DNA of 50,083 nt from Clostridia bacterium (GTDB lineage: Bacteria > Bacillota > Clostridia > Oscillospirales > Acutalibacteraceae), in the NCBI GenBank assembly GCA_017472225.1, contig JAFUQS010000044.1, positions 1-50,083 on the forward strand. The letters are read 5' to 3'. The position numbers were made by a program, and so were the translations under genes. How positions within the stretch are numbered: position 1 is the first letter of the stretch; each line of letters begins with the position of its first letter. A model generated the notes under the pieces. That model ran no database searches, was not told where the DNA came from, and saw only the letters and a list, made by a program, of their open reading frames with translations. This document shows positions 1 to 50,083 of the stretch, piece by piece.

Positions 1-225
1 ACAGCAGAAAGTAGCGGTATCCATTGAAAAAAGCCGTTTTAAATAGAGACGCTCGGAAAAGACCCGTTTAATAAGCAGAGAGTAGAAATCTAAAAATTAC
101 CGATATGCACCGACTTGTTTCTTTATAAAGGGTGAGCAGAAATGGTAGAGAATAAAAATCTATCACAAACCAAAGCGGTAATTTTTTGTACTTTCGGCTT
201 ACAGGCACTAAAGAGGGCGCTTTGG

Positions 226-253
226 TTACTTTTCGCTTAACTGTGAAAAGTAA
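226..253. repeat. Intergenic 9-bp hairpin
   Basis: The arms TTACTTTTC (226-234) and GAAAAGTAA (245-253) are perfectly complementary around a 10-nt loop. There is no T-run, so it is not an obvious terminator. It is probably part of a dispersed intergenic element. Confidence 0.5.
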
Positions 254-340
254 CGCCCGTCCGGCGAGGACAGTAGAAACTTATTTCATCTCAAAAAGGA
301 AACCTTAGCTGCACTTACTTCTCAAATCAATAACCTTCCA

Positions 341-405
341 CTTCACACAGTGACACAGAGGTAAAAATCAAGAGAGTCGGTAACAAATACCAACTCTCTA
401 TGCGG
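341..405. repeat. Dispersed hairpin repeat, left copy
   Basis: The stretch contains CAGTGACA, then GAGGTAAAAA, then a hairpin with arms at 371-382 and 388-399 (one C/A mismatch) and the trailing TGCGG. The same order of elements recurs at 49671-49738 near the other end of the window. The elements are collinear and similar but not identical, as expected for an old dispersed intergenic repeat. Confidence 0.6.
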
Positions 406-445
406 ATATAAACTTACTTATCAGCAGGTAGTCCACCCGCGACCA

Positions 446-480
446 CAATTCTGCGTTCTGCACTCTGCATTCTGCATTCT
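446..480. repeat. Tandem GCAGAAT-type 7-mer repeat, copy 1
   Basis: Read on the minus strand this is a run of degenerate heptamers (GCAGAAT, GCAGAGT, GCAGAAC). The 27 nt at 446-472 recur identically at 10852-10878. Both copies lie just downstream of the 3' end of a minus-strand gene. Confidence 0.7.
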
Positions 481-481
481 T

Positions 482-501
482 AAAAAGCCTTACGGCTTTT
501 T
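482..501 (-). terminator. Hairpin terminator overlapping a stop codon
   Basis: The arms AAAAAGCC and GGCTTTTT form a perfect 8-bp stem with a 4-nt loop. The stop codon of the upstream-encoded membrane protein (490-492) lies in the loop. The T-rich arm lies at the 3' side in the minus-strand sense. This is the probable end of the rimP operon transcript. Confidence 0.65.
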
Positions 502-1161
502 CTTAAAGCACAGTGCATCTGTTGTGGAAAGAATAAGTATCTGACTGGGCAGATAGAATATCCATGTCATAACCTCTGCATTTCTTATCATTGTCTCAGT
601 GAAAATTGAGGGCTGAAGATTATGTATGCCCACACAGGCGTCACAGCAAGCAAAAAGAACTATGCCTATTGCAAATCTTAAGTGCCTTGGTGAGGGGTTA
701 TATATCTGCAGCTCAAAGCCGTGAGCAAAGTTAACTGCAAAACAGCTTGCATAAGCCACTGTTATTCCTATATCAACGCTGTCAAGAAGAACTCCTGCAA
801 TTGTGCCGAGAATAAGCCCCGGCAGAAGTCTCTTGAGAAGCTCACCCACAAGAGGCTTACCACTCATAAAAGAAAATCTTATAGTGTAGCAGGTCTGCAC
901 TGCAATAAATACACAAACACCTGCAATATAGTTGCCTATGAGTATAAGGAAAATGTCTGCAAGCACCGTGAAGATAAATGCTGCCGTTACAACAGCATTA
1001 TCTCTTTGCTTGCCAGCCATAAGACCCATAAGCCCCACCAATGATATAGCAATAAACTTTACAATGTTTTCGCCGTCAAGGCGCATAATATCCATTGTCA
1101 CAAATGTGCAGAAAAGCACTGCTTCAATAGCGATAAACGCAAAACTTAATATTCTTTTCAT
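490..1161 (-). CDS. Multi-pass membrane protein, tentatively YhhN/TMEM86-like
   Basis: This is a 223-residue, very hydrophobic protein with about eight predicted membrane helices (near residues 4-22, 33-49, 57-75, 77-97, 110-128, 131-148, 163-181, 196-212). The segments ADIFLILIGN, FACCDACVGIH and FYLPSQILILS are laid out like the conserved acidic and tyrosine-rich helices of the YhhN/TMEM86 (lysoplasmalogenase-type) family, but I make that match from memory and it is weak. The start is supported by GGAGGAACCGGAAG before ATG. It begins 18 nt after the preceding gene and is probably the last gene of the translation operon. An alternative is simply an uncharacterised integral membrane protein. 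Confidence 0.75.
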   Translation of the reverse strand: MKRILSFAFIAIEAVLFCTFVTMDIMRLDGENIVKFIAISLVGLMGLMAGKQRDNAVVTAAFIFTVLADIFLILIGNYIAGVCVFIAVQTCYTIRFSFMSGKPLVGELLKRLLPGLILGTIAGVLLDSVDIGITVAYASCFAVNFAHGFELQIYNPSPRHLRFAIGIVLFACCDACVGIHNLQPSIFTETMIRNAEVMTWIFYLPSQILILSTTDALCFKKKP

Positions 1162-1179
1162 CTTCCGGTTCCTCCGCTT

Positions 1180-2619
1180 TTAGCCTATTTCCACCTCAAA
1201 AATATTTGCAGTGAAAGGTATAATTACATCTTCTCTGTATCCGCTGTCATTGATATAGCAGAACATATATCCCTGCTTTGACAGTGTGCTTGCGCTGGCA
1301 TAAATAGCCTCACCCACGTCTTCAGTGTCTTCAGGTACCTCTGCCGAATCCTCGGCATCCTCACTGAGCAGTGCGCTGTAATCATATCCGCAGTAAATTC
1401 TGTAAAGCAGCTCTTCAATAAGCTGATAATCCTTACCCAGAATACTGTCCTTAGTTACATAGCCACCTGTTTCAGTGTCAAATATATAACACTCCACACT
1501 CTTTTTTGAGGGTACCACCGGCTCATCGGCAACGGTGTCTTCCGCACCGTTGTCGGCAGCCACTGCCACTGTTTCACTTATCTCATTTGTTACGCCTATA
1601 TAGTCCCCTGCAGCATATGTCACTTCACCACGGTAATTCACTTCAAGAGGCAACGTGCTTATCTGAGCACCGCTTTTAACATATTTTTTATACTGAGTCT
1701 CGGCATCCTCTGCCTGAGCAGTGTAATAAGTCAGCATACTCTGATAAAAGCGGTTAGCCTCTGTTTCACCTGCCGTTTTACCGTAGAATACGGGATATTC
1801 AAGCACATAGCGGCAATAAACAACGTCGCTGTCGGTCTTGCCCTCAATAATCTGAGTTTTCATCTCATAATCAAAAAGGCTGTCTGTTTCTTCCTTAATC
1901 ATTATGCCCATCTGGTCAAACACCGGCTCAGAAGAAATCTCGTGAATAATCCACTGACCGTCCTGCTCAGCTTTTCCTGTGATGATATAGAGGGTTTTCC
2001 CTGCCAATTCGCAGGTTATATAATATCTTCCGTCCTGAATTCTTTTGCTTGCAGTGATATTTGCCTTAGCACCTGAAAGAGCCTCGCCCTCATCACCGGC
2101 AGCAAAATAATAGTTGCCGTCATAATAATAAATATCCTGAGTGTTTACAGTGTGGTCTATATTCATCTCAAACTGTGAGAGAATTGCATCCACCCTGTTT
2201 TTTGTCACCTTATAATATTTATAGCTACCTTCCTCATCCTTAAAACGCATTGCAGGGTCAGGCTGCACTGACTGCACAGCCGTCTCATAGCCATATGCGG
2301 CATAAAGACCGTCTTTTGCATAGGGTCTGATATATGAAAGCAGCTTCTTTGTCTCAAGGCGGCTGTCTTCAAAATCCTGCTTAGTCAGGGGCTCTAACTT
2401 TGAAAGCTGCTTTTCAAGCTCCTGCTCTTCAGCCTGTGAGAGCACAAGGGCAACTGCCTTTATCTCGCTCTCCTGCTTAAATATATCCGTAAAAGCACCC
2501 ACACCAACTGCACCTGCAAGGCAAAGAGCCACAAGACACATAAGCACCGTTACGCCTGCTTTTGCCCTTTTTTCGCTTTTCAGCTGCATTGCTCTGGTGT
2601 TTACTTTATTTTTTTTCAT
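1180..2619 (-). CDS. Membrane-anchored protein of unknown function
   Basis: I do not recognise a domain in this 479-residue protein. A short basic N-terminus precedes one membrane helix at about residues 21-43 with no clear cleavage site, so the rest is probably an extracytoplasmic region held by that helix. The remainder is mixed alpha/beta and acidic, with repeated tyrosines and an acidic alanine/valine/glutamate segment near the C-terminus that looks like a flexible linker. I place the start at 2619 rather than the in-frame ATG at 2628, because AAAGG lies nine bases before the former and abuts the latter. It starts 28 nt after ribF and is followed 18 nt later by the multi-pass membrane protein, so the three are probably co-transcribed. 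Confidence 0.75.
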   Translation of the reverse strand: MKKNKVNTRAMQLKSEKRAKAGVTVLMCLVALCLAGAVGVGAFTDIFKQESEIKAVALVLSQAEEQELEKQLSKLEPLTKQDFEDSRLETKKLLSYIRPYAKDGLYAAYGYETAVQSVQPDPAMRFKDEEGSYKYYKVTKNRVDAILSQFEMNIDHTVNTQDIYYYDGNYYFAAGDEGEALSGAKANITASKRIQDGRYYITCELAGKTLYIITGKAEQDGQWIIHEISSEPVFDQMGIMIKEETDSLFDYEMKTQIIEGKTDSDVVYCRYVLEYPVFYGKTAGETEANRFYQSMLTYYTAQAEDAETQYKKYVKSGAQISTLPLEVNYRGEVTYAAGDYIGVTNEISETVAVAADNGAEDTVADEPVVPSKKSVECYIFDTETGGYVTKDSILGKDYQLIEELLYRIYCGYDYSALLSEDAEDSAEVPEDTEDVGEAIYASASTLSKQGYMFCYINDSGYREDVIIPFTANIFEVEIG

Positions 2620-2647
2620 GTGAATCATCCTTTGCTTTTATATTAAA

Positions 2648-3565
2648 TCAAGGAGTTCCGTAATTTTTTTCAACAAGCCCGTTATATACGAGTCTTGCTT
2701 TTTCCATATCCTTTTTAACTGCCGCCGACAGCTCCTCAAGAGAAGTGAATTTCATCTCACCTCTTAAAAAGCTTAGCAGCCCCACCTCGGCGTTTTTGCC
2801 GTAAAGGTCTCCCGAAAAGCCGAGTATACAGGTTTCACTTCTCACTGCAGTACCGCCTACAGTGGGTCTTACACCTATATTTGTCACACTGGGATATTCT
2901 TTTTCACCCAGCCTTGTCACCGAAGCATATACGCCGAATTTCGGCAGAATAAAGTCTTCGGGAAAGCTCTGATTGATTGTGGGAAAGCCTAATTTTCTGC
3001 CCAAAGCGTCTCCTCTTTCAACAATTCTGTTATATGAGAAAACTCTGCCGAGCATTTCATTTGCCCTCAGCATATCACCGCCGCTTATAAGCTGTCTTAT
3101 TTTTGAGGCGCTGATTATATCCTCTCCCTGCTTTATTCCCTCAAGTGAAAACACCTCTACGCCTTCACCTTCAAGGTCAAGTCTCAGGGTTTCAGCACTG
3201 CCACAGCCTTTCTTCCCATACCTGTAATCATAGCCGCAGACAACTGCCCTTGCGCCCAGCTCATCTATGAGAATTTTATGTGCAAAATCATAAGGCTCCA
3301 TATCCATATTTTTTCTGAAATCAAATTCAAAAAGCGTGAAGCCCATTTCCCTGAGAAGTCTGCTTTTCATTTCTTCATCTGTTAGCATAGGCGGCACTGT
3401 GCCCTTTAAAACCTTTTTCGGGTGCTCACTGAATATGAGCACTGCAGGGGTCAGACCTTTTTCCTTTGCAACATCAAGAGCCTTTTGCAGCACAGCCTTG
3501 TGGCCTTTATGAATACCGTCAAAATAGCCCAGAGCAACAGCAGTGGCATATTTTTCTTTATCCAT
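2648..3565 (-). CDS. ribF: Bifunctional riboflavin kinase/FAD synthetase
   Basis: RibF phosphorylates riboflavin to FMN and adenylates FMN to FAD in the cytoplasm. The 305-residue length is typical. The nucleotidyltransferase domain is N-terminal, with GYFDGIHKGH at residues 13-22 and the signature SASKIRQLISGG near residue 150. The riboflavin kinase domain follows, with GDALGRKLGFPTIN near residue 183. The ATG at 3565 overlaps the end of truB by 8 nt (ATGGATAA), implying translational coupling. Position after truB is the usual Firmicutes arrangement. Confidence 0.97.
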   Translation of the reverse strand: MDKEKYATAVALGYFDGIHKGHKAVLQKALDVAKEKGLTPAVLIFSEHPKKVLKGTVPPMLTDEEMKSRLLREMGFTLFEFDFRKNMDMEPYDFAHKILIDELGARAVVCGYDYRYGKKGCGSAETLRLDLEGEGVEVFSLEGIKQGEDIISASKIRQLISGGDMLRANEMLGRVFSYNRIVERGDALGRKLGFPTINQSFPEDFILPKFGVYASVTRLGEKEYPSVTNIGVRPTVGGTAVRSETCILGFSGDLYGKNAEVGLLSFLRGEMKFTSLEELSAAVKKDMEKARLVYNGLVEKNYGTP

Positions 3566-4466
3566 TTGCCGTCACCTGCCTTACATAAACACGCTTGACT
3601 GTCAAAGCCGTTACCTCACTGTCAATTTCGCCCACGCCCAAAAATTCGTCATCAGGCGAATACACGCAGTAAAGTCCCGGTGTCTTTTTGCCGCCAAAAC
3701 GGTTTACATCCAATTCACCGCCGTTTGAAAAGCGTTTAGCCTGAGGTGCGCTCACCTTTATTTTATCATAAGTGATGAAAGAGTCAACCTCTGTCAGCGC
3801 ATTGGCAAGCATTCCCTCATCGCTGAGCTTCTGCAGCTCTTCCAAAGTGTAGCACCTGTCCACACTCACGCCGTTGGCCATTATTCTTCTGAGACAAGTC
3901 ATCGTTGCACCGCAGCCGAGTGCTTCACCGATATCGGCAATCAGTGTGCGGATATATGTTCCGCTTGAGCATTCACATTCTATCTCGTACTCTGCCGTTT
4001 CCTCGCAGTATCCTAGCAGTCTGAGAGAATAAACCGTAACCTTACGGCTTTCTCTTTCTATTTCCACACCCTGCCTTGCAAGCTCATAAAGACGAACACC
4101 GTCTTTTTTTATGGCAGAATACATAGGAGGCACCTGCTCAATTTCACCTATAAACCCCGTGAGTACCTTTTCAACATCACTTTTATTTGAAGTGACCTCA
4201 TATTCACCTGTCACCTTGCCGGTTATGTCAAGGGTGTCTGTTGTTTTGCCCAAAATAAACTTAGCCCTATAAGCCTTATCATGACTTGGGATAAGCTCTA
4301 TAAATCTTGTTGCTCCCCCAAGAGCTATAGGCAGCACACCCGTAGCCATGGGGTCAAGAGTACCGGTATGACCGGCTTTTTTTATGCCGAAAATCCTTCT
4401 TACTTTTGCCGAAGCAACAAAGGAAGTAAGACCTTCGCTTTTATCAAGAAAAACAAAACCGTTCAT
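3558..4466 (-). CDS. truB: tRNA pseudouridine(55) synthase
   Basis: TruB isomerises uridine 55 in the T-loop of tRNAs. The catalytic motif GHTGTLDPMATG lies at residues 32-43, with the nucleophilic aspartate at 38. The C-terminal third (PGLYCVYSPDDEFLGVGE and after) fits the TruB/PUA-like tail. The 302-residue length is normal. AAAGGAGTGG precedes the ATG. It follows nrnA after a 74-nt gap and overlaps ribF. Confidence 0.97.
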   Translation of the reverse strand: MNGFVFLDKSEGLTSFVASAKVRRIFGIKKAGHTGTLDPMATGVLPIALGGATRFIELIPSHDKAYRAKFILGKTTDTLDITGKVTGEYEVTSNKSDVEKVLTGFIGEIEQVPPMYSAIKKDGVRLYELARQGVEIERESRKVTVYSLRLLGYCEETAEYEIECECSSGTYIRTLIADIGEALGCGATMTCLRRIMANGVSVDRCYTLEELQKLSDEGMLANALTEVDSFITYDKIKVSAPQAKRFSNGGELDVNRFGGKKTPGLYCVYSPDDEFLGVGEIDSEVTALTVKRVYVRQVTANG

Positions 4467-4540
4467 TCCGCCACTCCTTTCGTTATAAATCAGTATACTT
4501 TGCTATGTGCCGTCAGAAGTTAATCTCCCGACAGCTGATT

Positions 4541-5491
4541 TTATATAACCTGCTCGGTTATATATTTCTTTATTGCTTTTTCAGCCTCTTCTACAGTGCA
4601 TTTCATTTCACAGCCTGCGGCTCTTACGTGACCTCCGCCGCCAAAATGAGCGCATATTGCCGAAGCATCATAATTCTCCGAGGTTCTCACAGAAATGCCT
4701 GTAACGCCCTCTTTTTCCTCTTTTACGGTGATTCCTATTTCAACGCCCTCAATCTGCCTTGTCAAAGGCTTTATTGCATCAAGAGCAGATTTGTCAACAC
4801 CGCATGCTTCAAGCATTTCTTTTGTTACACTTATCATTGCAACCTTGCCCTCACAAAAAATCGCAAGGGAGTCAAGACACATTTTCTGCAGCAAAATATC
4901 GCCCTTTGTCTTTGTGTCAAACATTTTGACATTAATTGCGCTGTGGTCTGCACCTGCCATTATAAGCTCAGCGGCAATTACATGTGTTCTCGGTGTCACA
5001 TTTGAATATTTAAAACAGCCGGTGTCTGTGCTGCAGCCTGTGTAAATGCAGGATGCTATATCACTGTCAATTACGGCACCAAGCTCTTTTATTATGAGAT
5101 AGATTATCTCACAGCAAGAGGCACTGTCACTCTCACAGTATGTCTTTTTTGCAAAACGGCGTGAAGTTTCGTGGTGGTCAATAGCCAGATCTACTCTGTC
5201 ACCGTATTTTCCGCCTACAGTGTCACCTAAAAGCTTTCTTTCAGCAACATCAACGCTGACTATGAAATCAGGCTCAAAGTCCTTCTCTTCAATACCGCAG
5301 AAAAGGTAACTGTATTTTTCATTTATTCTGTCACCGTTTGTCAGCCTGACATTTTTGCCCATTTTATCAAGTGCTCTGAGCAGTGCATATCCACTGCCCA
5401 GAGTATCACCGTCAGGGTTAATGTGAGTCAGAATGAGAATATTATCGGCGTTTTTCAGCTCATTTACAGCCTCGTGAAAACTGATATCCAT
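4541..5491 (-). CDS. nrnA: DHH/DHHA1 phosphoesterase, NrnA-like
   Basis: NrnA-type enzymes degrade nanoRNAs and dephosphorylate pAp. This 316-residue protein has the metal-binding motif HINPDGD (residues 23-29), an aspartate at 81 and the DHH triplet at 105-107. The C-terminal DHHA1 substrate-binding motif GGGGHVRAAGCE is near the end. I chose the start at 5491 because GAGGTGA lies 5 nt upstream and it sits just past the rbfA stop (one base between). An in-frame extension to 5563 would overlap rbfA by 71 nt and lacks a ribosome site. Location between rbfA and truB is standard in Clostridia and Bacilli. Confidence 0.93.
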   Translation of the reverse strand: MDISFHEAVNELKNADNILILTHINPDGDTLGSGYALLRALDKMGKNVRLTNGDRINEKYSYLFCGIEEKDFEPDFIVSVDVAERKLLGDTVGGKYGDRVDLAIDHHETSRRFAKKTYCESDSASCCEIIYLIIKELGAVIDSDIASCIYTGCSTDTGCFKYSNVTPRTHVIAAELIMAGADHSAINVKMFDTKTKGDILLQKMCLDSLAIFCEGKVAMISVTKEMLEACGVDKSALDAIKPLTRQIEGVEIGITVKEEKEGVTGISVRTSENYDASAICAHFGGGGHVRAAGCEMKCTVEEAEKAIKKYITEQVI

Positions 5492-5492
5492 C

Positions 5493-5840
5493 TCATTCAC
5501 CTCTGCCGTTTTCCAGCTTCTTAAACATGTTGAAGCCCTGCTCAATTGAGTCATCGGCAACAAATTTAAGTTCGGGAGTCTTTCTCAGGTGCAATCTGCC
5601 ACCAACCTCACGTCTTATATAGCCTGTTGCGGCAGTGAGGCCTTTAACAGCCTCCTTCGCTGAGTCAATTCCCTTTATATCGCTGACATACACCTTTGCA
5701 TAAGATGCGTCTGAGCTGACCTCAACACGCACCACTGTCAGCATTTTGCCCATTACACGGGGGTCTTTTAATTCCCTTATGAGGGCAGTTATTTCTCGTT
5801 TTATATCTTCCGATACACGGTTAATTCTGAAACCTGCCAT
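5493..5840 (-). CDS. rbfA: 30S ribosome-binding factor A
   Basis: RbfA is a small KH-fold protein needed for late maturation of the 30S subunit and 16S rRNA 5' end processing. The 115-residue sequence shows the family start (FRINRVSEDIKREI) and the segment DPRVMGKMLTVVRVEVSSD, followed by the typical APELKF-like strand (here TPELKFVADDSIEQG). AAAGGA precedes the ATG. It lies 35 nt after infB, as in most Firmicutes. Confidence 0.96.
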   Translation of the reverse strand: MAGFRINRVSEDIKREITALIRELKDPRVMGKMLTVVRVEVSSDASYAKVYVSDIKGIDSAKEAVKGLTAATGYIRREVGGRLHLRKTPELKFVADDSIEQGFNMFKKLENGRGE

Positions 5841-5875
5841 TAGATTTTCCTTTCCGTATAGTTTGGATATTACAA

Positions 5876-8323
5876 TCAGTCTCTGTATTCTTCAATCATG
5901 AAACACTCGAAGATATCGCCTTCCTTAATGTCGTTGAACTTCTCAAGACCGATACCGCATTCAAAGCCTGTCTGAACTTCCTTAACGTCATCCTTGAAAC
6001 GGCGAAGTGAAGAAATAGCATCCTCTGTGATAACGATACCGTCACGCACAACACGGATAAGTGCATTTCTTGTCACCTTACCCTCAAGCACATAAGAACC
6101 TGCAATCTTGCCTGCTGATGAAAGGTTCATAACGGTACGCACTTCAATTCTACCAAGAGCAACTTCTCTTGTCTTGGGAGCAAGCATACCCTTCATAGCT
6201 GCTTCGATTTCTTCTATGCAGTCATAAATAACTCTATACATTCTCATTTCAACACCGTCACGCTCTGAAAGTGTCTGAGCATTAGTGTCAGGACGGACAT
6301 TGAAGCCGACGATAATAGCATTTGAAACGCCTGCAAGCTGCACGTCGCTTTCGTTGATAGCACCAACACCGCCGTGAATAACACGAACACGAACTTCTTC
6401 GTTTGAGAGCTTTTCGAGGTTCTGCTTAACAGCCTCAACTGAGCCCTGAACGTCAGCCTTAACAATGATTGAAAGCTCCTTCATTTGGCCTTCCTGAAGT
6501 GATGAGAAGAGGTTATCAAGTGTAACCTTCTGCTGTGCACCCCATTCAGCCTGCTTAGCTTCGTGAATTTTTCTCTCAACAAGCTCACGTGCAAGCTTTT
6601 CATCTGAAGCAACGTCAAATGTGTCACCTGCACCGGGAGTTGTGCTAAGACCTGTTACCTCAACGGGTACTGAGGGGCCTGCTTCTTTAATGCGGATACC
6701 TCTTTCAGTCTGCATAACTCTTACTCTACCAACGCTCTGACCTGCAACAACAATATCACCAACATGAAGTGTACCGTTCTGAACAAGCAGTGTTGCAATG
6801 GGGCCACGGCCCTTGTCAAGTCTTGCTTCAATAACAACACCCTTTGCGGCTCTGTTGGGGTTAGCCTTAAGCTCTGCCATTTCAGCCACAAGCAGAATTG
6901 ATTCAAGAAGTGAGTCAATACCGAAGTGTGTCTTTGCTGAAACGGGCACACAGATAGCGTCGCCGCCCCACTCTTCGGGCACAAGGCCGTATTCTGTAAG
7001 CTGCTGCTTGACTCTGTCAGGGTTAGCGCCCTCTTTATCCATCTTGTTGATAGCAACAATAATCTGCACGCCTGCTGCCTTTGCGTGGTTGATAGCTTCA
7101 ATTGTCTGAGGCATGATACCGTCATCAGCAGCAACAACAAGCACTGCAATATCAGTTGCCATTGCACCTCTTGCTCTCATTGATGTGAAAGCAGCGTGGC
7201 CGGGAGTGTCAAGGAAGGTGATCATCTGACCGTCAAGGTCAACTCTGTAAGCACCGATGTGCTGTGTGATACCGCCTGCTTCAGTTGCAGCAACACCTGC
7301 ATCACGGATTGCGTCAAGAATTGATGTCTTACCGTGGTCAACGTGACCCATAACAACGACAACCGGGTCTCTGGGAAGAAGGTCTTCTGCTGAGTCTTCG
7401 TGGTCGTCAATGATTCTTTCTTCAATTGAAACTTCAACTTCCTTTTCAACCTTTGCACCAAGCTCTGTTGCAACGATTTCAGCGGTGTCGAAGTCGATTG
7501 TCTGGTTAACTGTTGCCATTACGCCCAGCTTGAACATCTCTTTGATAACCTCAGCAGCTGTTCTTCTGAGAAGTCCTGCAAGGTCACCGACAGTGATTTC
7601 GTTGGGGATTTTAACAACAAGTGTTTTCTTTGCTCTTTCAGCAGCAATTCTCTTGAGTCTTTCAGCCTCGGTTTCTCTCTTGCTTGAGCGTGTACCCTGC
7701 TGCTTTCTGTACTGCTGAGATTTCTGCTTGAGCTTCTGCTTGCTTGAAGACATTTCACTGTCTCTTCTGCCACCCTGTGAAGCCATTTCGTCATACTTTT
7801 CGTTATACTTTTCAAGGTCAACGTTGCTGCTTCTTGTGTCAACATATCTCTTTTCGCCCTTTGTTCTTGCCTGAATGAGCTTTTCCTGCTTTTGGGGCTG
7901 TTCCTTCTTTTTCTGCTGCGGCTGAGCATTCTGAGGCTTATTCTGCTGCGGCTTTCTGTCTTCCTTTTTACCCTCAGCTTTTGCAGGCTTTTTATCTTCC
8001 TTCTTAGCTTCAGTCTTTGCCTGAGGTTTCTTTTCTTCTTTCTTCACCTCTGCCTTTTCCGGTGCAGGCTTTTTCTCTTCAGCGGCTTTCTTTTCCTGAG
8101 CCTCTGCCTTCTGCTTTTCACCTGCAGCAAAATATGCATCGAAGCTTTCAACAGCATTTTCCTGTGTTATTGTTTCAAAAATAATATCAAGCTCTCTGTC
8201 TTCAAGAGCTGCCATATGTGTTCTCTCTGCAGGCATACGGCTTTCAAGCATTGCGAGTATCTTTTTACTGTTCAGACCGAAATCCTTTGCAACTTCGTGA
8301 ACTCTGTATTTTTCTCTTGGCAT
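5876..8323 (-). CDS. infB: Translation initiation factor IF-2
   Basis: IF-2 is the GTPase that places initiator tRNA on the 30S subunit and promotes subunit joining. This 815-residue protein has an N-terminal IF2_N domain (residues 1-50), a long lysine/glutamate/glutamine/alanine-rich linker (about 65-225), a second IF2_N-like domain (about 235-290), then the GTPase core. P-loop GHVDHGKT is near residue 325, DTPGHA and NKMD follow, and the C-terminal beta-barrel/IF2 domains complete it. AAAGGA lies upstream of the ATG. The linker is low-complexity and will vary between strains. Confidence 0.98.
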
Positions 8324-8343
8324 AGTATCATCCTTTCTATGAT

Positions 8344-8373
8344 AGGGTTCGGATTATACTCGTCACCCTAAGG
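8344..8373. repeat. Intergenic element in the ylxQ-infB gap, copy 1
   Basis: This 53-nt gap contains a 27-nt element (8345-8371) starting GGGTTCGGATTATA and ending CACCCTAA. A copy with 24 of 27 identical bases lies in opposite orientation at 10064-10090, between rimP and nusA. Short complementary ends (AGGGT/ACCCT) allow a weak hairpin. Confidence 0.65.
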
Positions 8374-8376
8374 TGG

Positions 8377-8685
8377 TTACTTGTTATATTTGTCTGTTAA
8401 TGCCTTTGCGAAGCCCTCATCGTCAACGCTGATAACTGCCGCCTTTGAACCGACAGCCGATGACAGCTCCGTTAAATCATAGTGCGTAACTATAACGGGA
8501 ATATTTTTATTTTCATAAGTGCAGGCATGCTTTATCTCTTTTTGCAGTCTTTCAGATGCATCCTTTGACATAACACAAAGCTTCGCCTTGCTTCTGACAA
8601 TACTGTTTATAACTGCATCGTGGCCGAGACTCACTCTGCCTGAGCGCCTTGCTAAACCTAAAAGTGAAAGAAACTTATCATTCAT
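8377..8685 (-). CDS. ylxQ: L7Ae/L30e-family RNA-binding protein (YlxQ)
   Basis: This 102-residue protein matches the small L7Ae/L30e/S12e-like proteins (YlxQ) encoded between ylxR and infB. LSLLGLARRSGRVSLGHDAV at the N-terminus and the central AKLCVMSKDASE are typical of the fold, which binds kink-turn RNA. The cellular role of YlxQ is not settled. It overlaps the end of ylxR by 8 nt (ATGAATGA), implying coupled translation. Confidence 0.92.
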   Translation of the reverse strand: MNDKFLSLLGLARRSGRVSLGHDAVINSIVRSKAKLCVMSKDASERLQKEIKHACTYENKNIPVIVTHYDLTELSSAVGSKAAVISVDDEGFAKALTDKYNK

Positions 8686-8977
8686 TTTCGCTTATCTCCT
8701 GCTCCATTTTAAGGAGTACCTCTTCAGGAATTTCACAGCTGAGGGCTCTTGAAAAGCGTCGTGCCTTCTTAGCCATAGCAAAGCATTCCTTCTTTTTGCA
8801 GATATATGCGCCTCTGCCTGCTTTTTTTCCTGTCAGGTCAAGGCTGATTTCATAGGTTTCTTCCTCATTTTCGTTTTCGGGTTTTATTTTAGTCTTGACA
8901 ACTCTCACCAGTTCCTTCTGGGGAAGCATCTCACCGCAGCCAAGGCATTTTCTCATAGGTACTTTTCTCAGTGCCAA
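8678..8977 (-). CDS. ylxR: YlxR (DUF448) RNA-binding/regulatory protein, TTG start
   Basis: YlxR proteins are small, basic, nucleic-acid-binding proteins of the nusA-infB operon. The sequence shows VPMRKCLGCGE near the N-terminus, LVRVVK, and GRGAYICKKKEC, all typical of the family. The cysteines (CLGC and a later C) could bind metal. I place the start at a TTG at 8977, preceded by AAGAAGGG six bases upstream. This gives 99 residues and begins after the nusA stop. The upstream in-frame ATG at 9010 would overlap nusA by 17 nt and has no good ribosome site. Confidence 0.88.
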   Translation of the reverse strand: MALRKVPMRKCLGCGEMLPQKELVRVVKTKIKPENENEEETYEISLDLTGKKAGRGAYICKKKECFAMAKKARRFSRALSCEIPEEVLLKMEQEISENE

Positions 8978-8993
8978 TGTGAACCCTTCTTTC

Positions 8994-10040
8994 TTAGTCG
9001 TTTGCAGCACTTAAAGGCTTGATGTCAATTTTCCAGCCTGTGAGCTTAGCTGCAAGGCGTACATTCTGACCCTTGTTACCGATAGCAAGTGAAAGCTGGC
9101 TGTCGGGCACAATTACACGGCAAGCCTTTGCACCGCTTTCGTCAACGCTTACTGACAGCACCTCAGCCGGAGCAAGTGCAGCGGAGATATACTCGGCAGG
9201 GTCCTCGTTATAGCGCACGATATCAATCTTTTCGCCGCAGAGAATGTCAACGATGTTGCTTACTCTCTGACCTCTGGGGCCGATGCAAGCACCAACTGCA
9301 TCAACATTTTCGTCATGGCTGTTTACTGCAATCTTTGTTCTTGAGCCTGCTTCTCTTGAAACGGACATAATTTCAACTACGCCGTCATAAATTTCAGGCA
9401 CTTCTGTTTCAAAGAGTCTCTTCACAAGACCGGGATGCTTTCTTGAAATGTGAGCAAAGCCGCTGCCGCTTTCACTTGTTGTTGAAGCAACATAAACCTT
9501 GATAAGCTGACCTGCCTTAAGCACTTCACCGGGAAGCTGCTCACTCTTGGGAAGAATAGCATTTACTCTGCCGATTTCAATTGAAGCGTCGCCTGTGTCA
9601 GGGTAAACAAGGTTAACCTTAGCAGTAACAACCTCCTGATGTCTGTTTTGGAATTCCTTATTTGCAATTTCTCTTTCAGCTTCTCTGATACCCTGACGGA
9701 TAACGCTCTTAGCTGTCTGAGCAACAATTCTGCCAAACTTTTTGGGCTCAAGAGGAATTTCAACAAATGAGCCTACCTGAGCGTTTGCATCATAGTTGCG
9801 TGCTTCTTCAAGGGTCATTTCAGCTGCAGGCTCTTCCACCTCATCAACAACTGCAATTCTTACATATACATTCATAATCTGCTTTACGGGGTCAATGTCA
9901 ACAACTACATTGTCTCTGTTGCCATAAGTGTTCTTGGTTGCAGAAATAATAGCGGCCTGTATCTTCTCAAAAATATACTCTGAGGATATGCCTTTTTCAC
10001 TCTCAAGCATCTGCACTGCTTCAAAAAATTCTTTGTTCAT
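8994..10040 (-). CDS. nusA: Transcription termination/antitermination factor NusA
   Basis: NusA binds RNA polymerase and nascent RNA, controlling pausing, termination and antitermination. The 348-residue protein has the N-terminal polymerase-binding domain (residues 1 to about 130), an S1 domain (about 135-200) and two KH domains. KH signatures GPRGQR (near residue 245) and GNKGQNVR (near 325) are intact. Length matches Firmicutes NusA, which lacks the C-terminal acidic repeats of Enterobacteria. A possible ribosome site (AAAGGA) lies farther upstream than usual, about 14 nt from the ATG. It follows rimP after a 110-nt spacer. Confidence 0.97.
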   Translation of the reverse strand: MNKEFFEAVQMLESEKGISSEYIFEKIQAAIISATKNTYGNRDNVVVDIDPVKQIMNVYVRIAVVDEVEEPAAEMTLEEARNYDANAQVGSFVEIPLEPKKFGRIVAQTAKSVIRQGIREAEREIANKEFQNRHQEVVTAKVNLVYPDTGDASIEIGRVNAILPKSEQLPGEVLKAGQLIKVYVASTTSESGSGFAHISRKHPGLVKRLFETEVPEIYDGVVEIMSVSREAGSRTKIAVNSHDENVDAVGACIGPRGQRVSNIVDILCGEKIDIVRYNEDPAEYISAALAPAEVLSVSVDESGAKACRVIVPDSQLSLAIGNKGQNVRLAAKLTGWKIDIKPLSAAND

Positions 10041-10063
10041 CTTTTTATACTCATTCCTTTCGA

Positions 10064-10114
10064 TTAGGGTGGCAAATATAATCCGAACCCGTTTTTTGCG
10101 GGCGGATTTCCGCC
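10064..10114. repeat. Intergenic element in the rimP-nusA gap, copy 2
   Basis: Bases 10064-10090 are an inverted copy of the element at 8345-8371. Right after it lies a palindrome GGCGGA-TT-TCCGCC at 10101-10114. Both sit in the 110-nt spacer between rimP and nusA, so they are transcribed in the operon mRNA. Confidence 0.6.
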
Positions 10115-10150
10115 ATCTCTTTGTTAAAATACTCGTAAATCCAGCTTAAG

Positions 10151-10621
10151 TTACATATTAAAATCATCGAGTTTTACCCATGAAGCTTCCTTCTTTGTGA
10201 AGGTAAAACCCTCTTCATCTTCGCATGTGATTGTGATGTTGCCGTCTGTGTAATCTGAAAGTATTCCGCAGAATTCTCTCTTGCCGTCAACAGGTCTTAT
10301 CATTTTTACTTTGATTTTTTCTCCGATGTTAGCCGTGAAATGTTCATCACGAACTAAATCTCTTTCCACACCCGGTGAGCTGACCTCAAGATAATATGCC
10401 TGCTCAATGGGGTCTGCCTCATCAAGAGGCTTGTCGATTGCGTGGCTGAGGTTTACGCAGTCATCAATTGATACGCCACCGTCTTTATCAATAAAAACTC
10501 TCAGGTACCATGAAGCGCCTTCCTTCAAAAAGCGGATGTCCCATATTTTAAGACCCAGCTCATTTGCAAGAGGCTCCACAATTTCCCACACGGTTTTAAC
10601 GGTGTTGCCGCCCTTTGCCAT
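10151..10621 (-). CDS. rimP: Ribosome maturation factor RimP
   Basis: RimP assists assembly of the 30S subunit. The 156-residue sequence has the typical start (IVEPLANELGLKIWDIRFLKE), the motif VSIDDCVNLSHAID, and YYLEVSSPGVERDL at the end of the N-terminal domain, followed by the SH3-like C-terminal domain. AAAGGAGTG five bases before the ATG supports the start. It is the first gene of the operon, about 100 nt from the predicted promoter. Confidence 0.97.
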   Translation of the reverse strand: MAKGGNTVKTVWEIVEPLANELGLKIWDIRFLKEGASWYLRVFIDKDGGVSIDDCVNLSHAIDKPLDEADPIEQAYYLEVSSPGVERDLVRDEHFTANIGEKIKVKMIRPVDGKREFCGILSDYTDGNITITCEDEEGFTFTKKEASWVKLDDFNM

Positions 10622-10672
10622 AAAATCACTCCTTTAAAAATATTCAATTGTAGCTCTGCAAGGCAATAAAGA

Positions 10673-10700
10673 AGAGTGGACCTTCGGGAAGTCCACTCTG
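10673..10700 (-). promoter_or_regulatory. Leader hairpin upstream of rimP
   Basis: Complementary 9-nt arms AGAGTGGAC and GTCCACTCT enclose a short loop in the untranslated leader, between the promoter and the rimP ribosome site. On the minus strand it is followed by TCTTCTTTATT, a weak U-rich run. It could be an attenuator or an mRNA 5' stabilising structure. No known riboswitch class is recognised. Confidence 0.5.
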
Positions 10701-10724
10701 AATTATTCATTACAGATTACCTGC

Positions 10725-10753
10725 ATTATATCATAGTTTGATTTGTTAATCAA
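10725..10753 (-). promoter_or_regulatory. Promoter of the rimP-nusA-infB operon
   Basis: On the minus strand TTGATT (10748-10753) and TATAAT (10725-10730) are separated by 17 nt. The -35 box is part of an inverted repeat TTGATT-AACA-AATCAA, a possible operator. Confidence 0.75.
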
Positions 10754-10813
10754 GTCTTTTTGCACATTTTTATTATATTGTGTTAAAAACAAAGCTGTTG
10801 CTTCATTAAAAAT

Positions 10814-10840
10814 GGCGGGTAGGGATTACCCTACACCGCC
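10814..10840 (-). terminator. Terminator-like hairpin after the 870-residue exported protein
   Basis: Arms GGCGG..TAGGG and CCCTA..CCGCC form an imperfect stem around ATTA. On the minus strand it is followed by ATTTTTAAT. It separates the exported-protein gene from the rimP promoter downstream. The sequence could also be a dispersed intergenic repeat. Confidence 0.5.
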
Positions 10841-10851
10841 TTAGCTTGTCG

Positions 10852-10882
10852 CAATTCTGCGTTCTGCACTCTGCATTCCGCA
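10852..10882. repeat. Tandem GCAGAAT-type 7-mer repeat, copy 2
   Basis: Bases 10852-10878 are identical to 446-472. On the minus strand this is a run of degenerate GCAGAAT heptamers directly downstream of the stop codon of the neighbouring gene. Confidence 0.7.
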
Positions 10883-10883
10883 C

Positions 10884-13496
10884 TTATTTCAGCATTCCGT
10901 GATATCTGCCCATCCAATAGGGAAGCGAATAGGTTGTTGAGCCTTCGATTTCGCCGGGGTTATAGCTGCCGCCGAGATCGTAGGATGCACCGTTGTACTT
11001 ATGGAAAGCTCTTTCGTCTGCAGCAGCAATCTTAAGGTCGAGCTTACCAAGAGAGAATACCATACCGATAATCCTGAGAATCTGATTATCACTGTTCCAG
11101 AACATGGGAACATAACCGTTAAGGTCAAATGAAAGAGTGTTTGTACCGCCGATGCCTACTTCATTGAGATTAAACTCATCAAGGTCATCTCTGTTGTCGT
11201 TTGTTGCACCGAGTCTTCTCAGGTCAATAGGATGACGTGAAAGCTGCCATGCAGCAACCTCTACAAGGCTGTTGCCATAGTTATCCTTCTTTTCTTCGTT
11301 GGGATATGCAAGCTGATAAATATAGTACCACAAGGGATTTTCGCTGTTTCCTACTGAGTACCACCAATCGTCCATAGCTTCCTTATAATACTCAAGGAGC
11401 TCTTCGTCATCCTCAAGCTGGAAGAGGGTGTAGAAGCCAAGCATAGCCATTTCTTCGTCTGAGTGGTTGAGGATAAGACGGTAAATTGTCTTAAAGAGCT
11501 CTGTGCCTACAAGAGGTCTGAGGATGAAGCCGAGGATGCCTGAAACATCGTTAGCATACTCAAGAATGGACATTTCATATCTTTCGAGCTCCTGAGTCAT
11601 AACCTCAGCATACTGATACTGTTCATCGAGAGCTGCCATTCTGTATTCGTCTTCCCACTTCTGGTCGCCTGTGATATATGCTGCCACCTTGAATGCGGTA
11701 AGAAGAACCATAGCATTAAGAGGTGCGCCGCCGAGAACCTGACCGTTGTGGAAGTAAGTTCTTGAGAACTTAGCCCATGTTGTGGGCTGACCTGAACCGT
11801 CAACCATGCAATAGCTGTTGTCTGAAAGATGCTGAGCAAACTTATCAAGTGTTTCTTCAAGCATAGCTTTAAATTCAGGGTCTTCGGGACCGAGAATATC
11901 ATAAGCTAATTTATAAAGGAAAAGGTGACCGATGATTTCGTCTGAGCTTGTGTCGCCCTTATAGAAAATATCATCTATATCATATTCTGCACCGATAAGG
12001 TCATTCCAGAGTCTTTCGGGAATTTCGCCTGTTGCGTTAACCTTAAGACCTCTGTAGTTTTCGCCATGAAGAAGGAAATCACTGCCGTCGCCATAGGTCT
12101 TTGTTGAGATACCTGTTGCTGTACCGTCACCGTTGTGTGTCCAATAAGCATATGAGTTGACATCACTGTTTTCATCCTTGAATGAATATGTTCTTGCCCA
12201 GAAGCCTTCGAGAAGTCTTGTTCTCTTGGCGTACTCTGTGCCGCTTTCGTCACCAAGGGGATCCTTCCAGCTGTCAGGGTCAGCCAGAGCAAGGTTTTCA
12301 TCATCCTGAACATAGGATGTGTAACCGAAGCGCATATACTTTGAATACATCTTGTCAAAGCTCATTGCAGGGCTTTCAAAGGGAATATACTGTGAATAGT
12401 CGCCACCCTTGATAAGAGCTTCACTTGTGTAATATTTACCTGTTTCAAGGTTAACAACTGAGCCGTTTCTCTGTGCACGCACATAGCTGTCAACTGTGCC
12501 TTCACGCATTGAAACATATGTCAGGAAGAGAACTGCTTCTGTTGAAAGAGTTGCAGTCTTTCTTGCATCCTCAATCTGCTCAGGTGTTGCGTTGGGGTCA
12601 TTCTTCATAACTGCATAGCGCATAAGCTCACCAGCAGCATACATTGAGGTCCACAGACCGTCATTGTCTGATTCCTCAGGCTTCCACTCACCGTCAATAA
12701 GATAAGCGTTTGAAACCATACCACGTCTTGCAACATATTCGTGTGTTGCTTCGTTCATAATGGCAGCCTTTTCTGTGCCGTCAATTGGGAGCATTTCAAT
12801 GTGTGAATAGCCCTCAGCCATAGCTGTCCAGATGCCGTTGTTGCCGTCATCAAAGATAGCAAGCACTTTGCCGTCACCTGTGTCGTTGCCATAGAAATAT
12901 CTGTCACCCATGAAACGCATTTCCTTGTCTCTCTCGTTTGATGCGTTTTCATCTGTACGAAGAACACCGTAATTTGTAATTGTCCACACTGCACCGTCAG
13001 ATGTTGTTACAGTCTGAGCATCAGCATACTTTGATGAATCTGCAACCTTTTCGGGCACATTCTTGTCACCTATTTCATATCTGTTTACTATCTTCTGAAG
13101 CACGTCATTTTCTTCGGTTGCTCCGAGAGTATAGTCAACCTTTGCAAGTGACTGTTCTGCCTTTGTTGCTGTTTTTACAACCTTAAGTGTTACTGAATCT
13201 GTGTAACCCTCTGTGTTCTGAGCTGTGATAACAGCTTCGCCCTCTTTGAGTGCTGTCACACGGCCGAATTCGTCAACGCTTGCCACATCGGCAGGCTGAG
13301 CAGACCACTTAACAAAATTTGTTGTACCGCTTGCTGCAAGGTCAACAGTTCTGCTGTCACCGATCGTCAATTCCCAGTTTTCCGGCACAATAAGTCTTAA
13401 TACTGCAACTTCATCCTTCCAGAATGTTGCTCCTGCAGGCAACATCATGCCGAAAACCATCAGGATGCTTAAAAGCAAAGCCAGCATTTTCTTCAT
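10884..13496 (-). CDS. Secreted protein with Ig-like (Big_2) domain and helical-toroid-like region
   Basis: This 870-residue protein begins with a clear signal peptide (residues 1-23, ending PAGA). Residues about 30-105 look like a bacterial Ig-like Big_2 domain (WSAQPADVASVDEFGRVTAL, then GEAVITAQN). A mixed region with strands such as GDGKVLAIFDDGNNGIWTAM follows. From about residue 275 the motif SDNDGLWTSMYAAGELMRYA opens a long helix-rich part with many aromatics and tryptophans (for example DDWWYSVGN, LWYYIYQLAYPN), suggestive of an alpha/alpha-toroid enzyme or binding fold. I recall this motif from uncharacterised secreted proteins with propeller-like segments but cannot name the family or an activity. 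There is no LPXTG or other anchor. It has its own promoter and AGGAG ribosome site. Confidence 0.8.
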   Translation of the reverse strand: MKKMLALLLSILMVFGMMLPAGATFWKDEVAVLRLIVPENWELTIGDSRTVDLAASGTTNFVKWSAQPADVASVDEFGRVTALKEGEAVITAQNTEGYTDSVTLKVVKTATKAEQSLAKVDYTLGATEENDVLQKIVNRYEIGDKNVPEKVADSSKYADAQTVTTSDGAVWTITNYGVLRTDENASNERDKEMRFMGDRYFYGNDTGDGKVLAIFDDGNNGIWTAMAEGYSHIEMLPIDGTEKAAIMNEATHEYVARRGMVSNAYLIDGEWKPEESDNDGLWTSMYAAGELMRYAVMKNDPNATPEQIEDARKTATLSTEAVLFLTYVSMREGTVDSYVRAQRNGSVVNLETGKYYTSEALIKGGDYSQYIPFESPAMSFDKMYSKYMRFGYTSYVQDDENLALADPDSWKDPLGDESGTEYAKRTRLLEGFWARTYSFKDENSDVNSYAYWTHNGDGTATGISTKTYGDGSDFLLHGENYRGLKVNATGEIPERLWNDLIGAEYDIDDIFYKGDTSSDEIIGHLFLYKLAYDILGPEDPEFKAMLEETLDKFAQHLSDNSYCMVDGSGQPTTWAKFSRTYFHNGQVLGGAPLNAMVLLTAFKVAAYITGDQKWEDEYRMAALDEQYQYAEVMTQELERYEMSILEYANDVSGILGFILRPLVGTELFKTIYRLILNHSDEEMAMLGFYTLFQLEDDEELLEYYKEAMDDWWYSVGNSENPLWYYIYQLAYPNEEKKDNYGNSLVEVAAWQLSRHPIDLRRLGATNDNRDDLDEFNLNEVGIGGTNTLSFDLNGYVPMFWNSDNQILRIIGMVFSLGKLDLKIAAADERAFHKYNGASYDLGGSYNPGEIEGSTTYSLPYWMGRYHGMLK

Positions 13497-13565
13497 TTTT
13501 TACCACTCCTATATAAATATTTTGAGCTGAATTCCCGGCGAAAAAAACGGGTTTAATTCCTATAT

Positions 13566-13594
13566 ATGATAACACTCCGTAACATTTCCGTCAA
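13566..13594 (-). promoter_or_regulatory. Promoter of the 870-residue exported protein
   Basis: On the minus strand TTGACG (13589-13594) and TATCAT (13566-13571) are separated by 17 nt, about 70 nt before the start codon. Confidence 0.7.
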
Positions 13595-13645
13595 GTTTTA
13601 TTCATTCAAGTTTTAAATTTATTTATAAATATTCATTCCATATAC

Positions 13646-13680
13646 AAAAACAGACTGCCGATAATAAACAGCAGTCTGTT
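13646..13680 (-). terminator. Terminator of the lipase-like gene
   Basis: AACAGACTGC (13649-13658) and GCAGTCTGTT (13671-13680) form a perfect 10-bp stem. On the minus strand it runs into a T-run (13646-13650). It begins 10 nt after the stop codon. Confidence 0.85.
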
Positions 13681-13690
13681 AAAGTCACAT

Positions 13691-15256
13691 TTATTTGTTA
13701 AAAAGCTTTGATATGAGGCTGATTAAACCTGTCAGGAGTCTGAAAAGAAGTCTTATGGGGTCGTCTGACCATGCAAAGTCTTCTTCCTCGCCCTCATCAA
13801 TAATCACCTTACCGTCAACATAGTCAAAATACTGAGGATACTTCTCATTATCAAATACTGTCATCTGACCGTCGCTCTTACAGAATTCATTGAAGATAGT
13901 TCCGAAGAAATCAGGGAACTGGTCATGGTCAATATTTTTAATAAACCATGTTGTGTCAGGGAAAAGTGCTGTTGAAGCGTCAACTGTCTTATCGGGTGAT
14001 ATGTATTTTGCTGTACCCTTCTCCTCAGCTTCTTTGAGATAATCCTCTGAGAAGGTCTTGCCTATTTCAGTGCCTGTTGCACCTAATGAAAGCTCTGTTA
14101 CGGTACCTCTGACATCACCTGTCAGTTCTGAATCCGCAAACAGCGGCACACAGGGAGCACCGTATTTTGCAACAACGGCAATACCCAAACCGTCAGCCTT
14201 AAGATTTAAGAGAAGGTCTTCATAAAGAGGTCTTCCTGTTTCTTCATTGGTGTCACCGAGAAGTGCATGATAAGCATCCGTCTTTTCAATAAAGACCTTA
14301 TATTCCTCTTTGAGTTCGGGAGTGTTAAAGACCTTGTTTATTGCCTTGTCATAAAACTTCTCACTTACCATACTCCAATATGAGGGGTAACCGCCGTAGC
14401 AGCAAAGAGCAAGAGGAGAAATAAGCTGGTCTGAAATTTTGTCAATGATACCCTGAACAAAATCAACACCTAAATCGAGAACCTCTGCATAATTAAGCAG
14501 TGATACAAGTGAATATGCAAACATTGCAAGAGCAGGGTCTTCAATAAGAGCACCGCCGTCAAGGAAATCAGAAACAAATCTGTCAACTGTGTCAGGCTGA
14601 AGCTCAATTGAGCCTGAAAGCAGTGAACCTAAGGTTATATAACCTGCAACACCGGCTGTGTCAAGCATAATATTCTTAACTCTGAAGTCATGGCCGTAAT
14701 CGCCGTTATAGCTCTTTGCAACATATGCCATAGCCATGTTTGCACCAAGGCAGCGGCAGTGAATGTTAACTCCCTTTGCACCTGTTGCCGCAAGAACTCT
14801 CTCAACATAAACATCCAGCTGGTCAGCAACCTCAAGAGGAGACAAACGCCAGTCATATTTAAAATAGAAGATTTTTGCGTCCTTGTCAATAACAACAGTT
14901 TTGCTGTTCCATTTAATATGTGTGCCGTTTGAAGCATTGCCGTCGCTGTCAAGGTCAATATCTTCATAAATTGCTGCAGTGGCATCTACAAGAGAGTCAA
15001 CATAAGCAGTGTAATCGCCTGAAATCAGAGCCTTTCCAAGCTCCTCAAGCACAGGACCTGCAGCCTCTTTGATATAACCGCCTCTGTCAATAGTACCCGG
15101 ATTCTTTGCAAGTGTTCCGTCTGCCTTATAGATAGCTTCATTACCTTTACCGGCAAGATAAATCACAGGCAAACCGCTTTCATCCGCTGCAAAAGCCGGC
15201 ACAGCAAAGCTCATAAGCATTGCAAGGCACAATATAATTGAAAGTATTTTTTTCAT
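13691..15256 (-). CDS. Secreted lipase-like alpha/beta hydrolase with cysteine at the nucleophile position
   Basis: This 521-residue exported protein has a signal peptide (residues 1-23, ending PAFA). The segments YDWRLSPLEVADQLDVYVE and GVNIHCRCLGANMAMAYV resemble the LCAT/triacylglycerol-lipase type of alpha/beta hydrolase. There the nucleophile elbow is normally GHSxGG. Here it reads H-C-R-C-L-G-A, so the expected serine is Cys169 (codon TGC at 14750-14752). A histidine in IDHDQFPDFF and an aspartate in PLFADSELTGD could complete a triad. The C-terminus has an acidic run, a tryptophan and a hydrophobic helix ending in KLFNK. The start at 15256 is preceded by CAGGAGG; an in-frame TTG upstream at 15277 lies ahead of that site and was rejected. 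Substrate unknown; a non-catalytic or thiol-dependent hydrolase is possible. Confidence 0.8.
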   Translation of the reverse strand: MKKILSIILCLAMLMSFAVPAFAADESGLPVIYLAGKGNEAIYKADGTLAKNPGTIDRGGYIKEAAGPVLEELGKALISGDYTAYVDSLVDATAAIYEDIDLDSDGNASNGTHIKWNSKTVVIDKDAKIFYFKYDWRLSPLEVADQLDVYVERVLAATGAKGVNIHCRCLGANMAMAYVAKSYNGDYGHDFRVKNIMLDTAGVAGYITLGSLLSGSIELQPDTVDRFVSDFLDGGALIEDPALAMFAYSLVSLLNYAEVLDLGVDFVQGIIDKISDQLISPLALCCYGGYPSYWSMVSEKFYDKAINKVFNTPELKEEYKVFIEKTDAYHALLGDTNEETGRPLYEDLLLNLKADGLGIAVVAKYGAPCVPLFADSELTGDVRGTVTELSLGATGTEIGKTFSEDYLKEAEEKGTAKYISPDKTVDASTALFPDTTWFIKNIDHDQFPDFFGTIFNEFCKSDGQMTVFDNEKYPQYFDYVDGKVIIDEGEEEDFAWSDDPIRLLFRLLTGLISLISKLFNK

Positions 15257-15300
15257 AAAAAATCCTCCTGTCAACAACTGTTTAATTTAGTACGTATTGT

Positions 15301-15329
15301 ATTATAACATCTTCTTTTTTACAGTGCAA
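15301..15329 (-). promoter_or_regulatory. Promoter of the lipase-like gene
   Basis: On the minus strand TTGCAC (15324-15329) and a perfect TATAAT (15301-15306) are separated by 17 nt, about 45 nt before the start codon. Confidence 0.75.
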
Positions 15330-15392
15330 TAGTTTCTTCTAATAAAGTACACTTTGGCAAAACTGTGTTAAATTTATTTCCTGATTTTAAAC

Positions 15393-15427
15393 AAAAAAAC
15401 GAGAGACTTTCACCGAAGCCTCTCGTT
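15393..15427 (-). terminator. Terminator of the EEP gene pair
   Basis: AACGAGAG (15398-15405) and CTCTCGTT (15420-15427) form the outer stem, with CTT/AAG-type pairs inside. On the minus strand it is followed by seven T residues. It starts 7 nt after the stop codon. Confidence 0.85.
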
Positions 15428-15433
15428 AAATTC

Positions 15434-16315
15434 TTATAAGTTTATATCAGCCATTATTCCATAGTGATCTGAAACATACATTCCGTTTATCTGCTCGTCA
15501 ATAACCTTATATCTGTCTACGCTTATTCCTTCAGTCACAAAGATAAAATCAATAGCATACAGTCCCGTTGTCAGGTTGCCGTAATCGTGATAGGTTTTGC
15601 CGAAATCACTCTTTTGGGCAATAAGCCTGGCATTACAGAGCTTCTTAGTCATTTCAGCATACATATCCGATTTAAGCGTGTCATTAAAGTCACCTGTGCA
15701 AATAAGAGGATTGCCTGACATAAGCAGCTCGTCAATTTTAGTGTTCAATATTTCTGCCTGCTTTGTTCTTGCCTCATCCCCTGCATTATCAAGGTGAGTG
15801 TTTATATGTGTGTACTGCTGACCTGTCTGCCTGTTCCTGAGCACTGCCCACGTGGCAACTCTCGCAAGACCTGCAATTTCCAGTTTTGAATAGGGAACCT
15901 CTGGTGTGTCACTCAGCCATATAGTGCCACTGTCCACAAGGTCATACTTATCCTTTTTATAAAACACTGCCGAAGCCTCAGGCACTTCACTTTCATCACG
16001 CATCTGTGAAACAAAGCCGTATTCCTCGCCAAGCTCTCTTTCAAGAATTTCCATCCACTGTGGTGTTGCCTCCTGCACACCGAAGGAGTCGGGCTCATAA
16101 GCTCTTACGAGGGCAACAAACAGCTTTGAACGGTTTTCAACAGAGCCGTAGGCATCATCGTTATACCTTACATTCTGGCTGATAATTCTTATGCTTTCAT
16201 CACTCTTCTCAGGCACACCTCTTACCTTAAGGCTGTCCTCAGACATAAGGCAGGTGTTCATAAACAGTGCCATTATAAGAGCAACAAGACGTTTAATAAT
16301 ATTGAGTATTATCAT
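15434..16315 (-). CDS. Exported endonuclease/exonuclease/phosphatase (EEP) family protein, paralogue 1
   Basis: This 293-residue EEP-fold hydrolase has all expected catalytic residues: Asn48 (QNVR), Glu82 (GVQEAT), His174 and Asp176 (NTHLD), Asp209 and Asn211 (GDFN), Asp256 (IDFIF) and Asp283-His284 (SDH). Members of this Mg-dependent fold cleave phosphodiester or phosphomonoester bonds in nucleic acids, phospholipid head groups or inositol phosphates. A hydrophobic N-terminal helix (about residues 10-23) suggests export, either as a signal anchor or uncleaved signal. The ATG lies 11 nt after the stop of its paralogue, behind GAGGTGA, so the two are co-transcribed. Substrate cannot be inferred. 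The sphingomyelinase-like or nuclease-like subgroup is undecided. Confidence 0.88.
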   Translation of the reverse strand: MIILNIIKRLVALIMALFMNTCLMSEDSLKVRGVPEKSDESIRIISQNVRYNDDAYGSVENRSKLFVALVRAYEPDSFGVQEATPQWMEILERELGEEYGFVSQMRDESEVPEASAVFYKKDKYDLVDSGTIWLSDTPEVPYSKLEIAGLARVATWAVLRNRQTGQQYTHINTHLDNAGDEARTKQAEILNTKIDELLMSGNPLICTGDFNDTLKSDMYAEMTKKLCNARLIAQKSDFGKTYHDYGNLTTGLYAIDFIFVTEGISVDRYKVIDEQINGMYVSDHYGIMADINL

Positions 16316-16326
16316 GCTTTTTCACC

Positions 16327-17199
16327 TCAGAATTTAATGTCAGCGCAAAGACCTGCGTGGTCTGAAAGATACATACGGTCAATTTTTTCATCTATTATCT
16401 TATAGGTGTCAACACTCACGCCCTCTGAAACAAATATAAAGTCAATAGGCTTTGTTTCGAGGCGGTTTCTGCCGTAGTTTATGTAAGTTGCACCGTCATC
16501 ACTTTCAGTGGCAATAAATTTTGAGTCAGTCATAATTTCGCACATCTTATTATAAGCGTCAGCACCCTGCTTTGTGTTGAAGTCGCCTGTGCAAACTACC
16601 GGATAGCCAAGTGCCTTGAGCTCTGCAATTTTCACCGAGAGCACCTCTACCTGCTTAACTCTTACACTTTCAAGCACATGGTCAAGGTGAGTGTTAATGT
16701 GGGTGTACCTTTCACCTGATGCCTTATTTTCAAGCACTACCCATGTTGCAATTCTCGGACAGAAGGACAAGCTGAATTTTGAAGCAAATTCTTGGGGTGT
16801 GTCACTGAGCCAGATAGTACCGCTGTCAATCAGATTATATTTATCCTTAAGATAAAATACCGCCGATGCCTCCGATGATTTTTTGCCGTCACGCATCTGC
16901 GACACCATAGCATAGCTGTCACCTAACTTATCAGTGAAAATATCAAGCCATTCCTGAGTTGCCTCCTGCACACCGAAAGAGTCAGGCACATACTGTCCGA
17001 GCGCAGAAACAATAAGCTCGCTTCTGCCTTCAACACTGCCGTAAAGGTCGTCTTTACATCTTACATTAAAAGATACAATTCTCACTGCCTCATCACTCTT
17101 TTGGGGTACCCCGGCTATGTCATAGCTTTCAGGCACATAAGCACCGAAGGTCATAAGCACAGAGAGAATAAGAGCCATAAAGTTTTCAATAATACACAT
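16327..17199 (-). CDS. Exported EEP family protein, paralogue 2
   Basis: This 290-residue protein is a close paralogue of the EEP protein downstream of it, with long shared stretches such as PDSFGVQEAT, SGTIWLSDTP and EASAVFY. Catalytic residues are intact: Asn45, Glu79, His171, Asp173, Asp206, Asn208, Asp253, Asp280 and His281. A hydrophobic segment at about residues 7-22 indicates membrane insertion or export. AGGAGG lies 8 nt before the ATG. It is the first gene of a two-gene unit driven from the divergent promoter region shared with a metallophosphoesterase. The pair differ most around the substrate-facing loops, for example the region after HLD (HVLESVRVKQ against NAGDEARTKQ), so they may have different substrates. 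Confidence 0.88.
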   Translation of the reverse strand: MCIIENFMALILSVLMTFGAYVPESYDIAGVPQKSDEAVRIVSFNVRCKDDLYGSVEGRSELIVSALGQYVPDSFGVQEATQEWLDIFTDKLGDSYAMVSQMRDGKKSSEASAVFYLKDKYNLIDSGTIWLSDTPQEFASKFSLSFCPRIATWVVLENKASGERYTHINTHLDHVLESVRVKQVEVLSVKIAELKALGYPVVCTGDFNTKQGADAYNKMCEIMTDSKFIATESDDGATYINYGRNRLETKPIDFIFVSEGVSVDTYKIIDEKIDRMYLSDHAGLCADIKF

Positions 17200-17231
17200 A
17201 ATGTTTTCCTCCTCAGGTTAATTACAGATAT

Positions 17232-17260
17232 ATTCTATTCTTATAAAGAAGTTTTGTCAA
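17232..17260 (-). promoter_or_regulatory. Promoter of the EEP gene pair
   Basis: On the minus strand a perfect TTGACA (17255-17260) and TAGAAT (17232-17237) are separated by 17 nt. It points away from the promoter at 17290-17318, giving a compact divergent control region. Confidence 0.8.
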
Positions 17261-17289
17261 GAAGAACAGCTGCATACTCCTCCCTTTTC

Positions 17290-17318
17290 TTGACAAATGC
17301 TATCGGTAAGCGTATAAT
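17290..17318 (+). promoter_or_regulatory. Consensus promoter of the metallophosphoesterase
   Basis: A perfect TTGACA (17290-17295) and a perfect TATAAT (17313-17318) are separated by 17 nt, the sigma-A consensus. The start codon lies about 30 nt downstream of the -10 box. Confidence 0.88.
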
Positions 17319-17347
17319 TATAAAAAAATAATAAGGAGTTGGACACG

Positions 17348-18337
17348 ATGGCTAATTTCATCAGATTTATCCGAGGCTTCACCGCAATTGTTATGACTGT
17401 TCTCTGCTTTATTTCATGGCCCTTCGCAGGCAATTTTATGGCAGATAACGCACCGCTTAAGGAAGATTGCAAGCTTTATTTTGCAACCCTCTCAGACATT
17501 CACATGACAGAGGAAACTGCAAGGCGTGATATGCTCGGATTTGCCCTTCAGGATATGCAGCAGGCTGACCGCCGTCTTGATGCTCTTGTTCTCACAGGTG
17601 ACCTTACCGACCACGGCTACGAGGAACAGTGGCAGATGCTTCAGCAGGCATTTACAGGCTATGACCCTGCCGACAGAATTCTTCTTGCTCAGGGCAACCA
17701 TGACACTTGGACAGAAGACGAAGGTTACAACCTTGCAGAAAAATATTTCAGAGAATACGCTGAAAAAATCGGTGGCAGATACATTAACCACGAATATTAC
17801 AGCACACTTGTCAAGGGGTACACATTCATCTTCCTTGCAAGTCAGACAGACAGCACACCTGCCTATATCAGCAATGCACAGCTCAAATGGCTTAAGCTGA
17901 GAATGAGTCAGGCAGCAGAAAGAGGCGGTCCCATCTTCGTTGTTTGCCACTGGCCCATCAATCAGACCCACGGTCTCCCCGTAACATGGGGCGAAGACGA
18001 TATGGAGCCCGATGATGGCGGCATTGGCGACCAGTCAGCCAAGGTTGAAAAGATTCTCAAGCAATATGACAATGTCTTTATGATTTCAGGTCACATACAT
18101 AACGGCTTCTCAAATGAAAAAGATAGCAAGAGAACAGGCTATGTCAGCGTTGAGAGTGACGGTTCCTTCCACAGCATTAACCTTCCCAGCTATATGTATA
18201 TGGTACCAAGAGGCAGAGTTGCCAACGGCACAGGCTTTAACTTTGAGGTTTACGACGATGAGGTTATCATCCGTGGCAGAAGTTACTCCTCAGGTGTCTG
18301 GTACACAGACTATGTCTGGAACATCGACCTTGTTTAA
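17348..18337 (+). CDS. Exported calcineurin-like metallophosphoesterase
   Basis: This 329-residue protein carries the full set of metallophosphoesterase motifs: Asp50 and His52 (SDIH), Asp85 (GDLTDHG), Asn117-His118 (GNHD), His201 (CHWP) and His249/His251 (GHIH). These bind two metal ions and hydrolyse phosphoesters. An N-terminal hydrophobic segment (about residues 10-26) suggests export or membrane anchoring. The start is the ATG at 17348, nine bases after AAGGAG. An in-frame TTG at 17339 abuts that site and was rejected. The gene is divergent from the two EEP phosphoesterases, so three phosphate-ester hydrolases share one control region. Substrate unknown. Confidence 0.92.
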   Translation: MANFIRFIRGFTAIVMTVLCFISWPFAGNFMADNAPLKEDCKLYFATLSDIHMTEETARRDMLGFALQDMQQADRRLDALVLTGDLTDHGYEEQWQMLQQAFTGYDPADRILLAQGNHDTWTEDEGYNLAEKYFREYAEKIGGRYINHEYYSTLVKGYTFIFLASQTDSTPAYISNAQLKWLKLRMSQAAERGGPIFVVCHWPINQTHGLPVTWGEDDMEPDDGGIGDQSAKVEKILKQYDNVFMISGHIHNGFSNEKDSKRTGYVSVESDGSFHSINLPSYMYMVPRGRVANGTGFNFEVYDDEVIIRGRSYSSGVWYTDYVWNIDLV

Positions 18338-18350
18338 AATCGAAAAAATC

Positions 18351-18379
18351 AAAAGAGTCTCGTCTGAGGCTCTTTTTTT
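18351..18379 (+). terminator. Terminator of the metallophosphoesterase
   Basis: An 11-bp stem (AAAAGAG..CTCTTTT with inner CTC/GAG pairs and one G-U) with a 4-nt loop is followed by a T-run, 14 nt after the stop codon. Confidence 0.88.
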
Positions 18380-18380
18380 A

Positions 18381-18409
18381 TAGACAAATTTTCATCTTTA
18401 TGATAAAAT
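18381..18409 (+). promoter_or_regulatory. Promoter of the flavin-reductase-like gene
   Basis: TAGACA (18381-18386) and TAAAAT (18404-18409) are separated by 17 nt, directly after the preceding terminator and about 40 nt before the start codon. Confidence 0.6.
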
Positions 18410-18450
18410 TAAAGCGTTAATAACATAAACTGATTAAGAGGTGATTTTCA

Positions 18451-18948
18451 ATGCAAAAAATTGACATCAAGGCCCTTCAGGGCAATGCCGTGTCGCTCTT
18501 TGACGATAAGTGGTGTCTCATCACTGCCGGCACAAAAGACAGCTATAACACTATGACAGCCTCGTGGGGCGCTATGGGTGAGCTGTGGAATAAAGACGTC
18601 TGCTTCATCTTTATCCGTCCTCAGAGGTACACAAAGGAGTTTGTTGAAAGAGAGGAGCTATTCACCCTCAGCTTTTTCGGTCAGGAATATAAAAAGGCGC
18701 TCACCTTCTGCGGCAGATACAGCGGCAGAGATTATGACAAAGCTAAAGAGACAGGTCTCACTCCTGTGGAAATTGACGGAAGCATGACCTTCGGTGAAAG
18801 CGAAACCGTTATTGTCTGCAAAAAAATTGCACAGCAGGAAATTGCTCCTGCCGGTTTTATCGACAAAGACATCGACTCAAAAAATTATCCCACAAAAGAC
18901 TATCATACAATGTATATCGGTGAAGTCATTGCCTGCTATACCAAATAA
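18451..18948 (+). CDS. Flavin-reductase-like FMN-binding split-barrel protein
   Basis: This 165-residue cytoplasmic protein resembles the flavin reductase domain family, which binds FMN and reduces it with NAD(P)H or serves as a flavoprotein electron carrier. It shows the typical N-terminal pattern WCLITAGTKDSYNTMTASWG, the segment FIFIRPQRYTKEFVE and LFTLSFFG, followed by the C-terminal strand HTMYIGEVIACYT. AAGAGGTGA precedes the ATG. It has its own promoter and terminator and no partner gene, so its electron donor and target are unknown. It has no signal peptide, unlike the surrounding gene products. Confidence 0.88.
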   Translation: MQKIDIKALQGNAVSLFDDKWCLITAGTKDSYNTMTASWGAMGELWNKDVCFIFIRPQRYTKEFVEREELFTLSFFGQEYKKALTFCGRYSGRDYDKAKETGLTPVEIDGSMTFGESETVIVCKKIAQQEIAPAGFIDKDIDSKNYPTKDYHTMYIGEVIACYTK

Positions 18949-18966
18949 ACAGACAAGCAAAGTTGC

Positions 18967-19008
18967 AAAGCACCTGAAAGGAACTTTTCGTACTTTTCAG
19001 GTGCTTTT
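18967..19008 (+). terminator. Terminator of the flavin-reductase-like gene
   Basis: AAAGCACCTGAAA (18967-18979) and TTTCAGGTGCTTT (18995-19007) form a 13-bp stem ending in a short T-run. Confidence 0.85.
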
Positions 19009-19070
19009 ACTTATATCCAAACTTCACCGGCCGCAGGCTGCTTAACTCCTTCACTTCTTCACTCTTACCT

Positions 19071-19104
19071 AAAAAAACTCCCCACCTCATGTGAGGTAGG
19101 GAGT
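19071..19104 (-). terminator. Terminator of the giant gene, possibly bidirectional
   Basis: ACTCCC-ACCTCA and TGAGGT-GGGAGT arms (19077-19104) form a long stem with one mismatch. On the minus strand it is followed by seven T residues. A T-rich run on the other side (TAATTTTTA) could also terminate plus-strand transcription. It lies 40 nt after the giant gene's stop codon, in the convergent gap. Confidence 0.85.
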
Positions 19105-19143
19105 AATTTTTATTGAGTTGTGACTTTAACAATCACTTTCGGC

Positions 19144-20223
19144 TTAACCGAAGATACCGAAAATCTTCTGGAAGAATTCCTTAATCTTCTTGATAAGTCT
19201 CTGGAACCAGTTGAGGTTTTCTTCAACTTCCTGTTCAGCATCGTGGTAATGGTCGTCGCCACCTACGGTCTCTTTCCATACGCCTGTGAGCTGTTCCATA
19301 GCGTCTGCAATTGCACCGTATGTGCACTGTGAACCGTTACCGATTGCACCGAAGAGATCCTTGAAGATCTGCTGGATTGTAGCAACGTTGCCCATGAGTG
19401 CTGCATCGATTGTAACTGTTACACCGAGAGCATACATAAGAGCTGATACGATGATGTCGCTTGAGTTGTTGAGTTCAGCCTGGTTGAAGAGTTCGTTTAC
19501 GCCATATCTTACAGCCTGCTCAGCACCGCTCTGCAGATCGAAGAAGTCTACGAGCCACTGAACGAGTGCTTCTCTGTTGCCTGCCTCACCGAACATATCA
19601 AATACCCATGTGAGAACAACTGTAAGTGTGTCACCCTTATCAGCAACGATATTCTTCTGAGTTGACTTATGAGGTGCATTCGGATTTGCTGCTGTGTAAG
19701 CTGCATATTCGTCTGCTCTCATTTCCTTGGTGTAGGAGTTAGCTTCAAGTGAACGTGAAGTGTCAACTTCCTGAGCCTTTGAGCCACCCTGTGAAGCAAG
19801 GTTGAACCAGTCAATTGTGGGAATATGGAAGTCATACTTAGCGCCGCCTACAACGATGCCGAGGTCGATATTGTGAAGCAGTTCTTCAAGCTTGAGATAG
19901 CTTGTAATATCAACACCGAGAACGTTTGTTACAGTGATAAGCACTGAGTAAACAGGAGCAAGGAGATTCTTCACTGTCAGAAGGAGACCTTCGTTGGAGA
20001 AGAAGTATGCAAGGTTGGGAAGGATGCCGAGGAGTGTGTCAACGGGCTTAGCAAGAAGCTTGTTAACAAGGTCAGCAACCTTACCGAGGATGTAGCCAAG
20101 GAGCTGAGTTTCGTCAGCGTTAACTGCATCTACATATTCCTTATGAGTGAGAACGTCGTTAGCTGAGAAGCCGAGTGCTTCAAGAAGCGGGATGATTGCA
20201 TAATCGTAACCGTTACCGCCGCC
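19144..20223 (-). repeat. Giant protein repeat unit 15, truncated, with C-terminal tail
   Basis: The anchor GGNGYDYAIIPLLEALG is followed by helical segments (NLAYFFSNEGL, IDWFNLASQ) but no further unit. The end is an acidic/histidine stretch (GGDDHYHDAEQEVEEN), then a tryptophan, a basic amphipathic helix and a hydrophobic terminus. Confidence 0.65.
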
Positions 20224-23200
20224 GATCTGTACGATACCGAATACGTCGAGTTCCTTACCTTCGCCAATAAGGAGAAGCTCAAGAAGGTCGTTAAGCGGTG
20301 TCAGGAAGCCGGCAACTGCACGTGTAAAGTGGTTTGTATTGCCTTCAGTGATCTTCCAATCAATGTTAGCTTCTTCAAGTGAGGTTACGTTAGCCCATGT
20401 CGGGTTGTCGCCGCCTGCTGCTACAGCCTTTTCAAGGTGTGCTGCCACGCCCTTGAGGTAATCTCTTGTTGCAGCAAGTTCGCTCATCTTAGCTGAGAAG
20501 GATGCAAGTGTAAGCGGGATCTCAATGCCAAGATCAAGTGTTGCGATTGTTTCAAGGATAGGTCCTACTGAGTCGCCTGCAAGAAGTCCGACGATCATAT
20601 CGACGAGCTTATTGACCATAGCGTCTGAGATGAACTGTCCAAGCAAGCTCTGGAGTGAGCCAACACCGGCCATGTCAAGAATTCTTACAATAAGATTATC
20701 AAGGTTCGATGCGATTATATCAGCGTTCTGTTCTGTGAAGGTCAGATAGCTTCTATAGTCAGCGCCTGTTACGTTGATAGGTCTGTTCTGTACGGGCTGG
20801 TAGGATACGTCGCCGAGAAGACCTGCGATGAGATCGATGATCTTTGAGGGATCGTCTACGATCTGATCGATGATGTCCTTAATGCTGGGATCAAGTTCTA
20901 CACCAAGAGCTTCAAGAATCTTTTCAATGTTGTTTGAACCGTCTTCCTGTTTGTTGATGACAACTTCGAGAAGTGTTACGAAGGTGTCAGCAGCGTCGCC
21001 CTTGATTGTGCTGTAGGACTTACCTGCATAGATATCATACTTAGGATCGAGCTTAGTGCTGTCGAAGTCTACAATGCCGTCACCGTTAGTATCAGCACCT
21101 GCCTTAGCAGCAAGTTCGAGCCAGTTGAGGTCTACTACAAGACCGAGAGGCTTACCTTCAACTTCGATGTTTGCAAGCAGATCACTGAGCATGTTAGCAA
21201 GAGCTTCGCCCTCAACTACAATGTGGATACCTGCGTCAACACCGGGATGTTCCTTACCAAGGTATGTCTGAACAACTGCCTTATCGGTATTGATATAACC
21301 AAGGTTAATTTCAATAGCGATGGGGATAATTGTGTCAACCTTAGCAATAAGCTGGTTAACCGGAGCAAGGAGGTTATCGATGATTGTACCGATATCGTCG
21401 TTGCCGATTACATAGCAGAGATTTGCAAGGATGCTTGTGAGCCAGTTGATGGGATTCTTAAGGATATCGTTTTCAACTGCTGTTACAAGCTGGTTGAGAA
21501 TCGGGTAGAGAACGCTGTCATGATTTGCCTTAACAGCTGAATCATAAGCCTGCTGGCTCATAGCGTCAATACCGAGGAGTTCGAGAAGCGGGATGATTGA
21601 GTAGTTGTAGCCCATACCGCCCATGATGTTAATTTCATCAAGTGCGCTGATTGACTTACCTACTGTTGTGCCGCCGCTTGCTTCGAAGTCACTTCTTACC
21701 TGACCGCCCTGGATGAGGACTGCAAGGATAGGATCAAGAGGCTGGATGAAGTCGCAAAGGAGATTTACAAGATCCATGAGACCTGCTACACCCCATGTGT
21801 ACGGGATGAATTCACGACCTGATTCATCTACATCAGGTGTTGCGGGATCGTCAGCAACTTCTACACTGTTAACCTCCCAAACCTGAGGCCATGTCAGCTC
21901 ATCAAGAGTTGTGCCGGCCTTAACTGCTGAATCTTCAAAGAACTTCTTAACGTTTGAACCGAAGTCATCGTTTGCAAATGCCTTAGGTGCAATATCAAGG
22001 TCCTTAAGATTTGAGAGTTCACGAACATAACCGAGGATTTCGTCGAGGTCCATATCAAGACCGCCGAGGAGTTCTACGATCATACCTACAAGCATGTTAC
22101 CGATATCATCGTTGATGAAGCCCTTAATGAGATCACCAAGACCAGTGATAGCGTTACCGTCTGCATCTTCAAGACCTACAAGGCTGAGGATTGTCGGGAT
22201 AAGTGCATCAAGGTTAGATACGATGCTGTTGAACTGCTTGTTGGTTTCAGCTGAAGTCATCTGTTCCTTCTTGAGGTTCTGCTGTGCGTACTCTGTATAT
22301 TCTACAAGGTACTTAGCAAGAAGTGAGATAAGAAGGTCGATTACTTCTTCTTCCTTATCAACGAGTGACATGAGAATGTTGTAAACCATATTCTCATTGC
22401 CTTCTTCGTCAGTTGCTGTCAGACCGAGCTTCTTGCAAAGGATTGTAAGGAAGTCAGTTGTAAGAGCTGTGTCGAGGATGAACATGATTGTGTCACCGGT
22501 CTCAACATGCCACTTAGTTACTTCCTTGCCAACATCTGTCGGGTCAACAAGACCTGCAGGTGTATCAACCTTGATAGCTGCCTTAGCAAGCTGTACAAAG
22601 AAGTCATCGGGAAGAGCATTTACTACATGAACGGTACCGTCTTCGCCCTCTACTTCGAGGCCGCCGAGCAGATCGTTTACAAGCTTAACAAGTGTTTCAC
22701 CGTGATCACCTGCGATACCGAGGATACCGCTGATTGTAAGCATTTCGTTGCCTGTCAGGCTAGCGAGGAGTGCATCAAGTTCTTCTCTTGAAATTGTGCC
22801 GTCAAGAGCATCAACAAGTGACAGAACAGGTGATACAAGGTTGTTGATGAGTACTTCAACACCGCCGTTTGCAATGAAGAAGCTGAGGTTACCAAGGAGA
22901 ATAAGGAGTGTATTGAACGGTGCATTGCAAAGCTCGTCAACAAGTATGAATACATAGTCGATTGTGTTTGCAAGAGCGTCAACTGCATCTGTTGCAGGTG
23001 TCCATGTTGCACCCATTTCCTCAAGACCGAGAGCCTTGAAGAGATACCAGATAGCGTTTTCATAACCGTTGTTACCCTTAAGCATTACGTTATCAACGCC
23101 CATGCCCTTAGCGATTTCAAGGTTGCCGCCTGTGAGCAGGAATGCAAGTACGCTTTCGAGCGGGTTGAGCAGTGAATAGATAGCGCCAAGGAATGCATCC

Positions 23201-26200
23201 TTATTGTTTACATTTGTGAAGATAGCGTCGTCAACAACAACTGTTTCTTCGCCTTCTACAGTTTCCTTATGGCTGTGAGCTGCAAGTACATCTGCCCAAG
23301 TGATTGCGCCGTCTGTACCTGTGCCTGTAGCTGCATTTACATATGCAAGGAGCTCTGCGCTGCCGCTTGCTGTTGCAAAATCAACGGGAGCGAGGTTGAT
23401 GCCGAGCAGATCGCCGAGAGTACCAACAAGGTCTTCGGAAATTGACTGACCGAGGAGCTTGATAAGCATATCAGTGATTGTCTTCATCATTTCGTCTGTG
23501 AAGAGCATGTCGCTGAGGAGTGTATCTACGATGTGCTTGAGAACAGGTGTACCTTCGGGTACTGTTTCAGCTGCATCGAGGAGAGTATCCATAAGTGAGC
23601 CTTCTTCAACATCGTCGCCTGCAATGATGGGAAGCAGTGCGGGAAGTGCCTTGCCGATAAGTCTGTCAAGAGCTGCAATAGCTTCGTCAGCCTTCTTCAG
23701 ACCGTAATCCTTAACACCGAGGAACTTGAATACCATTTCGAGAACGGTGATGTCATATTCGCCTGTGAGGATAAGTACGAGAGTACCAACAAGGTTGATA
23801 ACTGCATCGTTATCGCTGAGAACGTCATTGATGAGACCTTCAATTGTCGGGTCAAGCTCTGCGTCACCGATAAGACCGAGAACAAGATCCTTAATAACTG
23901 CAACGTTAGCATCTGTCAGGATAGCATTGAGAAGAGTTACAAGAGTGTCAGCTGCGTCACCGGAAATGTTCTTATAGGGATCATTGCCGTCGCCGATAGC
24001 TGTTGAGTCTGCATAACCGTAAACCATTGCTGAATCTGTGTAGATGATGTTGCCGTCCTTATCTCTCTTAGCCATTGCTGCTGCAAGTGCAAGCCAATCA
24101 AGGTCGAGAGTCAGGCCGAGAGGTTCACCGTCGATTTCAATGCCTGAAAGCAGACCGCTGATGAGAGCGCTCAGATCGTCAGCACTGAGGTCGAATGTCA
24201 AGCCGGGTGCAAGACCCTTCTTGTTTTCGATATCGAAGTCGAACTTGAATGCGTTATTTTCATCCATACCTACGAAGAGGCTGATGGGATATACCTTACA
24301 TACTGCATCGAGGAGTTCTGTCAGCGGAGCTACAAGGTTGAGAACCAGAGTATTTACGCCTTCTGAACCGATGAAGTAGAACAGGTTAGCTACGAGGCCG
24401 AGAACCTCAGTAATGGGAGCTGCAAGGATGCCGTCTACTCTTGCTACGATTGTGTCAAGGATATACTTGAGTGATGAACCGTGGTACTTACCGTCGATTT
24501 CAGCATCATATGTTGCCTGGCTGACAGGTGTTGCACCAAGAGCTTCGAGGAGCGGGATAATTGCATAGTTGTAACCGTAACCGCCGTTGATGCGGATGTC
24601 AGCACGTCTGATGTAGTCTTCGTCCTCAAGAGCGATAATCTGCTTACCGCTGAGAAGGATTTCAAATACTACGTCAAGCGGGAGAAGAAGGTCTGCTGCG
24701 AAGTTGATAACATCTTCGAGAGTCTTCATACCCCAATCGTAATCAGCATCAAATTTCTTTTCGTGTACGAGTACCTTAGTGAGAATTACAGTTGTTTCGG
24801 TAGCATCTTCGCCTTCGCCGGATGTAATAACTGTTGTCATTGTGCCGTCTTCAGCTGTTGTTACCTTATCATCTGCAAGAGCAATCTGAGTTTCTGTGCC
24901 GTCAGCTTCATATGTGTAAAGCTTATTGCCGTCTTCGTCAGTTGCCTGTACCATTGACTTAGTAAGGCTGTATGTTGTTACAACTTCCTTACCGTCTTCG
25001 TCAGTTGTTGTTACCTTCCACTCTGTGAGTGCATCACTGTCGTCAGTAACCGTTACTGTTACTTCCTTACCTTCAGCATCTGTTGTCTTGTAAGTATATG
25101 CATATTCTGCATACTTAGCTTCAACCTCTGCCCATGTCTGAGCATCGCCGATGAAGTCGCCGAGCTTAGAGCCGAACTTGGTTGCTGCAAATGCCTGAGG
25201 ATTAATGTCGAGCTTCAGGTTAGTCAGATCCTCAACATAGCCGAGGATGTCACCGAGGTCAAGATCTGCGAGTACGGGAACAAGGAGTCCCATGAGAAGG
25301 TTGCCGAGGTCAGCGCCTGCTACAAGGCCGTCGATCATACCGCCGAGGTCGCTGTCTGTACCGAGCATACCGAGTACAGTTGTGAGAAGTGCATCGAGAG
25401 CTGTGATAGCATCGGGAAGAGCTTCTTCAACCTTAGCTGCGTTCTTATCAAACGGTGTGTAGTCTGCGCCTGCGCCTGTAAGAGGAGCCTGCGGAATCTT
25501 CTTATAAGTGATTGTGTAGTTGTCAAGGAGCATGAGGATTACATCTACAAGCTCGATTTCCTTATCTGCAAGTGAGGTTACAATTGTTACAACTGTGTCA
25601 CCTTCCTGAGCGTCAGGAGCGATCTTGCCGATGAGCACCTTGAGGAATGTGTCGTCGAGAACCTTATCAAGGATGTACATGAGAGTTTCAGCTGCATCAA
25701 CATCCCAGTTTGTTGCTACCACGTCACTGATTACATCTGACTCAGTGAACTGGTCAGCATCAGGTGTTTCAGTGGGTTCTTCGTTAACGATAGCATACTG
25801 TGAAAGTTCTACGAAGAAGTCTTCGTCAAGAGCATTGATTGTGTCAACAACGTTGCCGTCCTTATCCTTAACTTCGAGACCGCCGAGCAGATCGTTTACA
25901 AGAGCAACGAGGTTAGCGCCGCCGTTGTTACCGATACCGATGAGGTCTGTCAGACCGTAGCGCTTGTCACCGAGCTTGATGAAGCCCTTAAGGATGCCGT
26001 CCAGCTGGTTGCGGCTGATTACGGGTTCAAGGAGTTCGAGGATAGCGAATACGGGAGCAAGGAGATTTTCAATGATCGGCTGGAGGTTGTCGTTTGCAAC
26101 TAAGTAGCCGAGACCTGCTACAAGTTCAAGGATTGTCTGGAGAGGAGCATTTGTGAGCTTACCTACAAGACCGTTTGTGCCGATAAGACCGTCAACGAGC

Positions 26201-29200
26201 TTATCAAGAGCTTCTGTTGATGTGTTAGCGGTTGCAAGGTCAACACCGAGAGCCTTGAACAGCGGGATAAGAGCTGTGTTATAAGCGTTACCGCCGGGAA
26301 GTTTGATTGAGTCGCTGAGAAGTTCAAGGTTACCACCGCAAAGGATGAAGTCAAGAACAGGATTCAGCGGAGTGAGAAGTGACAGAAGAGCTGTTACGAA
26401 TGTGCTCTGGTCTGTTACGCCCCAGTTGTAGTCGTTAGCTACACGTTCCTTAGTGCCGTCTTCCTTAGTTACTTCTGTGCTGTTAGCTGTCCATACGTCA
26501 GCCCATGTCTTGTTGTCGCCAACATAGCTGATAAGCTGAGTATAACCTGTTTCAGCAGCGAATGCCTGAGGAGCAAGGTCTACACCAAGGAGATCCATAA
26601 GAGTCTTAGCAAGATCTTCGGTTAAGAAGCCTGCAAGAGCCTTAACGAGTGTATTCATAAGTGAATTGAAGTTATCTGCTGTGAATGCAAGGTCAGCAAG
26701 GATATATTCAACCATACCGTAGAGGCTGTCAGACTGAGCTGCTGCGTCTACAAGAGTCTTGAGGATACCCTCTGCCTTATCTGCATCGATAAACTTCGGA
26801 AGAAGTTCAGGTACTTCACGAACGATGATAGCATCAAGTCTGCTGATAGCGCTGTTGAGCTTGTCACCGTCTGCAGCGTTTTCACCATCGAAATATGTCA
26901 GAGCTGCAAATACATAGTATGCAACATCTGCAGGCTGGATGTCATAAGTACCGCTGAGAAGGAGTACTACTGCTGCAAGAAGCTCCTGAATGCCGTTGGG
27001 ATCGTAAAGGATATCCTTAATGATGCCAACTACATCGATTTCGCCTTCTTCACTGCCGTCGGGCAGGTCAACATTTGCAAGCAAGCCTTCAACGAGCTTA
27101 GCAATTGCATATGTGTTTTCCTCTGTGAGGAGAGTCTTAATGAGAGTTGTGAAGGTGTCTTCAACATCGCCAACAACGTTGAACCATGTTGCTGCTTCGC
27201 CTTCAGTTGTTACCTGAGCGGTGGGCACCTTAACAATACCGTTTTCGTCAGCTGCTGCCATCTGAGAAGCAATGCTGAGCCAGTTGAGGTCAAGTGAGAG
27301 ACCGAGAGGTTCTTTCTTGCCGTCGATTTCAATCTCAATACCTTCAAGGAGATCCTTGAGAAGTGTTGTAAGATCTGAACCCTTAACATTTACCTTAATG
27401 CCTGCTTCCATTGAAGCTACATAAGCAGGTGTTGAGCCATCTTCATTCTTATCGAATGTGGTCTTGAGTACCTTGCCGTCTGTCTTGTTGAGCTCACCAA
27501 GATCGATTGAGATACCAACCTTGAATACGGGAGCTACCTTCTTAAGAAGTACATTAGCAAATGCCAGGAGGTTATCAGCGATATTGTTGATACCGTCTGA
27601 ACCGATGAAGTAGAACAGGTTAGCAAGAAGCTTGAGAAGTGTCTGAACAGGAGTCTTAAGAAGTTCGTCCTCTACCTTGCCGATGATAGCGTCAAGGATG
27701 TACCAGAGGTGACCCTTAGTCTTAGCAAGTTCAACATATTCAGCCTCTGTGAGAGCTTCAATGCCGAGTGCTTCGAGAAGCGGGATAATTGCGAAGTTGT
27801 AACCACGACCGCCGCTGATACGGATGTCGTCGCCACGGCTGCCGTCTTCATTTACGTCAGGAAGAACAATTACCTGTTCGCCTGTGAGAAGCAGACCGAG
27901 TACGAAGTCGAGCGGGTAGAGAAGGTCGGCTGCAAGATTTACAACGCCGTCAAGTGACTTGTTAAGAGCGAGCTTCCAGTCATATTCAGCGTGCATTTCT
28001 GTCTTGTGTACGCTTTCCTTAACTTCAGTACCGTCTTCGCCGACTACAGGCTTACCTTCTGCATCGAGCTTAGTCTGCTCGATGAGAGCCTTGCTGAGCT
28101 TAACTTCCTTAGCATCTTCGCCTTCACCGATAGTAACTGTCTTACCGTCAAGGTCAGCGTCGTAGCTGTAGTATGTTTCAGTCTTAGCCTTGCCTTCGTC
28201 GTCGTACTGTACTTCACCCTTATCGTTTGTTACTTCATAGGTGTATACATACTGAGTATATTTTGCTTCGATTTCAGACCAGGAGATTTCACCGTCTTCG
28301 TTAAGGTCTTCAGCTGAGCCAATGAAGTTAGCAAGCTGTGACTTGAAGGTGTTGTGCTGGAATGCTTCGGGAGCGATGTCAAGGTCAATGTTGGTCAGAT
28401 CCTTAACGTAACCGAGGATCTCGCCAAGGTCGAGGCCTGCAAGAAGAGGTACAAGCATATTAACGAGCATGTTACCTACATCAAGACCTTCGAGGAGTTC
28501 GCCAAGGAGACTCTGGAGTGAGTCTGCATCAAGGCCGATGATACCGATTACTGCAACAATAATGGGATCAAGTGCTGCAAGGGCCTTCTGAAGTGATTCT
28601 TCAGTCATGGGAGCGATGTGCTCTACGGGTTCCTTGCTGATAGGCTGACGAGCATAGTCAACATAGTTGATCTTATAGTCAGTCAGAAGAGTGATGATGA
28701 TGTCAACAAGATTGTTCTGCTTACCTGCAAGACCGAGGATGAGGTCACCTACTGTTGTGCCCTTTTCCTGACCGATGAGGTCACAAAGAACTGTTAAGAA
28801 GTCATCTGAGCATACAGCTGAGAGAACATACATAAGAGCGTCTGTTCTGTCAACTGACCAGTCAGCAACATACTTGTGGTCGGGCTGATAATCATAACCG
28901 ATTTCAGCTTCGTCTGTGATTGTCTTAACATCAGTGTCTTCATATACGATACCGTGGTTAGCAACCTGAACGAAGAAGTCATCCTTAAGCAGGTTGAGAT
29001 ATACTGCATTGCCTGCTTCGTCAGTGATTTCTACGCTGCCGATAAGCTCGTTGAGCATTGCAACGAGACCTTCACCGTGGTCGCCTGCGATATCAATGAT
29101 ATTTGTAATATTCAGAGGCTTACCGCCCGGAAGTTCAACCTTAACGAGTTCTTCAAGAAGAGCGTCGATTGTTGACATGGGAGCGATTGTTTCGAGAGTT

Positions 29201-32200
29201 GAAACTAAGCCAAAGATGGGAGCTACGATACCTCTTACAGTTTCTTCAATGCCGTCTGAAGCAATGAAGTAGCTGAGGCCTGTTACAAGGTCGATGATTG
29301 TCTGGATGGGAGCATCAGCAAGCTTGTCAACAAGAGCGAGGATACCATTCAGAAGTTCTTCTACGCAAACGATAGCATTTTCATCTACACCGAGCTGAGC
29401 GTTTGTCTTGATGTCAACACCGAGTGCCTTAACGAGAGGAACAAGTACGTTGTCATAAGCGTTGCCGCCGTCAAGCACGAAGCCTTCATAGATGAGCTGG
29501 ATGCCTTCGCCTCTGAAGAGCCAATCAAGTACGGGTGAGAAGGGAGCAAGGATTTCAAGCACTGTGCTGATGAATGCATGCTGCTTATCTGTTTCGTCAG
29601 CTGCAATCCACTGCTCAGTTGTTACAACCTTAGTCTTCTGAACTGTGATTGTGTTGCCTTCTTCGTCCTTATCTTCTACCATTACAGGCTTAATTGCCCA
29701 TGCAACGCCGTCTTCGTCTTCATAAGTTACTTCACCTTCATAGTCGAAGTATACTTCAACAACCTTGGGTTCCTTGCCTTCTTCTTCAGCAGGAATCTCA
29801 TAGCTGTAAACGAACTTGGTGTTAGCTGCAGCGATGTCAGCCCATGTAACTGCCTTTTCAGTTGCGGGGAACTTCGCAATATAAGCTGCGATCTTACTGT
29901 CGTCGATACCTGCTGCTGCAATTGCATTAGCAAATTCTGCAGGTGTCAGGTTGATGTGGAGAATTTCACCGAGGAGATCGTTGATCATGGTGAATGTCTT
30001 GTCATCCATGCTGCCGAGAAGTCCCACAAGCATTGAGAACAGTGAGTTGATGAGGTCATCTGTAAACAGGAGATCATCGAGAACATAGTCAAGTACGCCG
30101 CCGATTGATGCTTCTGCCTTGCCGTCCTTAACTGCTGCTGCGAGCTCAGTTACGATCTCAGGCATGTTGTCCATACCGCCAAGCATGTTAAGGAGAGGTT
30201 CAATTGCGTTGTTGATAACTGCGTCGAGCTTGTTAAGAGCAAGAGCAAGGTTTGCCTTTGAAGCTACGCTGTCATCATATGTGTAGTTTGCAAGGCTGAG
30301 TACGTCGAAGAGTACCTTGTAATCTTCAACTGTATAGTCAGCTGCAAGAAGTCTGATTATAGCGTCGATAGCTGTTGTCGGGTCGTCAAGAGCATCCTTA
30401 ACTATCTGAGCAACTGTTGTGCTGAAGTTTGCGAGTGCGGGGATATAGCCGTTTTCGTCAAATTCAACATTGAGCATCTTGAGAAGACCGTCAAGGAATT
30501 CCTGAGTAACGATCATGTCAAGGAACGCAACGATTGCATCAGCTCTGTCAACAACGATTCTCTTACGCCACTGAGCGTCTGCAGGATTGATGTGATCCCA
30601 ATCAGTTGTTGTCATTGAGTCAACATAGATGATTTTGCCGTTTTCGTCTACAGCAATAGCGCTTTCAACGAAGTCTCTGAGATTGAATTCAACATCAAGA
30701 TCCTTAGCAAAGTTGTTAAGTACCTTAGTAATGAGCTGTTCAATTACAGGCAGGCTGAGGTCAAGTTCAAGACCGACATCAGCACCGTTTTCAGCTACAT
30801 CTGCGCCGAGCATAATCTTGAAGATTTCTGCTTCTTCGCCTTCAGCCGGGAAGAGCTCAAGAAGGTCAATCTTAATAGCTACGGGAAGTACGCCTTCAAC
30901 AGCCTTAAGAAGCTCAGTTACAGGAGCGATAAGGTTGCTGATGAGGATTGTGAGACCGTCACCGTTAGCAATTGAGTAAACGAGGTTTGTAAGAAGGTCA
31001 GCTACGAAGCTCAGAGGAGCGTTAAGACCGTCTGCAATGTAGTAGAGGAGTGTCTCAAGGATATAGCCGAGAGTACCCTTTGTTGCAATTGTGTCTTCGT
31101 AATCAGCCTGTGAAAGGATCTGAATCTTCTTACCGTTTTCGAGTTCCTTGTAGTTGGGAACGCCGAGTGTTTCAAGAAGCGGGATGATTGCATAGTTGTA
31201 ACCTGAACCGCCCATGATATTTATTTCTTCAAATGCACCGATTGAATCGCTGTTAGCAATCTTTTCTTCATCTGTTGCTGCGTTTGAACCGCCTGCAAGA
31301 AGTACTTCAAGGATGAAGTCAAGAGGTGCAAGGAATGATGTGAGAACTGCTACGAACTTGTCGATCTGAGCATAGATATCGTCAAGCTCTGCCATGCCCC
31401 AAGCATAGTCATAAACTACCTTAGTTGCCTGTACGTCTGTGTAGATAACTTCTGCAGCACAGTCAACAACACCTGCTTCTGTGTTAACCTTAACAGTTGT
31501 CTTGCCGTCCTTAGTTGTTACACCGTCATTTGCTACAACACCCATATTGATTACAAGACCGTTGGGAAGTGTAACCTTATACATGGGATGTCCTTCGGAG
31601 CTTACAGCCTGCTCGTAAACCTTAGTAAGCTCATATGTCTTACCGTCTGCTTCGTATTCTGTAAGACCTTCTGCAAGGTATACAGTTACTGTTTCATCCT
31701 TTGAGTCTTCAACTTCGGGATCTGCAGGAATTGTGTAGGTGTATGCATACTTGGTGTACATCTCTGCAACTTCAGCCCAAGTTGTTGCTTCGCCGAAGAA
31801 GCCTGCGATGTCAGCATCCTTCTTGTAGTTTTCAACACTGAGGTCAATTTCTTCACCAAGGATACCTGCAACTGTGTCGATGATATCCATGATGTCGCTG
31901 TTAAGACCTGAGAAGATACCTGCAAGAAGACCTACAATCATGTTAACCATATCGTCGTTGAATACGAGACCGCCAACAAGTTCTTCAAGTGAACCCATAC
32001 CTACCATGCTGAGGATAGGTCCGATAAGGTTATCAACATTATCAACAGCCTTTTCAGCAGTTGCCTTGCTGATTGCGTGACCCTTTTCAGGATCGTCATA
32101 GAGTACGGGGTTCTTAGCAAGTGCAAGAAGACCGTCTTCTGCAACGATAGCTGTGTATTCAACAATATACTTGATTGAGAGCTTCTCAAGGATTTCGATT

Positions 32201-35200
32201 ACGCCGTCAGCTGCATTTTCAGCTGTGAGTGAATCGATGAGATCATTAAGGATATTGTCAGGATTCTCTTCGTCCTTAGTAAGGAACTTGCCAAGGATGT
32301 CGTCTGAAAGTACGAATGAGAGAAGTCCGTCTGCGAAGTGATCTCTGCAGCCTACAACTGTTGTGAGCTTGCCGTCGCTGAGAACTGCTTCAAGTTCAGC
32401 CTCAGGAATGAGCTTGCCTGTTGTGTCAACATAGTTGCCGTCTGCGTTAACAAGAGCACTGTTAGCTGATGTTCTGAGTGACTCAATTGTCTTGAATTCA
32501 CCGAGAGCAGCAACGAGCTCTGTGAGCATTTCCTTAGTAATTTCGAAGTCAAGACCTGTGTTTACAGTGATAGCCTTGATGGTTTCTTCTGAACCGTCTT
32601 CGTTCTTTATTGTCTTGTCAAAGATCTTAGTTGTGTCTTCTACTTCAACAGTCTTTTCGTCTCTTACGTAAGTTGCCTTACCGTCGTCAGCAATTGTTAC
32701 CTCAAAGTCTGTGGGCTTCTGGATAAGGTCATTGAGCATATCGAGAAGGTTGTCGAGCTTGAGGATGCTGAGGTCGAGACCGAGCATTGAGAGAAGATCG
32801 TCTGTACCTGTTACAGGTGCAAGTACCTCAAACAGGCCGTTTGCAAGTGCGAGTACGTTGTCAACCAGAGCTGCAAGGTTGTCACTTACTACGAAGTAGA
32901 GCAGACCTGCAAGGTGGTCAGCAAGGAATGTAACAGGACCTGCTGTGAGACCGTCTACGAGTGCCATGATAATATCAATTACTGCACCGAGAATGTCTTC
33001 GATATCATTATATGCGTTGAATGTTTCGCCGCTTACGATACCAAGTGAAGCTGCCTTGTCGCCAAAGATTGCTTCTGCAAGAGCAAGCAGACCTTCGTCA
33101 TAACCCTTTGAGCCGCGGATTTCGATAAAGCCGTCGCCCATGATTACGCCTACATCAGCTGTTGCTCTGTCGTCATCGGGAGTTTCGCCTGCAGCACCTG
33201 TTGTGGTGTTATAAGCGTCTTCAAATGACTTGCCGACATATACGCCGTTGCTTGAGAGAAGTGTAAGTGTCTTGCCCTGGAGAACAAGCTGCAGAACTTC
33301 TGTCAAGGGTTCAAGAAGAACTGTGAATGCATTGATAACTGCAGTGAGCTTATCTTCTGCTGCATCAATACCGAAGGTGAGTGACTCATCAAGCTTAACT
33401 GCTGTTACATGCTTGAGAGTGACTGTACCGTCTTCGTTCTTGATTTCTTCTGTCTTCTTAGTGAGTGTATACTCTGTTTCATCGATGGTCTTCTTTGTAC
33501 CGTCGAGCTTGTCGCTTACGTCATAGTATGTGCCAAGAACTGCTTCAGCATCAGCTGTTGCTTCCTTGATTACATATGTGTAAGCATACTTGGTGTTAGC
33601 TTCTGCTACTTCTGCCCATGAGTCGTAACCTGTCATAATTGACTGTACTGCTGCAAGAGCTGTTGCATAGTCAGCCTTACCATCGAAGTGAGCGCTGATC
33701 TGTGCAAGGTAATCTGTAGCTGTGAGCTTATGGTCACCGATCTTAATAAGACCGAGAATCATATCAATTGTTTCGTTGCCGAGGATGCCAACGAGCATTT
33801 CAACAACGCCACGAACCATTTCGTCGCTGAGGAATGAGCCAAGGAGCTCATCAACTACAACTGCGAGGATGGTTTCAGTTTCGGCTACTTCATTGCCGTC
33901 TTCATCCTTACCGTAGCCTTCACAAGCCTTGAGCAGAGTATCCATAATGGAGCCTGCCTCAACATCTTCACCTGCAATGAGAGGAAGAATTACGGGAAGA
34001 GCTTCATTGATGATCTTGTCAAGCTTACCGGGAAGTTCGGGTGAAGCTGTCATACCTGTATGGTCGATATCGATATAGATACCGTTAAGCTCTGTGTAGC
34101 TGACCTTGTAGCCCTCAAAGAGTGATACGATAATGTCAGTGAGAGTCAGACCAAGATCCTTACCTGTGATGAGGTTGTTAAGGATGATTGTGATGAAGTC
34201 TTCCTTCTCAAGCTTTTCGTTCCAATCGTCTGAGCCGTACTTAGCTATTTCCTTAACAAGGTCGCCTGAAAGTACGCTTTCGAGCAGGTATACAAGTGAA
34301 TCTGCAATGTCAACTGACCACTGGCTTACTGCATAGCGTGTGCCGATGATGTCGTAATCAGCCTTATAGTCTGCCTCATTATAATCAGCCTGAGCAATAA
34401 AGATGATTTCACCGGTTGTCTTATTCTTAAGCTCATAGTAGTCGATTGCACCGTCATCCTTAGAAATATCGATAGCATATGCTACATATTCTGAGAAGAA
34501 GTTTGCAGGAAGAATTTCGATAACCTTAGCTGTTTCGCCTTCAGGTGTCTCAACGAGCATACCGCCAACGAGCTTGTTGAGGATAGCAACGAGGTTGCTG
34601 CCGTCCTTACCTGCAATCTGGAGGATTTCGTCAAGAGTGTAAACCTTGAAGTCGTCTGATGTGTCATCAGGTGTGTCATTGTCATCAATCTTACGTGCTG
34701 CTTCAACCTCTGCACCGAAGTCAGGCATGAAGTCACCGATCATCGGGCTGAGCATACCGCCGAGAAGGTCGTCAAGAAGAGCGCCTACTGCGGGTTCTGC
34801 AACATCGAGAAGTGCAAATACGGGTGAAGCAAGGTTTTCAACGAAGAGTCTTAAACCGTCTGATGCAAGGAAGTATGACAGTGAGGGAAGGAGGTTGAGG
34901 ATGTACTCGAAGGGACCGTTTTCGAGGTTTTCAACAACATTGAGAACGCCGTCAACAATAGCTGTGAGTGTGAGTACATTGCCCTGAGCTGCTTCGTAAA
35001 CTGCAGGATCTGTAAGGGTGTTGCCCATCTGGTCTGCACCGAGAGCCTGAAGAAGCGGATAGAGAGCATATCTGTAGCCGTTACCGCCCTTAATGGTGAT
35101 AGCTTCTACTTCTTTACCGTCAACCTTTGACTTGATTGTGATGTCTTCGCCGTGGAACAGGAAGTTAACAACGGGTTCAACAGCCTTAACGATGCCCCAA

Positions 35201-38200
35201 AGGATATTGATGAACATATCCTTCTTAGCCTCGAAGCCTTCAGCTGCATCGATGCCCCATGTATACTTAGTTGCACCAAGTACCTTAGTACCTGCCTCAA
35301 CATAAGCTTCCTCAACGGCAACTTCTACGTCCTTACCGTCGATCTTGACTGTAGCCTTATCAGCTGTTTCAGTTTCAAGATATACAGTACCTTCGTAGTC
35401 CTTAGCCTCGTCAACATCTTCTGTGTCAGGATCATCTGCTACAGAGTATGTCCAATTGAAGCCATACTGGTCGTCCTTCATTACACGTGCAAATGTGGGT
35501 GTACCGCCTTCAGCGTCTGCCCATACAATATTGCCGTCCTTATCAGTAGCAATAGCACGTGTGTAGAGAACTACAGTCTTTTCTTCGCCGTCAACGGTGA
35601 TCTTTGTTGATGTACCGTCTTCGATCTTATTATTGTCAAAGTGCTGCTTAATTGTGTAAGTTGTTACGTCATCAGTTGTGTCGTCTTCTGTGCCCTTATC
35701 ATCTACTACTGTGTCAATGTAATAGTATGCATAGTCAGAGTAGTAGCCTGCGATATCGGACCATGTAGCTTCACGAACTGTCTGAGTTGCAAGGCCTTCG
35801 TCGTCAAATCCGCTTGTTGTGCGGTCTGCAATTGTACCTTCGATAGCTGCATCGATGAAGTCAGCAAGAGCCTGAGCTCCTCCTGCTTCTGCGCCTGCTG
35901 CAACAGCTGCGGGTGCAAGGTCAACACTGAGAAGGTCCTTAAGAATCGGGTTGAGAGTATTGAGAGTATCTGCAATACCGTCACCGCCGAGAAGTCCAAC
36001 GATCATGCCGATAAGCATATCCATTGTTTCGTCCTTGAATGCAAGGTCTGTGAGGATAGCTTCAACAACCATCTTGAGAGTTACGCCGGTGTATGTGCCG
36101 TCGTCTTTCTTGAGTGAGTCAAGAGCACCCTTAAGGAATGCAACCTCTTCAAGCATGGGAAGGATTTCGGGGATAAGTCCGAGGATAGCCTGATCGAGCT
36201 TCTTGATAGCACGTCTTACCTTACGAGCTGTAAGAGTAGTGTCTGTGCTGTATGTTTCGTATGCGAAGGTCTTTGCTTCGAATGAAAGGTATTCAATAAG
36301 TGAGCCTTCAACATCATAGTGGTTGAAGTAGTTGAGAAGTACTTCAAGTACACAGTATCTGTTGTTACCTGTGATACCGTCGATAACTGTCTTGAGTGTT
36401 TCGTTTGCAGGATCATTAAGATCTGTGCCTGTCATTTCGAGGATATCGAAGATGAGGCCGTCTTCTGCAAGCACGATTTCAGAGATAAGCTGAAGAAGTG
36501 TGTTAGCTCTTGTTGCCTTAACGCCCTTAACAGTTCTTGTGCCGCCTGATACGGTTGCACCGAAGTAGCGCATTGTTTCAACATCTGTGATAGCAACTGT
36601 CTTCTTAACGAGATCCATGAAGAAGCCGTCAAGGAAGCCGAGCTTAGTTACGTCGTCTGACTTGTCGTCAGGTGTACCCATATCGTCCTTAACAAGACCC
36701 ATGATGAGATCTTCAAGACCTTCGTCTGTGAGAAGAGCTGAGATGATTTCACCGGGTGTGTCTGTGCCTTCGGGAAGAGTGATGATATCCTTAAGAAGAT
36801 CAACGAGTAATTCATAAATATTGAGAGCTACAAGAGGCTCGTCTCTGCCTTCAACTTCAATTTCCTTAGCAGCAATGTCGTTCACCATATCAACAAGAGT
36901 GAGGATGGGAGCGAGAAGCTGTTCAACAGCCTGTGCAAGACCGCCGGAAACGATGAAGTATGCAAGGTTGGGAAGCAGGTCAACGATTGTCTGTACGGGT
37001 GACTTAACAATCTTATTGATAAGTTTAACAAGACCGTTTACAAACCAATCGCCGAACTCAGCGTTTGTGAGTGTTTCAATGTCATACTTATCCTTTTCGA
37101 TTTCGATACCGAACATTTCAGCAACGGGGATTACGAAGCGGTCGTAACCGTCACCTGCAGAAATTGTGATACCGTCAAGGAGTACGAGGTCGCCCTTTTC
37201 GAGGAAGAGAAGCTTAAATACAGGTACGAAGGGAGTGATGATGTCGCCAAGCAGTGCAATAGCTGTGTCATAATCCTTAACGCCGAAGCTGTTTGTGCCT
37301 GTGAGCTTAACTTCATACTGATATTCATATTCGAATGCACCGTTTGTATATGCTACAACATTAGCTGCATCGTCGCCCTCAAGAGCTTCGCCGTCGCCTG
37401 CTGTTACATAGAATTCGAGACCGCAATCCGGGCATGTTTCAATCTGACCGTTTGTTGTTGCAACAATAGCGTTGCCGTCTTCATCCTTAGCATATACGTG
37501 AACTGCCTTGTTCTGTGCATCTGTCTTGTAAAGGTACTTGCCGTCATTAGCGGCTGCTTCATCCTTATGCTCGATGTCATCTGTTTCGTCATCGGGTGTG
37601 CCGTTGTCGTCAGTCCATGTCACCTTATCGGATTCAGCATCATATTCAACCTTAACGCTGTACTTGTTGTATGCATCCTCCCATGTATCGCAGTCTGCAA
37701 AGTAAGTTGCGATAGCGCTTGAGGAAGCCTTGAAGTAATCAAGTGTAAGGTTAACAGCATTTTCGTCACCGCCTGTGAGCTCATAAACAAGTGAAAGAAT
37801 TTCATCAAGCTTACCGCCGCCAAGCAGGTTAACAAGAAGTGTGAAGAGAGTTGTTGCAAGACCGTTCTTAACTGTGCCGTCTTCGTTAACTGTGTCTACG
37901 AAGAGGGAACCGATAAGATTTTCAACCATTTCTTCGATTGTGTCAGCACCGCCGAGGTCGATACCGAGATCTAAGCCAAACTGGGGAAGAAGCTCAAGTA
38001 CGAGAGGCAGGATAGCTGCTACGAGGTTGTCAAGGTCTGTGGGAAGCTTTTCAAGTTCTGCTTCGTCAATGCCGATTGTATCCCAATCAGTTGTGGGAAG
38101 TGCATCGTCAAGCTCTGCAGGAACTTCAACTCTTTCGGGAGCATATTCTACATCGTACCATGAAAGAAGGTCGATGAGAAGTCTTTCAACTGCTTCGCCG

Positions 38201-41200
38201 TCCATAAATACGCCGTAAAGCAGAACGGGAAGGAGATAATCTGTGTCGAGAACCTTATCTTCTGCGGGCTTCATATCCTTGAGTGCTTCGTCTGAGAAGT
38301 CGAAATCACCGATAAGGCCTGCGATGAGGTCACGAACGCTTTCCTGGAACAGGAGAGTGTCAAGGAATGCAAGAAGAACTGTCTCACGGTCAACGAAGTA
38401 GTCAGTGTCTTTTTCGACATTGATTACACGGCTGTCGTCGAGGTTATCAGCTACAATGTTGATATCCTTAATCATTACATAGCCGAGGCCTTCGTCATCA
38501 TACCATGCGCATGATGCAAGTGTGACGAAGAGACGGTCTGTGATGATATCTGAGAGAACGAGCTTCTTACCGTCGCCCATATCGATCTGAACAGCTTCGA
38601 TAATATCCCAGATGATATCCATGAATGTGAGCTTGCTTGTGTCGATACCGCTGTCGTTGTTGAGGATGCTGTCATCTTCTTCAGCTGCAAGAGCAACACC
38701 TGCGTTTGCATTAGCTGCTGCAGCTTCGTCGATCTGTTCTTCAACATAGTCAGTTGCTGTGTCAACAGCAGGCTGCTGCATGTCAGCTGCAAGACCCTGA
38801 AGAAGACCCTTGATAAGGCCCATGATGTCAAGATCATAAACGTTCTTGATCATGTCTGTCAGAGCTGTTACAGGTGAAAGCAGGTTGCCGAGGATAGTAT
38901 CGATACCCTTACTCTCAAGGAATCTTGCAAGATAGGGAAGAAGTGTTGCGATTGTTGAAACAGGTCTGTCGCAAAGTGAGTCAACGAGTGCAAAGACTGC
39001 ATCGATGATTACCTGAATCATAACCTGTGATTCGCCGACATAATTTGTGATTGTGCCGTCAGCTTCTTCATATTCGCCACCATAGATAGCTGCTTCATAG
39101 CGTTCCTGGTTTTCATAATATGTTTCAAGGTACTTTCTTTCGTTTCCGTTTTCATCTTCATAAGTGAATACGGGAGCACCGAGAGCGTTGATAAGCGGAA
39201 GGATAACGCCTTCATAGCCGTCAAAGCCACGGATTGTGATTTCACCGTAAAGTGAAAGGTTCTGACCTGTAAGGAATACACCGAGTACAGGTGCAAGAGG
39301 TTCGAGAACATCCCAAAGGACTGTTACGAAGTTAAGACGTGATGTCTTTGAGTCGCCTTCAACAACAATGTTCCACTGCTTGTCGAACTTAACTGCTGTA
39401 GCCTGACTTGTTGTGTCATCTTCCATAACCTTAGTGAGTGTGAACTTCTGCTCTTCTTCACCGTCAGTTGCAGGGATAACATATTCTGTTTCGTTATCGC
39501 CTGTGTGGAAGTACTCTGTTCTTACGTCGTTTGTCTTATCCTCTTCGGTCTCATAGAAGTAGTAAACATACTTCTTTACGCCGTTCTGGTCGATTGTCTG
39601 ATGTCTCTGGTTCCAAACCTTGATGAGAGCAACAGTGTCATCCTCTTCACCGTCGCCGTCAGCGTCAACAACTGCAGTTGTAGCGCCTTCAACGTCAAAG
39701 TGTGAAGCATAAACAGGTTCGCCCTTATCGTCTGTTTCGCCTACAAGGTTACCGTCCTTGTCTTCAACAAGCTTCTGATACTTGTATTCGTACTTGGTGT
39801 TTTCTGCAGCGATTTCAGACCATGTCTTAGCTGTGCCGTCTTCCTTAAGGATGATGCTCTGGAGAATTGCATTGTTTGCGAATGCCTCAGGAGCAATGTC
39901 GATGCCTGCTGCACTCTTAAGAAGGTCAGTAACAACACCGATAATGTCGCCAACGCCTTCGCCTGCAAGCAGACCTACGAGCATACCGAGAAGGTCGTTA
40001 ATCATGTCATCTGTGAAGAGGAGATCTTCAAGAAGACCGTTAACAGCAGCCTTAAGGTTGATGTCATCATTTTCTGTGAATATACCGTGGAAGAGTCCGC
40101 CTTCCTTAACAAGATCCTTCTTAAAGAGGTTGAGGACTGTACCAACGAGTTTGTCAAGGTTATCAATTGCGTAACCGGTCTTTACGCGTGAGATTTCTGA
40201 GCCTGCATATGTGCCTGCCTGAATCTGAGGAAGAATATCCTGATATGTTGTGCTGCCGTCTTCGTCATAGAAATTGTAATGATATTCGTCAATTGCCATG
40301 AGCTGAACGCCCTCTGCACTTGCAACATCATATGTTGTGAAGAGTGCAACGATGAGGTCAACAACTGAGTCAGGGCTTCTGAATACGTTTGTAAGAAGCT
40401 CGTCAAGGAATTCTGCATCTGAGCCATTTTCATCTGTGAGATCATAGCCGAGAAGCGCACCGAGAACTTCCTTCATTGTTGTGTTTTCAAATACGAAGTC
40501 AAGGATGAACATGAATACATCTTCTGAGTCAACTTCAAGCTGACCGTTGTATGCGTCAACCTTAACCATACCACGGGCGTCTACCTTTTCGTCACTGTCA
40601 ATGGTACCGTCGCCATTGATATCGTAAGGAAGCATATTGCCCTTGATTGTATGTGTCTTACCGTTAGCATCTGTATAGCTGTCGCCGAAGGGCTGTGCAA
40701 GAGCTGCCACTGACTTGAGCCATGCATAAGATGCCTGTGTACGCATATCTCTTGCTGCCTTAGCAACTTCCTCATCATCGGGAGCTGCTTCTACCATAGC
40801 TCTTGCCTGAGCATCAACTTCACCGTTTGTGAAGTATGTGATTGTTCTTACGAAGGGTTCTTCACTCTTCATAAGACCTGTCAGGTCGATTTCCATGTTA
40901 GCAAAGAGGCCAACAATTGATTCTGTGAATGTAATGTCAGATGTTGTCTGAACAAGATTGCCGTTTTCATCGTAGTCAATGTGCTGTGTAAATACTTCCT
41001 GGAAGGATTCCCAGCTACCTGTTGCAAGCATATCAACAAGGCTACCGCCGAGAGTATTAACGTCAACGTCGATGATGGGAGCAAGTCTGTCAGTGAGAAC
41101 TGTTACGAATGTAAGCAGGTTAGTAAGAATCTGAGTAAGTCCGTCACTTGTTACAAAGTAAGCAAGTGTGGGAAGCATATTCATGAGGGTTGTGATGGGA

Positions 41201-44200
41201 TATGTTGCGAGAATTTCTACAAAGTAGAAGATGTAGTTAACAACAACCTTAAGGAAGATTTCCATGTCGTAACCGTATTCGCTTGCCCATTCAATTGTGC
41301 CTGCCTGTTCTGCAGCGTATGTCCATGCAACAACATCATCTGTGCCTGTTGTTACCCATGTACCGAAGGAACGACGTGCACCTTCGTTACCCTTAAGAAG
41401 GTTTGCGGGGATCGGATTTACGCCTGCGCCATAGATCTCTACACGCTCGTCATTAAGCTGTTCGAGCATTGTGTATGTTGAACCGTCGTCAGGATCAGTG
41501 AGCTCGTTACCGTCGCTGTCAGTTGCAGCAGTGGTGTTGAGGTAGCTGAGGATTGCGTCAAGACCGAGACCACGAAGAAGCGGAAGCAGTGTATCAGCAA
41601 AGCCGTCTTCACCTTCAATATTAAGTGTATCAAAGAGCTTAACAGCCTTATTTGAGTCAGCACCGAAGAAGATAGCTTCAAGGATGTCGCCAAGACCGCC
41701 GATGATCTCCCAGAGGCAGGTGATGAAGTAGCTTACCTTGCCGTAGAAGTTGTCACCATAGTTGCCCATAGCTGTTACATTGTCAAAGTTCCATGACCAT
41801 GCACCGTCAATCTTAGTCTCAGTATAGACTGCCTTAAGTGTATACTTAGTCCAGATTTCGTTGCCGTCTTCGTCAACCTTAACCTTGCCGTCCTCGTCAA
41901 GTTCGGGTTCAGCAAATGATTCAAGGTGTTCGAATGCGCTGAGATATTCAGCGTCTACTGATTTGCCATCAGCATCCACAGTCTTATAAGTGTAAACGAA
42001 CTTACCGTCTTTCTTTTCCTGGATGTATGTGCTTGCAATCAGCTTCATTGTGGGGCTTTCAAGGTTGTCTTCAGTAACAACGTTACCGTCAGCATCCTTA
42101 ATCTGTTCGCCCTTATCGTTGAGCTTATCCTGCTGAGCATATGCAAGCTTAGCGCTACCGTCTTCGTTGAGAACAACGTTGCCGTGCTCGTCATATTCAT
42201 AAGCCTGATAGCCGTGAGCTGCAGAAATGTCAGCCCATGTGAGGTCACGTGTTTCGCCGTCAACTGTGATCTGACCTGTAGCAGCATCGAAGTTTTCAAG
42301 TCCGTATGCCATGTACTGGCGAAGACCGCCGTTTTCAGCTGCATTCTTATAAACGCTGATAGCTGTGATGTCAATACCTGCATCTGCTACGATGGGCAGG
42401 AAGTCACCGATGCTGCCGCCGAAGAGACCGCCGAGCAGGTTAACGATAGTTGTCATTATTTCATCAGTGAATGCAAAGCTTTCAACGAGCTTTGTAAGCA
42501 CTTCATAGAGTGTTGCACCGCCCTCAAGCTCAATGCCGAGACTTGAAAGGTCGAGAATATTCTGTGAAGTGAGAATATCAATAACGTCGGGAAGTGCCTT
42601 CTTAAGCACTGCGTCGAAGCTGTCGAGTGTGTCGCCTACTTCTTCCTTTGTGAAGAGAGGAGTATCATTTTCATCAAGTGTGATGTTCAGCCAGTCATAG
42701 CCTGTGCTGTAGATACCGTATTTCTCCATGATTTCAGCGCTGTATTCCTCGTTACCCATTGTCTCATAGAACATTTCTACGCCTTCGCCGGGAACATAGT
42801 CTGTCAGCAGGTCAACAAGGATACCTACGATAATATCAACGCCTGTGCCGTTGTACTGCTTATCATCACCGATAAGAACAGGCTCCTTAGCACGCTTAGC
42901 AATATCTGTTACGATCTGACGGACTCTTGTCCAGTCGTCACGCATTTCGTCAGTGATTTCTTCACCGTCTTCAACAGTTGTGTACCAATCCATGAACGTA
43001 TCAGCAAATTCTACAATAAGCTCATCTGACATGATTGAACGCACGATTGTGATGAGTGCCTGACCGGGGTTACCGTGGAAGTATGTGAATGTGCCGCCAA
43101 CGCCTGTTACGTTTGAAGCTGCCTTTACATCAATGTTGTCTGAGCCGTAAGCTGCAAGTGCTGCAAAGTCAATGAAGTTAGAAACAACAACTTCACCGGC
43201 TGATGCATCTTCTTCACGAACCATACCTGTGATCATTTCATTGAGCATTAATTCAATATTAAGGAATTCGTCAAGAAGTGCTGCAATGTCAAGCTCGAGA
43301 GCTCTTGCAAGAATCGGGTCAACAATATCAAGAAGTGAAAGCACGGGTGCAATAAGGTTCTTAACAGCCTGAGCCAGGTTATTAGTCTTTTTGAATGCAC
43401 CTGATGCATCAACCTCAGTTGAGTCATATGAATACAGCAGATAAGCAATGTTGGGAAGCTTTGTAAGAAGAGCTGTAAGCGGGCTCTCAAGAATACCTAC
43501 ATTACCTGTTGCGTCATCACCTACAAGGAAGCCTCTGAGAGCTGTGAACAGAGGTGAAAGAGGTGAGTTAACTGTGGTCCAGTTTCTGCCTGTCTTGTTT
43601 GCTTCGGGGTCAATGCTGCCGTGAACATGGGTAAGATAATCAGTAGCTTTCATTGAAGCTGTGTAGTTTGTGCCGGCAATCTTAACACCGCCGTAACCGA
43701 GAGCTTCAATAAGCATTACAAGACCTGTGCTGTAACCCGGATTACCTTCAAGTGTAAGCTCGTCAAGAAGAGTAATATCCTGACCGCTGAAAATGAAGGA
43801 AAGGATGGGATCAAGAGGAGTGAGAAGTGTTTCAAGAGCGTCGAAGAATGTGTCGATCTTAACTTCTGCAGTCTCGTCACCTTTAAGCATATAGAACCAA
43901 TCAAATGTTTCGCCGTTAACATCAGCAGGAGCAGTTACATATGCCCATGAAAGAGTCTCAGCAGTAATTGAACTGTCTTCCTTCTGAGCTTCTGTCAGGC
44001 AATCCTGCAGCCATCTTGTGATAGCTGTGTTACCGTCAGCCTGTGCTGCCTTCCAGAAACCGTAAGGTCTTATATCAATGTCAAAGTCCGCAAGTGCTGT
44101 CAGCAGGTTTGCAAGGATGCCTTCACCGAGAAGACCGCCGAGAAGACCTGTGTCCATTACAGGAATCTTGTTGCCTGCATCGTCGAGAACATAGTCGCCG

Positions 44201-47200
44201 TTTTCGTCCTTCTCATATACAAGAACTTCATTTCCGTCCTCGTCCTTCTCAGTCTTCTGCTCGCCTGTACCAACGAGAAGAGTTACAAGAAGCTGCATTA
44301 CATCATTTGATGTGATAACATCAGCTACAACGTCTGCCAGATTATCGCCTTCTTCAATGTTCTTGAGAGGCTCGATGATGCCTGCCATATTTTCAGGAAG
44401 CATACCCTCAAGCATGGGAAGAACCATGGGGATAAGAGTGGGAAGAAGGTCCATAATAAGGTCGTCAATCGCCTTGATAGCTCTGTTGACCTTACCAACC
44501 ATAATCTTTTCATCTGTTGTGTCAAATACGCCTCCAGCAACAATTATTTCTTTGCCGTCAGCATAATATTTGCCGTCAGGTATGTCTGCGAGTGACTCGG
44601 AGAGATACTGACCTACAACGAATTTGCCTGCTGTTGTACCAATAGTCTTGAGAATTTCAAAACCACCGTCAGCATATGTGTCATTATAAGCATAGTATTC
44701 AGGTGTGTATTCATTAAGAAGTGAGATAAGAATTGCCACAACTGTGTCAGCCTGACCGTCGATGATGGGCAGGATTGTGTCAATAATTGTAACGCTTGAA
44801 GCAGATTCTTCTCCCGTATCTGTTGAAAGCATACCGTTAAGCATGGGAGCCAGCTTGTAGAACACGCCGTCGTTCATAAGCCAACGGAACAGTGCAAGCA
44901 ATACGTCACCTGTGTCAGGATTGAGGTGGTAGTTAATGAAGCTGCTCTGAGCACCTGTAACTGTCTTAACTGTCAGACTACCCATTGACATAATACGGTT
45001 AACGGGCATACCGAGGTCTACAGTACCGTGACCTGTACGGCTGTTATACTCAAACATTTCAAGCAGACCTGTGTTACAGCCCTTAGCGCCTGTGCTGAAG
45101 AGTGTCTGAGTGAGCATACCGGGCTTAGCATAGTAATATCCGTTTTCGTCAACGTAAACTTCCATTCTTGCCGTTGCTGTCCACTCATCGGGATGGCCGT
45201 CAGGATATGTCTCATTAAATTCTTCTATATCTATGTTGTACTGTTTTACATTTCCGTCCTTATCAACAAGGTCATAAATCTTATTACCATCTGCATCCAG
45301 GACATTTTTCTTCAGGAAGGCTACACGATCCTCTTCGGCCTTCGCCATTTCCGCATCGTAGTAGGCCTTATTCACTCTTGTTACCTGAAGGAGCATGTTG
45401 ATAACGCCTGCAAAGCCCTTATCGAGCTCGATACCCATATCTGTCAGCATACCGCCGAGAAGATCCCATACGCCGAGCTTATAAACACTGATACCACCAA
45501 AGAGGTCAATAAGGAAGTCGAGCTTGATGTTCTTGACCTTGGGAAGAATCTGGTTGTATTCAATAGCGCAAAGAAGGTTGGGAAGAAGTCCGAGAATTGT
45601 CTGAACGGGGTTAACGAAGAGCTGTGTTTCCATCCAGTAAATCAGGGGCTCAAGGATATAGCGCCAGAATGTTACACCGTAGCCTGTGATATAAGGTGTT
45701 GTGTCGCCGCCTTCAAGATAACCTGCGATCTTGGAAGCGTCTGTCATAGTTGAACCTGATCTGTAACCGTAGGGGTTTGTTGATGCGTTATAAGCAGTGA
45801 TACCAAGTAACTCATAGAGAGGCACAAGGAGTCTGTCATACAGGGGGTCACCGATGTTTTCAGCTATAGCATTAAGCTCGATACCGATGATGTCTGACTT
45901 AGCTCTGAGAGTTGAGCTTGTGTCGCAAAGGATTGTACCGAGAGGACCTGCAAGACCTGCAGAAGCAGCTGCAAATGAAGTGTAAAGGTCTGTGTTGTTT
46001 TCAACATGCCAGATTTCTTCCGGTGTGTATGTATCCCATGCATTGTCGGGAAGACCCTTACCTGCGCCTGACTGGCTGAAGTTTATTCTTACATCGTTAT
46101 CCCAGAATGATACGGTCTTTTCATTATCACCGTTACTAACGTTACCACTTTCGTTAAGTCTGGGAGCCTTAGCAAGGATTTCAAGAACCTTACTGTAGTC
46201 GTAATTTGAGCCGTAAAGTGAACCGTCATAGAACTTATACCAACGAACACCTGTCTGGCCGCATGAGTTGCCGTTCCAGTTTTCAGTGAACCAGTGAGGC
46301 ATAAGAGGAAGAGCACCACGAAGGTATTTGGGAAGCTTTACACCAACCTTACCGATAACTGCGATATCCATATCAAGGTCCATGATAACATTACCGAGAA
46401 TACCGCAAAGTGATATAAGCAGGTTCTGAACAGTACCGCCGTAAAGAAGACCCATAATCATATTAATGAGCATTTCACGAAGGTTCTGAACCTTATCACC
46501 CTTATATCTTGTGGTTTTGCTGCCATCAGGGTTGTTAAATGTGTATGTAATGCTCCATTCACCAAGAAGGCCCTTGCCTGTTTCAGCGTTAACTGTAAGA
46601 GCATCAAGGATTGAACCGAGGTCGTTTGAGATAAGCATATTATCAAACTTAGCAACCATTTCGTCCATGAGCACTTCAACACTGTCGTCTGAGCCTACTG
46701 CACCAAGACCGATACCAAGCTTGTTAATAAGCTCCTTAATTGTGTCATAATCGAGTTCGCCTACGCCCTTGACCCACATATATTCATAGAAGTCTCTGCC
46801 TGCGTAGTCGTCACGGCTGTTATATCTGTCAAACAGATAGTTAAGGATTGTCTTGTCGCCCTGAACACCGCCTTCAACCTTAGCGTATGTTCTCATCTGA
46901 GCAAGAGTATCCTTGAATTCCTGAGCCTTTGTTGAATAGGGAAGAACTAATTCATACATTGCTTCAAGCTCATCAAGAGTGTGAACCTCAGCATCTGTAT
47001 TTACAAATTCTTCTGCCTCAGGATTGTATGCGGGATCTCTTCTGAGGAAATTGAAAAGAGTACCCTGCTGAACTTCAAGAGCTTCTGTTGCTGAAACGAT
47101 AGCCTCAAAGTTATAATATGTAACATTGTTACCGCCTTCTGCGTAATAAGTCTTGATTCTGTCAAGCTGTTCATATACACGGTTAGCAGCACGACGCTTA

Positions 47201-49176
47201 AGGTCGTTTACAAAGTTATCATATTTAGTCATGCCTTCGCTGCCGAAGATCTGAGTGAAGAGTTCTATTGAATCATCATCAGTCTTATTAGCAAGCTCTC
47301 TGCATTCTGTATAGCCGTATTCAACTAATTCATTATAATATGTAATGATGTTTGAATATGACATACCACCGGTCAGACGAACTGAACCCATGAAGGTATC
47401 CATCTTAGCCTTCATAGCAATATAGTCTGAACCGTTGAGGTTAAGGTTAGCCTTAACATAGTTGTTATAAAACTTATTCCAGTTAGCCTGGTTAAGTGTT
47501 TCTGTTGCAATAAGGTCAAACTTAACATTGCCTTCAGCGTCTTCGATTAAGGGGAATACCTTAATCTCAAATGTTGCAACAACATCTACAGCCTTATTAA
47601 AGAAAGCAAGTGCTTCGTTATAGTCAACATGAATACAGTGCTGAGGCTTTTCGTCTGCATCAACAATGCCATCTTCATTTGTGTCAACCCAACCGTATGT
47701 GCAGTCACCCTTATAGTAACCGTCTTCTTCTGTCAGACCGTTACCGGCGCCGTCACAATATTCTGTGCAACCGTTACATGCTGCCCATGTGTGACCCATA
47801 GCTGCTGATGCACTTGCATCAATAATGGTTGTGTCATAAATTTCATCATAAGCCTCAGCCCATTCTGCAGCGAATGTACGTGCAACTCTTGTGCCGAGAG
47901 CTGACTGCTTGTCGAGAGCCTTGTCATAATCTGTGCCCATCTCAGCAATGATGTCGTCAGCAATGTTTACATTTGTGTCACCGTTGAATGCTTCCTGAGC
48001 ATCAATATTAGCAAACACTTCTGTAACCTGAAGATAAATATCATAAAGCTGGTCACCTAATGTTACAGCATCAGTCAGGTCAGCATCCTCAGTCAGAGCA
48101 TCAGCCTGAGCATAAAGGGCATCAAGCTGTGACTTATACTCTACAGCATAAGCCTTTGCAAGATGAAGATTAACCTTTTCCTTATACCACTGCTGGATTT
48201 CTGCCCAATCCTTCTGATCCTCAACGGGAGTGATGTTGGGAGTTACATATGCATTCCAGATATCTTCAGCGGTACCGACTGCTGTAAAGAGGATAGCACT
48301 TTCAAAGTCATAGAGCTTGTTTGAAATCTCTTTAACCTTTGCATTGAGCTCTTCAGCGCTAAGGGCATCAAAATCAATAGCGAACCAAGCTGCAGTGAGT
48401 GTGATAAACTCTGCAACTGAATTCTTGATTGTGAGCATTGCTGCCGCTGTCTTAGCTGAATCCATCTGATTGTTAGTGAATTCAATGCTGTCAGCTGTCA
48501 GACCGTAGCCGCTGCCTTCAATGCCTGCTGTCTTAAAGCTTGCAGTAGCATTATAGAGCTTCAGGTCAGCCTCAGCAGTGGGAATCTGCTCGTAGTCAGG
48601 AGCCCATTCCAAAACATTGAAGCCAAGACCGATGTAAAGTGAAATTACCTTCGGCACACTGTAGAAGCCTTCGTCTTCTGTTTCACCGAATGCAAAATAC
48701 TTCAGCACCTCGTCATAGTTGTCAATGCTTACAAGAGCACTGGCACGACCTGTCATTGAAGCTTTTACCTGATTGAGTATTTCTTCATAAATTCCGTAGT
48801 AGGTGTGCTTTGTTGCAGCTACTACCTTTGCAGCTTCAGTGTATGCTGCTGCTACCCAGTGCCATGAGCTGGTACCTGTGTCCAGTTCAACCTTCCACTG
48901 AGATGTGTTTGTCTGCTGCGGAACCTTCTTCTTGGCTTCGTCCAGTTTTTCCTGAATTTCAGCCTTTTCAGCTTCTTCCGTAGCATTTGCAAGCTCGCCC
49001 TCAAGCTTCTCAACGTCCGCAATGAGATCAGCTAATGTTGAATAGTTGAGCTCAATACGAGTCATGAGGTTGTCAATTGTGTTACTTGCGCCGAGAACGC
49101 CGAAGCACACTGACACGCTGGAGACTATCATCATGATAGCGAGTACGCAACTTAGTACTTTTTTTCCAACTTTCAT
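19144..49176 (-). CDS. Giant secreted repeat protein (10,010 residues), unknown function
   Basis: One uninterrupted frame of 10,011 codons starts at an ATG seven bases after AAGGAGG and ends at TAA (19144-19146). Residues 1 to about 30 are a signal peptide (basic start, hydrophobic core, end VLGA). Residues about 40-85 are heptad-like and charged, possibly coiled coil. A cysteine-rich patch (about 462-515) includes the EF-hand-like loop DTNEDGIVDADE. From about residue 1,105 to 9,650 fifteen diverged units follow, each marked by an anchor like GGNGYDYAIIPLLEALG and built mostly of leucine-rich amphipathic helices. Acidic tyrosine-rich modules, probably beta-stranded, precede many anchors. The last residues are an acidic run, then NLNWFQRLIKKIKEFF and a hydrophobic end. 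No LPXTG, SLH, dockerin, polyketide/peptide-synthetase or kinase motif was seen. Predicted mass is about 1.1 MDa and the protein is strongly acidic. I do not recognise the family. A surface-retained structural or adhesive role is inference. It is monocistronic. Confidence 0.93.
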   Translation of the reverse strand: MKVGKKVLSCVLAIMMIVSSVSVCFGVLGASNTIDNLMTRIELNYSTLADLIADVEKLEGELANATEEAEKAEIQEKLDEAKKKVPQQTNTSQWKVELDTGTSSWHWVAAAYTEAAKVVAATKHTYYGIYEEILNQVKASMTGRASALVSIDNYDEVLKYFAFGETEDEGFYSVPKVISLYIGLGFNVLEWAPDYEQIPTAEADLKLYNATASFKTAGIEGSGYGLTADSIEFTNNQMDSAKTAAAMLTIKNSVAEFITLTAAWFAIDFDALSAEELNAKVKEISNKLYDFESAILFTAVGTAEDIWNAYVTPNITPVEDQKDWAEIQQWYKEKVNLHLAKAYAVEYKSQLDALYAQADALTEDADLTDAVTLGDQLYDIYLQVTEVFANIDAQEAFNGDTNVNIADDIIAEMGTDYDKALDKQSALGTRVARTFAAEWAEAYDEIYDTTIIDASASAAMGHTWAACNGCTEYCDGAGNGLTEEDGYYKGDCTYGWVDTNEDGIVDADEKPQHCIHVDYNEALAFFNKAVDVVATFEIKVFPLIEDAEGNVKFDLIATETLNQANWNKFYNNYVKANLNLNGSDYIAMKAKMDTFMGSVRLTGGMSYSNIITYYNELVEYGYTECRELANKTDDDSIELFTQIFGSEGMTKYDNFVNDLKRRAANRVYEQLDRIKTYYAEGGNNVTYYNFEAIVSATEALEVQQGTLFNFLRRDPAYNPEAEEFVNTDAEVHTLDELEAMYELVLPYSTKAQEFKDTLAQMRTYAKVEGGVQGDKTILNYLFDRYNSRDDYAGRDFYEYMWVKGVGELDYDTIKELINKLGIGLGAVGSDDSVEVLMDEMVAKFDNMLISNDLGSILDALTVNAETGKGLLGEWSITYTFNNPDGSKTTRYKGDKVQNLREMLINMIMGLLYGGTVQNLLISLCGILGNVIMDLDMDIAVIGKVGVKLPKYLRGALPLMPHWFTENWNGNSCGQTGVRWYKFYDGSLYGSNYDYSKVLEILAKAPRLNESGNVSNGDNEKTVSFWDNDVRINFSQSGAGKGLPDNAWDTYTPEEIWHVENNTDLYTSFAAASAGLAGPLGTILCDTSSTLRAKSDIIGIELNAIAENIGDPLYDRLLVPLYELLGITAYNASTNPYGYRSGSTMTDASKIAGYLEGGDTTPYITGYGVTFWRYILEPLIYWMETQLFVNPVQTILGLLPNLLCAIEYNQILPKVKNIKLDFLIDLFGGISVYKLGVWDLLGGMLTDMGIELDKGFAGVINMLLQVTRVNKAYYDAEMAKAEEDRVAFLKKNVLDADGNKIYDLVDKDGNVKQYNIDIEEFNETYPDGHPDEWTATARMEVYVDENGYYYAKPGMLTQTLFSTGAKGCNTGLLEMFEYNSRTGHGTVDLGMPVNRIMSMGSLTVKTVTGAQSSFINYHLNPDTGDVLLALFRWLMNDGVFYKLAPMLNGMLSTDTGEESASSVTIIDTILPIIDGQADTVVAILISLLNEYTPEYYAYNDTYADGGFEILKTIGTTAGKFVVGQYLSESLADIPDGKYYADGKEIIVAGGVFDTTDEKIMVGKVNRAIKAIDDLIMDLLPTLIPMVLPMLEGMLPENMAGIIEPLKNIEEGDNLADVVADVITSNDVMQLLVTLLVGTGEQKTEKDEDGNEVLVYEKDENGDYVLDDAGNKIPVMDTGLLGGLLGEGILANLLTALADFDIDIRPYGFWKAAQADGNTAITRWLQDCLTEAQKEDSSITAETLSWAYVTAPADVNGETFDWFYMLKGDETAEVKIDTFFDALETLLTPLDPILSFIFSGQDITLLDELTLEGNPGYSTGLVMLIEALGYGGVKIAGTNYTASMKATDYLTHVHGSIDPEANKTGRNWTTVNSPLSPLFTALRGFLVGDDATGNVGILESPLTALLTKLPNIAYLLYSYDSTEVDASGAFKKTNNLAQAVKNLIAPVLSLLDIVDPILARALELDIAALLDEFLNIELMLNEMITGMVREEDASAGEVVVSNFIDFAALAAYGSDNIDVKAASNVTGVGGTFTYFHGNPGQALITIVRSIMSDELIVEFADTFMDWYTTVEDGEEITDEMRDDWTRVRQIVTDIAKRAKEPVLIGDDKQYNGTGVDIIVGILVDLLTDYVPGEGVEMFYETMGNEEYSAEIMEKYGIYSTGYDWLNITLDENDTPLFTKEEVGDTLDSFDAVLKKALPDVIDILTSQNILDLSSLGIELEGGATLYEVLTKLVESFAFTDEIMTTIVNLLGGLFGGSIGDFLPIVADAGIDITAISVYKNAAENGGLRQYMAYGLENFDAATGQITVDGETRDLTWADISAAHGYQAYEYDEHGNVVLNEDGSAKLAYAQQDKLNDKGEQIKDADGNVVTEDNLESPTMKLIASTYIQEKKDGKFVYTYKTVDADGKSVDAEYLSAFEHLESFAEPELDEDGKVKVDEDGNEIWTKYTLKAVYTETKIDGAWSWNFDNVTAMGNYGDNFYGKVSYFITCLWEIIGGLGDILEAIFFGADSNKAVKLFDTLNIEGEDGFADTLLPLLRGLGLDAILSYLNTTAATDSDGNELTDPDDGSTYTMLEQLNDERVEIYGAGVNPIPANLLKGNEGARRSFGTWVTTGTDDVVAWTYAAEQAGTIEWASEYGYDMEIFLKVVVNYIFYFVEILATYPITTLMNMLPTLAYFVTSDGLTQILTNLLTFVTVLTDRLAPIIDVDVNTLGGSLVDMLATGSWESFQEVFTQHIDYDENGNLVQTTSDITFTESIVGLFANMEIDLTGLMKSEEPFVRTITYFTNGEVDAQARAMVEAAPDDEEVAKAARDMRTQASYAWLKSVAALAQPFGDSYTDANGKTHTIKGNMLPYDINGDGTIDSDEKVDARGMVKVDAYNGQLEVDSEDVFMFILDFVFENTTMKEVLGALLGYDLTDENGSDAEFLDELLTNVFRSPDSVVDLIVALFTTYDVASAEGVQLMAIDEYHYNFYDEDGSTTYQDILPQIQAGTYAGSEISRVKTGYAIDNLDKLVGTVLNLFKKDLVKEGGLFHGIFTENDDINLKAAVNGLLEDLLFTDDMINDLLGMLVGLLAGEGVGDIIGVVTDLLKSAAGIDIAPEAFANNAILQSIILKEDGTAKTWSEIAAENTKYEYKYQKLVEDKDGNLVGETDDKGEPVYASHFDVEGATTAVVDADGDGEEDDTVALIKVWNQRHQTIDQNGVKKYVYYFYETEEDKTNDVRTEYFHTGDNETEYVIPATDGEEEQKFTLTKVMEDDTTSQATAVKFDKQWNIVVEGDSKTSRLNFVTVLWDVLEPLAPVLGVFLTGQNLSLYGEITIRGFDGYEGVILPLINALGAPVFTYEDENGNERKYLETYYENQERYEAAIYGGEYEEADGTITNYVGESQVMIQVIIDAVFALVDSLCDRPVSTIATLLPYLARFLESKGIDTILGNLLSPVTALTDMIKNVYDLDIMGLIKGLLQGLAADMQQPAVDTATDYVEEQIDEAAAANANAGVALAAEEDDSILNNDSGIDTSKLTFMDIIWDIIEAVQIDMGDGKKLVLSDIITDRLFVTLASCAWYDDEGLGYVMIKDINIVADNLDDSRVINVEKDTDYFVDRETVLLAFLDTLLFQESVRDLIAGLIGDFDFSDEALKDMKPAEDKVLDTDYLLPVLLYGVFMDGEAVERLLIDLLSWYDVEYAPERVEVPAELDDALPTTDWDTIGIDEAELEKLPTDLDNLVAAILPLVLELLPQFGLDLGIDLGGADTIEEMVENLIGSLFVDTVNEDGTVKNGLATTLFTLLVNLLGGGKLDEILSLVYELTGGDENAVNLTLDYFKASSSAIATYFADCDTWEDAYNKYSVKVEYDAESDKVTWTDDNGTPDDETDDIEHKDEAAANDGKYLYKTDAQNKAVHVYAKDEDGNAIVATTNGQIETCPDCGLEFYVTAGDGEALEGDDAANVVAYTNGAFEYEYQYEVKLTGTNSFGVKDYDTAIALLGDIITPFVPVFKLLFLEKGDLVLLDGITISAGDGYDRFVIPVAEMFGIEIEKDKYDIETLTNAEFGDWFVNGLVKLINKIVKSPVQTIVDLLPNLAYFIVSGGLAQAVEQLLAPILTLVDMVNDIAAKEIEVEGRDEPLVALNIYELLVDLLKDIITLPEGTDTPGEIISALLTDEGLEDLIMGLVKDDMGTPDDKSDDVTKLGFLDGFFMDLVKKTVAITDVETMRYFGATVSGGTRTVKGVKATRANTLLQLISEIVLAEDGLIFDILEMTGTDLNDPANETLKTVIDGITGNNRYCVLEVLLNYFNHYDVEGSLIEYLSFEAKTFAYETYSTDTTLTARKVRRAIKKLDQAILGLIPEILPMLEEVAFLKGALDSLKKDDGTYTGVTLKMVVEAILTDLAFKDETMDMLIGMIVGLLGGDGIADTLNTLNPILKDLLSVDLAPAAVAAGAEAGGAQALADFIDAAIEGTIADRTTSGFDDEGLATQTVREATWSDIAGYYSDYAYYYIDTVVDDKGTEDDTTDDVTTYTIKQHFDNNKIEDGTSTKITVDGEEKTVVLYTRAIATDKDGNIVWADAEGGTPTFARVMKDDQYGFNWTYSVADDPDTEDVDEAKDYEGTVYLETETADKATVKIDGKDVEVAVEEAYVEAGTKVLGATKYTWGIDAAEGFEAKKDMFINILWGIVKAVEPVVNFLFHGEDITIKSKVDGKEVEAITIKGGNGYRYALYPLLQALGADQMGNTLTDPAVYEAAQGNVLTLTAIVDGVLNVVENLENGPFEYILNLLPSLSYFLASDGLRLFVENLASPVFALLDVAEPAVGALLDDLLGGMLSPMIGDFMPDFGAEVEAARKIDDNDTPDDTSDDFKVYTLDEILQIAGKDGSNLVAILNKLVGGMLVETPEGETAKVIEILPANFFSEYVAYAIDISKDDGAIDYYELKNKTTGEIIFIAQADYNEADYKADYDIIGTRYAVSQWSVDIADSLVYLLESVLSGDLVKEIAKYGSDDWNEKLEKEDFITIILNNLITGKDLGLTLTDIIVSLFEGYKVSYTELNGIYIDIDHTGMTASPELPGKLDKIINEALPVILPLIAGEDVEAGSIMDTLLKACEGYGKDEDGNEVAETETILAVVVDELLGSFLSDEMVRGVVEMLVGILGNETIDMILGLIKIGDHKLTATDYLAQISAHFDGKADYATALAAVQSIMTGYDSWAEVAEANTKYAYTYVIKEATADAEAVLGTYYDVSDKLDGTKKTIDETEYTLTKKTEEIKNEDGTVTLKHVTAVKLDESLTFGIDAAEDKLTAVINAFTVLLEPLTEVLQLVLQGKTLTLLSSNGVYVGKSFEDAYNTTTGAAGETPDDDRATADVGVIMGDGFIEIRGSKGYDEGLLALAEAIFGDKAASLGIVSGETFNAYNDIEDILGAVIDIIMALVDGLTAGPVTFLADHLAGLLYFVVSDNLAALVDNVLALANGLFEVLAPVTGTDDLLSMLGLDLSILKLDNLLDMLNDLIQKPTDFEVTIADDGKATYVRDEKTVEVEDTTKIFDKTIKNEDGSEETIKAITVNTGLDFEITKEMLTELVAALGEFKTIESLRTSANSALVNADGNYVDTTGKLIPEAELEAVLSDGKLTTVVGCRDHFADGLLSFVLSDDILGKFLTKDEENPDNILNDLIDSLTAENAADGVIEILEKLSIKYIVEYTAIVAEDGLLALAKNPVLYDDPEKGHAISKATAEKAVDNVDNLIGPILSMVGMGSLEELVGGLVFNDDMVNMIVGLLAGIFSGLNSDIMDIIDTVAGILGEEIDLSVENYKKDADIAGFFGEATTWAEVAEMYTKYAYTYTIPADPEVEDSKDETVTVYLAEGLTEYEADGKTYELTKVYEQAVSSEGHPMYKVTLPNGLVINMGVVANDGVTTKDGKTTVKVNTEAGVVDCAAEVIYTDVQATKVVYDYAWGMAELDDIYAQIDKFVAVLTSFLAPLDFILEVLLAGGSNAATDEEKIANSDSIGAFEEINIMGGSGYNYAIIPLLETLGVPNYKELENGKKIQILSQADYEDTIATKGTLGYILETLLYYIADGLNAPLSFVADLLTNLVYSIANGDGLTILISNLIAPVTELLKAVEGVLPVAIKIDLLELFPAEGEEAEIFKIMLGADVAENGADVGLELDLSLPVIEQLITKVLNNFAKDLDVEFNLRDFVESAIAVDENGKIIYVDSMTTTDWDHINPADAQWRKRIVVDRADAIVAFLDMIVTQEFLDGLLKMLNVEFDENGYIPALANFSTTVAQIVKDALDDPTTAIDAIIRLLAADYTVEDYKVLFDVLSLANYTYDDSVASKANLALALNKLDAVINNAIEPLLNMLGGMDNMPEIVTELAAAVKDGKAEASIGGVLDYVLDDLLFTDDLINSLFSMLVGLLGSMDDKTFTMINDLLGEILHINLTPAEFANAIAAAGIDDSKIAAYIAKFPATEKAVTWADIAAANTKFVYSYEIPAEEEGKEPKVVEVYFDYEGEVTYEDEDGVAWAIKPVMVEDKDEEGNTITVQKTKVVTTEQWIAADETDKQHAFISTVLEILAPFSPVLDWLFRGEGIQLIYEGFVLDGGNAYDNVLVPLVKALGVDIKTNAQLGVDENAIVCVEELLNGILALVDKLADAPIQTIIDLVTGLSYFIASDGIEETVRGIVAPIFGLVSTLETIAPMSTIDALLEELVKVELPGGKPLNITNIIDIAGDHGEGLVAMLNELIGSVEITDEAGNAVYLNLLKDDFFVQVANHGIVYEDTDVKTITDEAEIGYDYQPDHKYVADWSVDRTDALMYVLSAVCSDDFLTVLCDLIGQEKGTTVGDLILGLAGKQNNLVDIIITLLTDYKINYVDYARQPISKEPVEHIAPMTEESLQKALAALDPIIVAVIGIIGLDADSLQSLLGELLEGLDVGNMLVNMLVPLLAGLDLGEILGYVKDLTNIDLDIAPEAFQHNTFKSQLANFIGSAEDLNEDGEISWSEIEAKYTQYVYTYEVTNDKGEVQYDDEGKAKTETYYSYDADLDGKTVTIGEGEDAKEVKLSKALIEQTKLDAEGKPVVGEDGTEVKESVHKTEMHAEYDWKLALNKSLDGVVNLAADLLYPLDFVLGLLLTGEQVIVLPDVNEDGSRGDDIRISGGRGYNFAIIPLLEALGIEALTEAEYVELAKTKGHLWYILDAIIGKVEDELLKTPVQTLLKLLANLFYFIGSDGINNIADNLLAFANVLLKKVAPVFKVGISIDLGELNKTDGKVLKTTFDKNEDGSTPAYVASMEAGIKVNVKGSDLTTLLKDLLEGIEIEIDGKKEPLGLSLDLNWLSIASQMAAADENGIVKVPTAQVTTEGEAATWFNVVGDVEDTFTTLIKTLLTEENTYAIAKLVEGLLANVDLPDGSEEGEIDVVGIIKDILYDPNGIQELLAAVVLLLSGTYDIQPADVAYYVFAALTYFDGENAADGDKLNSAISRLDAIIVREVPELLPKFIDADKAEGILKTLVDAAAQSDSLYGMVEYILADLAFTADNFNSLMNTLVKALAGFLTEDLAKTLMDLLGVDLAPQAFAAETGYTQLISYVGDNKTWADVWTANSTEVTKEDGTKERVANDYNWGVTDQSTFVTALLSLLTPLNPVLDFILCGGNLELLSDSIKLPGGNAYNTALIPLFKALGVDLATANTSTEALDKLVDGLIGTNGLVGKLTNAPLQTILELVAGLGYLVANDNLQPIIENLLAPVFAILELLEPVISRNQLDGILKGFIKLGDKRYGLTDLIGIGNNGGANLVALVNDLLGGLEVKDKDGNVVDTINALDEDFFVELSQYAIVNEEPTETPDADQFTESDVISDVVATNWDVDAAETLMYILDKVLDDTFLKVLIGKIAPDAQEGDTVVTIVTSLADKEIELVDVILMLLDNYTITYKKIPQAPLTGAGADYTPFDKNAAKVEEALPDAITALDALLTTVLGMLGTDSDLGGMIDGLVAGADLGNLLMGLLVPVLADLDLGDILGYVEDLTNLKLDINPQAFAATKFGSKLGDFIGDAQTWAEVEAKYAEYAYTYKTTDAEGKEVTVTVTDDSDALTEWKVTTTDEDGKEVVTTYSLTKSMVQATDEDGNKLYTYEADGTETQIALADDKVTTAEDGTMTTVITSGEGEDATETTVILTKVLVHEKKFDADYDWGMKTLEDVINFAADLLLPLDVVFEILLSGKQIIALEDEDYIRRADIRINGGYGYNYAIIPLLEALGATPVSQATYDAEIDGKYHGSSLKYILDTIVARVDGILAAPITEVLGLVANLFYFIGSEGVNTLVLNLVAPLTELLDAVCKVYPISLFVGMDENNAFKFDFDIENKKGLAPGLTFDLSADDLSALISGLLSGIEIDGEPLGLTLDLDWLALAAAMAKRDKDGNIIYTDSAMVYGYADSTAIGDGNDPYKNISGDAADTLVTLLNAILTDANVAVIKDLVLGLIGDAELDPTIEGLINDVLSDNDAVINLVGTLVLILTGEYDITVLEMVFKFLGVKDYGLKKADEAIAALDRLIGKALPALLPIIAGDDVEEGSLMDTLLDAAETVPEGTPVLKHIVDTLLSDMLFTDEMMKTITDMLIKLLGQSISEDLVGTLGDLLGINLAPVDFATASGSAELLAYVNAATGTGTDGAITWADVLAAHSHKETVEGEETVVVDDAIFTNVNNKDAFLGAIYSLLNPLESVLAFLLTGGNLEIAKGMGVDNVMLKGNNGYENAIWYLFKALGLEEMGATWTPATDAVDALANTIDYVFILVDELCNAPFNTLLILLGNLSFFIANGGVEVLINNLVSPVLSLVDALDGTISREELDALLASLTGNEMLTISGILGIAGDHGETLVKLVNDLLGGLEVEGEDGTVHVVNALPDDFFVQLAKAAIKVDTPAGLVDPTDVGKEVTKWHVETGDTIMFILDTALTTDFLTILCKKLGLTATDEEGNENMVYNILMSLVDKEEEVIDLLISLLAKYLVEYTEYAQQNLKKEQMTSAETNKQFNSIVSNLDALIPTILSLVGLEDADGNAITGLGDLIKGFINDDIGNMLVGMIVELLGGLDMDLDEILGYVRELSNLKDLDIAPKAFANDDFGSNVKKFFEDSAVKAGTTLDELTWPQVWEVNSVEVADDPATPDVDESGREFIPYTWGVAGLMDLVNLLCDFIQPLDPILAVLIQGGQVRSDFEASGGTTVGKSISALDEINIMGGMGYNYSIIPLLELLGIDAMSQQAYDSAVKANHDSVLYPILNQLVTAVENDILKNPINWLTSILANLCYVIGNDDIGTIIDNLLAPVNQLIAKVDTIIPIAIEINLGYINTDKAVVQTYLGKEHPGVDAGIHIVVEGEALANMLSDLLANIEVEGKPLGLVVDLNWLELAAKAGADTNGDGIVDFDSTKLDPKYDIYAGKSYSTIKGDAADTFVTLLEVVINKQEDGSNNIEKILEALGVELDPSIKDIIDQIVDDPSKIIDLIAGLLGDVSYQPVQNRPINVTGADYRSYLTFTEQNADIIASNLDNLIVRILDMAGVGSLQSLLGQFISDAMVNKLVDMIVGLLAGDSVGPILETIATLDLGIEIPLTLASFSAKMSELAATRDYLKGVAAHLEKAVAAGGDNPTWANVTSLEEANIDWKITEGNTNHFTRAVAGFLTPLNDLLELLLIGEGKELDVFGIVQIGGGNGYDYAIIPLLEALGFSANDVLTHKEYVDAVNADETQLLGYILGKVADLVNKLLAKPVDTLLGILPNLAYFFSNEGLLLTVKNLLAPVYSVLITVTNVLGVDITSYLKLEELLHNIDLGIVVGGAKYDFHIPTIDWFNLASQGGSKAQEVDTSRSLEANSYTKEMRADEYAAYTAANPNAPHKSTQKNIVADKGDTLTVVLTWVFDMFGEAGNREALVQWLVDFFDLQSGAEQAVRYGVNELFNQAELNNSSDIIVSALMYALGVTVTIDAALMGNVATIQQIFKDLFGAIGNGSQCTYGAIADAMEQLTGVWKETVGGDDHYHDAEQEVEENLNWFQRLIKKIKEFFQKIFGIFG
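20224..21633 (-). repeat. Giant protein repeat unit 14 (about 470 codons, A type)
   Basis: The anchor is GGMGYNYSIIPLLELLG. The A-type marker is PLGLVVDLNWLELAAK. An EF-hand-like loop DTNGDGIVDFDS (about 21058-21093) lies after it. The acidic module is absent. Confidence 0.7.
21634..23089 (-). repeat. Giant protein repeat unit 13 (about 485 codons, B type)
   Basis: The anchor is GNNGYENAIWYLFKALG. The B-type markers are IAGDHGETLVKLVNDLL and DDFFVQLAKAAI. The acidic module is reduced to a short linker ending YTWG. Confidence 0.7.
23090..24600 (-). repeat. Giant protein repeat unit 12 (about 505 codons, A type)
   Basis: The anchor is GGYGYNYAIIPLLEALG. The A-type marker is PLGLTLDLDWLALAA. 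No long acidic module precedes the next anchor. Confidence 0.7.
24601..26306 (-). repeat. Giant protein repeat unit 11 (about 570 codons, B type)
   Basis: The anchor is GGNAYNTALIPLFKALG. The B-type markers NLVALVNDLLGGLEV and DEDFFVELSQYAI are present. It is longer than its neighbours because a full acidic module (about 24729-25143) is retained. Confidence 0.7.
26307..27825 (-). repeat. Giant protein repeat unit 10 (about 505 codons, A type)
   Basis: The anchor is GGRGYNFAIIPLLEALG. The A-type marker is PLGLSLDLNWLSIASQ. The acidic module before the next anchor is reduced to a short linker ending YNWG. Confidence 0.7.
27826..29483 (-). repeat. Giant protein repeat unit 9 (about 550 codons, B type)
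   Basis: The anchor is GGNAYDNVLVPLVKALG. B-type markers are IAGDHGEGLVAMLNEL and DDFFVQVANHGI. The acidic module (about 27975-28290) precedes the next anchor. Confidence 0.7.
29484..31224 (-). repeat. Giant protein repeat unit 8 (about 580 codons, A-like)
   Basis: The anchor is GGSGYNYAIIPLLETLG. A-type features include the segment PVAIKIDLLEL. The motif VVDRADAIVAFLD is followed by an acidic module at about 29590-29860. Confidence 0.65.
31225..33123 (-). repeat. Giant protein repeat unit 7 (about 635 codons)
   Basis: The anchor is degenerate (GSKGYDEGLLALAEAIFG). The segment after the helical block is unlike both subtypes. An acidic module (about 31395-31790) precedes the next anchor. Confidence 0.6.
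33124..35100 (-). repeat. Giant protein repeat unit 6 (about 660 codons, B-like)
   Basis: The anchor is GGNGYRYALYPLLQALG. It carries the B-type segment IAGKDGSNLVAILNKLVGG and the motif DTPDDTSDD near 34650-34680. A short acidic module (about 33370-33630) ends the unit. Confidence 0.65.
35101..37170 (-). repeat. Giant protein repeat unit 5 (about 690 codons)
   Basis: The anchor is AGDGYDRFVIPVAEMFG. GTPDDKSDD occurs near 36650-36680 and GTEDDTTDD near 35675-35700. The acidic module at about 35255-35775 is the longest in the protein, about 170 residues. Confidence 0.65.
37171..39240 (-). repeat. Giant protein repeat unit 4 (about 690 codons)
   Basis: The anchor is GFDGYEGVILPLINALG. The acidic module (about 37270-37685) carries an isolated CPDCG motif and the acidic motif GTPDDETDD. 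An alanine-rich acidic linker lies near 38660-38770. Confidence 0.65.
39241..41625 (-). repeat. Giant protein repeat unit 3 (longest, about 795 codons)
   Basis: The anchor is GEDGFADTLLPLLRGLG. The unit contains a canonical EF-hand-like loop DINGDGTIDSDE (40588-40623) and a second acidic loop DADGDGEEDD (about 39640-39669) in the acidic module at 39350-39830. Confidence 0.65.
41626..43756 (-). repeat. Giant protein repeat unit 2 (about 710 codons)
   Basis: The anchor is GNPGYSTGLVMLIEALG. An acidic tyrosine-rich module (about 41785-42245) with several DEDGN-type loops lies before the next anchor. Confidence 0.65.
43757..45860 (-). repeat. Giant protein repeat unit 1 (about 700 codons)
   Basis: This is the most diverged anchor, ending LVPLYELLGI. 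It is followed by the family's usual helical segment NPVQTILGLLPNLL. An acidic patch near 44160-44270 contains two DEDGN/DENGD-type loops. Boundaries of all units are set at the anchors and are approximate. Confidence 0.55.
45861..49176 (-). other. Giant protein: N-terminal non-repeat region (about residues 1-1105)
   Basis: This region holds the signal peptide, a charged helical stretch and long alpha-helical sequence rich in alanine, asparagine and tyrosine. The cysteine patch at about 47630-47790 includes CNGCTEYC and two later cysteines, with one EF-hand-like loop (47651-47686). The region lacks clear anchors and probably forms a separate head or export-proximal domain. Confidence 0.65.
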
Positions 49177-49186
49177 AAATTTTCCT

Positions 49187-49290
49187 CCTTAAATGAAAGA
49201 ATAGAATATATTTTTAAATAGGAATTCCCTATATATTCCCGATATTTACCCCAAAATGGGTGCAAAATACCCATAGAGACACCTATAACT
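49187..49290 (-). promoter_or_regulatory. Structured leader of the giant gene
   Basis: The predicted untranslated leader is about 110 nt. It contains ATGGGT and ACCCAT arms (49256-49274) and an AT-rich imperfect palindrome around GGAATTCC (near 49220-49230). It ends in AAGGAGG seven bases before the ATG. I recognise no known riboswitch. Confidence 0.45.
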
Positions 49291-49296
49291 ATAAGT

Positions 49297-49325
49297 AGTA
49301 TAACATTCAAGAGCAACTTTTGCAA
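49297..49325 (-). promoter_or_regulatory. Promoter of the giant gene
   Basis: On the minus strand TTGCAA (49320-49325) and TATACT (49297-49302) are separated by 17 nt, placing transcription start near 49290. Confidence 0.65.
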
Positions 49326-49483
49326 GAATTTTTTCTAATTTTTTTTAATTCTACGCTTTTCACAAATGAAAAGCCACTATTTTGGTGAGTTTTACAGTTA
49401 ATATACAGTTAAAAAAATTGCCAACTTTTTTCCATTTCAACATTTGGTGTACCCTGCCGAAACCTCCACAAAATCTTGAAAAA

Positions 49484-49511
49484 TGAGGAATTAGGAGTGA
49501 GGAATCAGGAT
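49484..49511. repeat. Tandem 14-mer repeat
   Basis: TGAGGAATTAGGAG (49484-49497) is followed directly by TGAGGAATCAGGAT (49498-49511), two mismatches apart. It is a short tandem duplication of a type common in intergenic DNA of this group. Confidence 0.6.
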
Positions 49512-49594
49512 TTGTGATCACGATGGACTTTACACTTATTAATAAGACTTACCCGCAAAAAGAGTTAATACTCAGATACCTACTCTGTAGATTA

Positions 49595-49646
49595 TAAAAA
49601 ACCGGCAAGTCACTACTTTTTTCAGTAGCGACCTGCTGATTTTTTA
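49595..49646. terminator. Bidirectional terminator-like hairpin
   Basis: A run of A, then GCAaGTCaCTACT, a T-rich loop, AGTAGcGACcTGC and a run of T form a long imperfect stem. It would work as a terminator in either direction. No gene in the window clearly uses it, so it may serve a gene beyond the right edge or be a repeat element. Confidence 0.5.
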
Positions 49647-49647
49647 G

Positions 49648-49735
49648 CCTTCCCCTTTTGAAGGGGAAGGTGTCACGCAGTGACAGATGAGGTAAAAAGA
49701 TCAAGAGAGTTGGTATCTCATACCAACTCTCTTTT
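49648..49735. repeat. Dispersed double-hairpin repeat, right copy
   Basis: CCTTCCCCTT/AAGGGGAAGG (49648-49670) form a 10-bp hairpin. A GTCAC..GTGAC motif and GAGGTAAAAA follow. A second perfect 12-bp hairpin (49704-49732) ends in TTTT. The second half matches 341-405 at the other end of the window. Confidence 0.65.
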
Positions 49736-50083
49736 GCGGGTAATGTCATTAACTTAAGAAAAAGTTTGCTTCAGCTTTTTAAAGAAATAACATCTTATTT
49801 ATAATATAAAAAGTTTATTCGCTGCGGAAACAACAGACGCAGGCGGGTAGAAGCTTTATAAAAAGTAACAAACTACGGGAATTATCATACTTAATAAAAA
49901 GCAGAAACCAAAGCGCTTCGTAGTCTGTTGTTGCAGGCGGACTAAGAGTATATTAAAAATGGAAAAGGCAGTGTCCGCTAAAAAGTGCGCTTTTGCATCT
50001 CGGCGCCCCTGAAAGGTTATTCCCCTGTTAGGGGAAATGTCTGCAAAGCAGACAAAAGGGTGCCCGTTTACGGAGTAAAAGCT

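Follow-up and report, generated by a model that had tools for sequence, protein, structure and literature searches.

A giant, apparently secreted repeat protein of a Clostridia bacterium and the link of its domain to a MacB-like ABC transporter

The window, i.e., the whole 50,083-nucleotide stretch of DNA analysed here, comes from an uncultured gut bacterium and carries a single gene for a protein of 10,010 residues. At just under even confidence, we suggest that this giant is secreted and related, in amplified form, to a partner of an ABC transporter; it would most likely serve as a long, acidic surface scaffold or an adhesin-like cable. Two conclusions drawn from sequence comparison go beyond the original prediction. 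The giant is not unique, as it belongs to a genus-wide family with a 10,516-residue member in another genus, and its repeated domain, undescribed so far, is linked to a MacB-like ABC transporter. The gene, its flanking signals and the parts of the protein outside the repeats are as follows:

49297..49325, minus strand: promoter-like TTGCAA-17-TATACT with TG before the second hexamer, 9/12 match
49184..49189, minus strand: ribosome binding site AGGAGG, 7 bases 5' of the ATG
19144..49176, minus strand: giant gene, 10,010 aa, open from ATG to TAA over 10,010 codons
49087..49176, minus strand: putative signal peptide, residues 1 to ~30, judged by eye
45943..49086, minus strand: N-terminal region, residues ~31-1078, no clear core copy and no significant family match
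19147..19218, minus strand: amphipathic C-terminal tail NLNWFQRLIKKIKEFFQKIFGIFG, conserved in orthologs, low model confidence
19077..19104, minus strand: intrinsic terminator, a 12-pair stem and a T run, from sequence

The gene had been predicted to be functional and expressed-looking, with a consensus-like promoter, an ideal ribosome site, a signal peptide and a clean terminator. Most of this agrees with what is found. The AGGAGG is well placed, the N-terminal residues, MKVGKKVLSCVLAIMMIVSSVSVCFGVLGAS, form by eye a typical signal peptide, and the terminator lies in a region (18900-19400, both strands) with three terminator-like sites compared to 0.3 in shuffled sequence. For the promoter, the match itself is present, but sites like it occur four times in the whole stretch vs. 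2.5 (sd 1.6) in shuffles, i.e., not more often than by chance. The expressed look of the gene is a matter of sequence signals. A 241-codon open frame antisense to the giant (45028-45753, plus strand) is probably a by-product of its codon use.

Searches against known families gave no assignment. Residues 1-10000, searched as two halves, had nothing near the cut-off in Pfam or NCBIfam, a PDB sequence search had no row at E 0.001 or better, and the parts of the giant tried against PHROGs had no significant match. The signatures of the usual giant proteins, which had been reported as absent, were not found here either: RTX nonapeptides (GGxGxDxh) number zero (shuffle mean 0.18), as do the sorting motifs LPXTG and NPxTN. 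NRPS/PKS domains (A, KS, ACP, C) have no significant Pfam or NCBIfam match in residues 1-10000, tandem Ig-like domains (Big, FN3) have no Pfam match, and no known adhesive domain or wall-binding motif was detected by Pfam, NCBIfam or motif patterns. Big_2 is present in one smaller relative. Without its signal peptide the giant has a mass of ~1,086 kDa, a pI of 4.07 and a charge of ~-1056. Hydropathy windows reveal no clear transmembrane anchor; as 12 internal 19-residue windows have a hydropathy of 1.71-2.11, membrane-associated helices may exist. Nine D.[DN].[DN]G loops, possibly calcium-binding, are seen at residues 498, 2734, 2852, 3171, 6957, 7006, 7107, 7242 and 9362 (shuffle mean 1.6, maximum 6).

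A single unit with a ~150-residue core, repeated in tandem in 15 diverged copies, forms the body of the giant. The copies were found with a profile built from late units, and ten weaker matches below 30 bits are omitted from the count; at a lower cut-off a 16th, weak core appears. The cores, and the last unit as it was modelled, are:

45526..45942, minus strand: core 1, from residue 1079, the most divergent copy
43276..43854, minus strand: core 2, from residue 1775 (core profile)
41038..41727, minus strand: core 3, from residue 2484 (core profile)
38803..39333, minus strand: core 4, from residue 3282 (core profile)
36847..37269, minus strand: core 5, from residue 3970 (core profile)
34756..35220, minus strand: core 6, from residue 4653 (core profile)
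32776..33342, minus strand: core 7, from residue 5279 (core profile)
30853..31362, minus strand: core 8, from residue 5939 (core profile)
29146..29580, minus strand: core 9, from residue 6533 (core profile)
27490..27951, minus strand: core 10, from residue 7076 (core profile)
25984..26403, minus strand: core 11, from residue 7592 (core profile)
24256..24714, minus strand: core 12, from residue 8155 (core profile)
22756..23199, minus strand: core 13, from residue 8660 (core profile)
21292..21771, minus strand: core 14, from residue 9136 (core profile)
19879..20331, minus strand: core 15, from residue 9616 (core profile)
19147..20769, minus strand: putative last natural unit (helical part, core, alpha/beta part) with the C-terminal tail, AlphaFold2 pLDDT 77.3, pTM 0.75

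The spacing from core to core is 476-798 residues and leucine makes up 11.8% of the whole protein, in line with the very long (470-795 residues), leucine-rich units described before. Copies are 21-44% identical to a reference copy and share the consensus GGxGYxxxxxPLxEALG. A wider core profile has no match in the reversed giant or in ten shuffles of it. With a signal peptide and at least two core copies, the giant shows the trait of the repeat family.

Structurally, the core is made of several helices and one strand pair. A longer stretch, cut from core to core, was modelled with a pTM of 0.50 and a pLDDT of 80.0, compared to 0.75 and 77.3 for the last unit, and its two core copies resemble each other in how the helices and the strand pair follow one another. 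These models suggest that a natural unit starts with a helical part, continues with the core and closes with an alpha/beta part. Helices prevail in both modelled stretches.

RTX and LPXTG giant adhesins are also large, secreted and repeat-bearing, and the Ig-like repeats of giant adhesins are shorter than the units seen here. Unlike these adhesins, the giant has no RTX or LPXTG motif, and its units are 476-798 residues long. In a survey of huge bacterial proteins, which names NRPS/PKS and surface attachment proteins as major groups (PMC11573180), the size class is the same, but no NRPS/PKS domain and no known surface domain were found in the giant. Apilactobacillus kunkeei, a Gram-positive bacterium that lives with a host, also has extracellular proteins of very large size, Giant1-5. 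They have 3,000-8,000 residues and are encoded by five consecutive genes, and the N-termini of Giant1-4 are beta-solenoids (PMC12863079); the giant of the window is instead a single gene of 10,010 codons with mainly helical units.

Giants of this type are found in other genomes. Core matches are present in all 34 genomes of the genus searched, the window's own included, and stop-to-stop frames of at least 8,291 codons in at least 16 of the 34, among the matches listed; many of these bins are fragmented. A second giant in the same bin (contig C21) has 10,186 residues, with 62% identity across an alignment of 9,704 residues. The dN/dS between the two is ~0.26, and 0.27 for the N-terminal 2,026 codons of a third (G007), both rough values since dS is ~1. 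These comparisons indicate that the giant is under purifying selection, and together with the long intact relatives they uphold the prediction of a functional rather than a chance frame.

The number and order of the units are well preserved. Ten giants, drawn from nine bins, were compared: 15 cores are present in eight of them and 18 in the other two. When the units of the eight are matched across giants, the best partner sits at the same position in 808 of 840 cases, and 731 of 840 inter-giant matches beat the best match of the unit in its own protein, where units without any own-protein match are not scored as beating. A giant from a different genus, 10,516 residues long with 18 cores, likewise begins with a signal peptide and ends in a similar tail. 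As the family is genus-wide and constrained, with a near-fixed number of units, the cost of such a protein is presumably paid for a reason.

A tree of 76 cores suggests how the arrays changed. The window giant and the 18-unit giant of G033 pair with each other at units 1-6 and at the last unit, and six of these seven pairs, all except unit 6, reach both support limits. Units 7-14 of the window giant alternate between two clades, while units 8-12 of the G033 giant fall in one, so the middle is arranged differently and appears to have changed separately. The first cores of the giants group with the first cores of some other members. The other cores are not nested inside those of the two-core proteins described below and the tree is unrooted; thus it gives no support for descent of the giant from the two-core form.

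The wider core profile matches 40 of 250 genomes, in 21 of 135 genera, of one bacterial family. In draws of 391 genomes from the class and 398 from the phylum, each a part of all genomes there, the core matched the window's own genome only, and phage and plasmid records had no match to the last unit. A scan of named genomes with a tail profile confirmed at least 12 loci, seven of which cover at least ~250 residues of the 260-residue query and five 26 to 99. The genomes concerned are metagenome bins with Clostridia, Oscillospiraceae or Ruminococcus in their titles, and several come from the rectum or cecum of sheep, goat, roe deer or dairy cattle.

The link to a transporter comes from the simplest members of the family, membrane-anchored proteins of ~900 residues with two cores. 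Thirteen such loci were picked by frame length in the search table, blind to their neighbours. In 11 of them, from six genera, the downstream neighbour on the same strand is a ~915-residue protein of a single cluster (in L162 it is cut by the contig end). Measured with first possible starts, the two genes overlap or are separated by no more than 11 nt in ten of these 11 loci, and the eleventh has a gap of 61 nt; neither of the two further loci, both from one genus, has an ABC neighbour. All 13 two-core proteins match a whole-unit profile in two core-bearing stretches, mostly partially, and the 12 examined have an N-terminal hydrophobic stretch and a C-terminal transmembrane window. Among other core-family members, a hydrophobic anchor is seen at the C-terminus in L105 and L112 and at the N-terminus in L106.

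The one neighbour scanned has an N-terminal ABC_tran domain (E 4.7e-34) and a C-terminal FtsX domain (2e-20). Its transmembrane windows start at residues 273, 787, 838 and 879, which places an outer domain of ~495 residues between the first two. This is the MacB-type (type VII) layout of N-terminal ATPase, outer domain between TM1 and TM2 and FtsX C-terminus, and the best PDB row is MacB (3.3e-72, residues 3-303). The protein is MacB-like only, not MacB itself, as it scores 285.9 bits against an NCBIfam equivalog cut-off of 966 bits.

Co-occurrence points the same way. A search with the outer domain matches 128 of 250 genomes of the family, of which 13 score at least 377 bits and the next 230. 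All 13 with this close form belong to the 40 core-carrying genomes (hypergeometric P 7e-12 by genome and 7e-6 by genus, the latter removing shared descent only partly), and it is absent from the other 27. The giant gene is not itself beside an ABC gene, and none was found among the window genes scanned; the link runs through the shared domain. These two-core neighbours of a membrane pump gene are a first clue to the function of the domain and make the link a testable handle, as the ~900-residue relative with its transporter can stand in for the giant.

The arrangement resembles known systems only in part. As in Gram-positive MacB-type ABC systems with an adaptor (YknXYZ, pneumococcal MacAB), the two-core gene immediately precedes the gene for a fused ABC ATPase/FtsX permease, which has four transmembrane windows and a large outer domain; adaptor genes of Gram-positive bacteria are in many cases part of an operon with a macB homolog (PMC5985334). 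Unlike the adaptors there, the two-core partner has no adaptor family match and carries a signal peptide and a C-terminal transmembrane window, the outer domain of its transporter is ~495 rather than ~200 residues, and the giant is encoded elsewhere without a clear C-terminal anchor (PMC5985334). A MacA/HlyD-type adaptor would fit the gene order in 11 of 13 loci, but the domains of such adaptors (HlyD, lipoyl, barrel-sandwich) were not found in three two-core proteins by Pfam and NCBIfam and in a fourth by Pfam.

We suggest that the core unit could first have been an extracytoplasmic partner of a MacB-like transporter. It would then have lost its membrane anchor and been amplified into the giant, in the lineage of the window partly through duplication of two-unit blocks. 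The protein would most likely be exported by Sec, held at the cell envelope by its amphipathic C-terminal helices, and act in the animal gut as a long scaffold on the cell surface or as an adhesin-like cable. The role of the tail as an envelope anchor is a guess from its shape. F/W/K-rich tails are found in 11 of 51 secreted-type proteins of the genus, a set that includes core proteins and probably some false frames, compared to nine of 144 without a signal peptide; with a stricter test the count is one of 48.

The main rival to the scaffold role, although rather unlikely, is that every unit binds some hydrophobic ligand, such as a lipid or lipopeptide, that the two-core form passes this cargo to or from the MacB-like transporter and that the giant, with its many sites, serves outside the cell as a store, shield or bridge. 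It ranks first among the rivals since the units, besides being acidic, are hydrophobic: residues 1079-9775 combine a leucine content of ~12%, a GRAVY of +0.10 and a charge of ~-955, which is hydrophobic for a surface stalk and fits cargo binding too. The outer regions of seven two-core proteins have a GRAVY of 0.01 to 0.25 vs. -0.42 to -0.46 in four surface-type proteins encoded upstream of giants, and the transporter link itself agrees with the idea. However, the hydrophobicity may just reflect a large helical core. Genes for LCAT-like secreted proteins within ~5 kb of three of the five core loci in the bin also fit, but the likeness is weak (E 0.22), and of the ten matches in the bin, one of which is the window copy, seven are away from core loci. 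The window copy is a 528-aa secreted protein (13691-15277, minus strand) with a hydrophobic tail and a lipase-like box with Cys (HCRCLGAN).

A bolder form, which we consider improbable, is that the outer partner domain of a MacB-type ABC transporter has turned into a free megadalton machine of 15 to 18 units, with a fold not in solved structures, by which hydrophobic cargo (lipid or lipopeptide) is bound or conducted across or outside the Gram-positive wall. If true, a free cargo-handling giant would be a new class of extracellular machine.

Slightly less probable again is that the giant belongs to a known family of giant proteins or solenoids but has diverged so far that profile and fold comparison missed it. 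The searches of Pfam, NCBIfam, PHROGs (parts tried) and the PDB (E 0.001) described above speak against this, as does the restriction of core matches to one bacterial family in the draws made.

A shade less likely still, the giants and two-core proteins might be clients or signalling arms of the MacB-like transporter, moved or released mechanically, with the giant regulating the envelope. FtsEX and its partners are a mechanical model for an ABC protein acting on clients. The tight coupling of the two-core and ABC genes would fit. So would the relay of ATP-driven movement to the outside of the membrane by MacB-type proteins (PMC5985334). Against it, no hydrolase or sensor domain was found in the core-family members scanned, and the window genes scanned include no ABC gene.

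The bin is a draft of 111 contigs with 4.44% contamination, and nusA and rimP occur twice in it (window 8994-10621, minus strand, and G000:C66; 87% and 86% identity). Two versions of these genes indicate that the bin probably mixes two species, and the two giants in it probably mean the same. That the giant is an assembly or prediction artefact, for which this state of the bin could speak, has a negligible probability, as long giants with the same unit order in other genomes, and a dN/dS of 0.26, exclude an artefact of the frame.

In six of nine testable loci, the gene directly upstream of that for the giant encodes a large surface-type protein (~2,300 aa in its complete copies) whose tail carries CxCxCH and CC-PDP motifs (e.g. 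L062:271-7296 and L061:11970-19118), in keeping with a surface role of the giant; one of the two scanned contains Listeria-Bacteroides repeats. In the window, an 870-aa secreted-type protein (10884-13496, minus strand) with a sub-threshold Big_2 match adjoins the rimP-nusA-infB operon, and a tandem pair of the Exo_endo_phos family with hydrophobic N-termini is encoded at 15434-17199 (minus strand).
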